From: Tyzzerella sp.
GTDB lineage: Bacteria > Bacillota > Clostridia > Lachnospirales > Lachnospiraceae
Length of the DNA stretch: 58,088 nucleotides
Direction: 5' to 3'
Assembly: GCA_017410145.1 (NCBI GenBank)
Contig: JAFQRJ010000001.1
Span: forward strand, 1 to 58,088
The position numbers and the translations under genes are program-made. The first letter of the stretch is position 1. Every line of letters starts with the position of its first letter. Shown here piece after piece: positions 1-58,088 of the stretch. The notes beneath the pieces were generated by a model, which saw nothing but the letters and a program-made list of their open reading frames with translations, was not told where the DNA came from and searched no databases.

Positions 1-346
1 AGCAAGACGATAAGCCGGGTTATGTCGTTGAACGGTCATCTATCTAGACCTGCTGTTGCCAACAGGCTCAAGCAACCTACCTAAAACGTGACGGGCCGCC
101 ACATTGTTTTTATTCGGTTTTGCTTCGGATGGGGTTTACATATGCCCCTCTTGTTACCAAGAAGGCGGTAGTCTCTTACACTGCCCTTCCACCCTTACCT
201 CAGTGAACACTGAGGCGGTACATTTCTGTTGCACTATCCTTGGAGTCGCCTCCACCGGCCGTTAACCGGCATCCTGCCCTATGAAGCCCGGACTTTCCTC
301 TCCTGCGGCCTTTCGGCACTTGCAGCAGCGACCGTCTGTCTTACTT
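1..346 (-). ncRNA. rnpB: RNase P RNA component (bacterial type A-like)
   Basis: This is the catalytic RNA of RNase P, which trims the 5' leader from precursor tRNAs. On the minus strand it shows the conserved P4-side core (GAGGAAAGTCCGGGC near 305-290), the ACAGAAA segment, the GGTGGAGG-type stem, and the 3' core ending in a CCCGGCTTATCG block. The 5' end (AGTAAGAC, 345-338) pairs with the 3' end (GTCTTGCT, 8-1) as helix P1, so the gene is essentially complete. A few 3' nucleotides may lie beyond the window edge. Open reading frames across it are spurious. Confidence 0.95.
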
Positions 347-358
347 CAATCCTTTGTG

Positions 359-387
359 ATTCTATCACTATTATTTTAGATTGTAAA
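359..387 (-). promoter_or_regulatory. Promoter of rnpB
   Basis: A sigma-70-type promoter reads TTTACA, 17 bp, TAGAAT on the minus strand (-35 at 387-382, -10 at 364-359). It would start transcription at about 350-346, exactly where helix P1 of the RNase P RNA begins. Confidence 0.7.
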
Positions 388-417
388 GAATATGTTTTGC
401 ATTCATGTCATCAAAAT

Positions 418-894
418 TTACTCCATAATTACATCATCAATTAAGTCTTCTCCATCGGCTGCTGACGTAGCCAATACATCGCATCTTTCATTCTGCGGAT
501 GACCATCATGTCCCTTTACCCAGATAAAATGTACTTCATGTGGTTCTTTTGCATTTAATAACCGTTTCCATAAGTCAACATTTTTTACCGGTTCATTTTT
601 GCCACGTTTCCAGCCCTTTTGCAGCCAGCTGTCAATCCATTTCTGATTAAATGCATCTACCAAATATTTTGAGTCAGAATACAATTCCACTATGCATGGT
701 TTGTTCAGCGCTTCCAGTCCTACAATCGCTGCCATTAACTCCATACGGTTATTGGTAGTCTTCTTATATCCACAGGAATATTCTCTTGTATGAAGCTGTC
801 CCTTTCCATCTACATACTCTAAAACGGTCCCGTATCCACCCGGTCCATCCGGATTTCCTCGTGCAGCACCGTCTGTAAATATTTTTACCAACAT
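418..894 (-). CDS. rnhA: Ribonuclease HI
   Basis: A 158-residue RNase HI that cleaves the RNA strand of RNA-DNA hybrids. The acidic catalytic set is visible: Asp8 in the TDGAARGNPDGPGG start motif, Glu52 in NNRMELMA, Asp74 in YSDSKYLV, and His129 and Asp139 in KGHDGHPQNERCDVLA. The length is normal for the family. The ATG at 894 is preferred because AGGTGAAC lies just upstream; an in-frame GTG at 903 overlaps that ribosome-binding site. It follows the threonine aldolase gene by about 9 bp and is probably co-transcribed with it. No clear terminator separates it from rnpB. Confidence 0.95.
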   Translation of the reverse strand: MLVKIFTDGAARGNPDGPGGYGTVLEYVDGKGQLHTREYSCGYKKTTNNRMELMAAIVGLEALNKPCIVELYSDSKYLVDAFNQKWIDSWLQKGWKRGKNEPVKNVDLWKRLLNAKEPHEVHFIWVKGHDGHPQNERCDVLATSAADGEDLIDDVIME

Positions 895-903
895 ACAGTT
901 CAC

Positions 904-1932
904 CTACTTCATATCTTCTAATAATTGACGCACATGCTCTTCTTTGGTAGCCCAACTTGTGCAGAAGCGAACCACGCTATGTTCAGCATCGTAACGCATT
1001 TGATATTCATAACTATATTTTTCATCTAATTCCTGTAACTTTTTATCCGGCACAATCACAAACTGCTGGTTCGTCGGACTATTAGCATAGAATTTGTAAC
1101 CCAGTTCTTTCAAACCTTCTTTTAAGATTTCCGCCATTTTCATTGCATGTGCTGAGATTTCAAAGTAGAGTCCATCTTTAAACAGTTCTAAGAACTGAAT
1201 GCCTAAAAGTCTTCCCTTCGCAAGCATGCCGCCTTTTTGTTTGATGATATATCGAAAATCTTCCTGTAATGCCGGATTGGTAATCACAACCGCTTCACCA
1301 AACATGGCGCCCACTTTCGTTCCGCCGATATAGAACACATCACAATTTTTCGCAATGTCTTCTATCGTCATATCATTGTCTTTTGACATTAGTCCGTACC
1401 CAAGACGTGCTCCGTCTAAAAAGAGATACATGTTGCACGCATCACAGGCTTTTCGTATGGCTTCTAACTCTGATTTTGTATAAATAGTCCCAAGTTCTGT
1501 CGGATTGGAAATATAAACCAACTTCGGCTGCGCAATATGCTCATGGGAACCATCCTCCCAATGTAACTTATGTTGTTCTATGATCTGTTCAGCACAAAGT
1601 TTCCCATCTGTTCCTTCAATAGCAATCACCTTATGTCCCGTTGCTTCAATGGCACCTGTCTCATGTACATTGATGTGTCCTTCTTTCACACAAAGGACCC
1701 CTTGGTGTGGGCGCAAAATAGATGAAATCACGGTCAGATTTGCCTGCGTTCCTCCCACAAGAAAATGCACCTGCGCACTGTCACATTTGCACACCTTTTG
1801 AATCGCTTCTCTCGCAGCTTCACAATATTCATCCTCACCATAACCACAGGTCTGAACCAGATTGGTCTCAGTCAATGCCTGTAGAATACGTGGGTGAGTT
1901 CCTTCTAAATAATCACAATTAAAACGTATCAT
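904..1932 (-). CDS. ltaE: Low-specificity threonine aldolase
   Basis: A 342-residue fold-type I PLP enzyme of the beta-eliminating lyase family. It splits L-threonine or L-allo-threonine into glycine and acetaldehyde. The PLP-binding lysine is predicted at Lys206 in YIGGTKVGAMFGEA, with the cofactor-ring aspartate at Asp173 in FLDGARLGYG and the phosphate-contact segment GGTQAN at 60-65. The full family length is present. A strong AAGGAGGAAAGAAAA ribosome-binding site precedes ATG 1932. Related PLP lyases such as phenylserine aldolase have the same motifs, so substrate assignment rests on family resemblance. Confidence 0.9.
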   Translation of the reverse strand: MIRFNCDYLEGTHPRILQALTETNLVQTCGYGEDEYCEAAREAIQKVCKCDSAQVHFLVGGTQANLTVISSILRPHQGVLCVKEGHINVHETGAIEATGHKVIAIEGTDGKLCAEQIIEQHKLHWEDGSHEHIAQPKLVYISNPTELGTIYTKSELEAIRKACDACNMYLFLDGARLGYGLMSKDNDMTIEDIAKNCDVFYIGGTKVGAMFGEAVVITNPALQEDFRYIIKQKGGMLAKGRLLGIQFLELFKDGLYFEISAHAMKMAEILKEGLKELGYKFYANSPTNQQFVIVPDKKLQELDEKYSYEYQMRYDAEHSVVRFCTSWATKEEHVRQLLEDMK

Positions 1933-1993
1933 TTTTCTTTCCTCCTTGGGACATTATAACATAATGGCTTAAAATATAACACAATAAATTTAA

Positions 1994-2401
1994 TTAGTAA
2001 CGCCTTGAAATTCCCAATATATTTATAAGCGCATCCTGCAATATCCGCGAATAATTTATACCTATTTTTTCTGCCTCAACACTTAACCAATAAGGTATTG
2101 TACAATTTTTCTTCACAGCACGATTATCCACTCTTTTTCTATAGTCGACAAAGTCAACATCTACTAAGGTTACAATGTCATCCTCTTCCAATTCATAAGC
2201 TTTTGTATTAGACTCTGGCAACTCTTTTCCATCATCAATCATGTCAATTCCCATAAGTCCTATTGCATCTCTAGCCATTACAATACAATCTGCTATACTT
2301 CTGCCTTGTGTTGCAGTTTCAAAATCTGGGATTCTTACATAAAAACCATCTTTTTCTTTTGTAATAATAATTGGGTATACACTTCTTTCTTTCATATTCA
2401 T
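1994..2401 (-). CDS. hicB: HicB-family antitoxin, now without an intact toxin
   Basis: About 135 residues from ATG 2401 (or 133 from ATG 2395). The N-terminal half is a HicB partial RNase H fold (VYPIIITKEKDGFYVRIPDF, then a stretch like DALGLM). The C-terminal half ends in a ribbon-helix-helix-like segment (IPYWLSVEAEKIGINYSRILQDAL) of the type used to bind the operator. HicB normally neutralises the HicA mRNA interferase and represses its own operon. Here the reading frame begins inside what remains of hicA. The open frame extends in-phase to 2443, but that extension is the out-of-frame image of hicA codons, so a start at 2401 is more likely. Confidence 0.85.
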   Translation of the reverse strand: MNMKERSVYPIIITKEKDGFYVRIPDFETATQGRSIADCIVMARDAIGLMGIDMIDDGKELPESNTKAYELEEDDIVTLVDVDFVDYRKRVDNRAVKKNCTIPYWLSVEAEKIGINYSRILQDALINILGISRRY

Positions 2402-2471
2402 GATTTCCACCATTTCTCTTAGAATACCATCCATTTCTTTCAAGTAATTTAATTAATTCTCTTCTCTTCAT
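2319..2471 (-). pseudogene. hicA: Truncated hicA toxin gene (first ~24 codons), frame then runs into hicB
   Basis: An ATG at 2471 with ribosome-binding site AAAGGAATACAAT opens a 50-codon frame. Its first residues, MKRRELIKLLERNGWYSKRN then GGNHE, match the N-terminus of clostridial HicA toxins, including the GGNH segment with the catalytic histidine. From about position 2400 onward the frame is simply hicB read in another phase, and it stops at 2319. The remaining ~35 residues of HicA, including the rest of the double-stranded RNA-binding-like fold, are missing. The simplest explanation is a deletion that joined hicA codon ~24 directly to the start of hicB, which would disarm the toxin while keeping promoter, leader and antitoxin. 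Confidence 0.75.
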
Positions 2472-2490
2472 ATTGTATTCCTTTCTTTAT

Positions 2491-2518
2491 ATTATACGCA
2501 TTTACTACGCATTGTCAA
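2491..2518 (-). promoter_or_regulatory. hicAB promoter with an overlapping direct-repeat operator candidate
   Basis: TTGACA (2518-2513), 16 bp, TATAAT (2496-2491) is a near-consensus promoter about 20 bp upstream of the hicA remnant. Two direct copies of TACGCATT (plus strand, 2495-2502 and 2506-2513) lie 11 bp apart, one helical turn, across the spacer and -10 box. This is where a HicB repressor would be expected to bind. The operator role is inferred from position only. Confidence 0.65.
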
Positions 2519-2670
2519 TATTGTAAAAAATGTTTGTAATACAATCATAGGCAATCTTCCAATATTAATTTTTCATCAACTTTGAATTTTTCCGACTGGC
2601 AACAAATTATTGGTTGCAAAGAAAATAAAAGTATGTTATTTTTTGGTAAGAAAAGATAGGAGGACGTGTA

Positions 2671-3456
2671 ATGTTTAGCAAATATAACCTGTTCTTATTT
2701 GATATGGATGGTACTTTATATTTAGGTGACCAATTATATAGTTTTACAAAGGAACTTCTTGCCAAGATTCGTGAGAAAGGGAAACGTTATCTTTTCATGA
2801 CTAATAATTCATCCAAGAGTGTTGCTGATTATGTGAAAAAATTAGCGAAGCTTGGGATTGAAGCAACCGAAGAGGATTTTATTACTTCATCACAGGCTAC
2901 AGCCTACTATTTGAAACTGCATCATGCAGGAACAAGACTTTACGTATGCGGAACCAATTCACTCAAAGAAGAACTTCGTAAAAATGGTTTTGAAATCACA
3001 GAAAATTTGGATGAAGTAGATGTAATCGTTATGGGATTTGACACAGAACTTACTTTTAAAAAATTAGAAGATGTAAGCAAACTTCTACTCACAAGAGAAG
3101 GCATTCCTTATATTGCTACTAATCCGGACTATGTATGTCCGACAGAATATGGTAGTGTGCCAGACTGTGGCAGCGTGTGTGATATGATTTATAATGCAAC
3201 AAAGAAACGTCCACTTGTCATCGGAAAACCCGAGCCTTTGATGCCACAACTTGCGATGCAGCAACATGGATATTCAAAAGAAGAAACCGCGGTTATCGGT
3301 GACCGTATTTACACGGATATTAAGAGTGGCTTAAATGCGGGAGTGACAGGCGTACTTGTTATGAGTGGAGAGACAACACAGGAGATTTTAGAGGCATCGA
3401 TAGAGAAGCCGCACATTGTACTGAAAGATGCAGGCGAGATGATTGCGACAATATAA
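2671..3456 (+). CDS. HAD-IIA family sugar-phosphate/p-nitrophenyl phosphatase (NagD-like)
   Basis: A 261-residue haloacid dehalogenase-superfamily phosphatase of subclass IIA, with a large cap domain in the middle. The nucleophile and acid-base aspartates are Asp11 and Asp13 in FLFDMDGT. Motif II is MTNNSS, and motifs III/IV include VIGKPEP and GDRIYTDIKSG. The family acts on small phosphorylated metabolites such as nucleotides, sugar phosphates or glycerol phosphate. The start has a strong AGGAGG 9 bp upstream. It lies directly in front of the glycerol-3-phosphate operon but has its own spacing and is probably a separate unit. The in vivo substrate cannot be read from sequence. Confidence 0.88.
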   Translation: MFSKYNLFLFDMDGTLYLGDQLYSFTKELLAKIREKGKRYLFMTNNSSKSVADYVKKLAKLGIEATEEDFITSSQATAYYLKLHHAGTRLYVCGTNSLKEELRKNGFEITENLDEVDVIVMGFDTELTFKKLEDVSKLLLTREGIPYIATNPDYVCPTEYGSVPDCGSVCDMIYNATKKRPLVIGKPEPLMPQLAMQQHGYSKEETAVIGDRIYTDIKSGLNAGVTGVLVMSGETTQEILEASIEKPHIVLKDAGEMIATI

Positions 3457-3468
3457 CATTTTTTCTAC

Positions 3469-3497
3469 TTGCATAATTCAACCATTCATGCTATACT
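3469..3497 (+). promoter_or_regulatory. Promoter of the glp operon
   Basis: TTGCAT (3469-3474), 17 bp, TATACT (3492-3497) lies just after the HAD gene and upstream of a long structured leader. Transcription would start near 3504, giving an untranslated leader of about 160 nt before the glpA-like ATG at 3664. Confidence 0.65.
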
Positions 3498-3533
3498 ATG
3501 TTAGAAATAATTAAATAAAATACCAAGAGACAT

Positions 3534-3585
3534 GAGCAAGGTAAAATAAAGTGATGGGATCACTTTGTTTTTTCTTGCTCTTTTT
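3534..3585 (+). terminator. Leader attenuator (intrinsic terminator) before the glp operon, probable GlpP target
   Basis: Nested inverted repeats sit in the untranslated leader. The inner hairpin pairs AAAGTGAT (3548-3555) with ATCACTTT (3559-3566) and is followed by G and a T-run. The outer stem pairs GAGCAAG (3534-3540) with CTTGCTC (3574-3580), again followed by five T residues. A terminator placed between promoter and first gene, in an operon that ends with glpP, matches the Bacillus glpD arrangement. There, GlpP with glycerol-3-phosphate binds the leader and allows read-through. Confidence 0.7.
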
Positions 3586-3591
3586 GCTATT

Positions 3592-3627
3592 GTTCTGAGC
3601 CAACGTGTTTTCGAGGTGGCTCTGAAC
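3592..3627 (+). repeat. Short palindromic repeat related to the element at 7384-7521
   Basis: Arms GTTCTGAGCC and GGCTCTGAAC, with one T-T mismatch, flank a 16-bp loop. The right part, from CAACGTGTTTTCGAGGT onward to TCTGAACA, recurs at 7488-7516 at the other end of the same operon. It sits between the attenuator and the ribosome-binding site of the first gene. Confidence 0.6.
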
Positions 3628-3663
3628 AATTGTATTTTATCAAAGAAAAAGGAGAACAAAACA

Positions 3664-5115
3664 ATGTATGATGTAGCAATCATTGGTGCCGGCGTAATCG
3701 GAAGTAGCATAGCACGTGAATTATCCAGATATCAGGCAAACATTTGTGTCATCGAGCGCGAAGAAGATGTTTGTAACGGAACTTCAAAAGCAAATAGTGC
3801 AATTATCCACGCTGGTTTCGATGCAAAACCAGACTCACTCAAAGCGAAGCTTAATGTTCGCGGTAACGAATTAATGGATGGTCTTTCAAAGGAATTGGAT
3901 ATCCCATTTAAAAGAAACGGCTCCCTTGTTGTCTGCACAAAAGACCAAGACCGTGCAGGGCTTGACGAATTACTGGAAAAGGCGGCTGTAAATGGAGTTC
4001 CTGGATGTAGAATCGTAGAACGCGAAGAACTCGTGAAAATGGAACCTAATGTAGCAGATGATGTAACATGTGCACTCTACGCACCAACAGGTGGCATCGT
4101 ATGTCCGTTCCACATGACAATGGCATTTGCCGAAAATGCATGTGTAAATGGTGTTTCATTCTTCTTGAATACAGAAGTAAAGCATATCGAAAAGACTGAA
4201 AACGGATATACAATTAAAACGTTACATACTGACAGTAATGAAGAAGAAATTTTTGAAGCAAAGGTTGTAATCAATGCAGCCGGTGTATATGCTGATGAAC
4301 TGAACAACATGGTAAGCGAAAATAAGCTTCATATCACAGCAAGAAAAGGCGAATATTGCCTTCTTGATAAAGATGCAGGTACACACGTTACCCATACTAT
4401 TTTTCAGTTGCCTTCCAAAATGGGTAAAGGTGTACTTGTAACTCCAACGGTACATGGTAACCTTCTTGTAGGTCCTACTGCTTTAGATGTAGAAGACAAA
4501 GAATCCTTGAACACAACAGGTGCTGGACTAGGTTCACTTAGCATGACTTCAGCTCTTAGTGTAAAAAATGTACCAATGCGTCAAGTAATTACTTCATTCG
4601 CTGGTCTTCGTGCCCATGAAGATGGAAATGATTTCGTAATCGGTGAAGCTGCGGATGCAAAAGGATTTATAAACGTAGCCGGTATTGAATCACCGGGACT
4701 CTCTTCCGCTCCTGCTATCGGAGAAATGGTTGCAGAACTTGTGAAAGATATGCTTTCTCTTGCAGAAAAAGATAACTTCATTGCAACAAGAAAAGGCATT
4801 CTTCACCCGGAAGAACTTTCATTAGAAGAACGTAACGAACTGATTAAGAATCAACCTGCTTATGGTAACATCATTTGCCGCTGCGAAATGATTTCTGAAG
4901 GTGAAATTTTAGACGCAATTCATCGTCCGTTAGGTGCACGTTCCTTAGATGCTGTAAAACGTCGTACACGTGCAGGCATGGGACGCTGTCAGGCAGGCTT
5001 CTGTTCTCCTCGTACCATGGAAATTTTGGAACGTGAATTAAAAATGAGCATGTTTGACATCACAAAGAACGGTGCCGCAAGTAACATTGCGATAGGATTA
5101 AACAAAGAGATTTAA
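3664..5115 (+). CDS. glpA: GlpA-like FAD-dependent glycerol-3-phosphate dehydrogenase with BFD-like [2Fe-2S] domain
   Basis: A 483-residue flavoprotein predicted to oxidise glycerol-3-phosphate to dihydroxyacetone phosphate. The N-terminus carries the FAD Rossmann motif GAGVIGS at 8-14 and then a DAO-type substrate domain. The C-terminal ~80 residues hold a BFD-like iron-sulfur module (CRC at the start, then GMGRCQAGFC), as in anaerobic GlpA. The ATG at 3664 is chosen over the in-frame upstream start at 3565 because AAAGGAGAACAAAACA precedes it and the FAD motif then sits at its usual place. It heads a four-gene operon with glpB-like, DUF1667 and glpP genes. Confidence 0.85.
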   Translation: MYDVAIIGAGVIGSSIARELSRYQANICVIEREEDVCNGTSKANSAIIHAGFDAKPDSLKAKLNVRGNELMDGLSKELDIPFKRNGSLVVCTKDQDRAGLDELLEKAAVNGVPGCRIVEREELVKMEPNVADDVTCALYAPTGGIVCPFHMTMAFAENACVNGVSFFLNTEVKHIEKTENGYTIKTLHTDSNEEEIFEAKVVINAAGVYADELNNMVSENKLHITARKGEYCLLDKDAGTHVTHTIFQLPSKMGKGVLVTPTVHGNLLVGPTALDVEDKESLNTTGAGLGSLSMTSALSVKNVPMRQVITSFAGLRAHEDGNDFVIGEAADAKGFINVAGIESPGLSSAPAIGEMVAELVKDMLSLAEKDNFIATRKGILHPEELSLEERNELIKNQPAYGNIICRCEMISEGEILDAIHRPLGARSLDAVKRRTRAGMGRCQAGFCSPRTMEILERELKMSMFDITKNGAASNIAIGLNKEI

Positions 5116-5133
5116 GGAGGAGGACAAACGACT

Positions 5134-6396
5134 ATGAAACAATATGATTTAGTAATCGTGGGCGGTGGTCCTGCCGGACTTGCTGCTGCTGTCGCTGCAA
5201 AAGACAACGGAATTGACAGTATTTTAATTATTGAAAGAGATAAAGAACTTGGTGGAATTTTAAATCAATGTATTCACAACGGTTTTGGGTTGCATACATT
5301 TAAACAAGAATTAACTGGTCCAGAATACGCTTCTCGATTTATTGACCAAGTTTTAGAACGTAACATTGAATATAAATTAAACACTATGGTAATGGATATT
5401 ACAGCTGATAAAGTGGTAACTGTCATGAACCGCGAAGATGGTATGGTTCAGATTCAGGCAAAAGCTGTAATTCTTGCAATGGGATGTCGCGAACGTTCCA
5501 GAGGAGCTCTTAACATTCCAGGCTACCGCCCTGCAGGTGTATTCTCTGCGGGTACCGCACAACGTCTTGTAAATATGGAAGGTTATATGCCTGGTAAAAA
5601 AGTAGTCATCTTAGGTTCCGGTGATATCGGACTTATCATGGCTAGACGTATGACATTAGAAGGCGCTGAAGTAAAAGTTGTCGCGGAACTTATGCCATAC
5701 TCAGGCGGATTAAAACGTAATATCGTACAATGTTTAGATGACTTTGGTATTCCTTTAAAATTAAGCCATACTGTTGTTGATATTGAAGGCAAGAACCGTG
5801 TGGAAGCTGTTACAATCGCTGAGGTGGGTCCGGATCGCAGACCGATACCGGGCACTGAAATTCGCTACGAATGCGATACCCTTCTTCTCTCTTGTGGTTT
5901 AATTCCGGAAAACGAATTAAGCAAGAGTGCCGGTGTTGCTTTAAACCCAATTACATCAGGCCCTATTGTTGGTGATAATTTAGAGACTAACATAGAAGGG
6001 ATCTTCGCTTGCGGAAATGTACTCCATGTACATGACCTTGTAGACTATGTTTCACAAGAGGCTGCAACAGCAGGTAAGAATGCTACCCTCTACATTCAAA
6101 ATGGTGTTGCAGCCAATGTGAAAACAGTGGAAATCGTTCCAGAAGGTGGCGTGCGCTACACAGTACCAAAGTTTATCCGTCCAACAGAAATGGAAGACAA
6201 TTTAACCGTTCGTTTCCGTGTTGGAGATGTCTACAAAAACTGTGCCATTGCTACTTACTTTGACGAAGAATTAATCAGCAAGCGCAAACGTCCGGTTATG
6301 GCACCTGGTGAAATGGAACAAGTGATCTTAAACAAGAAGAAACTCGCTGAATATCCAGATTTAACGAAGATTACCATTCGTATTGAAGAAGTATAA
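5134..6396 (+). CDS. GlpB-like FAD/NAD(P)-dependent oxidoreductase
   Basis: A 420-residue pyridine-nucleotide-disulfide-type oxidoreductase. It has an FAD-binding GGGPAG at 10-15, a second dinucleotide motif GSGDIGLIMARR near residue 160, and a terminal FAD-contact segment GIFACGNVLHVHDLVD. It starts 18 bp after the glpA-like stop, with AAGGAGGAGG as ribosome-binding site. In clostridial operons of this type it is the electron-transfer partner of the GlpA-like subunit, taking the place of GlpB/GlpC. The electron acceptor (NAD or another carrier) is not evident. The name glpB is avoided because sequence resemblance to enterobacterial GlpB is only general. Confidence 0.85.
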   Translation: MKQYDLVIVGGGPAGLAAAVAAKDNGIDSILIIERDKELGGILNQCIHNGFGLHTFKQELTGPEYASRFIDQVLERNIEYKLNTMVMDITADKVVTVMNREDGMVQIQAKAVILAMGCRERSRGALNIPGYRPAGVFSAGTAQRLVNMEGYMPGKKVVILGSGDIGLIMARRMTLEGAEVKVVAELMPYSGGLKRNIVQCLDDFGIPLKLSHTVVDIEGKNRVEAVTIAEVGPDRRPIPGTEIRYECDTLLLSCGLIPENELSKSAGVALNPITSGPIVGDNLETNIEGIFACGNVLHVHDLVDYVSQEAATAGKNATLYIQNGVAANVKTVEIVPEGGVRYTVPKFIRPTEMEDNLTVRFRVGDVYKNCAIATYFDEELISKRKRPVMAPGEMEQVILNKKKLAEYPDLTKITIRIEEV

Positions 6397-6409
6397 AGGA
6401 GGCCCAATT

Positions 6410-6775
6410 ATGAGAACAATTGAATTAACATGTATCGGATGTCCTCTTGGGTGTCCGCTGACTGTCACATTAGAAGGAAATGAAGTGACTGGCGTAACAG
6501 GAAATACTTGCCCGAAGGGTGATATTTATGCAAAAAAGGAAGTGACCAATCCAACCAGAATTGTTACTTCTACCGTTCGCGTAAGCAAAGGCACATGCTG
6601 TATGGTCAACGTCAAAACTGAAACTGACATTCCAAAAAGCAAAATTTTTGAATGTGTAGAAGCATTAAAAGGTGTAGAAATAACTGCACCTGTGAAAATT
6701 GGTGACGTGGTGCTTGCAGATGTTGCTGGAACCGGCGTAAATGTAGTTGCAGCAAGAAATGTTTCTGCGTTATAA
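6410..6775 (+). CDS. DUF1667 cysteine-rich protein of the glycerol-3-phosphate dehydrogenase operon
   Basis: A 121-residue protein with an N-terminal cysteine cluster (CIGCPLGCPLTV, then GNTCPKGD) that looks able to bind an iron-sulfur cluster or zinc. The family (DUF1667) is regularly found downstream of the two flavoprotein genes, and a role as small electron-transfer subunit is inferred from that. The ATG at 6410 is preferred over 6383 because AAAGGAGGCCCAATT lies directly before it and because the earlier start would overlap the upstream gene. The remainder is a compact beta-rich domain with no recognised motif. Confidence 0.85.
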   Translation: MRTIELTCIGCPLGCPLTVTLEGNEVTGVTGNTCPKGDIYAKKEVTNPTRIVTSTVRVSKGTCCMVNVKTETDIPKSKIFECVEALKGVEITAPVKIGDVVLADVAGTGVNVVAARNVSAL

Positions 6776-6786
6776 TAGCTATAGAG

Positions 6787-6802
6787 TCTGTCTTGACAGA
6801 CA
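6787..6802 (+). promoter_or_regulatory. Perfect short hairpin between DUF1667 and glpP
   Basis: GTCTGTC-TT-GACAGAC forms a 7-bp hairpin in the 45-bp gap before glpP. It lacks a T-run, so it is not a terminator. It could mark an RNA processing site or modulate glpP expression. Confidence 0.4.
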
Positions 6803-6820
6803 ACAGATTGGAGTACACTT

Positions 6821-7387
6821 ATGAAAAAAGAATTTAAAGAGGCGTTGGAAGACTCTCCTATCATTGCCGCAATTAAGGATGATGAAGGCTTAAAAAAATG
6901 TGTAACAAGCGATAGCCGTGTGATTTTCATCTTATACGGCGATATCCTTACAATTCCTGATATCATTGATGCGATTAAAAATGCCGGTAAGCTTGCTATG
7001 GTTCACATTGATTTAATCACCGGACTTAGTAGCAAGGAAATCACCGTCGATTTCTTGAAGAAATATACCAGAGCTGATGGTATCATCACAACAAAGCCAA
7101 ACTTAATCAAGCGCGCAAAAGAGCTCGACTTTCACACCATCCTGCGTGTATTTTTACTTGACTCAATGGCGTATGAGAACATTGACCGTCAGGTAAAATC
7201 AGCGAAACCGGATGTGATTGAAGTACTGCCTGCACTAATGCCGAAAATTGTTTCTAAAGTGTGCAAGCTTTCACCTGCTCCTGTCATTGCAGGTGGGCTG
7301 GTATCAGAAAAAGAAGATGTAATGACACTGCTTCAGGCAGGTGCCATTAGCATCTCTTCTACCAATGAAAACGTATGGTTTTTGTAA
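6821..7387 (+). CDS. glpP: Glycerol-3-phosphate-responsive antiterminator
   Basis: A 188-residue TIM-barrel-like protein of the GlpP family. It binds glycerol-3-phosphate and then promotes read-through of a leader terminator. Recognisable family segments are SPIIAAIKD near the start, MVHIDLITGLSSKE, DGIITTKPNLIKRA, VEVLPAL-type and VIAGGLV, the last forming the phosphate-binding end of the barrel. It is the last gene of the operon whose leader carries a matching attenuator at 3534-3585, so the operon probably encodes its own positive regulator. The ribosome-binding site TTGGAG is 7 bp upstream. Confidence 0.92.
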   Translation: MKKEFKEALEDSPIIAAIKDDEGLKKCVTSDSRVIFILYGDILTIPDIIDAIKNAGKLAMVHIDLITGLSSKEITVDFLKKYTRADGIITTKPNLIKRAKELDFHTILRVFLLDSMAYENIDRQVKSAKPDVIEVLPALMPKIVSKVCKLSPAPVIAGGLVSEKEDVMTLLQAGAISISSTNENVWFL

Positions 7388-7521
7388 CAGTTCAGAGCTA
7401 AGCAAAATTTTATAAAACATCTAAAATGCTCGCATTTTTAGATGTTTTTAAAATTTTATTTGGCGGATACGCCACACCGAGGAAACACAACGTGTTTTCG
7501 AGGTTAGTTCTGAACAGTTAC
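7384..7521. repeat. MITE-like palindromic element with a bidirectional terminator hairpin
   Basis: Near-perfect terminal inverted repeats of 18 bp (7384-7401 and 7504-7521, two mismatches) enclose a long A/T-rich hairpin (AAACATCTAAAATGC at 7415-7429 with its complement at 7432-7447). Inside are also a GGCG-GATA-CGCC hairpin and a GGAAACAC/GTGTTTTC pair. The left end overlaps the glpP stop codon. The right 30 bp is shared with 3599-3628. The central hairpin can end transcription of both converging genes, glpP and spoIVA. Too small to encode a transposase. Confidence 0.6.
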
Positions 7522-7529
7522 AAATATTT

Positions 7530-9002
7530 CTAAATAATAATACAAACCATTCCACCATTGCTGTCATTTACAATCTTCTGCATGGTGTCCTGTAGTTTCA
7601 TCTGACTTTCGTCATTTATCATGGCAATCTTATTTTTCATGCCGTCAGAAATCATTTCTTCAATAGACTTTCCGAAGATATTGGTTCCCCAGATTCCATC
7701 TTCCGTCTGGCTATTATTTTTAATATAAGTCACCAAATCATTTGCCTGCTGCTCACTTCCAACAATCGGGGCAATCTCTGTTTCAATGTTTGCACGAATC
7801 ATGTGGATGGACGGTGCTTCTGCACGAATTTTCACACCAAATTTATTGCCTTGTTTGATAAGTGTAGGTTCATCCACCAGAATCTCTTCCTTACGTGGAT
7901 TCACAACACCGTAGCCTTTCATCCTTACGCATTCCATGGCATCCTTCACATCTTCATACGCCTTCTTCATCTCAGAGAGCTCTTTCATCATACGTACCAG
8001 CTCATATTCGCCACTAATGTCAGTGCCAACCAACTCGCTGAGCATTTCATAATAACACTTTTCATCTACTTGGATGCGAATGGTTACGCAACCGGTATCC
8101 ATTGCAATATCATCCACACGCATATCTTGAATACAGCTGTTTTCCGGTTTTTCGACTCCTTTTACTGCATCTTTAATCTCACGTAAATCATCCAAAATAC
8201 CTCGAATATATTTGAGAATTTCTTGTTTTACTTTATGTTCTCTTGGTAACATTTCCACCCATTTTGGTATGTAAAACTGAACCTCGGAAACAGGAAATTC
8301 AAACAATACCTTCTCCATAATATGATGGATATCTTCCTCACGGAGTTGCTCACAGTTTACTGCCATAACTGCCACATTATGACGTTCTCTGATTTCATCT
8401 ACCAATTGCTTTGTTTCATTACTATATGGTTTCTGAGAGTTCACCAGCACAATAAATGGTTTCCCAAGTGTTTTTAGCTCCTGAATAGTCTTCTCTTCTG
8501 CCGAAAGATAATTGGCTCTTGAAAGTTCGCCAATACTACCGTCCGTAGTCACAACAATTCCGATAGTCGCATGATCTCTGATGACTTTCTGCGTTCCCAC
8601 TGTGGCTGCTTTTGTAAATGGAATTTCGTAGTCAAACCAAGGCGTTTTTACCTTTCGTTCTTCTCCATTTTCCATGTGACCGGAAGCACCTTCTACCATG
8701 TAACCAACACAGTCAACTAAGCGAACTTTTACCTTAACATCATCCATAAGGCAGATTTCAGCCGCCTCCTTTGGCACAAATTTCGGTTCTGCCGTCATCA
8801 CCGTTTTTCCGGATGCCGACTGCGGTAATTCGTCTTTCGCTCTTTCACGGCTTGGGATATCCTCCATTTTCGGCAATACCATCAAATCCATAAATCGTTT
8901 AATAAACGTTGATTTCCCGGTACGTACCGGTCCAACCACACCAAGATAAATGGCACCGCCTGTCCGTGCCTGAATATCTTTATACACATTAAATACTTCC
9001 AT
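7530..9002 (-). CDS. spoIVA: Stage IV sporulation protein A (spore coat assembly ATPase)
   Basis: A 490-residue protein with an N-terminal Ras-like ATPase domain (Walker A GPVRTGKST at 24-32) and a long C-terminal region ending in VCIII. SpoIVA polymerises on the forespore surface with ATP hydrolysis and forms the base layer of the spore coat. Length and motifs match the Firmicute family throughout. It has a sigma-E-type promoter just upstream, consistent with mother-cell expression. It is a single-gene unit converging on glpP. Its presence shows that the organism can form endospores, or descends from one that could. Confidence 0.97.
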   Translation of the reverse strand: MEVFNVYKDIQARTGGAIYLGVVGPVRTGKSTFIKRFMDLMVLPKMEDIPSRERAKDELPQSASGKTVMTAEPKFVPKEAAEICLMDDVKVKVRLVDCVGYMVEGASGHMENGEERKVKTPWFDYEIPFTKAATVGTQKVIRDHATIGIVVTTDGSIGELSRANYLSAEEKTIQELKTLGKPFIVLVNSQKPYSNETKQLVDEIRERHNVAVMAVNCEQLREEDIHHIMEKVLFEFPVSEVQFYIPKWVEMLPREHKVKQEILKYIRGILDDLREIKDAVKGVEKPENSCIQDMRVDDIAMDTGCVTIRIQVDEKCYYEMLSELVGTDISGEYELVRMMKELSEMKKAYEDVKDAMECVRMKGYGVVNPRKEEILVDEPTLIKQGNKFGVKIRAEAPSIHMIRANIETEIAPIVGSEQQANDLVTYIKNNSQTEDGIWGTNIFGKSIEEMISDGMKNKIAMINDESQMKLQDTMQKIVNDSNGGMVCIII

Positions 9003-9028
9003 AGCAATCCTCCTCCATATTCTTGTAT

Positions 9029-9057
9029 AATGTATGAGAATATGTTATGAAATATGA
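9029..9057 (-). promoter_or_regulatory. Sigma-E-type promoter of spoIVA
   Basis: On the minus strand TCATATT (9057-9051) is followed after 14 bp by CATACATT (9036-9029). This fits the mother-cell sigma-E consensus (KMATATT, 14-15 bp, CATACAMT) closely. The -10 element ends 26 bp before the spoIVA ATG. Confidence 0.75.
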
Positions 9058-9088
9058 CTATTTGGGGTTCTAGTTTTTCTACAAAACA

Positions 9089-9122
9089 GGGCCTATAGAG
9101 ACAAAAATTCTCCATAGACCCC
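9089..9122 (-). terminator. Intrinsic terminator after gpsA
   Basis: The stem GGGTCTATGGAGA pairs with TCTCTATAGGCCC across a 7-nt loop and is followed by TGTTTTGT. It closes the der-plsY-gpsA transcription unit before the spoIVA promoter. Confidence 0.7.
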
Positions 9123-9159
9123 AATCATGCTCATAGAATGAAAAAGCTGAACTATTTCT

Positions 9160-10167
9160 TTACCACAAAAGTTCTGAGTTTTCCAATCTTCCATCTCTGT
9201 GCATCAATTCACGCACTGCATCTGCCGGATTCTTATCTTCAAACAATACCTGATTGATTTGTTCAATAATCGGCATAGATTCGTTATACTTCTTTGCCAA
9301 TGCAAGACCAGCTTTTGCAGAGTACACACCCTCCACAACCATCTGAACTTCATCCATAGCCTCTTTCATGGTCTTCCCTTGTCCAATCAAGATACCGGCC
9401 CTACGGTTACGACTGTGCATACTTGCACAGGTAACAATCAAATCGCCAATTCCGGTAAGACCGGAAAAACTTTCAGCCTTTCCACCCATCTTTACCCCGA
9501 GGCGAGTAATCTCTGCAATACCTCTCGTAATAAGTGCTGCCTTTGTATTATCTCCATATCCAAGACCATCTGCAATACCAGCTGCAAGTGCGATCACATT
9601 TTTCAGTGCACCGCCAATTTCAATTCCAAGGATATCCGGACTAATATACACGCGGAAAAAATCATTTTTAAAAGCATCTTGTAAATAAATTGCCGTTTCT
9701 CTCGATTTCGCACCCACCACACAGGTTGTAGGAAGTCTTCGCCCTACTTCTTCTGCATGACTTGGTCCGGATAAAACCGCGACATCTGCCTCCGGCAATT
9801 CCTCTTCAATTTGCTCTGACAATGTCATCAACGTATCTTCTTCTATCCCTTTTGCCACATTTACAACAATCTGTCCCGGCTTAATATAAGGTTTCATGCT
9901 TTTGGCCGTACTTCTTGTAAAAATGGATGGCACTGCCAACACAAGAAAATCCTTATCTTTCATGCCTTCTTCCAAGTTGTTGGTAAATATCATTTCTTCC
10001 GCCAGTTTTACACCCGGAAGCTTTGTTTTGTGTTCTCTTTCTTTTTGTAACATTTCTACTTCATTGTTATCAATAGACCATACTGTTACATCGTGACCAT
10101 TCTGAAACAACATCATTGACAATGCTGTTCCCCAACTTCCTGCTCCTAAAATACCTACTCTAGCCAT
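9160..10167 (-). CDS. gpsA: NAD(P)H-dependent glycerol-3-phosphate dehydrogenase (biosynthetic)
   Basis: A 335-residue soluble enzyme that reduces dihydroxyacetone phosphate to sn-glycerol-3-phosphate, the backbone of membrane lipids. The N-terminal Rossmann motif is GILGAGSWGTALS. The C-terminal substrate domain contains the catalytic lysine in GGALKNVIALAAG and the signature GYGDNTKAALITRG. It lies about 10 bp downstream of plsY, whose acyltransferase uses its product, so the pair supplies the first step of phospholipid synthesis. It runs opposite in direction to the catabolic glp operon in this same window. Confidence 0.96.
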   Translation of the reverse strand: MARVGILGAGSWGTALSMMLFQNGHDVTVWSIDNNEVEMLQKEREHKTKLPGVKLAEEMIFTNNLEEGMKDKDFLVLAVPSIFTRSTAKSMKPYIKPGQIVVNVAKGIEEDTLMTLSEQIEEELPEADVAVLSGPSHAEEVGRRLPTTCVVGAKSRETAIYLQDAFKNDFFRVYISPDILGIEIGGALKNVIALAAGIADGLGYGDNTKAALITRGIAEITRLGVKMGGKAESFSGLTGIGDLIVTCASMHSRNRRAGILIGQGKTMKEAMDEVQMVVEGVYSAKAGLALAKKYNESMPIIEQINQVLFEDKNPADAVRELMHRDGRLENSELLW

Positions 10168-10177
10168 TATGAACCTC

Positions 10178-10822
10178 CTACGATTTCTTTCCTATTTTTC
10201 TTAGGTCTGTTTTGTTTTCCGTTCCATTTGCCAAGCGTTTGATATTTGCCCAATGTCTCCAAAATGCCAATATGGCAAGAACAACGGCGACTGCGTAGAA
10301 TTCATATAATTCTCCGGTTGTCAGTCCAAATCCACCCATTTGACCATGTATAATAACTTGAATCACAAATAATACCATTATAATTAAAGAGCCAAGTGAT
10401 ACATACTGTGTGAACCAGACAATACCTATAAATACAATGGCAACAATTAAAAACATCAGCGGATTTACTGCCAAGATAAGCCCTGCCGTAGATGCAATTC
10501 CTTTTCCACCTTTAAAATGTAAATAAAATGGAAAATTGTGGCCAAGCACCGCACCTAATCCTGCATAGATTGCAAGCAGTTCAACGTGGCTGGAGTCTGC
10601 ATAAATCAGCCGCACCAAAACAACCGCCAGCACGCATTTCAAACAGTCGCCGATAAAGGTAATTACCCCTGCCTTCCAACCAAGTGTACGAAGTGCATTG
10701 GTTGTCCCAGCATTGCCACTTCCGTGCTTTCTTATATCCACATGATTTATCATACCGTAAATGTAACCTGTCTGGAAGAGTCCAAACAAATATCCGATTG
10801 CCACACAAATCAAGCGTTCCAT
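10178..10822 (-). CDS. plsY: Acyl-phosphate:glycerol-3-phosphate acyltransferase
   Basis: A 214-residue integral membrane protein with about five transmembrane helices. It transfers an acyl group from acyl phosphate to glycerol-3-phosphate, giving lysophosphatidic acid. The three loop motifs are visible: SGNAGTTNALRTLG, the phosphate-loop motif HFKGGKGIAS, and a C-terminal HWANIKRLANGTE. ATG 10822 is chosen because AAAGGAGCAATAGA precedes it. That ribosome-binding site overlaps the end of der, so the two are translationally coupled. The longer frame to 10849 would add a charged, non-membrane leader. Confidence 0.95.
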   Translation of the reverse strand: MERLICVAIGYLFGLFQTGYIYGMINHVDIRKHGSGNAGTTNALRTLGWKAGVITFIGDCLKCVLAVVLVRLIYADSSHVELLAIYAGLGAVLGHNFPFYLHFKGGKGIASTAGLILAVNPLMFLIVAIVFIGIVWFTQYVSLGSLIIMVLFVIQVIIHGQMGGFGLTTGELYEFYAVAVVLAILAFWRHWANIKRLANGTENKTDLRKIGKKS

Positions 10823-10823
10823 T

Positions 10824-12152
10824 CTATTGCTCCTTTTCCTTTCGCTCACGAATAAAGAATTTCAGTGACGTACCCCTAAAACCAAACGCTTCACGAATCT
10901 TATTTTCCAAATATCTGGTATAAGAAAAATGCATTAATTCTTTGTCATTTACAAAGATAACAAATGTAGGAGGCTTCACAGAAACCTGAGTAATATAATA
11001 AAGTTTCAAACGTTTTCCCTTATCTGAAGGTGGTTGTTGCAATGCAACAGCTTCTGCCATAATCTCATTCAGCACACCGGTTGCAACTCGTAGTGTTTGA
11101 TTTTCCATTACCATATCAATCATGTCATATAGTTTATTTAAGCGTTGCCCTGTTTCCGCAGAAACATACATGATTTCCGCATATGGCATGTAAGCAAGTG
11201 TATTGCGAATCTCTTTTTCATATTCGTTCATGGTTTTGTCGTGTTTTTCAATGGCATCCCACTTATTCACAACAACAATAATGCCTTTTCCACGTTCATG
11301 AGCAATACCTGCAATCTTTGCATCCTGCTCAGTCACACCTTCTGTTGCATCAATTACCATAAGCACTACATCAGCACGTTCTACCGCTGTGACAGTACGA
11401 ATAATACTATATCGCTCTAACTCTTCCTTAATCTTACTCTTTCTACGAAGACCAGCTGTATCAATAAATATATATTCTTTTCCGTTGTGTTTAATTGCGG
11501 TGTCAATAGCATCTCTGGTTGTTCCGGCAATGTCAGATACAATGACACGGTTCTTGCCAAGAAGTTTATTAACAATCGAAGATTTTCCCACATTCGGCTT
11601 TCCGACAATTGCGATTCTCGGTCTGTCATCTTCCTCTTCTTCTCCACATCCTTCCGGGAAATGCTTTGTCACTTCCTCTAGCATATCACCGATTCCCAGT
11701 CTGGATGATGCAGAAATTGGAATCGGATCGCCGATTCCCAGATTGTAAAATTCATACACATCCGGCATGAACTTTTCAAAGCTATCTACTTTATTGACAA
11801 CTAATATCACCGGTTTCCCGGAACGACGTAGCATATCTGCTACTTTCGAGTCCGAGTCCACCAACCCTTGTCTCACATCAGTTAAGAATACGATAACATC
11901 TGCCGTATCAATGGCAATCTGCGCCTGTTCTCTCATCTGTGATAAAATGATATCCTTGCTGTCAGGCTCAATTCCGCCCGTATCTATCAAAGTGAAATCT
12001 CGATTCAGCCAGGATACTTCTGCATATATTCTATCTCTTGTAACACCCGGGGTATCTTTCACAATCGAAATCATTTCACCCGCTAGTGCATTAAATAAAG
12101 TGGATTTTCCCACATTCGGTCTTCCAACAATTGCTACAATTGGTTTACTCAT
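10824..12152 (-). CDS. der: Ribosome-assembly GTPase Der (EngA)
   Basis: A 442-residue protein with two tandem GTPase domains and a C-terminal KH-like domain. It is needed for 50S subunit maturation. The P-loops are GRPNVGKST at about residue 9 and GKPNVGKSS at about 183. Each is followed by a DTPG/DTAG motif, and NKVD and NKWD are the guanine-specificity motifs. Length is standard. It directly abuts the DUF512 gene upstream and plsY downstream in one operon, an arrangement common in clostridia. Confidence 0.97.
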
Positions 12153-13460
12153 CTACTTTAATATCCTTTCCAATAAATCCCATCCGCTTGATTTTACAAT
12201 ATCTATATCTACTTGTAAAGATTCTTTTACTTGTGTCAGTGTTACATCATCTAAGAAAACTTCTTCTCCGTCCCTTAACAGATTGCAAGGGAGAAGCAAT
12301 TTGCTGCCAAGTTGTTTGTCTTTTAACTGTGCCATCAAATCTTGCCCTGTAATGAGACCGGAAACCGTAATTGTCTCACCGAAGAACTCATTGCGTATCC
12401 AATATAAATGCACCTTTATATTTGGAAACTTTACTTGCAATTTTTCAATCATTTGTTGTAAATACGGATATGCAAGTTTTCCTGTTGCAATGGAGATTTC
12501 CCGTTTGCGGTCATCCCCTTCAATGTCTGAGAAAGCTTCATCAAATTCATCTATTAAAAGACGAAGCATACCCACACCATTTTCCAACTGCAGGTACCCA
12601 TCATATCTTTCTTCTTCCGGCATTTCTCTCTCAGCAAGAATATACCATTCATCTCCTGCGTGAATGAAATGAAGACCGTGCTCATCATAAATTTTCTTCT
12701 GCCAATTTTCTATGATTTCTAAAACCTTGATTGCATCCTCTTTTGTAAACGGTTCTAATGGATATAATCCGTCCCGATACTTGGTAAGTCCAACCGGAAC
12801 AACCGATACACTTTGCAAATACGGCAAATAGTTTGTCAAATCACGGATACTTCGCTCTAATTCTTCTCCGTCATTGACACCCTTACAAAGCACAATCTGC
12901 CCATTCATATGGATGCCTGCTTCATAAAGCTTGTCCACCTTTTTCAATGCCTCTCCGGCAAATCGATTATGAAGCATCTTGCAGCGCAATTCCGGATTGG
13001 TGGTTTGAAAAGAAATATTAATCGGCTCCAAATGGTATTGTATCATGCGTTCCACATCATGGTCACTCATGTTCGTAAGCGTGATATAATTGCCCTGTAG
13101 GAAGGATAACCTGGAATCGTCATCTTTAAAATATAATGTTTCTCTCATGCCCTTTGGCATCTGGTCTATAAAACAGAAAATACATTTATTTCTGCAAGAA
13201 CGATATTCGTCCATGAGGCCCTGTTCAAATATAATCCCAAGGTCCTCGTCATAATCCTTTTCTATCTCTAATTCCCATTCTTCCCCGTTTGCTTTTTCTA
13301 TTAGCACAACGAGTTCCTCATCATTCACCAAGTAATGATAATCAAAAACATCTTCAATTGTATTGTCATTGATGGAAATTAATTTATCGCCCGGCTCGAT
13401 ACCTAATTCCTCAGCGATACATCCCGTCTCAATTTCTTTGATTATATGTTCTTGTTTCAT
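12153..13460 (-). CDS. DUF512 protein: PDZ domain plus radical SAM-like core
   Basis: A 435-residue protein with an N-terminal PDZ-like domain (about 5-70). A cysteine motif CRNKCIFC (Cys89, Cys93, Cys96) follows, of the CX3CX2C type that holds a [4Fe-4S] cluster in radical SAM enzymes. The DUF512 domain fills the C-terminal half (GKLAYPYLQQMI, FFGETITVSGLITGQDL, FLDDVTL). The family is widespread in Clostridia next to der, with no established reaction. The ATG at 13460 has GAGGAAATAATT in front; the frame extends to 13523, but the extra residues resemble non-coding AT-rich sequence. Confidence 0.9.
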   Translation of the reverse strand: MKQEHIIKEIETGCIAEELGIEPGDKLISINDNTIEDVFDYHYLVNDEELVVLIEKANGEEWELEIEKDYDEDLGIIFEQGLMDEYRSCRNKCIFCFIDQMPKGMRETLYFKDDDSRLSFLQGNYITLTNMSDHDVERMIQYHLEPINISFQTTNPELRCKMLHNRFAGEALKKVDKLYEAGIHMNGQIVLCKGVNDGEELERSIRDLTNYLPYLQSVSVVPVGLTKYRDGLYPLEPFTKEDAIKVLEIIENWQKKIYDEHGLHFIHAGDEWYILAEREMPEEERYDGYLQLENGVGMLRLLIDEFDEAFSDIEGDDRKREISIATGKLAYPYLQQMIEKLQVKFPNIKVHLYWIRNEFFGETITVSGLITGQDLMAQLKDKQLGSKLLLPCNLLRDGEEVFLDDVTLTQVKESLQVDIDIVKSSGWDLLERILK

Positions 13461-13609
13461 AATTATTTCCTCAAGTTTATTTTGCTCAAACAATATCATA
13501 CTAAATTTAAAGAAAAAATGCAATTTTAAGACTATAAAATATTGATGAACTATTTATTTTTTGTTAAGATAGTTGTATTGATATACAAAATTGATTTTTG
13601 GAGGCCATC

Positions 13610-14791
13610 ATGTCAAATATTACACAATTAGAAAAAACCCTTCCAACTGCTCCTCTTAAAATTATCGCACTGGACAGTTGCAAGGAATTGGGTCAAAAAG
13701 TAAATGATTACATTGTTTCTTTCAGACAAGGAGCAAGCAAGGAATTTCCGGACACGGCTCAGCTGGCTAACTATGAATGTGACAACTACTTAGCCGAAAG
13801 TGCATGCCCTCGTTTCGGTTCCGGTGAGGCAAAGGGTATCTTGAAAGAATCTATCCGTGGGAAAGATTTATTTATTATGGTTGATGTATGTAACTACAGC
13901 CTTACTTATACGGTAAATGGTTACGAAAATCATATGTCACCGGATGACCATTACCAAGATTTAAAACGTATCATTTCCGCTGCTACAGGAAAAGCTCGTC
14001 GCATCAGCGTTATTATGCCTTTCTTATACGAAAGCCGTCAGCATAAACGTACCAAGAGAGAATCTCTTGACTGTGCACTTGCATTGCAGGAATTAATGGA
14101 TATGGGCGTTTCAGATATTATTACATTTGATGCACACGACCCTCGTGTACAAAATGCAATTCCGTTAAAAGGATTTGATAACTTCACCGCAAACTATCAG
14201 TTTATGAAAGCTCTGCTTCGTGCAGAACCTGATTTACAAGTAGACAAAGACCACTTAATGATTATCAGCCCGGATGAAGGTGCAATGCACCGTGCAGTTT
14301 ATCTGTCAAACGTACTTGGTGTAGATATGGGTATGTTCTACAAACGCCGCGACTATTCCGTTGTAGTAAATGGAAAGAATCCAATTGTAGCCCATGAATT
14401 CTTAGGTACTGATTTGGAAGGAAAGAACGCTATTATCGTAGACGACATGATTTCTTCCGGTGAGAGTATGTTGGACGTTTGTAAGCAAATCAAAGAACGT
14501 GGCGCAAACCGCGTATTTGTATTCTCTACTTTTGGTCTTTTTACAGAAGGTATGGCGAAGTTTGATGAATATTATGAAAAAGGTTATATTGACCGAATCA
14601 TCACAACGAATCTTACTTATCTTCCACCATCTGTGTTGGAAAAACCATATTTTACATTTGCAGACATGAGTAAGTTCTTAGCACTCATTATCGATTCTAT
14701 GAATCACGATACGACCATTGGAAAGGTATTGGTTCCAACGGATAAGATTCATCAGTTATTGGAAAAACATAATGCGAAATTGAATAAATAA
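13610..14791 (+). CDS. prs: Ribose-phosphate pyrophosphokinase (PRPP synthetase)
   Basis: A 393-residue enzyme that makes PRPP from ribose-5-phosphate and ATP for nucleotide, histidine and tryptophan synthesis. The PRPP-binding loop is VDDMISSGESM, and an earlier motif ITFDAHDPRVQNAIP matches the metal and ATP region. It is about 80 residues longer than the classical ~315-residue form, with a longer N-terminus and inserted segments typical of a clostridial subgroup. ATG 13610 has TTGGAGGCCATC just before it. It is a single-gene unit ended by the terminator at 14798-14838. Confidence 0.92.
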   Translation: MSNITQLEKTLPTAPLKIIALDSCKELGQKVNDYIVSFRQGASKEFPDTAQLANYECDNYLAESACPRFGSGEAKGILKESIRGKDLFIMVDVCNYSLTYTVNGYENHMSPDDHYQDLKRIISAATGKARRISVIMPFLYESRQHKRTKRESLDCALALQELMDMGVSDIITFDAHDPRVQNAIPLKGFDNFTANYQFMKALLRAEPDLQVDKDHLMIISPDEGAMHRAVYLSNVLGVDMGMFYKRRDYSVVVNGKNPIVAHEFLGTDLEGKNAIIVDDMISSGESMLDVCKQIKERGANRVFVFSTFGLFTEGMAKFDEYYEKGYIDRIITTNLTYLPPSVLEKPYFTFADMSKFLALIIDSMNHDTTIGKVLVPTDKIHQLLEKHNAKLNK

Positions 14792-14797
14792 TTCAAA

Positions 14798-14838
14798 ATA
14801 AAATGGGAATTTGAAGATGTATCAAATTCCCATTTTAT
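14798..14838. terminator. Bidirectional terminator between prs and the deacetylase gene
   Basis: The stem ATAAAATGGGAATTTGA (14798-14814) pairs perfectly with its complement at 14822-14838 across a 7-nt loop. U-rich tails follow on both strands. It serves both converging genes and overlaps the deacetylase stop codon. Confidence 0.8.
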
Positions 14839-16055
14839 TTTCTAAATTCATAATACTTCTGCCCATTCTCCAGTGTCACACCTCTTGCTGTTGCCATCTC
14901 ACTCACTGTCACAAGCTGATAGCCTCTATTCACCAGTTCCGGAATGACTTGCAGGACCGCTTGCACTGTAGTTTCATGGATGTCATGAAGCAGAATAATT
15001 TCTCCATCTTTAGCCATATTCAAAATATATTTTTTTACTGCCTCAGTATCTTTTAGCTCCCAATCTAAAGTGTCCACCGACCACATAGCCAAAGGAAGTC
15101 CTACCGCAGACTGCACCACTTCATTCACTGCTCCATAAGGCGGTCGCATGAGTGTTGCCGTTTCTCCTACCACACTTTGAATTGCCTGGTTCGTTACATT
15201 TATCTCGTTCTGAATTCCCGCAATATCTAATTCTGTCAGTCTAGCATGATTGGTAGTATGATTACCCAACTCACAACCAATTTCCTTCATCTTCTTCACA
15301 GTTTCCGGATATTTCGGCACATTTGTGCCAACCATAAAAAAGGTCGCCCTGGAATCATATGCTTCAAGTTGCTCTAACAGTTGCATGGTAAACTTACTCG
15401 GTCCATCGTCAAAGGTAATGGCTATCATCGGCTTGGCAGGGTTCACCTTGTTCTTTTCCCCGTCAAACTTGCCACTATTATCAAAATAATAAGTTGTGCC
15501 CAGTATCTCTTGTTTCCCCTCTACACGTCTGCCTTCTTCATCGAAATAATAGGTGTCCGGTCCAATATTTGTCCATCCACTTGCCTTTGTACCATCCAGA
15601 AAGGTAAAGGCATCATTGTCCCAGTCCCCGTACTTGCTTATAACCTCAAATATGCCATCTTCTATTTGATATTGAATGCGATTATGCCAATGTTTAGTCA
15701 ATTTATCTTGCATAGCCGATTCTAATTCAATCTTCAACGGATAGATTCCTTCGGTTGCTCCATCTATATGATGACTAAGTTGGTATCCTTTTCTCTGATT
15801 CAGTTCGTTCACAAGATCACTGACTTTGTATCCGGTTTCTCTATTCAGCACAACATCTCGTTTGCCGGAAAATTCAGCATAGACATTGAACTCAGGAATC
15901 TCCTCGTCCTGTCTTATGGTTACATTATCCACTTTTAATGTTACTACAGGTAGAAAACTATAACAGTATCCAATGCCTGCAAATAAAAATAGTAGGGCAA
16001 ATATTATTATAAGCCCTACTACAAAACTCTTTTTATCTCCAAATTCTTTGTTCAT
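14835..16055 (-). CDS. Membrane-anchored polysaccharide deacetylase (NodB domain) with wall-binding-like repeats
   Basis: A 406-residue protein with a cytoplasmic start, one transmembrane helix at about 13-35, and an extracellular part. Residues ~155-200 contain two short aromatic repeats (YYFDEEGRRVEGK and YYFDNSGKFDGEK) resembling cell-wall-binding repeats. The C-terminal NodB domain (from ~208) has ITFDDGP, the metal pair HTTNH and RPPYG, the catalytic set of peptidoglycan or chitin deacetylases. It probably trims acetyl groups from wall glycans. It has its own promoter at 16092-16120, and phased repeat array 1 lies upstream of that promoter. Confidence 0.9.
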   Translation of the reverse strand: MNKEFGDKKSFVVGLIIIFALLFLFAGIGYCYSFLPVVTLKVDNVTIRQDEEIPEFNVYAEFSGKRDVVLNRETGYKVSDLVNELNQRKGYQLSHHIDGATEGIYPLKIELESAMQDKLTKHWHNRIQYQIEDGIFEVISKYGDWDNDAFTFLDGTKASGWTNIGPDTYYFDEEGRRVEGKQEILGTTYYFDNSGKFDGEKNKVNPAKPMIAITFDDGPSKFTMQLLEQLEAYDSRATFFMVGTNVPKYPETVKKMKEIGCELGNHTTNHARLTELDIAGIQNEINVTNQAIQSVVGETATLMRPPYGAVNEVVQSAVGLPLAMWSVDTLDWELKDTEAVKKYILNMAKDGEIILLHDIHETTVQAVLQVIPELVNRGYQLVTVSEMATARGVTLENGQKYYEFRK

Positions 16056-16091
16056 ATATGTGTCCCTTATAATAATTTATCTCCGAAACAC

Positions 16092-16120
16092 ATTATATGA
16101 CAAAAATCGACATTATGCAA
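16092..16120 (-). promoter_or_regulatory. Promoter of the polysaccharide deacetylase gene
   Basis: TTGCAT (16120-16115), 17 bp, TATAAT (16097-16092) on the minus strand, about 35 bp upstream of the ATG. It lies between the gene and repeat array 1. Confidence 0.7.
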
Positions 16121-16189
16121 GGTTGAGTAAATATTTGAGTCTGTATGTTTACTATTTGTATATGACTTTATTGGAGAAAAATATTTTTT

Positions 16190-16578
16190 TACGGCCTGAC
16201 ATTTTAAAATTATGATTTACACCGTAGGAAGAAAAATCAAAATATTTATTTTACGGTGCCAACTTCTAGTTTGTTGCACTACACCGTATTGATATTTCAA
16301 AAAAGCAGAGTTCAATAACAATTTTACGGTACAAAAATTACGTTTCTTATTTTGCACCGTATTCATATAACAAAAAACTACAATGCAACTTGTTTTTTAC
16401 GGTGTGTAAACTAGAATTTATTTTTTATACCGTAAAAGAAAAAATGCAAAAAGTTTTGCTACGGTGTATTATTCAAAAACTGTTCTTTACACCGTAATTT
16501 AACCAAAACACAACCCAACTATTGACTTAGAGCCAAAAATATACGGTGTAGAAAGATAAATCTCCAATCCACACCGCA
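16190..16578. repeat. Phased dyad-repeat array 1 (six units)
   Basis: Each unit is an arm near TACGGTGY, a 21-bp unconserved spacer, and the inverted arm RCACCGTA. Units start at 16190, 16252, 16325, 16398, 16460 and 16542, and each is exactly 37 bp. Starts are 62, 73, 73, 62 and 82 bp apart (6, 7, 7, 6, 8 helical turns). The outer arms are the most degenerate (TACGGCCT at 16190, ACACCGCA at 16571) but keep the exact spacing. The array fills most of the 544-bp gap between the deacetylase and serA genes. No coding potential or promoter was seen inside it. Confidence 0.9.
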
Positions 16579-16599
16579 TAATTGATTACTTTATCAAGT

Positions 16600-17763
16600 T
16601 TATGCAATAACCCGAACTCTTAAAACTTCTTTAACTTTCTTCAGGTCTTCTACAATTACATCTGTGACTTCGTTTTCCACATCAATCATTGTATACGCAT
16701 ACGCATTTCTACTCTTATTTGTCATGTTTGCGATGTTGATGCCATCTTCTGCAAGAATGGTTGAAAACTGACCAATCATGTTTGGTACGTTACGGTGCAT
16801 AATGGTAATTCTGGTATATTCACCACGAAGTCCCATTTCACAGTTTGGATAGTTTACGGAATTGCGGATGTTACCATTTTCCAAAAATTCCATCACTTCT
16901 TTCACTGCCATCTTCGCACAGTTATCCTCTGATTCTTCTGTAGATGCTGCCAAGTGTGGTGTCACAATTACATTATCTTTGCCTGCCACAGTCGGATTAG
17001 CAAAGTCAGTCACATATTTTTTTACCTTTCCGGCAGCCATTGCTTCCAGTAAAGCCACTTCATCCACAAGCACATCTCTGGCATAGTTTAAAATGATGAC
17101 GCCATCCTTCATTAAGCTTAAAGCCTCTGCATTAATCATGCCTTTGGTAGATTCCATTGCCGGAACATGAATGGTAATGTAATCACATTCCTTGTAAATT
17201 TCCTCTGTGGTCTTTGCATGATAAATCTGACGAGACAATTTCCATGCCGCATCTACGGAAAGATATGGATCATATCCATATACTTCCATGCCTAATTTAA
17301 CTGCCGCATTTGCAACCAATACACCAATTGCTCCAAGACCGATAACACCAAGCTTTTTGCCTTCAAGCTCACAGCCTGCAAATGCTTTCTTTGCTTTTTC
17401 AGCGGATTTCGCAATATTGGAATCCTCTTTATTCGCCTTCACCCATTCAATACCGCCTACGATATCTCTGGAAGCAAGAAGAAGCCCTGCCAAAACCATC
17501 TCTTTTACACCATTGGCATTAGCACCAGGTGTGTTAAATACAACAATTCCTTCCTCTGCACAGCGATCTAACGGAATATTGTTCACGCCTGCTCCTGCCC
17601 TTGCGATTACTTTTAAGTTCTCGCCAAATTCAAGTTCATGCATCACAGCACTTCTTACAAGCACCGCATCTGCTTCATTCATATCCTCTACTGCAGCATA
17701 TGTATCACTAAACTGGTTTAAGCCGATACCTGCAATTGGATTTAAGCAATGATATTTATACAT
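16600..17763 (-). CDS. serA: D-3-phosphoglycerate dehydrogenase
   Basis: A 387-residue enzyme for the first step of serine synthesis, oxidising 3-phosphoglycerate to 3-phosphohydroxypyruvate with NAD. The NAD-binding motif is GVIGLGAIG (near residue 140). The catalytic trio is carried in ARAGAGVNN/ILNYARD (Arg), a downstream acidic residue, and TPHLAASTEES (His). A C-terminal ACT domain (about 315-387) suggests feedback control by serine. It overlaps the serC stop codon by one base (TAATG), so translation is coupled. It is the last gene of the leuB-ilvD-ilvB-serC-serA operon. Confidence 0.96.
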   Translation of the reverse strand: MYKYHCLNPIAGIGLNQFSDTYAAVEDMNEADAVLVRSAVMHELEFGENLKVIARAGAGVNNIPLDRCAEEGIVVFNTPGANANGVKEMVLAGLLLASRDIVGGIEWVKANKEDSNIAKSAEKAKKAFAGCELEGKKLGVIGLGAIGVLVANAAVKLGMEVYGYDPYLSVDAAWKLSRQIYHAKTTEEIYKECDYITIHVPAMESTKGMINAEALSLMKDGVIILNYARDVLVDEVALLEAMAAGKVKKYVTDFANPTVAGKDNVIVTPHLAASTEESEDNCAKMAVKEVMEFLENGNIRNSVNYPNCEMGLRGEYTRITIMHRNVPNMIGQFSTILAEDGINIANMTNKSRNAYAYTMIDVENEVTDVIVEDLKKVKEVLRVRVIA

Positions 17764-18845
17764 TAGAGATTCGCCTCCTCAAATTTCTTCATAAAAGCTA
17801 CAAGTGCTTCTACACCTTCCATTGGCATTGCGTTGTAGATACTTGCACGCATTCCACCCACACTTCTATGTCCTTTTAAGTTCTCAAAGCCTGCTTCTTT
17901 CGCTTCTTTCACAAACTTCGCATCCAAATCCGCATCCCCTGTCACAAACGGTACATTCATCAGCGAGCGGTCTTTTTTCTCAACTGTTCCTTTGAACAGC
18001 TTGCTTTCATCTAAGAAATCGTAAAGAATCTTTGCTTTCTTTTCATTTCTTTCTTTCATGGCTGCAAGTCCGCCCATTTCTTTAATCCATTTGAACACTT
18101 TACCACAAATGTAAATGCCATATGCAGGTGGTGTGTTATAAAGAGACTGTGCATCCGCATGAATCTTGTACTGTAACATTGTCGGTGTGCCAGGAAGCAC
18201 ATCCTCTGTAATCAAATCTTCGCGAATGATTACGATTACTACACCTGCAGGTCCGATATTCTTCTGAACTCCACCATAAATAATACCGTACTTGCTCACA
18301 TCAACCGGTTCTGATAGGAAGCAAGAAGAAACATCAGATACTAAAATCTTACCTTTTGTATTTGGAAGCTCTTTAAATTTTGTTCCGTAAATTGTGTTGT
18401 TTTCACATATGTAAACATAGTCTGCATCTTCTGAAATCGGCAAATCGGAGCAATCCGGAATATAAGAAAATGTCTTGTCTTCCGATGTTGCAATCTTGTT
18501 TGCTTTTCCGTATTTCTGTGCTTCCTGATATGCTTTCTTTGCCCATTGTCCTGTTACAATGTAATCTGCCACTTTGTTTTTCATCAAGTTCATTGGAATC
18601 ATGGCAAATTGTTGAGATGCACCACCTTGCAAAAACAGTACTTTATAGTTGTCCGGAATATTCATAAGTTCACGAAGGTCTGCCTCTGCTGTCTTAATAA
18701 TCTCGTCATATGCTTTCGAGCGATGGCTCATTTCCATAACCGACATTCCGGTTCCCTTGTAATCCATCATTTCTTCTGCTGCTTCTTTAAGCACGCATTC
18801 CGGTAAAACTGCCGGACCTGCTGAAAAGTTATACACTCTACTCAT
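17763..18845 (-). CDS. serC: Phosphoserine aminotransferase
   Basis: A 360-residue PLP enzyme that converts 3-phosphohydroxypyruvate and glutamate into O-phosphoserine. Family landmarks are YNFSAGPAVLP at the start, FLQGGASQQFAMIP, the PLP-lysine segment YGGVQKNIGPAGV, and the C-terminal GHRSVGGMRASIYNAMP that contacts substrate. Length is standard. It begins 3 bp after the ilvB stop and overlaps serA. No serB phosphatase gene is present in the window. Confidence 0.97.
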   Translation of the reverse strand: MSRVYNFSAGPAVLPECVLKEAAEEMMDYKGTGMSVMEMSHRSKAYDEIIKTAEADLRELMNIPDNYKVLFLQGGASQQFAMIPMNLMKNKVADYIVTGQWAKKAYQEAQKYGKANKIATSEDKTFSYIPDCSDLPISEDADYVYICENNTIYGTKFKELPNTKGKILVSDVSSCFLSEPVDVSKYGIIYGGVQKNIGPAGVVIVIIREDLITEDVLPGTPTMLQYKIHADAQSLYNTPPAYGIYICGKVFKWIKEMGGLAAMKERNEKKAKILYDFLDESKLFKGTVEKKDRSLMNVPFVTGDADLDAKFVKEAKEAGFENLKGHRSVGGMRASIYNAMPMEGVEALVAFMKKFEEANL

Positions 18846-18848
18846 TTT

Positions 18849-20528
18849 CTATTCCTCCTTTAAATCTTCTTCACTAAATGCTTCGCTAATTGCTGCTCCA
18901 GGTGCAACCATCGGCCATACCTTTTCATCACTGTCAATCTGGCAATCGATGACAACGGGTCTTCCAAGTGTCAGAGCTTCACTAAATGCTGCTTTAAATT
19001 CATCTAATGTGGTTGCTCTCATTCCCACAGCACCCATAGCCTCAGCTAATTTTACAAAGTCTACGGCATCGTTTAACACCGTTGCCGAATAACGCTGCCC
19101 ATAGAATAAAGTCTGCCATTGACGAACCATTCCAAGCACGTGGTTATTAATTACCACCTGAATAATCGGAATATTGTATCTTGCTGCTGTTGCAATCTCA
19201 TTCATGTTCATACGGAAGCAACCATCACCGGCTATATTGACTACCGTTTTTTCCGGAACACCCATTTTAGCTCCAAGGGATGCACCAAGTCCATATCCCA
19301 TGGTTCCAAGTCCGCCGGAAGTTAGAAGTGTCCTTGGCTTTGTATATTTATAGAACTGTGCTGCCCACATCTGGTGCTGTCCTACTTCTGTGGAAATGAC
19401 AGCGTCACCTTCGGTCTGCTTGTAAATTTCTTCAATCACTGCCGGACCTGTCAAAACGCCTTGATGATAGGTAAGCGGATATTTCTCTTTATAATCGTTG
19501 ATTGTTTGCTTCCATTCACTATGGTCTTGTTGTTCTAATTTTGCGTTGATTCGTTTAAGAACCTCATCCACATCACCTGTGATACTTGCATCTGTCATGA
19601 TATTTTTATCAATTTCTGCAGGGTCAATATCGATTTGAATAATCTTTGCCTTGCTTGCAAACTTGCTTGCATTTCCCGTTACACGGTCACTGAACCTTGC
19701 ACCGATTACCACGAGTAAATCACACTTGCTCACTCCAAAATTGGAAGGCTTTGTTCCATGCATTCCAAGCATGCCGGTATACAAATCATCTGTTCCCGGG
19801 AATGCACCTTTTCCCATTAAGGAATCGGTTACCGGTGCATCCATTTTATGCGCAAATTCTACCAAAGATTCGCTTGCTCCGGATAAAACAGCACCACCAC
19901 CAACAAAGATAAATGGTTTCTTCGCCTTTTTCATCATGGCAACTGCAGCATCAACCTCTGCTTCGGCAATCGGATTATTAATTACTTTTTCTGTATTGAT
20001 TACGGTTTTCTCATATTCACAAACATTTGCTGTCACATCCTTTGGAATGTCAATCAGTACCGGACCAGGACGTCCTGTTCTTGCGATTTCAAATGCTTTG
20101 CGAATCGTATCTGCAAGTTTACTTACATCTTTTACAATATAGTTATGCTTTGTAATTGGCATTGTAACACCGGCAATATCAATCTCTTGGAAGCTATCTT
20201 TTCCAAGCAAGGAAACGCCTACGTTACATGTAATCGCAACGATTGGAATGGAATCCATATATGCGGTTGCAATACCGGTTACCAGATTCGTTGCACCAGG
20301 ACCACTGGTTGCAAAACATACGCCGACCTTTCCGGTTGCTCTTGCGTATCCGTCAGCCGCATGAGATGCACCTTGCTCATGGGATGTTAAAATATGTGTA
20401 ATTTCATCACTGTGTTTATATAAAGCATCGTAAACATTTAAGATTGCTCCGCCCGGATAACCAAAGACAGTGTCAACGCCTTGTTCTTTCAAACATTCGA
20501 TTACGATTTCTGCTCCTGTTAATTGCAT
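18849..20528 (-). CDS. ilvB: Acetolactate synthase, large (catalytic) subunit
   Basis: A 559-residue thiamine-diphosphate enzyme that condenses two pyruvates to acetolactate, or pyruvate with 2-oxobutyrate. The catalytic glutamate is in SHEQGASHAADGYAR. The FAD/cofactor-binding middle domain follows, and the ThDP-Mg motif is GDGCFRMNMNEIATAARYNIPIIQVVINN. It starts 15 bp after ilvD. No ilvN regulatory subunit gene lies next to it, so the small subunit must be encoded elsewhere or the enzyme works alone. Confidence 0.96.
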   Translation of the reverse strand: MQLTGAEIVIECLKEQGVDTVFGYPGGAILNVYDALYKHSDEITHILTSHEQGASHAADGYARATGKVGVCFATSGPGATNLVTGIATAYMDSIPIVAITCNVGVSLLGKDSFQEIDIAGVTMPITKHNYIVKDVSKLADTIRKAFEIARTGRPGPVLIDIPKDVTANVCEYEKTVINTEKVINNPIAEAEVDAAVAMMKKAKKPFIFVGGGAVLSGASESLVEFAHKMDAPVTDSLMGKGAFPGTDDLYTGMLGMHGTKPSNFGVSKCDLLVVIGARFSDRVTGNASKFASKAKIIQIDIDPAEIDKNIMTDASITGDVDEVLKRINAKLEQQDHSEWKQTINDYKEKYPLTYHQGVLTGPAVIEEIYKQTEGDAVISTEVGQHQMWAAQFYKYTKPRTLLTSGGLGTMGYGLGASLGAKMGVPEKTVVNIAGDGCFRMNMNEIATAARYNIPIIQVVINNHVLGMVRQWQTLFYGQRYSATVLNDAVDFVKLAEAMGAVGMRATTLDEFKAAFSEALTLGRPVVIDCQIDSDEKVWPMVAPGAAISEAFSEEDLKEE

Positions 20529-20543
20529 AAAAAGTCTCCTTCT

Positions 20544-22211
20544 CTATCTAGGTATTTCTAAGATTGCTCCTCTGTTGCCTGATGTTACCATAGACGCATA
20601 TCTTGCCAGATATCCTGTAGTTACCTTTGGCTGTCTTGGCACCCATTTTGCTTTTCTTTCTGCAAGAACTTCATCCGATACTTTCAGTTCAATCTTGGTT
20701 TCCGGAATGTTAATCTTAATGATATCTCCTTCTTCAACCAATGCGATTGGTCCGCCTACTGCCGCTTCCGGCGAAACGTGTCCGATGGATGCTCCTCTGG
20801 AAGCTCCACTGAAACGTCCGTCTGTAATCAGTGCAACGCTAGCACCAAGGCCCATACCTGCAATTGCGGATGTCGGATTTAGCATTTCACGCATACCAGG
20901 TCCGCCTTTTGGTCCTTCGTAGCGGATAACAACCACATCACCTGCTACTATCTTTCCACCTTTGATTGCATCAATCGCATCTTCTTCGCAATCAAAGACT
21001 CTTGCCGGTCCTTCATGTACCATCATTTCTTCCACCACTGCCGAACGTTTTACCACGCTGCCGTCCGGTGCAAGATTTCCGGTAAGAACTGCAAGACCGC
21101 CTGTTTCACTATATGGATTTTCGATTGGTCTGATAACCTCTGGATCTCTATTTACACAATTTGCAATATTTTCTCCAACTGTTTTACCGGTTACTGTCAT
21201 GCAATCTGTGTATAATAAGCCTTTTTTGTTCAACTCATTCATAACAGCGTATACACCGCCTGCCTCGTTCAAGTCTTCCATGTATGTAGGACCAGCTGGT
21301 GCCAAGTGGCAAAGGTTCGGTGTCTTTGCGCTGATTTCATTTGCAAATGTAATGTCAAAGTCCATGCCGATTTCATGTGCGATTGCCGGCAAATGAAGCA
21401 TTGAGTTGGTAGAACATCCAAGTGCCATATCCACAGTTAATGCATTTAAAATAGCCTTCTCTGTCATAATATCTCTTGGACGAATATTCTTTTCTAATAA
21501 TTCCATCACCTTCATACCTGCATGTTTTGCAAGACGAATTCTTTCGGAATATACTGCCGGGATTGTTCCATTTCCACCAAGTCCCATGCCAAGAACTTCC
21601 GTGAGACAATTCATACTGTTTGCGGTGTACATTCCGGAACAAGAACCACATGTTGGACAAACCTTCTCTTCAAATTCTGTCACATCTTCTGCTGTCATGG
21701 TTCCTGCTGCATAAGAGCCTACTGCTTCAAACATACTGGAAAGACTTCTCTTACAGCCTTTCACCTTACCTGCAAGCATCGGACCACCGCTGACGAAAAC
21801 AGTTGGCACATTGATACGTGCTGCTGCCATTAAAAGTCCCGGTACATTCTTGTCACAGTTTGGTATCATAACCAATGCATCAAATTGATGAGCCATCGCC
21901 ATTGCTTCCGTGGAATCTGCAATCAAATCTCTTGTTACAAGGGAATATTTCATGCCTACATGTCCCATTGCAATTCCATCGCAAACAGCGATTGCAGGGA
22001 ACATAATCGGAGTTCCTCCTGCCATTGCAACGCCCATTTTAACGGCATCACAAATCTTATCCAAGTTCATGTGTCCCGGTACAATCTCATTATAAGAACA
22101 AACAATACCAACCAATGGTCTTTGGCGTTCTTCCTCTGTATATCCTAATGCATTAAATAACGAACGATGTGGGGCTTGTTGCATCCCCTTTGTTACTGTA
22201 TCACTTCTCAT
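20544..22211 (-). CDS. ilvD: Dihydroxy-acid dehydratase
   Basis: A 555-residue iron-sulfur dehydratase that forms the 2-oxo acid precursors of valine and isoleucine from the dihydroxy acids. Cluster cysteines are in [11 protein letters not shown] and [17 protein letters not shown]. The C-terminal [20 protein letters not shown] motif is characteristic. Full family length is present. It lies 31 bp after leuB and 15 bp before ilvB in the same operon. Confidence 0.97.
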
Positions 22212-22242
22212 ATCTATTTCCTCCTTGCGTGTTAAGCAATTC

Positions 22243-23328
22243 TTATTTTATGTTTTCTGCGATAAGATTTCCAATCTCTGCCGTGTTCACTTGTGTTTTT
22301 CCTTCTGACATAATGTCGATAGTTCTGTATCCGTCTTTCAATACTTGGCTAACTGCGTTTTCGATTGCATCTGCCTCTTTATCCAAATCAAAAGAGAATC
22401 GAAGCATCATTGCTGCTGAAAGAATTGTTGCGATTGGATTTGCAATGCCTTTTCCTGCAATATCAGGTGCCGAACCGCCACTTGGCTCATAGAGTCCAAA
22501 TTTTGTATCATTCAGGCTCGCTGATGCCAGCATTCCGATGGAGCCGGTAATCATACTAGCCTCGTCAGATAAAATGTCGCCAAACATATTCTCTGTTAAG
22601 ATAACGTCGAATTGTTTTGGATTCTTCACAAGCTGCATTGCACAGTTATCAACCAGCATATGCTCTAAGGTGACTTCCGGATAATCTATTGCAACCTCTT
22701 CTACCACTTTTCTCCATAATCTGGAAGAATCAAGTACGTTAGCCTTATCTACGCTGATGACTTTCTTGTTACGCTTCATTGCAATATCAAATGCACGTAT
22801 TGCAATTCTGCGAATTTCGTTTTCATTATATGTAAGTTCATCCTTCGCTGTGAGCACGCCATCTACTTGTTTTGTCTCCCTGTTTCCGAAGTAAAGGCCT
22901 CCTGTAAGCTCGCGCATAATCATCATGTCGAACCCGCCTTCTGTGAGTTCCTCTTTTAATGGACATGCGCCTTTTAACTCATCATACAAAACGGCCGGTC
23001 TAAGATTTGCAAATAGATTTAATTCTTTTCTTATTTTAAGCAAACCTGCTTCCGGTCTCTTGGATGGTTCTAGCTTATACCATGGCGAAACTTTCGCATC
23101 TCCTCCGATAGAACCCATCAAAACCGCATCGCAGGATTTTGCGATTGCAACTGTTTCGTCTGTCAGTGGAATCCCATGCACATCAATAGATGCTCCACCC
23201 ATAAGTAATTCATTGTATTTATATGTATGTCCGTAGACCTCTCCAACTTTATTTAAAACCTTGATTGCCTCAAAAACGATTTCCGGACCTATGCCATCGC
23301 CCCTGATTACACCGATATTCAGTTCCAT
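22243..23328 (-). CDS. leuB: 3-isopropylmalate dehydrogenase
   Basis: A 361-residue NAD-dependent oxidative decarboxylase of leucine synthesis. Motifs include GDGIGPEI near the N-terminus, [11 protein letters not shown] (catalytic Tyr region), [13 protein letters not shown] (catalytic Lys and substrate site), and the NAD-binding [14 protein letters not shown]. It is the first gene of the five-gene leuB-ilvD-ilvB-serC-serA unit. The partner genes leuA, leuC and leuD are not in the window. Confidence 0.97.
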
Positions 23329-23363
23329 ATCTATCTACCTCACGTATTAAAATATTTCTCTTT

Positions 23364-23392
23364 ATAATATCGCATTTCACAAAACATTTCAA
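23364..23392 (-). promoter_or_regulatory. Promoter of the leuB-ilvD-ilvB-serC-serA operon
   Basis: TTGAAA (23392-23387), 17 bp, TATTAT (23369-23364) on the minus strand. Transcription would start near 23357, giving a leader of only about 30 nt. No T-box, leucine-codon leader peptide or attenuator fits in that space, so control, if any, is likely at initiation. Confidence 0.65.
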
Positions 23393-23445
23393 CCCTTTAA
23401 TGTGGAAAAGTGAAACTTTTTAGAGTGCACTCTGTTTTATTTTGC

Positions 23446-23477
23446 TAAAAAAAGAAGGAGATTTTTCATCTCCTTCT
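23446..23477 (-). terminator. Intrinsic terminator after yajC
   Basis: AGAAGGAGAT (23453-23462) pairs with ATCTCCTTCT (23468-23477) across a 5-nt loop. A run of seven T residues follows on the minus strand. It separates the ldt-tgt-yajC unit from the leuB promoter. Confidence 0.8.
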
Positions 23478-23483
23478 AAATTC

Positions 23484-23759
23484 TTATTCTGCACTTGGTT
23501 TTTCAACTTGTGTAATCGCTGCCTTTTGCATTGGAATGCGGCAGTTTTTGTTATTACCAAATTCAACAATAACATCATCTTCTGAAATATCAATTACTAC
23601 GCCGTAAAAACCGCTTGTTGTAAGAACGGCATCACCAACTGCCATCTCTGATAACATTAATTGAAGTCTTTTTTGTTCTTTCTTCTGTGGACGCATCAAA
23701 AAGAACCACATAACCCCAATGATTACAGCATACATTAAAATAATTCCTAAACCTTCCAT
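23484..23759 (-). CDS. yajC: Preprotein translocase accessory subunit YajC
   Basis: A 91-residue membrane protein with a single N-terminal transmembrane helix (about 4-22, ILMYAVIIGVMWFFL), the conserved MRPQKKEQK stretch after it, and a small soluble domain with the GDAVLTTSGFYGVV motif. YajC joins SecDF to the Sec translocon. It follows tgt, the usual clostridial and proteobacterial order, with about 80 bp between. A terminator lies just downstream. Confidence 0.95.
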   Translation of the reverse strand: MEGLGIILMYAVIIGVMWFFLMRPQKKEQKRLQLMLSEMAVGDAVLTTSGFYGVVIDISEDDVIVEFGNNKNCRIPMQKAAITQVEKPSAE

Positions 23760-23841
23760 GTTACAAATCCTCCTAAATTCTAAACACTACGACCATCATA
23801 CACAAAATGGCAATTTACTTCAAGTCGTTTTCCTAAATTTA

Positions 23842-24981
23842 TTATCTTTTAATATTTTTTCCAGCCATGCCGGCAAGCTTCTGCTCTTTATACTCTTTAT
23901 AACAGCCTTTATCTATGGCATCTCTGATTTCTTCCATCATGGTATTGTAAAAATACAGGTTGTGAAGCACACAAAGTCTCATGCCGAGCATTTCTTTTGC
24001 TTTAAGTAAATGACGAATGTATGCCCTGCTGTAAGTACGGCAAGCCGGACACTGACAACCTTCTTCGATTGGACGTTCATCCAATTCGTATTTTGCATTG
24101 AACAGATTGAGTTTCCCTTGATTGGTATATACATGTCCATGACGACCGTTTCTACTAGGATATACACAGTCAAAGAAGTCCACCCCTCTGTCAACAGCTT
24201 CTAATATATTTGCCGGTGTACCAACCCCCATAAGGTAAGTTGGCTTATCAACCGGCAGATGTGGAACTACTGCATCTAAAATGCGATACATGTCCTCGTG
24301 AGATTCTCCTACTGCAAGACCGCCGATTGCATATCCGTCTAAATCCATCTTTGCTATCTCTTTTGCATGAGCAATACGGATATCTTCATAAATGCCGCCT
24401 TGATTAATACCAAAGAGCATCTGGTGCTTGTTAATGGTATCTGGCAGTGAATTCAGTCGCGCCATCTCTTCTTTACATCTTGCAAGCCATCTGGTTGTAC
24501 GGGCAACAGAATTCTCCATATATTCTCTGCTTGCCACACTGGATGGACATTCATCAAAGGCCATCGCTATTGTGGAACCTAAGTTGGACTGAATCTGCAT
24601 ACTCTCTTCCGGTCCCATAAATATTTTCTTCCCATCAATATGTGAATTAAAATACACGCCTTCTTCTTTTATTTTGCGAAGGCCTGCAAGTGAAAATACT
24701 TGAAATCCGCCGGAATCCGTCAAAATCGGCTTGTCCCAAACCATAAACTTGTGTAGTCCACCGAGTTTCTTAACTACTTCATCTCCCGGCCTCACATGCA
24801 AGTGATAGGTGTTTGATAACTGCACCTGGGTTTTGATACCTTGTAAATCCTCCGTTGAAACTGCACCCTTAATGGCTGCTATTGTACCAACATTCATAAA
24901 TACAGGTGTCTGAATTACCCCATGAACCGTATGAAATTCGCCTCGTTTTGCAAGACCATCTCGTTTTAATAATTTATACAT
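23842..24981 (-). CDS. tgt: tRNA-guanine(34) transglycosylase
   Basis: A 379-residue TIM-barrel enzyme that exchanges guanine for a queuosine precursor at the wobble base of GUN-anticodon tRNAs. The catalytic aspartate region is TDSGGFQVFSLAGL. A second aspartate lies in the segment VDFFDCVYPSRNGRHG. The zinc site is CQCPACRTYSRAYIRHLLKAKE plus a later histidine. Length is standard. It starts 15 bp after the L,D-transpeptidase stop and so is probably co-transcribed with it. Confidence 0.97.
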   Translation of the reverse strand: MYKLLKRDGLAKRGEFHTVHGVIQTPVFMNVGTIAAIKGAVSTEDLQGIKTQVQLSNTYHLHVRPGDEVVKKLGGLHKFMVWDKPILTDSGGFQVFSLAGLRKIKEEGVYFNSHIDGKKIFMGPEESMQIQSNLGSTIAMAFDECPSSVASREYMENSVARTTRWLARCKEEMARLNSLPDTINKHQMLFGINQGGIYEDIRIAHAKEIAKMDLDGYAIGGLAVGESHEDMYRILDAVVPHLPVDKPTYLMGVGTPANILEAVDRGVDFFDCVYPSRNGRHGHVYTNQGKLNLFNAKYELDERPIEEGCQCPACRTYSRAYIRHLLKAKEMLGMRLCVLHNLYFYNTMMEEIRDAIDKGCYKEYKEQKLAGMAGKNIKR

Positions 24982-24996
24982 TCTGTTTCCTCTTTT

Positions 24997-26730
24997 TTAA
25001 TAATGAATGACTACCGGACAGCCAACGGATAACATGCCGTAGAATTCTTTTGCCTTCGCCGGTGGCATATTGATACATCCATGGGAACCATTATTCACAT
25101 ATCTGTCTCCGCCAAAAGTCGGCTGCCATCCTGCATCATGAAATCCAATACCACTCCATGTCACACGCATCCAGTAATCTACCCATGTTACATAGGAAGG
25201 CTTTCCATTCACCAGTCTTCCTCTTAAGTATTTCCCTTTGATTTTTTCTAAAATCGTATATGTACCTGTTGGTGTATCATTCTTACCCTTTTTACCGGTT
25301 ACAACATCTGTCTCAAATGCAACCTGTCCGTTAACAATATACCACATATGTTGTTCTGTAATATCAACCTCGACATAGGTGCTTCCCCATGCAAACTGTC
25401 CATCCGGAGTTGCCTGTCTGGAAATAATTGGTGATCTTGTTATTGTTTTACCTTCTTTAATCTCACTGATTAATTGGTTGCATTCTGCCTGACTTCCAAC
25501 CTGACGACCATATCCAACGACTGCAACACTTGCCTCTTTCCCGGTAGGTGTAGTAATAACGCCGCTACGATTTGCAGTATTGTACTTCTTTCCTAATGTG
25601 TCCGTAAATGCTTTCACCTTTGCTGCATCAATAACCGGTGTCATATTGGCATCCACAGAAACCCAAGGAGCAATCTCATCTTTATCAACCACAACTACAA
25701 TGTTATCCAGACTATATGTAATACTTGCAGAAATATATTTATTTGCTTCCGCTTGAGCTGCAAGAACTTCCTTGGAATCCTTTTTAAATACCGGCTGTAC
25801 ATAACATCCGGCTTCTTCTAAGTTGACTTCTTTCTCCATAGCGGATACACCTGCTTGGATGACTTCATTTACTTTTGTCATATCCAGTTGAGTTCCATAT
25901 ACTTCATCCTGAATTGTAAACGAGCCATCTTTATAAATAACAGCTGCCGATACCGGTGCTACTTGATTCTCCGGCTTTACGCATTCAAGTCCTGCTATCA
26001 TTGTGTTCAATTTTTCCTGATCGTATTCAAACACAATCTCTGCTTTAATGTTTGTTTCTTCAAAAAATGCCTTTGGCCAATAATATGCATTCTGCTTATC
26101 AAATGCTTCCTTTAACTGTTTATAGCCACCATATTTGATACCCATGTCAGTACCTTTGATGACTTCAGATCCTCCATTTGTCAAATGGACGGTAATTGCA
26201 TATTCTTCTACTTGTTTCTGCAACATCGATTCTACTTCAGCCAATGTTTTTTCCGAACAATCTATCCCATTTACATTGGTACCCATTACAAACTTGTCTT
26301 TAAAATAGGAAGAAATTCCCAGATAAGCCGCAACGATTCCAATCAATAATACACCTACTATTGATAACGTAATGATAAGTCCCTTTTTACTTTTCTTATT
26401 CGGTTCTTCTGTTTGCTCTTCAACAACAGGTTCTTCAACTGACGTTTCTTCTGTTGCTGGTTCTGCCACTGGCGTCTCTTCAACCACTGGTGCTTCTGTC
26501 GTAGCTTCCTCTTCAACCGGTTCTTCATCCGCTGTTTCTTCTGCAGTAGTTTCTTCTACAACCGCTTCCTCTGCCACCGGTTCTTCCACAACCGGTTCCT
26601 CAGCAGGATCCTCTAAGTTGATTTCCACAACTTTTTCCGGAGTTTTAGCAACTTCTTCGCCCATGCCTTCCGTCATCGCAACTGCCAATTCCTCCACTAC
26701 TTTTTCCTTTGTATTTTCTTCATTATTCAT
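24997..26730 (-). CDS. Membrane-anchored L,D-transpeptidase with acidic N-terminal repeat tail
   Basis: A 577-residue single-pass membrane protein. Residues 1-~113 are a cytoplasmic low-complexity tail rich in Glu, Val, Pro and Thr (EEPVVEE-like repeats), followed by a KKSKK stop and a transmembrane helix at about 118-140. The outside part has two peptidoglycan-binding-like modules of the kind often paired with YkuD domains. The C-terminal YkuD catalytic domain ends with HGCINMPP (His550, Cys552 nucleophile). It should form 3-3 crosslinks in peptidoglycan or attach wall proteins. The repeat tail looks variable in length and has no assigned role. Confidence 0.92.
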   Translation of the reverse strand: MNNEENTKEKVVEELAVAMTEGMGEEVAKTPEKVVEINLEDPAEEPVVEEPVAEEAVVEETTAEETADEEPVEEEATTEAPVVEETPVAEPATEETSVEEPVVEEQTEEPNKKSKKGLIITLSIVGVLLIGIVAAYLGISSYFKDKFVMGTNVNGIDCSEKTLAEVESMLQKQVEEYAITVHLTNGGSEVIKGTDMGIKYGGYKQLKEAFDKQNAYYWPKAFFEETNIKAEIVFEYDQEKLNTMIAGLECVKPENQVAPVSAAVIYKDGSFTIQDEVYGTQLDMTKVNEVIQAGVSAMEKEVNLEEAGCYVQPVFKKDSKEVLAAQAEANKYISASITYSLDNIVVVVDKDEIAPWVSVDANMTPVIDAAKVKAFTDTLGKKYNTANRSGVITTPTGKEASVAVVGYGRQVGSQAECNQLISEIKEGKTITRSPIISRQATPDGQFAWGSTYVEVDITEQHMWYIVNGQVAFETDVVTGKKGKNDTPTGTYTILEKIKGKYLRGRLVNGKPSYVTWVDYWMRVTWSGIGFHDAGWQPTFGGDRYVNNGSHGCINMPPAKAKEFYGMLSVGCPVVIHY

Positions 26731-26802
26731 ATGAACAACTCCTTTTAGTCCTAATCGCGTATATTATAATACGAACCTCAAAAAAAGTACAGTAAAATAT
26801 TA

Positions 26803-26831
26803 TTGCACTTTTAATAAAAAAAAGGCATAAT
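26803..26831 (+). promoter_or_regulatory. Likely promoter of the pot operon
   Basis: TTGCAC (26803-26808), 17 bp, CATAAT (26826-26831) lies about 45 bp upstream of potA. The region is very A/T-rich, so the match is suggestive rather than firm. Confidence 0.5.
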
Positions 26832-26877
26832 GTAGTTGATAACGCTCTGGCGATTTTTTTACACAGGAGGGCTCATA

Positions 26878-27951
26878 ATGGCAAAAAAATTAATTGATAT
26901 TTCACATATTTCAAAATCTTACGGTGACAATCTTGTATTAGACGATTTGAACCTTTTTATAAACGAAAATCGCTTCTTAACATTGTTAGGGCCTAGCGGT
27001 TGTGGAAAGACTACACTTTTACGAATTCTAGGTGGCTTTGAAACACCTGACGCAGGAAACATTATTTTTGATGGAGTTGACATCACAAACCTCGCCCCTA
27101 ACAAACGCCAATTAAATACGGTATTCCAAAAGTATGCCCTATTTACCCATATGACAATTGCTGAAAATATTGCTTTTGGCTTGAAAATCAAGGGGAAATC
27201 CAAGGCGTATATCAATGACAAAATCAAATATGCTTTAAAACTTGTTAACTTGGATGGCTATGAAAACCGTATGGCTGACCAATTGAGTGGCGGCCAGCAA
27301 CAACGTATTGCCATTGCGCGTGCGATTGTAAATGAACCAAAAGTCTTATTGTTGGACGAGCCACTAGGCGCACTGGATTTGAAGCTTCGCCAAGACATGC
27401 AATATGAATTGATTCGTTTGAAAAATGAACTTGGCATTACTTTTGTCTATGTTACCCATGACCAAGAGGAAGCCTTGACCATGTCCGATACCATTGTAGT
27501 TATGAATCAAGGTTATATTCAGCAAATCGGTTCCCCTGAACAGATTTATAATGAACCTGAAAATGCGTTTGTAGCTGACTTTATCGGAGAAAGTAACATT
27601 CTCCCTGCCACTATGGTTGAGGATAAATTGGTAAAAATTCTCGGCGTAAATTTCCCATGTGTAGATACCGGATTTGGACGTAACAAACCGGTAGATGCTG
27701 TAATTCGTCCGGAAGACATTGATTTGGTTAAACCAGGCGAAGGTTTACTTGATGGCGTAGTTACTCATTTGATTTTTAAAGGTGTTCACTATGAAATGGA
27801 GGTTACTGCCAACAACTATGAATGGTTGGTTCACAGCACGGACTTCTTCCCTGTCGGAACAGAAGTCGGTATCAAAGTAGACCCATTTGATATTCAAATT
27901 ATGAAAAAACCAGAATCTGAAGATGAGGAGGCCATTCCAATTGAAGAATAG
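26878..27951 (+). CDS. potA: Spermidine/putrescine ABC transporter, ATP-binding subunit
   Basis: A 357-residue ABC ATPase that powers polyamine import. Walker [10 protein letters not shown] is at 38-46, the signature is LSGGQQQR, Walker B is [12 protein letters not shown], and the switch histidine is in [11 protein letters not shown]-terminal TOBE-type regulatory domain (about 270-345) follows, as in PotA and related oligo-anion importers. ATG 26878 has AGGAGGGCTCATA upstream; the frame is open to 26836 but lacks a site there. It is the first gene of the potA-potB-potCD operon. Confidence 0.93.
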
Positions 27952-28759
27952 TAAAAAATTATTGACCGGCCCATATCTATTCTGGGCAATTGCATTTATC
28001 ATCATCCCAATTATCATGATTTTCTTTTATGGACTCACGGATGCTGATAACAATTTTACGTTAATGAATCTGGCAGAAATTACTACGCCGGAAAACTTGA
28101 AAGCATTGGGCCTTTCTCTTCTGCTTTCTTTTATCAGTACAGTCATTTGTCTGATTCTCGCATATCCTCTAGCTGTTATTCTTTCGAATAAAAACGTGAA
28201 TCAGTCCAGTTTTATCGTTCTGATTTTTATTCTGCCAATGTGGATGAACTTTTTGCTTCGTACCTTGGCTTGGCAGACATTATTAGAGAAAAACGGTGTT
28301 ATCAATGCGGTGTTATCATTCCTACATTTACCGGAGCTTAACATCATTAATACACCATATGCAATTGTTTTGGGTATGGTTTATAACTTTTTGCCGTTTA
28401 TGGTTCTGCCAATTTATAATGTTTTGATTAAGATTGATAAGGATGTCATCAATGCAGCAAGAGATTTGGGGGCAAATGCGGCACAAGTATTTACGAAAGT
28501 CATTTTACCACTCTCCGTACCTGGTATAATTAGTGGTATCACTATGGTTTTCGTACCTGCACTGACCACCTTTGTTATTTCTGATATCTTGGGAGGAAGT
28601 AAAATATTACTGATTGGAAATGTAATTGAACAGGAATTTACGCAAAGCTACAATTGGCATGTTGGTTCTGGACTTTCACTTGTCCTTATGATTTTCATCA
28701 TATTCAGCATGGCTTTGGTAAGCAAATATGATAAAGATGGGGAGGGAACGGCATTTTGA
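27941..28759 (+). CDS. potB: Polyamine ABC transporter permease, first subunit
   Basis: A 272-residue membrane protein with about six transmembrane helices and the permease EAA loop ([26 protein letters not shown]) that docks onto PotA. A TTG at 27941 is the likely start: GAGGAGG lies 9 bp upstream. The alternative ATG at 27923 sits on top of that ribosome-binding site. The TTG start overlaps the potA stop by 11 bp, so translation is coupled. It pairs with the PotC-like half of the next gene. Confidence 0.9.
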
Positions 28760-30657
28760 TTAAATCAATGATACAAAAAATGTACCTGGGGCTGATTCTT
28801 CTTCTCCTTTATGCACCGATTGTGACATTAATCGTACTGTCTTTTAACAGTTCGAAAACACGATCTAAATGGGGTGGATTTTCGCTCAAATGGTATGCAA
28901 GTTTATTTGAAAATGCAGATATTATGAATGCATTATATACAACCTTGATTATTGCACTTTTATCTGCATTGATTTCTACTTTAATCGGAACTGCAGCCGC
29001 TATAGGCATGCAGGCGCTGAATAACAAATTCCGCACTACCATGATGGCAATCACAAACATACCGATGCTGAATGCTGACATTGTAACCGGTATTTCTCTC
29101 ATGCTTTTATTTATTGCATGCAGAGCATTTTACCCATCTTTTTCATTTGGCTTTGCAACGGTATTATTGGCGCACATTACTTTTAATATTCCGTATGTCA
29201 TACTAAGTGTCATACCAAAATTAAAGCAAACAAACAAGTATACTTATGAGGCTGCATTAGACCTGGGGGCATCTCCGATATACGCCTTTTTCAAGGTGGT
29301 ATTTCCGGATATTTTTCCTGGCGTTTGTTCCGGATTTTTACTTGCTTTTACCATGTCACTGGATGATTTTGTAATCACCCACTTTACAACAGGTGCCGGC
29401 GTGCATACGCTGTCAACAAAGATTTACAGTGAAGTGCGAAAAGGAATCAAACCTGAAATGTATGCCCTTTCCACTCTCCTGTTCGTAACGGTATTATTTC
29501 TACTTATTGTAGTAAATACTGCTCCGGAACAAAATACAAGCAATAAAAAACTAGTTCGAAAAGCACCAAGCAAGTTTAGTCGCATAGCCAATATCGCGTT
29601 TCGCCGTGTTGTGCCTGCTCTTTTGGTTCTTGTCATTGTGGGTGGCGGATTTTTCTACGGTGCACAAAACAGAGCCTCTGCCGGTGAACAAGTGGTTGTA
29701 TATAACTGGGGTGAATATATTGACCCTAAAGTACTGGATATGTTTGAAGAAGAAACCGGAATTAATGTGGTTTACGAAGAATTTGAAACCAATGAAAGCA
29801 TGTATCCGAAAGTACAAGCCGGTGCTGTTTCTTATGATTTGGTCTGTCCTTCAGATTACATGATTCAACGTATGTTAGAGAACAATCTGCTTGCTGAGAT
29901 TAATTTTGATAACATTCCAAATCTCAAATATATTGGCCAACAATATTTGGAACAGTCAAAAGCATTTGACCCTGAAAACAAATATAGCGTTCCTTATTGT
30001 TGGGGAACTGTGGGAATCCTTTATAATAAAACCATGGTGGACGAACCTATTGATAGTTGGTCCGTGTTATGGGACGAAAAATACGAGGACCAGATTCTGA
30101 TGCAAAACAGCGTGCGTGATGCCTTTGGGATTGCCTTGAAATACCTTGGATACTCGCTGAATTCAACGGACTTAGACGAACTGCAAGCTGCAAAAGAATT
30201 GCTCATGGAGCAAAAACCATTAGTACAAGCATATGTGGTAGATCAAGTTCGCGATAAAATGATTAGTAACGAAGCCGCCTTAGGCGTCATCTATTCCGGT
30301 GAAGCAATTTATACTCAATCAGAAAATCCTGATTTAGAGTATGTAATTCCAAAAGAAGGCTCTAATGTATGGATTGACTCGTGGGTTATTCCAAAGAATG
30401 CAAAGAACAAGGAAAATGCAGAAGCTTTTATCAACTTCTTATGTCGTCCGGAGATTGCAAAAATGAATTTTGATTATATCACATATTCAACTCCAAACAC
30501 AGCGGCTCGGGATTTGATTGAAGACGATGCAATCAGAGACAGCACAATTGCATTCCCTAACGACAGTGAATTATCACGTTGCGAAACCTATCAATACCTT
30601 GGCACAAAATTTGATGAGATTTATACAGAATTGTGGCGAGAAATTAAATCGAAATAA
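28756..30657 (+). CDS. potCD: Fused polyamine permease and substrate-binding protein (PotC-PotD)
   Basis: A 633-residue fusion. Residues 1-~255 are a PotC-type permease with six helices and the EAA loop at 165-186 (EAALDLGASPIYAFFKVVFP). A basic linker follows, then a further transmembrane helix at ~286-303. Residues 312-633 are a PotD-like binding protein (VVVYNWGEYIDP, then VPYCWGTVGILYN). The binding domain is thus tethered to the membrane by its own helix instead of being a lipoprotein. The fusion is continuous, with no frameshift. The likely start is TTG 28756, with GGAGGG upstream, overlapping the potB stop. Such fusions are known in some Firmicutes. Confidence 0.93.
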   Translation: MIKSMIQKMYLGLILLLLYAPIVTLIVLSFNSSKTRSKWGGFSLKWYASLFENADIMNALYTTLIIALLSALISTLIGTAAAIGMQALNNKFRTTMMAITNIPMLNADIVTGISLMLLFIACRAFYPSFSFGFATVLLAHITFNIPYVILSVIPKLKQTNKYTYEAALDLGASPIYAFFKVVFPDIFPGVCSGFLLAFTMSLDDFVITHFTTGAGVHTLSTKIYSEVRKGIKPEMYALSTLLFVTVLFLLIVVNTAPEQNTSNKKLVRKAPSKFSRIANIAFRRVVPALLVLVIVGGGFFYGAQNRASAGEQVVVYNWGEYIDPKVLDMFEEETGINVVYEEFETNESMYPKVQAGAVSYDLVCPSDYMIQRMLENNLLAEINFDNIPNLKYIGQQYLEQSKAFDPENKYSVPYCWGTVGILYNKTMVDEPIDSWSVLWDEKYEDQILMQNSVRDAFGIALKYLGYSLNSTDLDELQAAKELLMEQKPLVQAYVVDQVRDKMISNEAALGVIYSGEAIYTQSENPDLEYVIPKEGSNVWIDSWVIPKNAKNKENAEAFINFLCRPEIAKMNFDYITYSTPNTAARDLIEDDAIRDSTIAFPNDSELSRCETYQYLGTKFDEIYTELWREIKSK

Positions 30658-30692
30658 AGGAATATTAGTTGAATTCTTATTTGGTTTAGTAT

Positions 30693-31072
30693 TACGGTGC
30701 AGGAAGTAGACTTTACTTTTTGCACCGTAAATAATGTGGTTTTAGTGCTTGATTTAATTATTATTTTTAAGAACTACGGTTTGTTAAGAAGATATTCACA
30801 ATTACACCGTAGCTTATTATTTTTCAGTTTGAATTTTACTGTATGATTTTCATAATTTAAATAGCACACCGTATTATTCATCATACAATGTTATGTTTTA
30901 CGGTGAAAAATATCAAATCAATTATCTTAGCCGTATCATATAACTTTTAACCACACAGATTAATAATCAATCTACGGTGTAATCATTACAATTTTAGATT
31001 CGCACCGTAATAGCCCATTGCCATACTCAACCAACTACGGTGCAACACATACAATTATACTCATACTCCGTA
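30693..31072. repeat. Phased dyad-repeat array 2 (six units)
   Basis: Units of TACGGTGY, 21 bp, inverted arm start at 30693, 30775, 30837, 30899, 30973 and 31036, each 37 bp. Spacing between starts is 82, 62, 62, 74 and 63 bp. Several arms have decayed (TACTGTAT at 30837, TAGCCGTA at 30928, ACTCCGTA at 31065), yet every one stays at the exact 21-bp distance from its partner. The array fills the gap between the pot operon and the pseudouridine synthase gene and stops about 12 bp before that gene's ribosome-binding site. No other feature is visible in the gap. Confidence 0.9.
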
Positions 31073-31095
31073 AAAACCATAAAACAGGAGGCCCT

Positions 31096-31980
31096 ATGAA
31101 GCGCATTTTCAATTATACTATTCCAACTGAATATGACGGACGTACTCTTTTATCCTTTTTAAAAGAAAAACATTTCTCTGCTCCTGTCATCACACATTTG
31201 AAACGCACAGAAAATGGTATCCTGTTAAATGGTGTATGGGGCAGAGTTCGTGATATTTTACACACAAATGACATTCTTACAATTAATTTAATTGAATCAG
31301 AAGTTTCCGAAAACATTGTACCTACTAATCTCCCATTAGACATTGTATATGAGGATGAAGATATTTTAATTATCAACAAGAGGTCCAACACTCCAATTCA
31401 TCCTTCTCAAGGGAACTATGATAATACACTTGCAAATGCCGTTGCATATTATTTTCGGGAAAAAGGAGAAGCTTTTACCTATCGTTGCATCAACAGACTT
31501 GATCGTGATACAACGGGCCTTCTCATATTAGCAAAGCATATGCACAGCGCTTCTATTCTATCAAACATGGTGCAAAAACGAGAAATTCATCGAGAATACT
31601 TGGCTATAGCTACAGGCAAGGTCCCACAAGAGGGAACTATTGTTGCCCCGATTGCTCGAGTAGACGGCTCGACTATTGAACGTTGTGTTAATGAAGAAAA
31701 CGGTGAATATGCTTGTACTCATTACAAAACTTTAATGAACAAAAATGGGTACTCTCTTGTTTCATTGAAACTTGAAACCGGAAGAACACATCAGATACGT
31801 GTTCACATGAAGCATATCGAACACCCCTTGCCGGGAGATTTTTTATATAATCCAGATTATACTGTTATTAACCGACAGGCACTTCATTCACATAAGTTAA
31901 GTTTTAAGCATCCTATAACTGGAGAAATGATGGAAATTATTGCTGAATTGCCAGATGATATGAAAAAGATTATAGAGTAA
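31096..31980 (+). CDS. RluA-family pseudouridine synthase
   Basis: A 294-residue enzyme that converts uridine to pseudouridine in rRNA or tRNA. It has an N-terminal S4-like RNA-binding region (about 12-75) and the catalytic motif RLDRDTTGLLILAK with Asp136 as nucleophile. The downstream segments LKLETGRTHQIRVHMKHI and HSHKLSFKHP are typical of the family. ATG 31096 is preceded by ACAGGAGGCCCT; the frame is open to 31018 but those codons lie in repeat array 2. RluA, RluC and RluD paralogues cannot be told apart here, so no symbol is given. Confidence 0.92.
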   Translation: MKRIFNYTIPTEYDGRTLLSFLKEKHFSAPVITHLKRTENGILLNGVWGRVRDILHTNDILTINLIESEVSENIVPTNLPLDIVYEDEDILIINKRSNTPIHPSQGNYDNTLANAVAYYFREKGEAFTYRCINRLDRDTTGLLILAKHMHSASILSNMVQKREIHREYLAIATGKVPQEGTIVAPIARVDGSTIERCVNEENGEYACTHYKTLMNKNGYSLVSLKLETGRTHQIRVHMKHIEHPLPGDFLYNPDYTVINRQALHSHKLSFKHPITGEMMEIIAELPDDMKKIIE

Positions 31981-32336
31981 ATTCTTTTAACATTTGTTCT
32001 ACTATTTTCATATCTAAAGGTTTATGAAGTGTTTCAAATGTAACTAGAAGATTTTTGCCTATGTATATCCCGTTTTTTGCATAATCTTCTAGTTTTTTTA
32101 TTGCTGTCTCGCTGTACGTTGGATCATCGTTCCGAAACCAGTTTGCTATTCTTTGCTGATATATATTTTCCTTTCTTTTGCAAACTTTCTTGTTTGTGAT
32201 AATATTGCACTGAACCATTTGACTTTGAGAGTACCAAACTACCTTCTGGTGCCTTTTTTAGTGATTTTGCTACTCTTTTTTCTAAAACTTCTAGCTGTTT
32301 TCTCTTTTTTTGTAACGTTTCTTTTATTTTTTTCAT
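31970..32336 (-). pseudogene. Decayed gene: two ends of one protein joined out of frame
   Basis: A good ribosome-binding site (AGGAGG) and ATG at 32336 open a basic 70-residue frame (MKKIKETLQKKRKQLEVLEK, KKAPEGSLVLSKSNGSVQYY) that stops at 32124. A second frame overlapping it and ending at 31970 supplies an unrelated-looking C-terminal part (WFRNDDPTYSETAIKKLEDY, NGIYIGKNLLVTFET). From memory, these resemble the opening and closing segments of one uncharacterised clostridial protein family of roughly 250-300 residues. The middle would then be deleted with a frame shift. Exact family and any nuclease-like function are uncertain. It lies between repeat arrays 2 and 3 and converges on the pseudouridine synthase. 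Confidence 0.6.
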
Positions 32337-32374
32337 ATTTGAATACCTCCTAGATTATTGAAATTTGTAGAGTA

Positions 32375-32691
32375 TACGGTTTGAAAAGCTTATTTTCTTA
32401 TCTGCACCGTACTAATTTTAGATTTTAAATTTGATTTTTGGGAATTTACGGTGTGATGTGTTTCTTTGTTCTTTTACACCGTATATATTGAATTAATATA
32501 AATATGAAATTATAAGATTTACGGTGCAAACTATCATTTTCTATTTATACACCGTATGAAAATAAATTTGATTGAGAATTGTTACGGTGTACATCTAGAA
32601 TCTTTAAACATACACTGTAATTTTCAGGAAAGCCCTGAATTAAACCATACATTTTACGGTGTGGCAATTCTTATTCTCTCACCACACCGCA
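32375..32691. repeat. Phased dyad-repeat array 3 (five units)
   Basis: Units start at 32375, 32447, 32520, 32583 and 32655. All have a 21-bp spacer between arms, and starts are 72, 73, 63 and 72 bp apart. Arms are well preserved (TACGGTGT at three, TACGGTGC at one, TACGGTTT at one). The array lies between the start of the decayed gene at 32336 and the end of the uridine kinase-like gene at 32729, and nothing else is recognisable there. Confidence 0.9.
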
Positions 32692-32728
32692 AAAAACATG
32701 TTTCATCGCAAAGCATCAACTTCAACTG

Positions 32729-34396
32729 TTATATCTGAAAGCATCCGCCACCAATAAACTCTTTTAACAATGAATTTGCCGGCACATGCTCGCTTCCAAT
32801 GCCCACGAAGTAATCCAAGAATTTTAACAAGCGTTTTGCTTCGATATATTCCTCGCAATCTTTTCCAATACCAAACAAAACCGGCTCAGCATACTGTTTC
32901 AAAACTGCCAATTCATAAATAAGTGCAGAATTAAACATTACATCTGCCTCTTCCTGATATGGGAATATATTTTCTTCTTCTCCTCTTCTAACGGAAGGCC
33001 ACATTGCAATCGTTTCTTTTGCATTGGTCCCACGCGTTCTTGCATCACGCACCATTCGTCTCAAAAGTCTTCCATCCGTAGTTGGAATTCGATTGTGCTC
33101 ATCAATATTCAACTGGGTCAACGCACTGATATAAATCTTAAACTTGTTCTCCTTTGGCAACTGATAGGTAAGTGCATCATTCAAACAGTGAATGCCTTCA
33201 ATTACAAGAACATCATGTTCCCCAAGTTTTTTAGTTTTTCCATTATATTCTCGTTTTCCAGTTTTAAAATTAAAGTTTGGAAGTTCCACTTCTTTTCCTG
33301 CAAGAAGATCAGTCATATCCTTGTTAAACTGTCTTACATCAATGGCCTCCAAGCACTCGTAATTATAATTGCCATCCTCATCTCTTGGCGTGTCTTCTCT
33401 ATTCACAAAATAATTATCAACTGCAATTGGATGAGGGATGATTCCATGTGCACGAAGTTGTATGGATAAACGGTGCGAAAAAGTAGTTTTTCCAGAGGAT
33501 GAAGGGCCTGCAATCAAGATAAATTTCACATTCTCTCGATCCACTATGGTTCGCGCAATATCACCAATCTTCTTTTCCTGCAGGGCTTCCTGTACCAATA
33601 TGGTTTCCTGTAACCTCCCTTGGGTAACTGCTTCATTCAAATCAGCCACTGTCTGAATGCCAAGCATATCTCCCCACTTAGATGACTCATCCAATACCTG
33701 GAACAGCTTCTGTCGCGGCTTAAAAGGCGGTACAACCGTCGGATTTTTACTTTCCGGCATCTGTATCACAAATCCATCACCATACAGATATAGTTCAAAA
33801 TACGGCAAATAAGAAGCATCCGGAACCATATATCCATAGTAATAGTCTTCAAACTCATTCATACTATAGATATTTACCTTAGAAACCCGGCGGTATTCAA
33901 ATAATCGTTCCTTGTCATGCATGCCATGCTGTTTAAACAAAGCAACCGCTTCATCTGTATGAACGCTCCGTTTCTCGATTGGCATTTTTGCCTCTACCAT
34001 TTCCAGCATTCTTCTCTTTACCGCTGCAAGGAATTCCTCATTGATTACTACTCCTCCAGATACGGTGCAGTAATATCCCTTATCCACGGAAAAATCAATC
34101 CGCACCTTGCATGATTTATCATGATTACAAATATCGTGAATTGCCTTCACTAACATCAAACACAAACTTCGCTTGTAGGTTTGATTTCCTACGGAGTCTC
34201 CGGTTGTAATAAATTTCAGTTCACAATCCCGCTTTAATGTTTTCTTCAACTCGAAAAGTCGGTTTTTCTCACACCCAAGAACAATTGTATGCTCGTACTG
34301 GCTTTGAAACTCTTTGGCTATGGCCTCAAAAGTTGTTCCTTCATCATATGTGTGAATCATATCGTTTACTTTGACCTGATATTGTCTCTTTTCCAT
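32729..34396 (-). CDS. Uridine kinase-like nucleoside kinase with N-terminal TGS/ThrRS-like region
   Basis: A 555-residue protein. Its N-terminal ~260 residues resemble the TGS and editing-domain region of threonyl-tRNA synthetases. From ~285 there is a P-loop kinase of the uridine kinase/phosphoribulokinase family, with Walker A GPSSSGKTT at 297-305 and a substrate segment around VDNYFVNREDTPRD. This architecture is common in Clostridia and is usually labelled uridine kinase or nucleoside kinase. The true substrate is not established. ATG 34396 has ATAGGAGGAGACGGT upstream, 20 bp after the Nif3 gene, so the longer frame to 34471 is rejected. Confidence 0.87.
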   Translation of the reverse strand: MEKRQYQVKVNDMIHTYDEGTTFEAIAKEFQSQYEHTIVLGCEKNRLFELKKTLKRDCELKFITTGDSVGNQTYKRSLCLMLVKAIHDICNHDKSCKVRIDFSVDKGYYCTVSGGVVINEEFLAAVKRRMLEMVEAKMPIEKRSVHTDEAVALFKQHGMHDKERLFEYRRVSKVNIYSMNEFEDYYYGYMVPDASYLPYFELYLYGDGFVIQMPESKNPTVVPPFKPRQKLFQVLDESSKWGDMLGIQTVADLNEAVTQGRLQETILVQEALQEKKIGDIARTIVDRENVKFILIAGPSSSGKTTFSHRLSIQLRAHGIIPHPIAVDNYFVNREDTPRDEDGNYNYECLEAIDVRQFNKDMTDLLAGKEVELPNFNFKTGKREYNGKTKKLGEHDVLVIEGIHCLNDALTYQLPKENKFKIYISALTQLNIDEHNRIPTTDGRLLRRMVRDARTRGTNAKETIAMWPSVRRGEEENIFPYQEEADVMFNSALIYELAVLKQYAEPVLFGIGKDCEEYIEAKRLLKFLDYFVGIGSEHVPANSLLKEFIGGGCFQI

Positions 34397-34416
34397 ACCG
34401 TCTCCTCCTATTGGAT

Positions 34417-35193
34417 TTAAATTACATGAAATGGATTCGTTTTTTTCGCTGTCACAACCCCAACGCCGCAAATCTTTTCTTTCATAAATTCTGCAACATC
34501 TTCGATAAAAATATGCTCCAAACCATAGTGTCCTGCATCGATGATAAATAATCCTCTCTCCACTGCATCAAGGCCCTCATGATGGTCGATATCCCCTGTT
34601 ACGAGCACTTGTGCGCCCTCAGCAAGAGCAAATTCTGACATATGTTTTCCGGATCCCGGCGAAATTGCTACACGTTGTATCTTCTCATTCAGATTTCCAA
34701 ACACCTTTACCGTATCTAAATGAAATCTCTCTTTCACCAATTCGCAGCACTCCTGCAATGACATCTCTGATTTCAACATCCCAACTCTGCCAATTCCTTC
34801 TCGGGTTTCATCATCTGTCACTTCCAGTACCTTCCTGTCATCCAGCCCTAAAATCGCACCTGAAAGTTCCGCCATACCAAGAACATCATAATTCGTATGC
34901 ATGGCATAATAGGAAATATCGTGTTGTAATAATTTTACAACACGACTACCTATATAATCCTCATCTGTAATTGTTTTAAGTGGTGAAAATAGCAATGGGT
35001 GATGCGTAATCAACATGTCTGCTTTGCAGGAAATAGCATCCTCAATCACTTCATTTGTCGCATCTAATGCTACATAGATGGAATTCACTTCCTTATCCAT
35101 GCGACCAACCAACAATCCCACATTATCCCACTCAAGGGCTGCATGCTTTGGATATGTAGTTTCAATCACCTTCATAATATCTCTGCAAAGCAT
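34417..35193 (-). CDS. Nif3-like dinuclear metal-centre protein
   Basis: A 258-residue member of the NIF3/YbgI family, ring-shaped proteins holding two metal ions. Metal-ligand segments are visible as ITHHPLLF (His pair), MHTNYD and a C-terminal DAGHYGLEH with its downstream glutamate. The cellular reaction is not firmly known. The start at 35193 (MLCRDIMKVIE) has GGAGGCAATCGAGT in front and overlaps the trmK coding region by 32 bp; ATG 35175 is a weaker alternative. It follows trmK as in many Firmicutes. Confidence 0.88.
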   Translation of the reverse strand: MLCRDIMKVIETTYPKHAALEWDNVGLLVGRMDKEVNSIYVALDATNEVIEDAISCKADMLITHHPLLFSPLKTITDEDYIGSRVVKLLQHDISYYAMHTNYDVLGMAELSGAILGLDDRKVLEVTDDETREGIGRVGMLKSEMSLQECCELVKERFHLDTVKVFGNLNEKIQRVAISPGSGKHMSEFALAEGAQVLVTGDIDHHEGLDAVERGLFIIDAGHYGLEHIFIEDVAEFMKEKICGVGVVTAKKTNPFHVI

Positions 35194-35863
35194 ACTCGAT
35201 TGCCTCCAATTCTTCTTGTATTTCTTTTTTGCGAATTTCGATATGTTCACCAAAATTCGTTTCCAAATTTGATAAAATTGTTGTTTTTTTCTTTTTCTCT
35301 TTATTTAAAAATGCCTTTAAAACAAGATTCTTTTTTTCTAACAACAATTTTCCGTAACATAGTTCTATCTTATGATATGTTGAAGGATAACCGTTGATTA
35401 CACGGAACATGGGATAGAATTTCCCTTCATCAAACACCATATCCTCTTCCACAATAACATATGCATGATTACACAAATATTCTCGTACCTTTTGTACTTC
35501 AGACTGTGGCTGAAGCACGAACTCTTTCAAATTTCGAAAAACTTCTTCTCCATCTTCCAAAATCTTAATCGTGAGCGCACCTCCCATGCCTGCAATCACA
35601 ACACACTCACACTCGCCTACTTCTAAAGCACGAACTCCGTCTGATAATCTTGTCTCAATTCTAGAATTCATTCTGTAGGCTGCAATATGTTCTTTTGCTC
35701 GAAGTAACGGCCCTTTATTTACATCAAGAGCATATGCTTTTGGAGATTTCTCTGCCTCAATCAAATAGATTGGAATATAACCGTGGTCTGTCCCAACATC
35801 AGCAACAACCAGACCATCACTAATCAAATCTGCAACAGCCTGCAATCTTCTTGATAGTTCCAT
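35162..35863 (-). CDS. trmK: tRNA (adenine-22-N1)-methyltransferase
   Basis: A 233-residue SAM-dependent methyltransferase of the TrmK family, which methylates A22 in bacterial tRNAs. The SAM-binding motif is VADVGTDHGYIPIYL near residue 20, the acidic SAM-contact is in YALDVNKGPL, and the catalytic region is VIAGMGGALTIKIL. A C-terminal coiled-coil (about 165-230, rich in Lys and Glu) is typical. It lies directly downstream of rpoD and overlaps the Nif3 gene, a conserved order in Gram-positive bacteria. Confidence 0.93.
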   Translation of the reverse strand: MELSRRLQAVADLISDGLVVADVGTDHGYIPIYLIEAEKSPKAYALDVNKGPLLRAKEHIAAYRMNSRIETRLSDGVRALEVGECECVVIAGMGGALTIKILEDGEEVFRNLKEFVLQPQSEVQKVREYLCNHAYVIVEEDMVFDEGKFYPMFRVINGYPSTYHKIELCYGKLLLEKKNLVLKAFLNKEKKKKTTILSNLETNFGEHIEIRKKEIQEELEAIEYALQRYYEGD

Positions 35864-35870
35864 AATACAC

Positions 35871-37001
35871 CTAGTCTAAATAGTCACGAAGTTTACGGCT
35901 TCTGCTTGGATGACGAAGTTTTCTTAACGCTTTCGCTTCAATCTGACGAATACGTTCACGTGTTACGTCAAATTCTTTTCCAACTTCTTCCAAAGTTCTA
36001 GCTCGTCCATCATTCATACCGAAGCGTAAACGAAGCACTTTTTGTTCTCTCTCTGTCAATGTATCCAGCACCTCATTCAATTGTTCTTTTAACAATGTCT
36101 GAGCTGCAGCTTCCGCAGGCACCGGCACATTATCGTCTTGAATGAAATCACCCAAATGACTATCTTCTTCCTCACCAATTGGTGTCTCCAGGGAAACCGG
36201 TTCCTGTGAAATCTTTAAGATTTCACGCACACGGTCCACCGGCATATCCATCTCTTTTGCAATTTCTTCCGGCATAGGCTCACGTCCTAATTCCTGTAAC
36301 AATTGTCTGGAAACGCGAATTAATTTATTGATCGTTTCCACCATGTGAACCGGAATACGAATGGTTCTCGCCTGGTCGGCAATAGCTCTGGTAATGGCCT
36401 GACGAATCCACCATGTGGCATAGGTACTGAATTTAAAACCTTTTTGGTAGTCAAATTTTTCAACTGCTTTGATCAGTCCAAGGTTACCCTCTTGAATCAA
36501 ATCAAGGAATAACATTCCACGTCCCACATAACGTTTTGCGATGCTGACAACAAGACGAAGATTTGCTTCGGCAAGTCTCTTTTTGGCATCTTCATCACCT
36601 TCTGACATACGTTTAGCAAGCTCAATCTCTTCATCTGCACTCAGAAGAGGAACCTTACCAATCTCTTTCAAATACATGCGGACAGGGTCTTCAATACTGA
36701 TGCCATCCGGAACAGACAAGTCGATTTTTTCCATATCGACCTCCACCTCATCGTCTTCAGCCACCAGCATGAGTTCCATATCATCCGGCAAATCATCTTC
36801 TTCCACATTTGCCGGAATTCGAAGTATATCAATTCCTTGCGTTTCCAAATATTCAAAAATTTTATCCATCTGTTCTGCTTCCAGCTCTACGTCTGAGAAA
36901 ACATCATTGATTTCCTGAATTTCAAGAATATTTTTTTTCTTTTTCCCAAGAGTAACCAGGTTTTTCAATTTTTCCTCAAATTTAATAGCTTGTTCTTCCA
37001 T
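35871..37001 (-). CDS. rpoD: Primary RNA polymerase sigma factor (sigma-70/sigma-A)
   Basis: A 376-residue housekeeping sigma factor. Region 1.2 is [17 protein letters not shown], region 2 contains [36 protein letters not shown], and region 4.2 is [30 protein letters not shown]. The N-terminal region 1.1 is short and acidic, as in Firmicutes. It lies 37 bp after dnaG and 8 bp before trmK in the macromolecular synthesis cluster. Confidence 0.98.
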
Positions 37002-37038
37002 GTAGTAATGTCCTCCATAACTTGTTTATATTTTATCC

Positions 37039-38814
37039 TTAATCAATAGAAATATGCAATTTCTGTAAATCCTGCAACGCTCTTTTCGCTTCCATTAGTT
37101 TTTGTAGGCCCATAATATCCGTCGGGTCCAGATTTCTTGTAGCCTCTTCCACGCTATGTGTCTTTACACGAATAATTGTTTCTTTCAGTGCCTTCTCCTG
37201 CTCTGCCTTTGTCTCTAATTTCTGAATCCTTGTATGAAATAAAGAAGCTACTTCTCTGTGCTCCTCCTCATCCGTAAAGTGATTCATAACCTTTGCCGGA
37301 TTTAGTTCGCCGGATTCATACTGTTCATATAAAAGATTTGCCACTGTTTGAAACAGTTCCTTTGTGAAATCATTTGGCGTAATATACTTTTTAATCTGTG
37401 AAAATATTTTATTATCTTCAATAATCCAAGTCAGCAATATCTTTTGTGGTTGTAAATTCGTATCTTCTTTCACTCGTTCTTTTGCTATTGAAGATTTTGG
37501 TTTTGCAACCGGAGAAGCTTGTCCTGCTTGAATTGCCATTTTAGAAACTTTTTTACGGAATTCTTCAATGGAAATTCGATACTTTTGTGCGATTGCTTCT
37601 ATATAATTATTTCTCTCCAGATTATCTTCAAATTCCGTTAGACGTTTTGCAACCGCATTGTAGAAATCAGTCTTTCCTTCCGGCGAGTCCATGTCATAAT
37701 CCTTTTCCATAACCTCAACCATAAATACAAACCAATTCTTTGCCTGATTAATTCTCTCCTCGTAAGCCTCAACGCCCATATTTTTAATAAATTCATCCGG
37801 GTCCTTATATGGTTCCATGGAAATTACTTTGATCGTCATTCCTGCTTCCCTTAAGATAGGGATTGCACGAAGCGCTGCCTTTATGCCTGCCCCATCACTG
37901 TCAAAGGTCAAGTACACCTTGTCTACATAACGTTTGATTAAAGAAGCATGTCCCGTCGTAAACGCAGTTCCAAGGGATGCAACCGCATTTGTAAACCCTG
38001 CCTGATGAAGTGCAATGACATCCATATATCCTTCGCATAACAGGAAATAATTCTTCCTTGATGTTCTGGCCTTGTTTAATCCGTACAGATTTCGACTTTT
38101 ATCAAATAATTCCGTTTCCGGTGAGTTCAAGTATTTCGGCTCTCCCTCTCCCAATACACGTCCTCCAAAACCAATTACCCGACTATTTGCATCCATAATC
38201 GGAAACATAACTCTATTCCAGAAGTAATCGTAGGCTCCCTTCTTTTCATTCACCCTAATAAGTCCTGCTTTTAATAGCAGTTCATCCGAATATCCTTGTA
38301 ATTTTAAGTATTTATACAAATCATCACTATAAATATTAGAGTATCCCAAACCAAACCCCGTAATGGTTTCTTCGCTTAGTCCTCGGTTCGTTAAATATGT
38401 ATGCGCTGTCTTACCTTTTTCTGTTTTCAACTGCGCATAAAAATATTTTGCTGCCGTTTTATTAATTTCAAGCAAAGTAGCCTTTAGGTTGGCCTTTTCT
38501 TTCGCCTCATTGGAATATTCAATTTCCGGAAGCTCTACACCAGCCCGTTCCGCCAAAAATTTGAGTGCCTCCGTAAATGTGTAATTTTCATATTCCATTA
38601 TAAAAGTAAAGACATTTCCGCCTGCCCCGCATCCAAAGCAGTAATACATTTGCTTCGAACGACTGACAGAAAAAGATGGAGACTTCTCATTATGAAATGG
38701 GCATAAACCAAAATAGGAGCTTCCCTTTTTTTGCAATTTCACATATCCGGAAATTACATCAACAATATCATTTTTCAAACGTATTTCTTCTACTAAATCT
38801 TCCGAATAATACAT
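37039..38814 (-). CDS. dnaG: DNA primase
   Basis: A 591-residue primase that makes RNA primers at replication forks. The N-terminal zinc-binding domain has Cys38, His41, Cys59 and Cys62 (LCPFHNEK and YYCFGCGAGG). The TOPRIM core follows with LLCEGYMDVIAL and the metal-binding DSDGAG. A C-terminal helicase-interacting domain closes the protein. ATG 38814 is chosen because AAAGGAGGTAGAC stands just before it; the longer frame to 38886 runs into the end of dgt. It lies between dgt and rpoD. Confidence 0.97.
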   Translation of the reverse strand: MYYSEDLVEEIRLKNDIVDVISGYVKLQKKGSSYFGLCPFHNEKSPSFSVSRSKQMYYCFGCGAGGNVFTFIMEYENYTFTEALKFLAERAGVELPEIEYSNEAKEKANLKATLLEINKTAAKYFYAQLKTEKGKTAHTYLTNRGLSEETITGFGLGYSNIYSDDLYKYLKLQGYSDELLLKAGLIRVNEKKGAYDYFWNRVMFPIMDANSRVIGFGGRVLGEGEPKYLNSPETELFDKSRNLYGLNKARTSRKNYFLLCEGYMDVIALHQAGFTNAVASLGTAFTTGHASLIKRYVDKVYLTFDSDGAGIKAALRAIPILREAGMTIKVISMEPYKDPDEFIKNMGVEAYEERINQAKNWFVFMVEVMEKDYDMDSPEGKTDFYNAVAKRLTEFEDNLERNNYIEAIAQKYRISIEEFRKKVSKMAIQAGQASPVAKPKSSIAKERVKEDTNLQPQKILLTWIIEDNKIFSQIKKYITPNDFTKELFQTVANLLYEQYESGELNPAKVMNHFTDEEEHREVASLFHTRIQKLETKAEQEKALKETIIRVKTHSVEEATRNLDPTDIMGLQKLMEAKRALQDLQKLHISID

Positions 38815-38873
38815 GTCTACCTCCTTTTTTATCCTTACTTTATATAATATTCGACAAACATCCTTGATTTCCT

Positions 38874-39881
38874 TTAAAATTTCCAAGATTCCGGAATAAA
38901 AATTTCCTGAAATACTTTTACTGCATAATTGTCCGTCATTCCGGCTATATAATCACAGATTACCTGCTCTTTGCTATCGCCGTAAAACTCCATTCTACGT
39001 AAATATTCATTCGGAAGTTTATCCAATTGTTCATAATAATAAAAATATAGTTTTCTAACCATTTCAATTGCCTTACTCTCCTCCTGTTTGGCAACTGAGT
39101 TTTTGTAGACGTTCTCAAACATGAACTTACGAAGTCCTTGCATGGCTTCATTTACTTCTTCCGACATCTGCACATTTGGTTTATCCATGCTATTAATAAT
39201 GACATCATGTGTAATTGTGTTCAAACGTTCCTTTGTAGAATTCCCCAAAATCATTCTATACTTTGGCGGAATGTCTGCCTCGGACAGAATCCCCCCGCGA
39301 ATGGCATCGTCGATATCGTGATTCACATAGGCAATCTTATCAGACAACCGGACCACCTGACCTTCTAGCGTCATCGGTTCACTTGCCGTCTGATGGGTTA
39401 ATATACCATCTAAAACTTCCCTTGTCAGATTCAGCCCCTGCCCATCCTTTTCTAAACATTCTACAACACGAACACTCTGCTCCGCATGTTTAAAGCCCTG
39501 CGGACACAATTCATTCAGCGCTCTCTCACCCGCATGACCGAATGGTGTGTGACCCAAATCATGCCCCAGACTAATTGCCTCTACCAAATCCTCATTCAAT
39601 CGAAGTGCTTTGGCAATAGTACGTGCATTTTGTGACACCTCTAGAGTGTGTGTAAGTCTAGTCCGGTAATGGTCTCCTTTAGGAAGCAAAAACACTTGTG
39701 TCTTTTGCTTTAAACGGCGAAACGACTTACTATGCAATATACGGTCTCTATCTCTTTGAAATACCGGCCTGATATCGCATTCTGTTTCCTCACGTTTTCT
39801 TCCAAGTGATTCTTTGCTCTTTGTTGCATATGGACTCAAATAATCCATTTCGCGCAATTCTAATTGTTCTCGGATTGTCAT
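38874..39881 (-). CDS. dgt: Deoxyguanosinetriphosphate triphosphohydrolase-like HD protein
   Basis: A 335-residue HD-superfamily phosphohydrolase that splits dNTPs into nucleoside and triphosphate. The metal ligands are in RLTHTLEVSQ, LGHDLGHTPFGHAGE and VNHDIDDAI. ATG 39881 is preferred because AAGGAGGTATACC precedes it; the frame continues to 39914 into repeat array 4. The ribosome-binding site is 9 bp from the nearest array half-site (39899-39906). It is the first gene of the dgt-dnaG-rpoD-trmK-nif3 cluster. Confidence 0.93.
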   Translation of the reverse strand: MTIREQLELREMDYLSPYATKSKESLGRKREETECDIRPVFQRDRDRILHSKSFRRLKQKTQVFLLPKGDHYRTRLTHTLEVSQNARTIAKALRLNEDLVEAISLGHDLGHTPFGHAGERALNELCPQGFKHAEQSVRVVECLEKDGQGLNLTREVLDGILTHQTASEPMTLEGQVVRLSDKIAYVNHDIDDAIRGGILSEADIPPKYRMILGNSTKERLNTITHDVIINSMDKPNVQMSEEVNEAMQGLRKFMFENVYKNSVAKQEESKAIEMVRKLYFYYYEQLDKLPNEYLRRMEFYGDSKEQVICDYIAGMTDNYAVKVFQEIFIPESWKF

Positions 39882-39898
39882 GGTATACCTCCTTATTT

Positions 39899-40136
39899 GC
39901 ACCGTATTTTTCAAGGGAAACTAATCGAATTATTTTGATTTTACGGTGTGTAAATGTATTGTAGAACAGACACACCGTACTTTACAACAACTACACCGTA
40001 TTTTTCAAAGAAAATTTATGAAAATTTTTAAGTTTTACGGTGTTTGATTGTATTATACCACACTTACACCGTAACAATCAGACTATAATTCTTGTTTATT
40101 ACGGTGTTTAACTATAAAGCATGTTATCGCACCGTA
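39899..40136. repeat. Phased dyad-repeat array 4 (three full units plus lone half-sites)
   Basis: Full units start at 39942 and 40036 (22-bp spacer, 38 bp each) and at 40100 (21-bp spacer). All six arms are exact matches to TACGGTGY. A lone inverted arm at 39899-39906 lies just upstream of dgt, and an extra inverted arm is at 39993-40000. Unit starts are 94 and 64 bp apart (9 and 6 turns). The array fills the gap between dgt and tRNA-Leu. The dgt promoter must lie in or beyond it; no clear one was found. Confidence 0.88.
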
Positions 40137-40172
40137 ATTCTCTAAAACGTAGTATTTTTATAAATAAAAAAA

Positions 40173-40258
40173 TGCAGGAGATGGGACTTGAACCCACACA
40201 GCAAAATCTGCTACAAGATCCTTAGTCTTGCTCGTCTGCCAGTTCCGACACTCCTGCA
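40173..40258 (-). tRNA. tRNA-Leu (anticodon AAG)
   Basis: The 86-nt minus-strand sequence folds as a class II tRNA with a long variable arm. The acceptor stem is TGCAGGAG/CTCCTGCA, the anticodon stem CAAGA/TCTTG closes loop CTAAGGA with anticodon AAG, and the T-loop reads GGTTCAAGTCC. The CCA end is not encoded. A run of T residues just downstream probably ends the transcript. Confidence 0.93.
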
Positions 40259-40277
40259 TAACGGTTACCCGTTAAAT

Positions 40278-40351
40278 CGGGGTGACAGGATTCGAACCTG
40301 CGACCTCCTGGTCCCAAACCAGGCGCTCTAGCCAAGCTGAGCCACACCCCG
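40278..40351 (-). tRNA. tRNA-Pro (anticodon TGG)
   Basis: A 74-nt cloverleaf on the minus strand. The acceptor stem is CGGGGTG/CACCCCG, anticodon stem CCTGG/CCAGG closes loop TTTGGGA with anticodon TGG, and the T-arm loop is GGTTCGAATCC. CCA is not encoded. It lies 19 bp upstream of tRNA-Leu in the same orientation and is probably co-transcribed with it. Confidence 0.94.
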
Positions 40352-40475
40352 CTATATTCACTTTTGTTCGCCAACGACAAGTCATATTCTATCGAATCGA
40401 CACTGTTTTGTCAAGCGTTTTTTTACTCTTTTTAATATCTCCCCGAAAGTCCGAAAACCTTCGGGGAATCATTCA

Positions 40476-40832
40476 TTAAGCTAAGCTTTTCTTTGCTACT
40501 TCTGCTAATGTTGCAAATCCTTGTGCATCATTTACAGCCATGTCAGCTAAGATTTTTCTGTTAATTTCAACACCTGCTACTTTTAAGCCGTGCATCAATT
40601 TGCTGTATGACAAACCGTTCATTCTTGCTGCTGCATTGATACGAGCGATCCATAATTGTCTCATTTGACGTTTGCGTTCTTTTCTACCAGCATATGAAGA
40701 TGTTAAAGCTCTCATAACTGATTGTTTAGCAACTCTATATTGTTTTGATCTAGCTCCTCTGTAACCTTTAGCCAGTTTTAATACTTTATTGTGTTTTGCT
40801 CTAGCGTTCATTCCGCCTTTAATTCTTGCCAT
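40476..40832 (-). CDS. rplT: 50S ribosomal protein L20
   Basis: A 118-residue basic protein binding 23S rRNA early in 50S assembly. The sequence [20 protein letters not shown], then [15 protein letters not shown], and the C-terminal [25 protein letters not shown] match L20. In Firmicutes L20 also binds the infC leader to shut off its own operon. It is the third gene of infC-rpmI-rplT, 27 bp after rpmI. A GC-rich hairpin 9 bp downstream (40441-40466) has no T-run. Confidence 0.98.
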
Positions 40833-40859
40833 GTCCTTCTAATCCTCCTTCTTCAAATC

Positions 40860-41057
40860 TTATAAGTATGGTAATACTTTCTTCATGTTCTTAACATTTG
40901 TTGCATCTGTAATAGTTGCATGTCTAAGATTTCTTTTTCTCTTTGTAGATTTCTTAGTTAAGATATGGCTCTTATAAGCTTTGTTTCTCTTTAATTGACC
41001 TGTAGCTGTTTTTTTGAAGCGCTTTGCAGCTGCTCTATTTGTTTTTAATTTTGGCAT
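40860..41057 (-). CDS. rpmI: 50S ribosomal protein L35
   Basis: A 65-residue basic protein with the characteristic [15 protein letters not shown] start, [18 protein letters not shown] in the middle and an LPYL end. Second gene of the infC-rpmI-rplT operon. AAGGAGGAACATATC precedes the ATG. Confidence 0.98.
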
Positions 41058-41090
41058 GATATGTTCCTCCTTAATTGTGTTTCGTATTGT

Positions 41091-41597
41091 TTAACGTTTT
41101 TCAGTTAAAACCATGCTGATACTTCTGCCTTCGAGTTTGGCCGGCTTTTCAACCATTGCAACATCTTTCATCATATCTGCGAAATCATCTAAGATATGTT
41201 TACTTGTCTGCATGTGTGCCATTTCTCTACCTCGAAAACGTAAAGTAACTTTTACTTTATCACCTTTTTGAATAAATTTCTTGGCACTATTAACTTTCGT
41301 GTTCAAGTCGTTTGTGTCAATGTTTGGTGAAAGACGCACTTCCTTCACGTCAACAGTTTTCTGTTTTTTCTTTGCTTCTTTTTCTTTTCTTGCCTGCTCG
41401 TATCTGTATTTACCGTAGTCGATAATCTTACAAACCGGTGGCTTTGCTGTTGGAGCAATTTTAACCAAGTCCAGTTCAGCTTCCTGAGCCAATTTCATTG
41501 CTTCCTTTGCTGACATAATACCCAACTGTTCTCCGTCTTCGCCGATCACACGTACTTCTTTGTCTCTGATCTGCTCGTTAATCATTAATTCGCTAAT
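41091..41597 (-). CDS. infC: Translation initiation factor IF-3, with AUU start codon
   Basis: A 168-residue IF-3 that controls start-codon selection on the 30S subunit. The N-domain runs from INEQIRDKEVRVIGEDGEQLG, a lysine-rich linker follows, and the C-domain has VRLSPNIDTNDL and VTLRFRGREMAHM. An in-frame ATG exists at 41585, but the strong GGAGGTG is 21 nt from it and only ~9 nt from an ATT at 41597. An ATT-initiated protein gives the usual extra residues (ISELM) before INEQIRD. AUU starts let IF-3 repress its own translation, as known from E. coli, so the ATT start is preferred. Confidence 0.88.
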   Translation of the reverse strand: MSELMINEQIRDKEVRVIGEDGEQLGIMSAKEAMKLAQEAELDLVKIAPTAKPPVCKIIDYGKYRYEQARKEKEAKKKQKTVDVKEVRLSPNIDTNDLNTKVNSAKKFIQKGDKVKVTLRFRGREMAHMQTSKHILDDFADMMKDVAMVEKPAKLEGRSISMVLTEKR

Positions 41598-41598
41598 G

Positions 41599-41797
41599 GT
41601 AGTGCACCTCCAATAAAATAAATCTTACTTTACTCGTTCCTCGCATAAAACAAAAAATGAATAGTCATAGACTATCCACTCATATCTGCACACTACAGCC
41701 AAAAATCTGCCCTTCGTTATGCTTCAATATCAACCGCCAGTCACTCAATTGTGCTGAGGTGAGAGTGGAACTCTACTTTCTTTTCCGCTTCACGCTT
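41599..41797 (-). ncRNA. L20-type autoregulatory leader of the infC operon
   Basis: The ~200-nt untranslated leader contains GAAGCGTGAAGCGG and GTTCCACTCTCACC blocks typical of Firmicute infC leaders. Near its end is an intrinsic terminator: GGATAGTC (41677-41670) pairs with GACTATTC, followed by six T residues. TCCACTC (41769-41763) is complementary to GAGTGGA (41681-41675), which overlaps the terminator stem, so the two structures exclude each other. Binding of L20 would shift the balance to termination. The assignment rests on position, motif blocks and pairing; a covariance-model search would settle it. Confidence 0.75.
41652..41678 (-). terminator. Attenuator hairpin in the infC leader
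   Basis: TGGATAGTC (41678-41670) and GACTATTCA (41666-41658) form a stem with a 3-nt loop, followed by TTTTTTG. It lies about 55 nt before the infC start and inside the L20-type leader. Confidence 0.75.
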
Positions 41798-41802
41798 CTA
41801 TG

Positions 41803-41831
41803 ACTTTACCACATACACAACATGCTGTCAA
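41803..41831 (-). promoter_or_regulatory. Promoter of infC-rpmI-rplT
   Basis: TTGACA (41831-41826), 17 bp, TAAAGT (41808-41803) on the minus strand. Start of transcription is expected near 41797, at the 5' edge of the L20-type leader. Confidence 0.75.
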
Positions 41832-41933
41832 GCACTTTAAAATATTTTTTTAACTTTTTTTCTTGCTATCATTTCCCTTGTGTGTCATAATAATGATTAA
41901 TGTGTTTATATATACCAAGGAGGAAATTGTATT

Positions 41934-43310
41934 ATGAATCAACGTAGTAATTTTACTAGTAAGATTGGCTTCGTTCTTGCTGCCGCTGGTTCAGCTGTTG
42001 GGCTCGGTAACCTTTGGCGTTTTCCATATCTTGCTGCTCAACATGGTGGAGGAACCTTCTTATTAGTATATTTGATTTTAGCAGTAACTTTTGGCTTCGC
42101 ACTCATGATTGCTGAGATTGCCATTGGAAGGAAGACAGGATTAAGTGCCATCGGCGCATTCAAAGCTTTGGATAAGCGATTTGGTTTCTTAGGTGTACTT
42201 GCCTCTGCTGTTCCTATTATTATTTTGCCATATTACTGTGTGATTGGTGGATGGGTATCAAAATTTTTCGCCACCTATGCGATAAGCGGTGCACAATTAG
42301 TTGCTGAACATACTGTTATAAATGGGAAAGAACTTGCCTTTTTCCAAGTCTTTGTTTCCAAAATCGGCGAACCAATCGGCTGGTTCTGCCTATTCGTAGG
42401 ACTGACTGCCATTATTGTGTTATTCGGTGTGGAAAAAGGTATTGAAAAGGTAAGCAAGGTCATGATGCCGATTCTCGTTGTACTAACAGTCGGTATTGCC
42501 GCATATGTCGTGACGAGACCAAGTGCTTTAGAAGGTGTTATCTATTACTTGAAACCTAATTTTAAGAATTTTTCCATAACAACTATTTTTGCAGCCATGG
42601 GGCAACTGTTCTACTCTATGTCTCTGGCTATGGGTATCATGGTTACATACGGTTCTTATATGAAAAAGGAAAATCATTTAGAAAGTTCTGTTCGACAAAT
42701 CGAGTTGTTTGATACTGCCATTGCCTTTTCAGCAGGACTAATGATTGTTCCTGCGGCCTACTCCTCTATCGTAAACGGACAGACAAAACCTGGCCCAACC
42801 CTCATGTTTATTACTCTCCCGGAAGTGTTTAAAGAAATGCCTATGGGTAGTTTGATTGGAGCTGTCTTCTTTTTATTAGTATTCTTAGCCGCACTAACAT
42901 CCTCCATTTCATTAATGGAAACGATTGTATCAATTGTGTTGGATAAGACAAAATTTGGCAGAAAAACAGCTTGTATCATTGTAACAGCGTTTACATTACT
43001 TGTTGGTATTCCTTCAGCTCTAGGCTTCAATATATGGAGTCATATAAGGCCATTAGGATTAGACGATATCCTAACGTTCTTTGATTTTGTGAGTAACAGT
43101 GTCATGATGCCTATCATAGCATTTTTCACCTGTGTAATCATTGGTTTTATCATCAAACCAAAAGCGATTGTAGACGAAGTGAAAGCAACAGATGGCACCT
43201 TTAAAAGCGAAAAATTATTCACTGTTATGATTAAATGGATTGCACCTGTTTTCATCCTCGGAATTTTATGCTTCTCCGTTGCAGAAGGCATGGGGTGGAT
43301 TACCGTATAA
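41934..43310 (+). CDS. Sodium-dependent neurotransmitter-symporter (NSS/SNF) family transporter
   Basis: A 458-residue membrane protein with about 11 transmembrane helices. The N-terminal GFVLAAAGSAVGLGNLWRFPYLAAQHGGG is the sodium- and substrate-binding signature of bacterial NSS proteins such as LeuT and Tyt1. These import amino acids with sodium. Eleven helices and a length near 450 match the Tyt1/MhsT-like prokaryotic group. AAGGAGGAAATTGTATT precedes the ATG. It is a single-gene unit with its own terminator. The amino acid carried cannot be read from the sequence. Confidence 0.93.
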   Translation: MNQRSNFTSKIGFVLAAAGSAVGLGNLWRFPYLAAQHGGGTFLLVYLILAVTFGFALMIAEIAIGRKTGLSAIGAFKALDKRFGFLGVLASAVPIIILPYYCVIGGWVSKFFATYAISGAQLVAEHTVINGKELAFFQVFVSKIGEPIGWFCLFVGLTAIIVLFGVEKGIEKVSKVMMPILVVLTVGIAAYVVTRPSALEGVIYYLKPNFKNFSITTIFAAMGQLFYSMSLAMGIMVTYGSYMKKENHLESSVRQIELFDTAIAFSAGLMIVPAAYSSIVNGQTKPGPTLMFITLPEVFKEMPMGSLIGAVFFLLVFLAALTSSISLMETIVSIVLDKTKFGRKTACIIVTAFTLLVGIPSALGFNIWSHIRPLGLDDILTFFDFVSNSVMMPIIAFFTCVIIGFIIKPKAIVDEVKATDGTFKSEKLFTVMIKWIAPVFILGILCFSVAEGMGWITV

Positions 43311-43330
43311 ATTGTAAGTCTATTAGATAA

Positions 43331-43375
43331 TAAAGAGCAAATCACTTGGTATGTGTAAGTGACTTGCTCTTATTT
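43331..43375. terminator. Bidirectional terminator between the NSS transporter and degV genes
   Basis: AAGAGCAAATCACTT (43333-43347) pairs with AAGTGACTTGCTCTT (43357-43371), one mismatch. T-rich flanks occur on both strands. Confidence 0.8.
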
Positions 43376-43394
43376 TACTTTATTAAAAATATTT

Positions 43395-44258
43395 TTAATT
43401 TCGATTACCCATATAGAAAATCGAGACTACTCCAGGTCCGGTATGGCTACCGATTACAGTACCAAGAGGATTAATCATAATATTATGAATCCCGAATCTT
43501 TCCTCAATTAAGCCTTTTACATATTCCGCATCTTCCAATGCATCTCCGTGTGTAATCATCACAATATCATTTTCAAAGCCTTTTGACTTTTCTTCCATAC
43601 GTTCCACTAAAGTCTGCAGTGCTTTCTTACGGCCGCGTTCCTTGCCGATTACAATCAATTTTCCTTCATCATTTACATGAATGATTGGTTTGATCTTAAT
43701 AATAGTACCAAGAACAGCAGATGCCTTAGATACACGTCCTCCACGATGCAAATGGAATAAATCATCTACTGTAACATCATGACATACATGTAACTTGTTC
43801 TCTTCTACCCAAGTGACAATCTCATCAAAAGATTTGCCTTGTTCTTTCAGTTCAAGTGCCTTGTACAAAAGCATACCTCCGCCGGAAGCTGCACAAAGAC
43901 TATCTACTACTATAATCTTTCTGTCCGGATACTCCTCACGAAGTTCTTCAGCTGCAATGCGACAACTGTTATATGTTCCGCTTAAGCCTGAAGTAAATGC
44001 AATATGAAGAACATCCTTTCCTTCTTTTAAAATAGGTTCAAACAAATCTCTTGCTTGCTCTGGATTTACCTGTGATGTGGTAGGCATTGCACCTTCACGA
44101 ATCTTATCGTAAAATTCCTTGCTTGTTAAACCTTCCCCATCCTTATATGTAGCTCCATCTATAATATAAGATAAAGACACAACCGGCACCTGCTTCTTTT
44201 CCAAAAATTGTTTTGGTAAATCCACGGTGCTGTCCGTTGAAATAATAAATTCACTCAT
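43395..44258 (-). CDS. DegV family fatty-acid-binding protein
   Basis: A 287-residue member of the DegV/FakB family, which holds fatty acids for phosphorylation by FakA. The first domain has STDSTVDLP and the ligand-phosphate loop with TSQVNPEQ. The second domain has HIAFTSGLSGTYNS, DSLCAASGGGML and LHRGGRVSKASAVLG. ATG 44258 has GGGAGGGTAGCTAAG upstream; the longer frame to 44306 would cross a terminator. Several DegV paralogues are usual in clostridia, so no symbol is given. Confidence 0.92.
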   Translation of the reverse strand: MSEFIISTDSTVDLPKQFLEKKQVPVVSLSYIIDGATYKDGEGLTSKEFYDKIREGAMPTTSQVNPEQARDLFEPILKEGKDVLHIAFTSGLSGTYNSCRIAAEELREEYPDRKIIVVDSLCAASGGGMLLYKALELKEQGKSFDEIVTWVEENKLHVCHDVTVDDLFHLHRGGRVSKASAVLGTIIKIKPIIHVNDEGKLIVIGKERGRKKALQTLVERMEEKSKGFENDIVMITHGDALEDAEYVKGLIEERFGIHNIMINPLGTVIGSHTGPGVVSIFYMGNRN

Positions 44259-44282
44259 CTTAGCTACCCTCCCGTAGTTTTC

Positions 44283-44314
44283 AAAAAAGTGCCCGTGTGC
44301 CATCACACGAGCAC
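44283..44314 (-). terminator. Terminator after the SpoVAF-like gene
   Basis: GTGCTCGTGTG and CACACGGGCAC (44314-44289, minus strand) form a strong stem, followed by TTTTTTG (44288-44282). It closes the SpoVAF-like gene ahead of degV. Confidence 0.8.
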
Positions 44315-44367
44315 CGATTTTTCATATTATAGCATGATTTTGTGAAAAAATGTTGAAATTTATAAAA

Positions 44368-45732
44368 TTAATTTAATTTTACATTCAAATAATTTCGTCC
44401 TGATAACGTTTTGTTAAATGCAAGTGAACAAAATACAATAATTGTTCCAATTGCAAAACCCACCCAATTGAACAAAGCAGTTAAAATAAGCAAAAGTAAT
44501 CGCATAAATTTCAGTGCATAACCAAGTTCAAAGTTCGGCTGTGTATAGTTTGACACCGCAACGAAGGCCATATAGACCAGAACATCGGAGTTGAACCATC
44601 CAGATTTTACCGCAAACTCACCCATAACAATACCTGCGATTACACTAAGTGGCGTGCTTAGCATAGTAGGGGTATTCATTGCTGCAAGTCGCAACCCATC
44701 GATTGATAATTCCAGTATCAAAAACTGAAAAATAATTGGAATATTTGCCGCATCCTTCAAAGCAACAAATTCAAAAACCTTCGGTAGCCAATTTAAATTC
44801 TGCATAAACAGCAGAAACAAAGGTGTTAAAAACACGGTTGCAATTGTAATCAATGCTCTGGTTACCTTTAAATACACATTTGTCAAGGTCGGAAAATAAT
44901 AGTCATTTGCCTCTTCCACAATATCAAAGATAGAAGTTGGCAATACCATTGCAGAAGGCGAATTATCCACAAGAAGAATCACTTTCCCTTCCAGCAGACA
45001 CACTGACGCCGTATCCGGTCTTTCTGTGAACTTAAACTTCGGAAACGGGTTAAACCATTTCCGCTTAAATAATGCATCCGCCAGACTCTGCTGATTCATA
45101 CGCAAAGCATCCACATCTAGTTTTTCAATTCTACTAGATAAATTCTGTAGCAACTCATGGTCCACCCTGTCTGACATATAGCAAATAGCCACATCCGTCC
45201 TTGAACTTTTCCCCACATCAAACATTTTCATGACCAAATGCGGGTCTCGGATACGACGGCGAATCAGGGCCGTGTTAAACACAATGGTTTCTACAAAACC
45301 ATCCCTCGAACCACGAAGGGATTTATCCTTATCCGGTTCATCCACGCCTCTTGCCGGATAAGTTCGACAATCAATTGCAAGACAAGCCTCATAACCATCT
45401 ATAAAAAGACAGGTAACCCCCGACAAAATATTTTTCACTATCAAATCGAAATCTGCAATTACATCCACTTCCACATAAGACAGACACATCTTTGAAAATC
45501 CGGTTGCTGTACTTGGCATGTCATCCTTTTTAATCGCAAAAAATGACGACATTAATTTCTGCATGACCTCATCCTTCGTAAATCCATCTATGAAATAGAA
45601 GGTGCACTTTTTCTCTCCAATGATAATATCGCGCTGTATCAAATCAAAACTTTCCTTGACCGGTAATATGGCATTCATATGTGCCACATTTTCCTCCAAA
45701 GTAGGATAAATTGTTTTCTTTTCCCCTGACAT
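44368..45732 (-). CDS. GerA/SpoVAF-family spore germination membrane protein
   Basis: A 454-residue protein of the GerA A-subunit superfamily. A soluble N-terminal domain (1-~265) includes RRIRDPHLVMKMFDVGKSSRTDVAI and VDNSPSAMVLPTS. Four to five transmembrane helices follow, and the protein ends in a hydrophilic tail. The strongest resemblance is to SpoVAF, found with the SpoVA dipicolinic acid channel, but no spoVA genes are adjacent here. ATG 45732 has GCGGAGG 6 bp upstream and removes an unlikely MQMRRFF extension. Further evidence that the organism sporulates. Confidence 0.85.
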   Translation of the reverse strand: MSGEKKTIYPTLEENVAHMNAILPVKESFDLIQRDIIIGEKKCTFYFIDGFTKDEVMQKLMSSFFAIKKDDMPSTATGFSKMCLSYVEVDVIADFDLIVKNILSGVTCLFIDGYEACLAIDCRTYPARGVDEPDKDKSLRGSRDGFVETIVFNTALIRRRIRDPHLVMKMFDVGKSSRTDVAICYMSDRVDHELLQNLSSRIEKLDVDALRMNQQSLADALFKRKWFNPFPKFKFTERPDTASVCLLEGKVILLVDNSPSAMVLPTSIFDIVEEANDYYFPTLTNVYLKVTRALITIATVFLTPLFLLFMQNLNWLPKVFEFVALKDAANIPIIFQFLILELSIDGLRLAAMNTPTMLSTPLSVIAGIVMGEFAVKSGWFNSDVLVYMAFVAVSNYTQPNFELGYALKFMRLLLLILTALFNWVGFAIGTIIVFCSLAFNKTLSGRNYLNVKLN

Positions 45733-45811
45733 AAAAAACCTCCGCATCTGCATACTTTATAGAAAGTATTTCCAGATACAAAGGTTTCAATACATTTATT
45801 TTGCGCACAGC

Positions 45812-46246
45812 CTATTTCCCTGTGGAGCCAAATCCACCGACACCGCGAACTGTTTCACTAAGTTCTGCAACTTCATCGAATTCCACACTTAAGAATGGTA
45901 CTACAACCAATTGGGCTACTTTTTGACCCGGTTTAATTTCACGTACAACCTCTCCATCATTGTGAAGCGCTACTTTTACTTCTCCTCGATAGTCTGCATC
46001 CACTACGCCCACGCAGTTTGCCGGTCTAAGAGCTTCTTTAGAAGCCAATCCACTTCTTGCGAAAATTCCGCCAAAGTACCCTTCCGGAATCTCCATTGCA
46101 AGACCGGTCGGAATCATGGCCGTTGTATGTGGCGCAATCTCCAATACTTCTTTTACATCTGCAAACAAATCATAGCCTGCCGCATATGCACTTCCTCTTT
46201 CCGGAAGGATTGCTGTCTCTGTTAATTTCTTAATATTAATCTTCAT
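45812..46246 (-). CDS. dut: dUTP diphosphatase
   Basis: A 144-residue trimeric dUTPase that removes dUTP and yields dUMP for thymidylate synthesis. All five motifs are visible in order: AAGYDLFAD, GIFARSGLA, GVVDADYRGE, KPGQKVAQLVV and the C-terminal GGFGSTGK P-loop-like lid. ATG 46246 overlaps the end of nrdG by about 11 bp, so the two are likely co-translated. It makes biological sense next to the deoxynucleotide-producing nrdDG genes. Confidence 0.96.
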   Translation of the reverse strand: MKINIKKLTETAILPERGSAYAAGYDLFADVKEVLEIAPHTTAMIPTGLAMEIPEGYFGGIFARSGLASKEALRPANCVGVVDADYRGEVKVALHNDGEVVREIKPGQKVAQLVVVPFLSVEFDEVAELSETVRGVGGFGSTGK

Positions 46247-46727
46247 ATAACACAACTTTCCCTTCTGCTAATGTTCTTTGAACGTCAATCACTCTCTGGT
46301 TCGTACTCCCAACCCAATGCGTATTTTCGTCCTTTTTATCTACCTCGAACTCGCCGTCACACAGTACATCCAAGTAAGGAATCACTCGCATATGTTTTAC
46401 CTCTTCCCATGTACCGCCTGTGTATAACCAAATGGTTTTGTTTGGATATCGTTGTCTGATTTCCTTTGCAAGTTCTGATACATCATAAGCGTTATTGATA
46501 TGTAAAGGGTCACCGCCACTAAAGGTAATGCCATGAATATAATCTTTTTCTAGTTCATTGAAAATCTCTTGCTTTGCCGCATCATCGAACTCCAGTCCGC
46601 CGTTTGGATCCCAGGTAATCGGGTTATGACATTCCTTACAGCAATGGGCGCAGCCTGCAACCCATAGAACAACGCGCAGGCCGGCACCATTTAACATGTC
46701 ATCTTTTGTAATATTATGGTATCTCAT
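46236..46727 (-). CDS. nrdG: Anaerobic ribonucleotide reductase activase
   Basis: A 163-residue radical SAM enzyme that installs the glycyl radical on NrdD. The cluster motif is CAHCCKEC (CX3CX2C) within VAGCAHCCKECHNP. The SAM-binding GGDPL segment is FSGGDPLH. It starts on the last base of the nrdD stop codon (TAATG), so translation is tightly coupled to nrdD. Since nrdD is interrupted by an intron, NrdG synthesis may depend partly on splicing and on ribosomes arriving from nrdD. Confidence 0.96.
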   Translation of the reverse strand: MRYHNITKDDMLNGAGLRVVLWVAGCAHCCKECHNPITWDPNGGLEFDDAAKQEIFNELEKDYIHGITFSGGDPLHINNAYDVSELAKEIRQRYPNKTIWLYTGGTWEEVKHMRVIPYLDVLCDGEFEVDKKDENTHWVGSTNQRVIDVQRTLAEGKVVLYED

Positions 46728-49700
46728 TACATACTCTTCCTTTCCGCAATTTCAGCCATCTTGGCATCATTGAGTCTCGTGTCACCTTTTACACGAGAGT
46801 ATGATAAATATCCATTCATACGGTCAATCTTGGTCAGGTTCTTGCTTCCACATTTTGGGCACACATCCATAGACAACTCTTCATGGCCGCAATCATCGCA
46901 ATATGCAAGGGACAGGTTGACACCTTCATAAAATCCAAGATCCATTGCACGGCGAACTAACGCCTTAATTGCCTCTTTGTTATAATTAATCGGATATTTT
47001 ACATACTGAATCTTTCCACCATTTGAAAGCTCCCAGAAACGTCCTTCCAAGTCTTGTTTCTGAATTGGAGTAATATCTTCAGATACGTGACAGTGGAAAC
47101 TGTTGCTTACATATTCTCTGTCAGATACATTTTCAATAATTCCATATTTCTTACGGAACTGCTGTACCTGTACACCGCATAAATTCTCTGCAGGTGTTCC
47201 GTAAATCGCATACAAGTGTCCATCTTCTTCCTTGAATTGATTTACTTTCTTATTAATGTATTCCAATACTTCAAGTGCAAACTGTCCGTCTTCTACCAGA
47301 GACTTCTTGTTATGGAGCTGCTGAAGCTCGTTAAACGCCGTAATTCCGAAGGATGCTGTTGCAGCTTTAAGAAGTGGCTTAATCTTGTCATACAAGCCTA
47401 AATTACCGCCATAGAAGCCACCTTCGCAGTATGCAAGCGGATTGGTAGACGCTTTGAGTTCACCCAAGTAGTCATAGGTTCTAATATGAAGCTGTCTGAT
47501 TAACTCTAAATAGTAATCCAACACTTCATAGAAGTCTTTGCCTTCCTGTTTTGCCTTTGCATATATCATTGGAAGGTGAAGACTCACTGCACCAATATTA
47601 AATCTTCCGACAAATACAGGTGTGTCATTTTCATCTGCCGGATTCATGCCACCTCTTTCATACCAAGGTGATAAAAATGCTCTACACGATGCTTTCGCAT
47701 CAGACTATATCATACACGTTAGGTCGTGTCCTCGCACTTCCCTATAGGCATTTCATCCTATAGGTACTCTACTCGGTTATTCACAACAGAAACCCTAATC
47801 AATCTGTTGCTATCCTTTCGATAGTCGTTTGACTTTTTTCGTCCTCTTCGCAATATCTAAAATAATAACCATTGTATGGGGATTTTGTTTTCCCTCTACA
47901 TCTCATTGTAACCATCCCGAGAGTTGTTACATTAAAATATTCCTTAAGTTCCGTAAGCGTATCAAAATATTTTATATCCGAACCATCTACTGATACGGCT
48001 TTACACCTTTTTGCAAATGGATTTAATTTACCATTTTTTCCATACATTCCATTTCTAGGACCGTGTAAGCCTCCGTAAATTCTCATTGGGTTTTTGTCCC
48101 CCAATTTACTTTGACGTATCTTTTCTTTTATTTCATTAATATTTTGATGTTCTGACAATGTGTCTCCACCGCATTTTCCAATACTATCTTTCGAATTATA
48201 TCCACTTTTTACTGAATCATATAAATTAATATAATATATTTCTTTTTGATCTAATTCTTCTTGTGTGTTTGCAAAATCGATGGATTCTATTTTAAAATTT
48301 TCTCTGCCATATTTTCGAATCGCTCTATAAAACTTGGTATCATGTTCATCTTTTTGGTAACCCATATGGCGGGCAAATCTCTTTTCTATCGTTTCGGATG
48401 TTTGCCCGATATATACTTTTTGATTAACTAAACATGTTATTTTATATATTGTTAAAATATAAATCACTCCTTTTAATTATTGCGAAGTGACGAAACTTAG
48501 CACAGGATAACATTTCTGCTTCCCCTGTTAGCACATCACCTAACTGTCATTTCCTACAGTTCCTAATCGTGTGATGTACACCCTAGATTTCTAGGTTCAC
48601 GAGGTTTTAGATGGGCAGTAGTGTAATTTATTTACCCATCGGGCTGATTATCTTGCCGTATTGCTTGTACATACTTGCAACATACCCTTTTCCGGTCAAA
48701 CTTAGCCAGTCCGGATACATTGTCTTTCTCGAGCACTCAATACCAGCTTCAAATACATCCTCTAATTCTTTTCCCGGTCCATGCAGATTCTCATCATACA
48801 GGAATACAATCTTAGGGAACAATACCGGTTTCTTGTGCCCTTCTTTTCCCTGTCCATTCATACGAACCTTTAACATGGAGATTGTGAGCAGTTTACCAAA
48901 TCTTGAGGTGTTGGTTCCTGCTGTAACTGTGATGAACGGATAATCGCCTCGGCTTGAAGATACGGAGTTGAACTTGTATTCCCAACCTTGGAATCCTTGT
49001 TCCATTTCCTTTGTTAAATCCGCCAATGCAACTTCTTCTGCTTTTTCCTGAGAAAGTCCTAATTCCAAATATTTATTCACATGCTTCGCATATGATTTCT
49101 CTGCATATGGCTCCAAAATGTCATCTACACTTGGAACTGTGAATCCTCCATACTGCTGACTGGCAGCACTTAAAACAATATCTCCGATAACATCAAATGC
49201 CACATCCAAGGTCTTTGGCTCGTTGTACCAGAGATTTCCCATTTCAAATCCACCGCTAAGTACATTCTGAACGTCGAACAAACAACAGTTCATGGTATCT
49301 CTTCTTGCGGACATATCATGGATGTAGATATATCCATCTCGAATTGCCTGTATCTCTTCTACTGTAAGGAAGAACTTCTTATATAATTCCTTATTCAGTT
49401 CATTAAAAATGAGACTTCTCTTTGTAGAAACAAGTGCACTATCCGTATTACTGTTTTCTTTGTCTCCTATGTACATAATTGACTGGCTCTTTTTATACAC
49501 CTCGTCTAACATCTGTACAAAATCCTGTTTGTAATTACGGTAATCCTTATAACTCTTCGCAACAGTGGGATTTACTTTCTCAAGTGCACCTTCTACAACA
49601 TTATGCATCTGTGCAATCTGAATCTCAGTAAGACCCATTTTCTTTACTTCTTCCTCTACAAATTTGCAGATGAAGTCTAAATCTTCTTGTGTAAACTTGA

Positions 49701-49794
49701 TTAATGCACGATATGCTGACTTATTAACTGCTACAACGACCTTTTGTACATTAAAATCTTCTTTTGTACCGTCTTTTTTGACAACTTTGATCAC
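46727..49794 (-). CDS. nrdD: Anaerobic (class III) ribonucleoside-triphosphate reductase, interrupted by a group I intron
   Basis: The coding sequence is two exons, 49794-48634 (387 codons) and 47686-46727 (319 codons plus stop), giving 706 residues after splicing. An N-terminal ATP-cone (KVVKKDGTKEDFNVQKVVVAV) is followed by the catalytic barrel. The C-terminus has a zinc site (CDDCGHEELSMDVCPKCGSKN) and the glycyl radical loop RMNGYLSYSR. The exons meet inside the conserved MGCRAFLSPW segment, right before Cys388, probably the active-site thiyl cysteine. Without splicing the product stops one codon after the exon, as a 388-residue fragment. It makes dNTPs without oxygen and is preceded by two NrdR-like boxes. 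Confidence 0.93.
47687..48633 (-). mobile_element. Group I self-splicing intron in nrdD (947 nt)
   Basis: The 5' exon ends GATGGGT and pairs with an internal guide GCCCATC about 15 nt into the intron. The last exon base U faces G, the hallmark U-G pair of helix P1. The 3' end is a GATGC-GAAA-GCATC hairpin (P9-like, GNRA loop) and a terminal G at 47687, preceded by the conserved AUAUAGUC element of P7. ACACG/CGTGT fits P8. Exon 2 begins TGTAG, of which GTAG can pair with CTAC beside the guide as P10. Splicing restores an uninterrupted NrdD frame. It carries a homing endonuclease gene. Confidence 0.92.
47799..48467 (-). CDS. Intron-encoded GIY-YIG homing endonuclease
   Basis: About 222 residues. 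The GIY-YIG nuclease domain covers the N-terminal ~90 residues (IYKITCLVNQKVYIGQTSE, with Arg in IEKRFARH and Glu in QKEIYYI). DNA-binding modules follow: a NUMOD3-like segment (IKEKIRQSKLGDKNP), a glycine-rich stretch, and a C-terminal NUMOD1/helix-turn-helix part. It should cut intronless nrdD alleles and spread the intron. The start is unclear: GTG 48467 overlaps the AAAAGGAGTG ribosome-binding site, and a downstream ATT codon would be better spaced. It appears intact, without frameshifts. Confidence 0.93.
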   Translation of the reverse strand: MIYILTIYKITCLVNQKVYIGQTSETIEKRFARHMGYQKDEHDTKFYRAIRKYGRENFKIESIDFANTQEELDQKEIYYINLYDSVKSGYNSKDSIGKCGGDTLSEHQNINEIKEKIRQSKLGDKNPMRIYGGLHGPRNGMYGKNGKLNPFAKRCKAVSVDGSDIKYFDTLTELKEYFNVTTLGMVTMRCRGKTKSPYNGYYFRYCEEDEKSQTTIERIATD

Positions 49795-49816
49795 TTTGTT
49801 TTTCTCCTTTCCTTTT

Positions 49817-49864
49817 TCTCTATATTTTGTGTTTCATTATTAGTTGTGTTACTACATAATGTGT
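49817..49864 (-). promoter_or_regulatory. Two NrdR-like boxes upstream of nrdD
   Basis: On the minus strand, ACACATTATGTAGTAA (49864-49849) and ACACAAAATATAGAGA (49832-49817) each resemble the 16-bp NrdR box. They are 32 bp apart, three helical turns, the spacing usual for this ATP-cone repressor. They lie downstream of the promoter, where binding would block transcription. Confidence 0.65.
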
Positions 49865-49875
49865 TTTGCCTATTT

Positions 49876-49904
49876 ATATTAACATTCCCGTATACTGTCG
49901 TCAA
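49876..49904 (-). promoter_or_regulatory. Promoter of nrdD-nrdG-dut
   Basis: TTGACG (49904-49899), 17 bp, TAATAT (49881-49876) on the minus strand. The transcription start would fall directly upstream of the first NrdR-like box. Confidence 0.7.
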
Positions 49905-49931
49905 CATAATTTTAAGAAAAAGTGCATAACA

Positions 49932-50052
49932 AAGAGTTTGCTTGCAAACTCTTGCGCGGGGTGGGGTTGCGAAGCAACATTTTCATTGCACGCACCCCTG
50001 CGCATCCGTGCGGAGCGTTTTTTGCTTTATGGAAACTTTGTTCCCATAAAGC
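49932..50052. repeat. Cluster of strong hairpins between nrdD and metA
   Basis: Four successive palindromes lie here: AAGAGTTTGC/GCAAACTCTT (49932-49953), GCGCGGGGTG/CACCCCTGCGC (49954-50004) enclosing GTTGC-GAA-GCAAC, and GCTTTATGG/CCATAAAGC (50024-50052). It is much more GC-rich than the surroundings. It resembles multi-hairpin extragenic repeats seen in Lachnospiraceae. It has no open frame and no proven role. Confidence 0.55.
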
Positions 50053-50054
50053 AG

Positions 50055-50083
50055 AAAAAGACTGCTAAAATTAGCAATCTTTT
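50055..50083 (-). terminator. Terminator after metA
   Basis: AAAAGATTGCTAA and TTAGCAGTCTTTTT on the minus strand form an A/T-flanked stem-loop 9 bp beyond the metA stop, with the T-run built into the 3' arm. Confidence 0.75.
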
Positions 50084-50091
50084 CTAAACAA

Positions 50092-51009
50092 TTATTCATC
50101 ATCCTCAAGCACATATGGTGTAGCTTGATATACATAATAATTGATCCAATTTGTATAAAGATTATTCGCATGTGAGCGCCATGTGAGAAGCGGTTTATTC
50201 TCACAATTATCATCCTTATAATAATTCTTCGGAACCTGGATATCCAAACCTTTTCCTTTATCTCGCATATATTCATTATGCAAGGTGACACGGTCATACT
50301 CCGGATGCCCCATCACAAAAATCTGTTTCCCGTCTTCTGTCATACACAAAAATACGCCTGCTTCTTCTGACTCCGCCAAGATAGTCATACTTGGTATGTT
50401 TCGAATCGCTTCCGCCGGTACTGTTGTATGGCGGGAATGAGGCGCCAGAAATACATCATCAAATCCACGAAGAAGCAATGTCTTTCTGTTCTGTACGTAG
50501 TGTTCAAACACGCCAAACATTTTTGCAGGAAGTTGTACCTTATCCACCCCATAGTGGTAATAGAGGCCTGCCTGAGCTCCCCAGCACAAATGCAAGGTGG
50601 ATGTGACATGGCTTTTTGTCCATTCCATTATTTCCTTTAACTCTTCCCAGTAATCCACCTCTTCAAAAGGCATCTGCTCAACCGGTGCACCTGTAATAAT
50701 AAATCCGTCAAATTTCTGTTTCTTAATATCTTTAAACGGAACATAGAATTTATTCAAATGGCTGGTCGAAGTATTTTTTGACACATGGCTGGATACATTT
50801 ACAAAAACCACATCTACCTGCAGTGGCGTATTGGAAAGCATGCGCAAAATTTGAAGTTCTGTATCTTCTTTTAAAGGCATGAGATTTAAAAGCCCTATCT
50901 TAAGGGGACGAATATCCTGCTCCATGGCACGGGATTCATCCATTACAAATATATTTTCCTGTTCAAGAATACCTCTTACCGGCAAATCATTCTGTACTCG
51001 AATCGGCAT
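50092..51009 (-). CDS. metA: Homoserine O-acyltransferase, predicted acetyl-CoA specific
   Basis: A 305-residue MetA-family enzyme that activates homoserine for methionine synthesis. The nucleophile is Cys142 in [10 protein letters not shown], with His235 and Glu237 in MGHPEYDR. Residue 111 is Glu (TGAPVEQ). In characterised MetA proteins, Glu at this position selects acetyl-CoA while Gly selects succinyl-CoA, so O-acetylhomoserine is the expected product despite the usual succinyltransferase label. It overlaps the end of the AI-2E family gene by 23 bp and is followed by a terminator. No SAM riboswitch was found upstream. Confidence 0.94.
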
Positions 51010-52330
51010 CTTCTTTCTCCTCTTCTTTTTTAATCTCCTCTATAGAAATGAAGTTTCCTTCCTCATCCACATAATTTTTTTCCGTATAACAATCTGTATC
51101 TATCGGAAGCCTCTTCTGTTCCAACTTCTGTTGAATATACATCTTAACAACATAATAAATCAATGCAAATGTAGGCACACCGATTATCATTCCCACAAAA
51201 CCAAACAGACCTCCGGATACCAAAATGGAAAAAATAACCCAAAAGGCTGATAGTCCGGTGGAGTCTCCTAATATCTTTGGTCCAATCACGTTGCCGTCTA
51301 ATTGTTGCAAAAGCAAAACGAAAATTATGAAATACAATCCTTTGATTGGGTCCACCAAAATAATCAGGATTGCACTTGGAATGGCTCCGATAAAAGGTCC
51401 GAAAAACGGAATAATATTTGTCACACCCACAATAACACTTACAAGCAATGTATATGGCATTCTGAGGATACTTAGACCAATAAAACAAAGTACTCCGATA
51501 ATTGCGGAATCAATAATCTTACCAATAATAAAGCCGCTAAAAATAGAATTTGCCTTTTTTGCTATATGTATCAAGTTATTAGCTGCTGTCGGTTTCATCA
51601 TTGCATACACAATCTTCTTACTCTGGCTGGTAAATTTTTCTTTGCTGTAAAGAACATAGATAGACACAATCACGCCAACAAGTATATTAAGAACAACATT
51701 TACAACACTGATAACTCCGGTTGTAACGCCTGTTATAATCTGATTGGTCTGTTTAAACAGGTCATTCTGTATCCAACCCATCAAATCATTCTCCACCCAA
51801 TTTCCTAAGGCATCTTTTCCTTGTATTAATACGCTCTTTACAATTTTATCAACGGTCGAATTTCCCTTAATAGAACTGTTAATATCTTTTCCCCATTGGC
51901 TCAGTTCTTCCGGCAGAGTAACTACCAAATCCTTGATGCTTTTGTATAGTTCCGGAATCAGCATGTTAAGAAGTGCCATAACCAAAACAATGGCAACAAC
52001 AAGCCCTGAGAAAATTCCCACACCTCTGGCGCTTTTCAGTGCACGTTCATCTTTCTTAAACATCTTTTTCAGAACCGGTGTAACCCAGCACTCTACCCGC
52101 CTTACAATCGGATTCAACAGAAAGGCAAGTACAAATCCATAGATAATCGGTGCAAGCACTTCCGTAATCTTCTTATATGCATTTGCAATGCTTTCAAATC
52201 TTAAGAATACAAAGAAACAGATAATCCCTGCCAATATCACTAAAAATGCAGAAATGCCACGTTGTATGTAATCACGCAGCTTCGATCGTTCTTCTTGTAC
52301 AAATTTAGGTTCTTTATCAAAAAAATTCAT
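50987..52330 (-). CDS. AI-2E family (PerM/YdiK-type) membrane transporter
   Basis: A 447-residue protein with about eight transmembrane helices. The family motif region is near [21 protein letters not shown], and the last helices contain [25 protein letters not shown]. Members export signals, sodium/protons or unknown solutes. An acidic C-terminal tail ([15 protein letters not shown]) lies in the cytoplasm. ATG 52330 follows AGGGGAATGATGG; the longer frame to 52372 is unlikely. It overlaps metA, but a functional tie is not obvious. Confidence 0.88.
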
Positions 52331-52436
52331 TCCATCATTCCCCTTCTTTGCTATGCAAAGCATATGTCTCATTATACATCCTTATGCCAATTCCAGTCAA
52401 GAATAAAGAGTCTATCTAGACAAACTCTCACGTAGC

Positions 52437-52475
52437 AAAAAAAATTAACGGCATAGCACCTACTACACCGTTAAT
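52437..52475 (-). terminator. Terminator after the DUF1540 gene
   Basis: ATTAACGG (52444-52451) pairs with CCGTTAAT (52468-52475). The minus strand continues into seven T residues. It separates the DUF1540 gene from the AI-2E family gene. Confidence 0.75.
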
Positions 52476-52488
52476 CATAGACATCTGA

Positions 52489-52809
52489 TTAAGATTCTTT
52501 TTTAAATGTTGCACATTCTGTTTCTTCTGTGCGATTTGCATCTGTACCCATTACGCTGATTTTCCCTGCATAACATTTACGTTCTTCATTGTACTTACAT
52601 TCAACAGCCTGACATTTGATATCACTCATTGCAGATACTTCGTCTTTCGTTGTGTTGCCGTATTGTTCTCCCTTACGTTCTACAAAACTTCCACAACTTG
52701 TCTGCTCTGAAACCTGTGCCGAACTTCCTACAACTTCGATAGAATCTAATTCACAATAATTTTTGTAGTTATGAACACAAGTCACAACTCCACATTTTAA
52801 TTCTGGCAT
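52489..52809 (-). CDS. Small protein with two DUF1540 cysteine domains
   Basis: A 106-residue cytoplasmic protein made of two copies of a ~40-residue cysteine motif: CGVVTCVHNYKNYC ending in CGSF, and CQAVECKYNEERKC ending in CATF. Each has four cysteines spaced to hold one metal ion, probably zinc. DUF1540 proteins are common in spore formers and of unknown role. ATG 52809 has AAAGGAGG 8 bp upstream; the ATG at 52815 would sit too close to it. Confidence 0.85.
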   Translation of the reverse strand: MPELKCGVVTCVHNYKNYCELDSIEVVGSSAQVSEQTSCGSFVERKGEQYGNTTKDEVSAMSDIKCQAVECKYNEERKCYAGKISVMGTDANRTEETECATFKKES

Positions 52810-52880
52810 GGCCATACCTCCTTTACTTTAATAAGCAATTTTAGTATGTCCTATTACCAAATTAATATACCTTCGCCGGA

Positions 52881-53381
52881 TTATTTTCCACAACATTTTT
52901 TATATTTTTTTCCACTACCGCATGGACATGGGTCATTTCTTCCAATCTTCTTTTCCTTACGGATTGTTCCGGAATTCTTTTGTTCCTTATACAATTCTTT
53001 TCTCTTTTCTTCTGAAAAAATGTTTTCCCATTGTGGAAGTTCATATAACCACTCAGCTTTAGCATCCACCATGTTCTTATATAATTTTTCTTTATCAAAT
53101 GCAAGACTAACAACTGTGTCTTCTTCCATTTCATCAATTGGGTTTGGTTCTTTCAAGCTGTCATTAATACCATCCAAGAATCCTGTCATGGTAAATACTT
53201 CTACACCGTATTTCTCAGCAAGTTCTTTTACCGTACCTTTTACTTCTTCGTCCGGATTTGTTAATAATTGCTCGTAAATTCCTTTTTCAATTTCAAAATA
53301 GGTTCCCCAGAATTTTTGTACTGTATTCTGATCCATATCCTGTGAATATGCTGTATCGCGCCATGTTTGTAATAAAGCCAT
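52881..53381 (-). CDS. SEC-C metal-binding domain protein
   Basis: A 166-residue protein. The first ~135 residues are a helical, acidic domain with no recognised motif ([18 protein letters not shown] in the middle). The last 22 residues form the SEC-C zinc motif [19 protein letters not shown], the same CXCX8CC tail found at the end of SecA. The motif usually mediates contact with SecB or ribosomes. The gene is in a small cluster with the DUF1540 gene; function unknown. Confidence 0.85.
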
Positions 53382-53477
53382 TTTTTTATCTCCTTCATGT
53401 ACATAATATTAGTTTTAATCTGCTTTGTATCATACCATTCACAAGAAATTTGGTCAATAGTTTTGTGCTTCTTCTAC

Positions 53478-53507
53478 TTGACATCATGCATAAAAAATGA
53501 CTATACT
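53478..53507 (+). promoter_or_regulatory. Promoter of asnA
   Basis: TTGACA (53478-53483), 18 bp, TATACT (53502-53507). The asnA ATG follows 29 bp later with GGGAGGAC as ribosome-binding site, so the leader is short. Confidence 0.7.
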
Positions 53508-53536
53508 AATACTATTGTTAATGGGAGGACTAAATT

Positions 53537-54547
53537 ATGGAACATTTAACCATATCGGAAGGCTATCATTCACCTCTTACAATCAGGGAGACTGAAGTTG
53601 CCATTAAAGAAATAAAAGACCATTTCGAACGAGCACTTGCGAAATCTTTACATTTAACCCGGGTTTCCGCACCGCTTTTTGTAAAGCCAGAATCCGGACT
53701 TAATGATAATTTAAACGGCATAGAAAGACCTGTTTCATTTGGAATCAAGGAACAAAATGATAATCCTGTAGAGATTGTTCACTCACTTGCCAAATGGAAA
53801 CGTTATGCATTGAAGCGCTATGGCTTCCACTCAGGCGAAGGACTATATACGGATATGAACGCCATCCGTCGCGACGAAGATACAGATAACATTCACTCTA
53901 TCTACGTAGACCAATGGGATTGGGAAAAAGTTATTTCAAAAGAAGAACGCAACATGGAAACATTGCAATATACAGTTCGCAAAGTATATGCTGCGCTGAA
54001 AGAAACGGAAGAATACATCTCAAAAAGATATAATTACATAGAGGCTATTCTGCCTGACGAGATATTCTTTATTACATCGCAGGAATTGGAAGATTTATAT
54101 CCGAACCTGACTGCAAAAGAAAGAGAATATACCATTGCCAAAGACAAAGGTGCAGTATTCATTTCACAAATCGGAAAATACTTAGCATCCGGCGAAAAAC
54201 ACGATGGTCGTGCACCGGACTATGATGATTGGGAATTAAACGGAGATATCATTGTCTACTACCCTGTTTTAGACATTGCTCTTGAATTATCTTCCATGGG
54301 TATCCGCGTAGATGAAGAATCCCTGAAACATCAATTAGAATTAGCAGGCTGCCCGGAACGTGCAGAATTAGATTTCCAAAAAGCACTGTTAAACCACGAA
54401 CTTCCTTACACTATCGGTGGCGGACTTGGTCAGTCACGAATCTGTATGTACTGTTTAAGGAAGGCACACATTGGGGAAGTACAATCTTCCACCTGGCCAC
54501 AAGATATTATAAAAATGGCCACCGAAAACGGAATTCAATTGTTGTAA
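53537..54547 (+). CDS. asnA: Aspartate-ammonia ligase (asparagine synthetase A)
   Basis: A 336-residue enzyme that makes asparagine from aspartate, ammonia and ATP. It is related to class II aminoacyl-tRNA synthetases. Family segments are [20 protein letters not shown] near residue 55, LHSLAKWKR-type ([12 protein letters not shown]), [13 protein letters not shown] and the motif-3-like [14 protein letters not shown]. Length is standard. It is a single-gene unit with its own promoter and terminator. Confidence 0.97.
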
Positions 54548-54582
54548 ACATAAACTAAAAGCAAACCAAAGCAACTACTCTT

Positions 54583-54620
54583 AGAGATTAGGACATATGC
54601 TCCTAATCTCTTTTGTTTTC
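54583..54620 (+). terminator. Terminator after asnA
   Basis: AGAGATTAGGA (54583-54593) pairs perfectly with TCCTAATCTCT (54601-54611) and is followed by TTTGTTTTC. The gap from here to 54767 is A/T-rich, and nothing else was recognised in it. Confidence 0.85.
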
Positions 54621-54767
54621 TTTGCTATATTGCTTACATCCAGTTATCTTTTTGGTTATTAGGCGTATATCAAAAAATTTGAGTTAGATTTTGTGCAAAT
54701 ATTTTGCATACGAACAATCGCCAATATTAAAACAGTTCTTCAATACGATAAAAATTCCTTTCCAAAT

Positions 54768-54805
54768 AAAAGGGTTCAAGACACATTGTGTGCCTTGAAC
54801 CTTTA
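54768..54805 (-). terminator. Terminator after the CofE-like gene
   Basis: AAGGTTCAAGGCACA and TGTGTCTTGAACCCTTTT (minus strand) form a strong stem with a T-rich tail, 13 bp beyond the stop codon. Confidence 0.8.
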
Positions 54806-54817
54806 ATGCATCCTATA

Positions 54818-56008
54818 TTAGTTCGTATAATTATCAAAATATCCCTGCACCAATACAACCGGAGTACCTTTGTCACCGGATCCACTTGTAAGGTCGCAAA
54901 GTGAACCGATAAGGTCTGTCAATTGTCTAGGTGTTGTACCTTGTGATGCCATATCACCAACAAGATTATCATTCTTTTCTTTGATACGTTTTGAAATTGC
55001 TTCTTTCAGCGCTTCTCCACTCAAATCAGCGAAATCATTATCTGCGAGATATTTTAATTTCAACTCGTTTGGAGTTCCAACAAGTCCTGCTGTGTATGCC
55101 GGTGATACAACCGGGTCAGCAAGTTCCCAAATCTTTCCTTGAGGATCTTTGAAAGCACCATCTCCGTAAACCATTACTTCAACATGTTTTCCTGTTTTAT
55201 CAAGAATTTGATTCTGGATATCTTCCACCAACTCGAAACATTCGTTAGGGAACAATTTGATTGTGTCCTCTGTGGCTTTGTTTGAGCCTAAAAGACCATA
55301 TTTGCTATTGTATCCACTTCCATTTACCGGAGCAGTTAAAATATCATCCAATCCACATACTCTCTCTGCGCCAGCTTCTTTTAAGATACGTTTGGTTCTT
55401 ACGCGTGTGTGAATATCGCATGTCAGAACATTCTTTGTATAGTTTAAAATTACTCTTGGATTGTTTGCAAAAATAATTTCCACATCAGCACCGGCTTCTC
55501 TGATAATGTTTCCATAGTATTCCACATAATCTACACCTGTAAACTCATGTTTATTTTCGCCAAACAACTCTCTATATTTTTCTAAGGTAAGAACATCACT
55601 ATATGGATTTATTCCCGCATGATCCAATTGGTCATATGTGAGCAATGCATTGCCAACTTCATCACTTGGATAGCCAAGCATTAATACAACCTTCTTAGCT
55701 CCCATTGCAATACCTCTTAAGCAAATTGCAAATCTGTTTCTTGATAAAATTGGAGTGATAACACCAATTGTTTCTCCGCCTAATTTTGCCTTTACATCTT
55801 CGGCAATTGCTTCAATTGATGCGTAGTTACCTTGTGCTCTTGCTACAATCGATTCTGTCGCAGCAATAACGTCTCTATCACGAAGTTCGAAGCCCTCGCT
55901 CTCAGCCGCTGCCAATACACTTTCAACAACAATATCCGCAAGATTATCATTCTCTCTAATAATTGGACATCTAATACCTCTTGAAATAGTTCCAACTTTT
56001 CTTTCCAT
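54818..56008 (-). CDS. CofE-like gamma-glutamyl ligase (coenzyme F420-0:L-glutamate ligase family)
   Basis: A 396-residue protein of the CofE superfamily. Recognisable parts are VIAATESIVARAQGNY near the N-terminus, SRNRFAICLRGIAMGAKKVV, and the glutamate/metal-site stretches around LGSNKATEDTIKLFP and VMVYGDGAFKDP. It is about 150 residues longer than archaeal CofE (~250). CofE adds glutamates to coenzyme F420, but most gut clostridia lack the other F420 genes and none is present here, so the substrate is probably different. It is a single-gene unit with a strong promoter. Confidence 0.75.
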   Translation of the reverse strand: MERKVGTISRGIRCPIIRENDNLADIVVESVLAAAESEGFELRDRDVIAATESIVARAQGNYASIEAIAEDVKAKLGGETIGVITPILSRNRFAICLRGIAMGAKKVVLMLGYPSDEVGNALLTYDQLDHAGINPYSDVLTLEKYRELFGENKHEFTGVDYVEYYGNIIREAGADVEIIFANNPRVILNYTKNVLTCDIHTRVRTKRILKEAGAERVCGLDDILTAPVNGSGYNSKYGLLGSNKATEDTIKLFPNECFELVEDIQNQILDKTGKHVEVMVYGDGAFKDPQGKIWELADPVVSPAYTAGLVGTPNELKLKYLADNDFADLSGEALKEAISKRIKEKNDNLVGDMASQGTTPRQLTDLIGSLCDLTSGSGDKGTPVVLVQGYFDNYTN

Positions 56009-56059
56009 GTGATCGTCTCCTATCTTTATAAAGTTTTTTCTCTTGAAATCACGGAATAA

Positions 56060-56088
56060 ATTATACTACACTTTTTTTTAGATGTAAA
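56060..56088 (-). promoter_or_regulatory. Promoter of the CofE-like gene
   Basis: TTTACA (56088-56083), 17 bp, TATAAT (56065-56060) on the minus strand, about 50 bp before the ATG. Confidence 0.7.
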
Positions 56089-56119
56089 ATATTTTTTGCA
56101 CTATTTTTCAGTATTTTTT

Positions 56120-57688
56120 TTACATTAATGGTGCGATTAACCGCAATACCCTACCACAGATTTTTTCCAGCCAGTTTCGGTTCTTCACATCCTGCATGGT
56201 AATTCTCTGACTTTTCTTCAAAGTCTCTTGAAAATCTCTTTCAATATCCCATACAACCGGATTATTATATATAAATGCGCCACACTCAAAATGATGATAT
56301 AAACTGCGATAATCCAAATTGATAGTTCCCACTGTAGCTGTGTCGTTGTCTGAGACAAATACCTTTGCATGCACAAATCCCGGAGTATATTCATAAATCT
56401 GCACACCCGCTTTTATCAGACATTCATAGTATGTTCTTGCCACCGCAAAAGCATACCATTTATCCGGAATATGTGGCATGATGATAATAACTTCTACGCC
56501 ACATTGCGCCACATATTGTAAGGTAGAAAGCATATCGTCACCGATAATCAAATATGGTGTCATAATGTGCACATATTTTTTTGCATGATTTAATATATGA
56601 AGATAAACATGCTCTCCTACATTTTGCTCATCAAACGGACTGTCTGCATATGGAATTACAAATCCCAAATCGCGCTTCATTTCACTTCCCTTTGGCATGA
56701 GATATCTTTCATAAGATTCCTCTCTCTTTTCCGTAATATTCCACATTTCCAAGAACATCATTGTGAAACTCTGAACCGCTTCACCTTCCACCATGATTGC
56801 GGTGTCTTTCCAATGTCCGAAACGTTCCTTCACATTGATATACTCATCCGCCAAATTAATTCCGCCTGTAAATGCTACTTTGCCGTCAATTACACATATT
56901 TTACGGTGGTCACGATTGTTTTGATAAGAAGTCAATACCGGGCGTACAGGATTAAATTGCTTACACTTAATTCCTGCTCTTCGCAATTCTTTATCATAAT
57001 GGGTCGGCAGTAAATATAAACTACACATGCCATCATACATAAAACGAACTTCTACACCCTGCCATACTTTTTCCTTTAGGATATCCAAAATTTCTTGCCA
57101 CATTAAGCCTTTTTCTACAATGAAGTATTCCATAAAAATATATTCTTCTGCTTGCTTCAATTGTTTCTTCAGTTCTTCAAACTTTTCTTCCCCGGAAGCA
57201 AAATATTTCACTGTCGTATTTCGGCAAGTCGGAAACGCAATTTGATTCGTCATATAGGATGCAAGATTCGCATTAGCAGGCTTTGACAGCCGAAGTTCCT
57301 CTAACACTTCCTTATCCTGATGCATATATGTTTTCGTAACTTTACTCAAATCCTTTAGTCTTTTTTTCAGAAAAGTTGTTCCTAACTCCATTTTCATATA
57401 TCCATAAAATGCAGTCCCAACAATCGGTGTTATCAGAATAAGCAACATCCATGTGATTTTAAAGGATGTGTTCCCATCTCCATTAATGATAAATATAACT
57501 ACGATCACACTCAGCACCAACAATAACGCATGAATGTAGTTTGCATAGTCTCGCAAAAATGTGACTGTTGCACCAAATGCGATTAGCTGAACAGCAACCA
57601 ACACTACCAGCACAAACACGCGACTGAATATTAAATTTAAAATTCCTTTTTTAGCTTTTTTGACAGGCTGTATCTTCTTCATATCCAT
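56120..57688 (-). CDS. cls: Cardiolipin synthase (phospholipase D type)
   Basis: A 522-residue membrane enzyme that joins two phosphatidylglycerols into cardiolipin. Two or three N-terminal transmembrane helices (to about residue 90) precede two HKD catalytic motifs: HRKICVIDGKVAFTGGINLADEY near 235 and HAKVFVSDNDTATVGTINLDYRS near 415. ATG 57688 is 8 nt from AAGGAAG; an in-frame GTG at 57697 overlaps that site. Its promoter region is shared, divergently, with the small gene at 57788. Confidence 0.94.
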   Translation of the reverse strand: MDMKKIQPVKKAKKGILNLIFSRVFVLVVLVAVQLIAFGATVTFLRDYANYIHALLLVLSVIVVIFIINGDGNTSFKITWMLLILITPIVGTAFYGYMKMELGTTFLKKRLKDLSKVTKTYMHQDKEVLEELRLSKPANANLASYMTNQIAFPTCRNTTVKYFASGEEKFEELKKQLKQAEEYIFMEYFIVEKGLMWQEILDILKEKVWQGVEVRFMYDGMCSLYLLPTHYDKELRRAGIKCKQFNPVRPVLTSYQNNRDHRKICVIDGKVAFTGGINLADEYINVKERFGHWKDTAIMVEGEAVQSFTMMFLEMWNITEKREESYERYLMPKGSEMKRDLGFVIPYADSPFDEQNVGEHVYLHILNHAKKYVHIMTPYLIIGDDMLSTLQYVAQCGVEVIIIMPHIPDKWYAFAVARTYYECLIKAGVQIYEYTPGFVHAKVFVSDNDTATVGTINLDYRSLYHHFECGAFIYNNPVVWDIERDFQETLKKSQRITMQDVKNRNWLEKICGRVLRLIAPLM

Positions 57689-57787
57689 GTCAATCACTTC
57701 CTTTTATAATACATATATTTTAGTTTATCATACCCCTTTCCTTTTGTCACCAAAAGTATTATAATATCAGAAAAGGAGGTTGTTACT

Positions 57788-57952
57788 ATGTGGAAAAAAT
57801 TAGGTAAATTTTTACTTACTATCACTGCAATTGCCGCTTCTGCTGCAGCAATCTTTGCATTGTATAAAAACAAAAAGGCAAAATCTGAAGATGAGGATGA
57901 ATTCTCAGACATCTTTGAAGACGAAGATGTTGATTTAGATGAAAGCTTATAA
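57788..57952 (+). CDS. 54-residue single-pass membrane protein with acidic tail
   Basis: A short gene with an excellent ribosome-binding site (AAAAGGAGGTTGTTACT). The protein begins MWKKLGKFLL and has one hydrophobic helix (ITAIAASAAAIFALY, about 11-27). A basic stretch KNKKAKSEDE follows, and it ends in an acidic tail (DIFEDEDVDLDESL). Cys, His and aromatic residues are nearly absent after the helix. It is divergent from cls and closed by its own terminator. Function unknown. Confidence 0.75.
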   Translation: MWKKLGKFLLTITAIAASAAAIFALYKNKKAKSEDEDEFSDIFEDEDVDLDESL

Positions 57953-57970
57953 CACATATTTTATACAAAC

Positions 57971-58001
57971 AAAGGACAAAGCATAAACTGCTTTGTCCTT
58001 T
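57971..58001. terminator. Bidirectional terminator
   Basis: AAAGGACAAAGCA (57971-57983) pairs perfectly with TGCTTTGTCCTTT (57989-58001). It ends the small gene on the plus strand and could also end a gene entering from the right edge on the minus strand. Confidence 0.8.
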
Positions 58002-58088
58002 CAGAGTGTAGACAAAGTTGTTGCTGGAGCACAAGCACCAGCAACACTTTTCTTTTCTGATTTAATTTTTGGATACAAATGACAAAAA
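58001..58088 (-). CDS. Possible C-terminus of a gene entering from the right edge
   Basis: An open minus-strand frame runs from the window edge to a TGA at 58003-58001, giving about 28 residues ending KKSVAGACAPATTLSTL. It stops exactly at a terminator, as a real gene end would. The stretch also contains a GTTGCTGG/CCAGCAAC palindrome, so it could be a non-coding hairpin instead. Family not recognised. Confidence 0.35.
   Translation of the reverse strand, partial: FCHLYPKIKSEKKSVAGACAPATTLSTL

Follow-up and report, generated by a model that had tools for sequence, protein, structure and literature searches.

Helically phased dyad-repeat arrays look like candidate docking platforms in a few related gut bacteria

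Dyad units and arrays in the window

The window (the whole 58,088-nt stretch of DNA analysed) carries four intergenic arrays of a dyad unit, in which the half-site TACGGTGY and its inverse, RCACCGTA, flank a spacer of 21 or 22 bp. Array 1 lies 3' of a phosphoglycerate-dehydrogenase-like gene (16600–17763, minus strand), array 2 between a potCD-like gene (stop at 30657) and rluD, and array 3 is 3' of a uridine-kinase-like gene (32729–34471, minus strand); array 4 is found between a dGTPase gene (38874–39914, minus strand) and a tRNA-Leu gene. The open reading frame called for rluD begins at 31018, and an ATG with a ribosome-binding site, the likely start, is at 31096.

16190–16578, no strand: array 1; units at 16190–16226, 16252–16288, 16325–16361, 16398–16434, 16460–16496 and 16542–16578; steps of 62, 73, 73, 62 and 82 bp
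16542–16578, minus strand: gene-proximal unit of array 1, which doubles as a terminator hairpin, with TATTTTTGG after it on the minus strand
28756–30657, plus strand: potCD-like ABC permease/substrate-binding fusion, upstream of array 2 (context)
30693–31072, no strand: array 2; units at 30693–30729, 30775–30811, 30837–30873, 30899–30935, 30973–31009 and 31036–31072; steps of 82, 62, 62, 74 and 63 bp
31096–31980, plus strand: RluA/RluD-family pseudouridine synthase, downstream of array 2 (context)
32375–32691, no strand: array 3; units at 32375–32411, 32447–32483, 32520–32556, 32583–32619 and 32655–32691; steps of 72, 73, 63 and 72 bp
39899–39906, minus strand: lone half-site GCACCGTA, 35 bp ahead of the first unit of array 4
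39942–40136, no strand: array 4; units at 39942–39979 (N22), 40036–40073 (N22) and 40100–40136; steps of 94 and 64 bp
39994–40000, minus strand: isolated half-site CACCGTA within array 4, at 35 bp from the unit at 40036
40172–40258, minus strand: tRNA-Leu(aag); array 4 lies ~36 bp beyond the tRNA 3' end

A sequence-only reading had proposed 20 TACGGTGY-N21/22-RCACCGTA units in these four gaps, and all were found where it placed them: 18 of the 20 have a 21-bp spacer and the other two (39942 and 40036) one of 22 bp, our recount of exact TACGGTGY arms agrees with its 28 of 40, and its unit steps of 62–64, 72–74, 82 and 94 bp were reproduced on re-measurement. Its description of 39899–40136 as an array of paired units holds for three full units, but the same interval also contains two lone half-sites (39900–39906 and 39994–40000). 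The 94-bp step of array 4 repeats the whole half-site/unit pattern, and it looks like a tandem duplication.

Nine exact arm pairs at N20–22 are present in the window, compared with none in 100 dinucleotide shuffles; 7-mer pairs with up to two mismatches at N22–24 number 21, against a mean of 0.12 and a maximum of three in 200 simulated windows. One of these 21, at 13909, falls outside the arrays; it was judged a chance unit and left out, as were those at 16791 and 26920.

Occurrence, helical phase and sequence of the units

Neither the spacing, the steps nor the excess of arms vanishes outside the window: its genome (G000) has 36 exact matches, against none for a reversed control, and the other arrays show the step classes of those in the window. 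We found 19 arrays with 77 units in G000, and nine arrays with 21 units in a congener, the metagenome-assembled genome "Tyzzerella sp. RGIG1712" (G009), corresponding to ~1 array per 100 kb and ~1 per 230 kb, respectively. The exact strong half-site TTACGGTGYRA occurs 37 times in the 1.89 Mb of G000, with 33 copies within arrays (30 in those first found and 3 in two arrays reached through them) and 4 elsewhere. Beyond these two genomes there are single matches at chance level and, in two other bins, one contig apiece. A search for similar arrays built from different arms found none in the 64–100 kb sampled from each of eight other members of the genus, a weak negative, as samples of this size could miss arrays at the densities of G000 and G009; as a control, the same search was run on the window cut into 20-kb pieces and did recover TACGGTG/N23. 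Its best other signal, ACTACTT/N38 with three occurrences in G006, comes from a longer sequence repeated within one stretch. Among the literature matches listed, with subscription papers mostly outside their scope, such arrays were not found. Clustering near the origin or terminus was rejected on a rough comparison, in which the orthologues of seven array-flanking genes lie scattered between 0.30 and 1.87 Mb on a G005 contig of 2.88 Mb; the dnaA gene of G005 sits on another contig.

Helical phase is the most regular property of the arrays. Of the 68 steps between unit centres, 67 deviate from a multiple of 10.4 bp by no more than 1.5 bp, and a fit to all of them gives a slope of 10.387 bp/turn with a residual standard deviation of 0.64; the distances fall near 62, 73, 83, 94, 114 and 125 bp, with almost none between. 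Phase concentration reaches R = 0.914 in G000 (52 steps) and R = 0.982 in G009 alone (12 steps), and none of 20,000 jittered step sets attained the observed R; the steps are not fully independent, being partly inherited through tandem duplication. These statistics exclude a 165-bp step in L043, whose 2273 unit was likewise kept out of the arm-covariation test, neither being part of the array, and also L129 and L130, which were found later (steps by coordinates of 63, 62, 52, 63, 63 bp and of 72 bp); the coding matches L127, L128, L131 and L132 were dropped. The array between the dGTPase and tRNA-Leu genes stands at the same place in both species with different spacing, 94 and 64 bp in G000 versus 62, 83 and 62 bp in G009, all of these being whole turns. 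Similarly, the decayed array L124 has mutated arms, yet retains steps of 62, 73 and 83 bp. The suggestion that the arms of a unit share nearly the same DNA face was loose, since they are 29 bp apart (~2.8 turns); rather, it is the unit centres that share one face. Of the proposal that units stack in phase, the phase is supported, and stacking would be a plausible consequence.

The half-site consensus is wwTTACGGTGYRAAA, with two inverted copies per 37-bp unit and a further A/T pattern beyond the core (core-n-RAAA-N6-W). Across the 74 units with a 21-bp spacer, there is no significant Watson–Crick excess at mirrored variable positions: pairing is 0.51 versus 0.47 at position 8 (p = 0.215) and 0.59 versus 0.52 at position 0 (p = 0.06), and uncorrected p < 0.05 is seen at two of 33 flank or arm positions (-7 for Watson–Crick, -4 with G–U), about chance level. 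As the two arms do not detectably covary, a double-stranded protein site is favoured over a hairpin. The earlier picture of each unit as a dimer-bound site is thus supported, through its conserved arms and lack of significant covariation, as regards a double-stranded protein-binding site, but not in its assignment of one dimer to each unit. A/T content is phased around the dyad (z = 7.2 at 10.0 bp and 6.2 at 10.4 bp; 82 units), which suggests bent DNA, albeit the half-site consensus itself (wwT before the core, RAAA after) may contribute part of this signal.

Gene ends, turnover and rival explanations

The majority of arrays follow the 3' end of a gene or tRNA, a position that is weak evidence by itself, because most intergenic DNA is also 3' of a gene. 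Five (L026, L027, L031, L032 and L041b) occupy gaps between convergent genes, L037b and also L024 (from an uncertain bin) lie between divergent genes, and some are inside apparent operons. A T-tract in the gene direction accompanies 12 of 28 gene-nearest units versus 14 of 146 other unit readings (p = 7 × 10−5), and proximal units fold more stably (median -13.8 versus -8.9). Of the 22 gene ends with an array, nine have a first unit that gives a terminator-like hairpin with a T-tract, formed via the arms in eight; at another eight ends, a canonical terminator and a terminator-like first unit are both missing. Among relatives' ends, this analysis omits L100, which has a unit, and L120 and L123, which are partial or distant matches; in a separate set of 24 gene ends, ispD is 255 nt away with a tRNA between. 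A hairpin with a short loop and U-tract is therefore not a feature of every unit, but mainly of gene-proximal ones, and only of some of those; the gene-nearest unit often appears to double as an intrinsic terminator. The sequence-only reading was silent on the 3' position, this terminator reuse and the lone half-sites.

The arrays turn over quickly. At seven of eight gene ends compared, G009 lacks an array where G000 has one, which would be odd for an essential chromosomal function; their presence in very few genomes also speaks against the platform reading favoured below. Tandem duplicates are seen in some arrays, and L126 of G009 adjoins a tRNA-Leu/tRNA-Pro pair, as array 4 does in G000. Over 4591 between-array spacer pairs, the 99.9th percentile score is 11.5; the best, 14.0, belongs to the potCD unit common to both species, where the first unit of array 2 matches a lone G009 unit at the same place, and a score of 13.5 is given by L039 and L126, unrelated G009 loci that are both A/T-rich. 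Apart from these two cases the spacers are unrelated between loci, which led us to reject recent copying between loci.

On balance, we favour operator-like, in-phase platforms on double-stranded DNA for a putative dimeric, DNA-bending protein. A dimer would probably bind the two inverted half-sites, which flank a flexible A/T-phased centre, and bend the DNA; because neighbouring units are whole helical turns apart, bound dimers would face the same way and could touch, so that a wrapped or stacked nucleoprotein complex would form. Arrays may grow by tandem duplication, the survivors presumably being those duplications that keep phase and arms, and the gene-nearest unit would often be reused as a terminator. 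Since the arrays sit in gaps between transcription units, mostly past stop codons or tRNAs, they would most likely serve at gene ends as boundary or topological elements (BIME-like), although hardly in a uniform way, given the eight ends with no terminator of either kind, the arrays in apparent operons, and L037b and L024. No recurrent DNA-binding family was found beside the arrays among 60 proteins scanned, some of which are not array neighbours. Likewise, no second full-length HU/IHF-type gene was found to accompany them: the incomplete G000 bin gave no HU match, and the second match in G009 is a 26-aa contig edge (that of G008 is longer). An extra IHF-like protein was rejected, as none was seen in these two incomplete bins.

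Could the arrays instead be operators of a transcription factor controlling the downstream genes? Tandem gene pairs do place an array upstream of the next gene, array 2 ends 23 bp before the likely rluD start, an array also precedes the dGTPase gene, and L037b and L024 lie between divergent genes; nevertheless, we think a conventional regulon unlikely, because no promoter is expected in the five convergent gaps, the neighbours scanned have no evident common function and arrays are turned over between close species. Multi-hairpin intrinsic terminators or 3' UTR elements, with the arms as stems, would account for the terminator-like first units and the stabler folding of proximal ones, but are given a small chance here: T-tracts are rare in the other unit readings, and it is not evident what purpose the helical phasing of unit centres would serve in RNA. 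As a general explanation, an RNA or single-stranded DNA hairpin was rejected, the mirrored variable positions of 74 units pairing at chance level.

Transposase-driven spread of short mobile or selfish repeats (REP/REPIN- or MITE-like) would suit the gain and loss of arrays between species, their intergenic position, the tandem growth of some and the L039/L126 spacer score, A/T-rich as both are. The unrelated spacers elsewhere and the failure of any RAYT-length transposase to track the arrays make a recent mobile repeat improbable, indeed scarcely likely, and the arms show no detectable covariation. Y1_Tnp frames of RAYT-like length (256–268 aa, length being the sole criterion) were found only in the array-less G002, G003 and G005; G000 has one of 80 aa, with a stop inside the match, and G009 one of 153 aa, in bins that are 68% and 84% complete, respectively, and could thus miss such a gene. 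RAYT-mobilized REP/REPIN elements were tentatively rejected on these frames, and insertion-sequence inverted ends were rejected because the 4 strong half-sites outside arrays give no pair at 0.8–3 kb. DNA uptake signals, with inverted pairs as terminators in the style of Haemophilus and Neisseria, are hardly credible: the core-n-RAAA-N6-W pattern resembles the extended Haemophilus USS, described as a GC core with phased A/T tracts (PMC1852404), and some pairs are reused as terminators, but the strong half-sites are too few and too clustered when set against the at least 1,000 per genome generally given for uptake signals in that account.

Returning to the favoured platforms, we would tentatively extend them, as a doubtful but conceivable step, to a lineage-specific chromatin device, whereby a dedicated protein wraps or stacks on in-phase dyads at the 3' ends of housekeeping units and tRNAs; its nucleosome-like boundary complexes would insulate adjacent genes from each other and act in place of, or in support of, terminators, with spacers free to vary and selection acting on phase and bendability. 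With 68 inter-unit distances in discrete classes, the arrays are a natural spacing experiment, and in-phase protein–protein contact on bacterial DNA becomes directly testable. They would point to a DNA-bending protein acting at gene ends, not promoters, and from their sequence look like its candidate docking platforms in a few related gut bacteria.

Comparison with known systems

Dimers of Bacillus PurR, BirA and NikR bind inverted half-sites separated by a long unconserved spacer. Their sites, however, are known as single operators at few promoters with other spacer lengths, whereas the present units are grouped in phased arrays beyond the 3' ends of housekeeping genes. DNA is also wrapped at multiple helically phased sites in iteron and centromere arrays (e.g. 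ParR–parC) and by Lrp-family proteins, but these are known from one locus per replicon or as promoter-specific systems, as opposed to 19 arrays across one genome.

Uptake sequences (USS/DUS) share with these units a short motif and inverted pairs that form terminators, and differ in their far higher copy number; the sites here are concentrated in phased arrays. No uptake signal is known to us whose pairs are helically phased. The TAACTGA heptamers of Beggiatoaceae, likewise lineage-patchy intergenic arrays with no binder assigned, are described as direct repeats, most of them immediately 5' of a start codon, with a proposed action on RNA; helical phasing does not figure in that description (PMC4679880), in contrast to the phased, inverted pairs found here.

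A close parallel is with the BIMEs of Escherichia coli, described as extragenic, regularly spaced REPs in alternating orientation that are bound by IHF, gyrase and Pol I and linked to termination and chromosome organization (PMC2817692). The present arrays are also extragenic, with motifs in alternating orientation. REPs, however, are palindromic themselves, show compensatory changes and are accompanied by a RAYT transposase, whereas these arms are plain half-sites around unconserved spacers, with no detectable covariation, and no RAYT-length gene was found to track the arrays. Overall, their sequences are best read as arrays that share the layout of E. coli BIMEs but not their construction.

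Geometry and helical phase of the units

The sequence-only reading described 20 gapped dyads (units) in four intergenic gaps of the window, with 28 of the 40 arms exactly TACGGTGY, a spacer of 21 bp in 18 units and 22 bp in two, and steps between neighbouring units of 62-64, 72-74, 82 or 94 bp; all of these figures were reproduced. For the array between the dGTPase and tRNA-Leu genes (39899-40136), the paired units are indeed present, but the make-up differs, comprising three units and two lone half-sites, each of which lies 35 bp from the next unit. Nine exact pairs occur in the window, against none in 100 shuffles; with up to two mismatches, 7-mer pairs number 18 at N23 and two at N24, and at most one at every other distance from 5 to 60.

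The phase statistics rest on 28 arrays with 68 steps in all: the window's genome (G000) supplies 17 of its 19 arrays, a congener (G009, the goat cecum MAG Tyzzerella sp. RGIG1712) nine and uncertain bins two. The proposed spacing at multiples of 10.4 bp is borne out by 67 of the 68 steps, which fall within 1.5 bp, and a fit puts the pitch at 10.387 bp per turn (residual sd 0.64 bp). The steps correspond to 6 (26 steps), 7 (31), 8 (7), 9 (2), 11 (1) and 12 (1) turns. When repeated steps inside an array are collapsed to reduce the influence of tandem duplication, 43 remain; their R is 0.91 at the best period of 10.5 bp, a value reached by none of 20,000 jittered sets, and the 12 steps of G009 taken separately give R=0.982. 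Beside a decayed unit of an array identified afterwards there is a 52-bp step, equal to five turns, and at locus L124 the arms are decayed and the phase is kept (steps of 62, 73 and 83 bp).

Distribution and history of the arrays

The pattern is not confined to the window: a search of G000 (a MAG of 1.89 Mb, 68% complete) found 36 exact units, against none for the reversed control. A looser search (three mismatches, N21) gave 77 matches against 30 for the control and, after reading the surroundings of the matches listed, G000 holds at least 19 arrays and at least 77 units; nine arrays and 21 units were found in G009. In G008 (RGIG4687) and RGIG7268, units sit on a single, perhaps misbinned, contig of each bin, and both are treated as uncertain. 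Loci L043 (G008:C12) and L024, which hold the sole units found in these two bins, lie on small contigs (6.7 and 10.7 kb) that may be misbinned from a relative of G000.

The exact pattern was matched in 3 of 61 genomes (G000 and relatives) and in 4 of 250 family genomes, a draw that left out G008 and G009; within the latter, G000 alone is matched more than once, each of the remaining three being matched once, and the reversed control gives a single match in nine. A three-arm pattern matched 10 stretches of the GTDB species collection, five from three ruminant gut MAGs of Lachnospiraceae or Tyzzerella and five single stretches from unrelated taxa, taken as chance. Viral contigs gave no match to the pattern. 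Samples of 64-100 kb from each of the eight other genus members showed no comparable arrays built from other arms, a weak negative given the array density, and none of this geometry was found in literature consisting mostly of papers available without subscription.

Units are common to G000 and G009 at four places, numbering, respectively, six and one at potCD, five and one at rluD/udk, five and one at gltX, and three and four at dGTPase/tRNA-Leu. At seven of eight compared gene ends, G009 has no array (prfA, luxS, relA, clpB, pgdh, atpC and pdp, the atpC match being a partial gene only). Adjacent units of one array are sometimes plain tandem duplicates: among 162 pairs of units from the same array, four lie above the 99.9th percentile of 4591 pairs taken from different arrays. 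Spacers are unrelated across loci, except for the potCD unit common to both genomes and one A/T-rich pair in G009. Taken together, the duplicates, shared places and unrelated spacers suggest that arrays appear to have started from a seed unit and grown by duplication, with arms and phase kept. Recent whole-unit duplicates at L029 (3982-4162) and L026 (3984-4093) could be used for dating array growth.

Between rluD and the uridine-kinase-like gene, a gap of just ~90 bp in G009, the window carries two overlapping short ORFs of 70 and 82 aa (31970-32336, minus strand), which may be one frame-broken gene; a Pfam scan of the 70-aa ORF gave no match. Elsewhere in the window, the anaerobic ribonucleotide reductase gene (NRDD, PF13597; 46727-49794, minus strand) is split in two:

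48628-49794, minus strand, N-terminal part of NRDD
47799-48467, minus strand, GIY-YIG endonuclease ORF between the NRDD parts
46727-47647, minus strand, C-terminal part of NRDD

This arrangement resembles an intron or a homing-endonuclease insertion, but the region has no match to any Rfam family at E <= 1.

Gene ends and terminators

Mechanical ORF calls and ARAGORN place 26 of the 28 arrays of G000 and G009 beyond at least one gene or tRNA 3' end, L037b being divergent and L130 of ambiguous placement, although such a position is weak evidence alone, as lying 3' of some feature is usual for intergenic DNA. The first unit begins a median of ~32 nt past the stop codon (24 chosen gene ends). Housekeeping genes of various kinds lie next to the arrays (luxS, atpC, gltX, peptide-chain release factor, clpB, relA, pdp, recO, fumarase, a potCD-like gene and PFOR), and L035 adjoins a putative mraZ gene. 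Control of promoters is argued against by the five arrays at convergent sites (L026, L027, L031, L032 and L041b).

When units are read along the strand of the neighbouring gene, a T-tract accompanies 12 of the 28 nearest ones, compared with 14 of the 146 other readings (p=7e-5); the nearest unit also folds more stably (median -13.8 versus -8.9). Terminator counts are lower bounds, as the finder overlooks obvious hairpins (for example, after luxS in the relative G002 and gltX in G000): of 22 array-bearing ends, five have a canonical terminator ahead of the array, nine a terminator-like hairpin from the first unit (via the arms in eight, gltX being the exception) and eight neither. Among 26 orthologous gene ends of relatives that lack an array, 15 have a terminator.

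Nature of the site and known systems

The half-site logo is wwT-TACGGTG-Y-R-A-A-A. At variable positions 0 and 8-12 of 74 units, cross-unit pairing does not exceed the shuffled expectation (lowest p 0.06, position 0), which fits separate selection on each half-site, as for protein contact with duplex DNA. Outside the arms of 82 units, A/T content reaches a maximum of 95% at the dyad, with further peaks roughly every 10 bp (about -7, -21 and -29); the periodicity (z=7.2 at 10.0 bp, 6.2 at 10.4) arises partly from the half-site consensus. Such peaks would be expected if the minor groove there faces a putative bound protein. Each unit would probably hold a dimeric, DNA-bending protein; neighbouring bound units, sharing one DNA face, could interact to form a compact complex at gene ends, for which we propose a boundary function. 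Among 60 scanned proteins, some of them not array neighbours, no DNA-binding family recurs beside arrays, and no IHF-like gene going with them was found.

The arrays resemble Haemophilus uptake signals in terminator reuse and the A/T-phased core, but differ in copy number and dispersion. They share their layout with the BIMEs of Escherichia coli, although the compensatory palindromes of the latter are not seen and no transposase of RAYT length was found in G000 or G009, both of which are incomplete. BIMEs are the most useful parallel for the proposed function.
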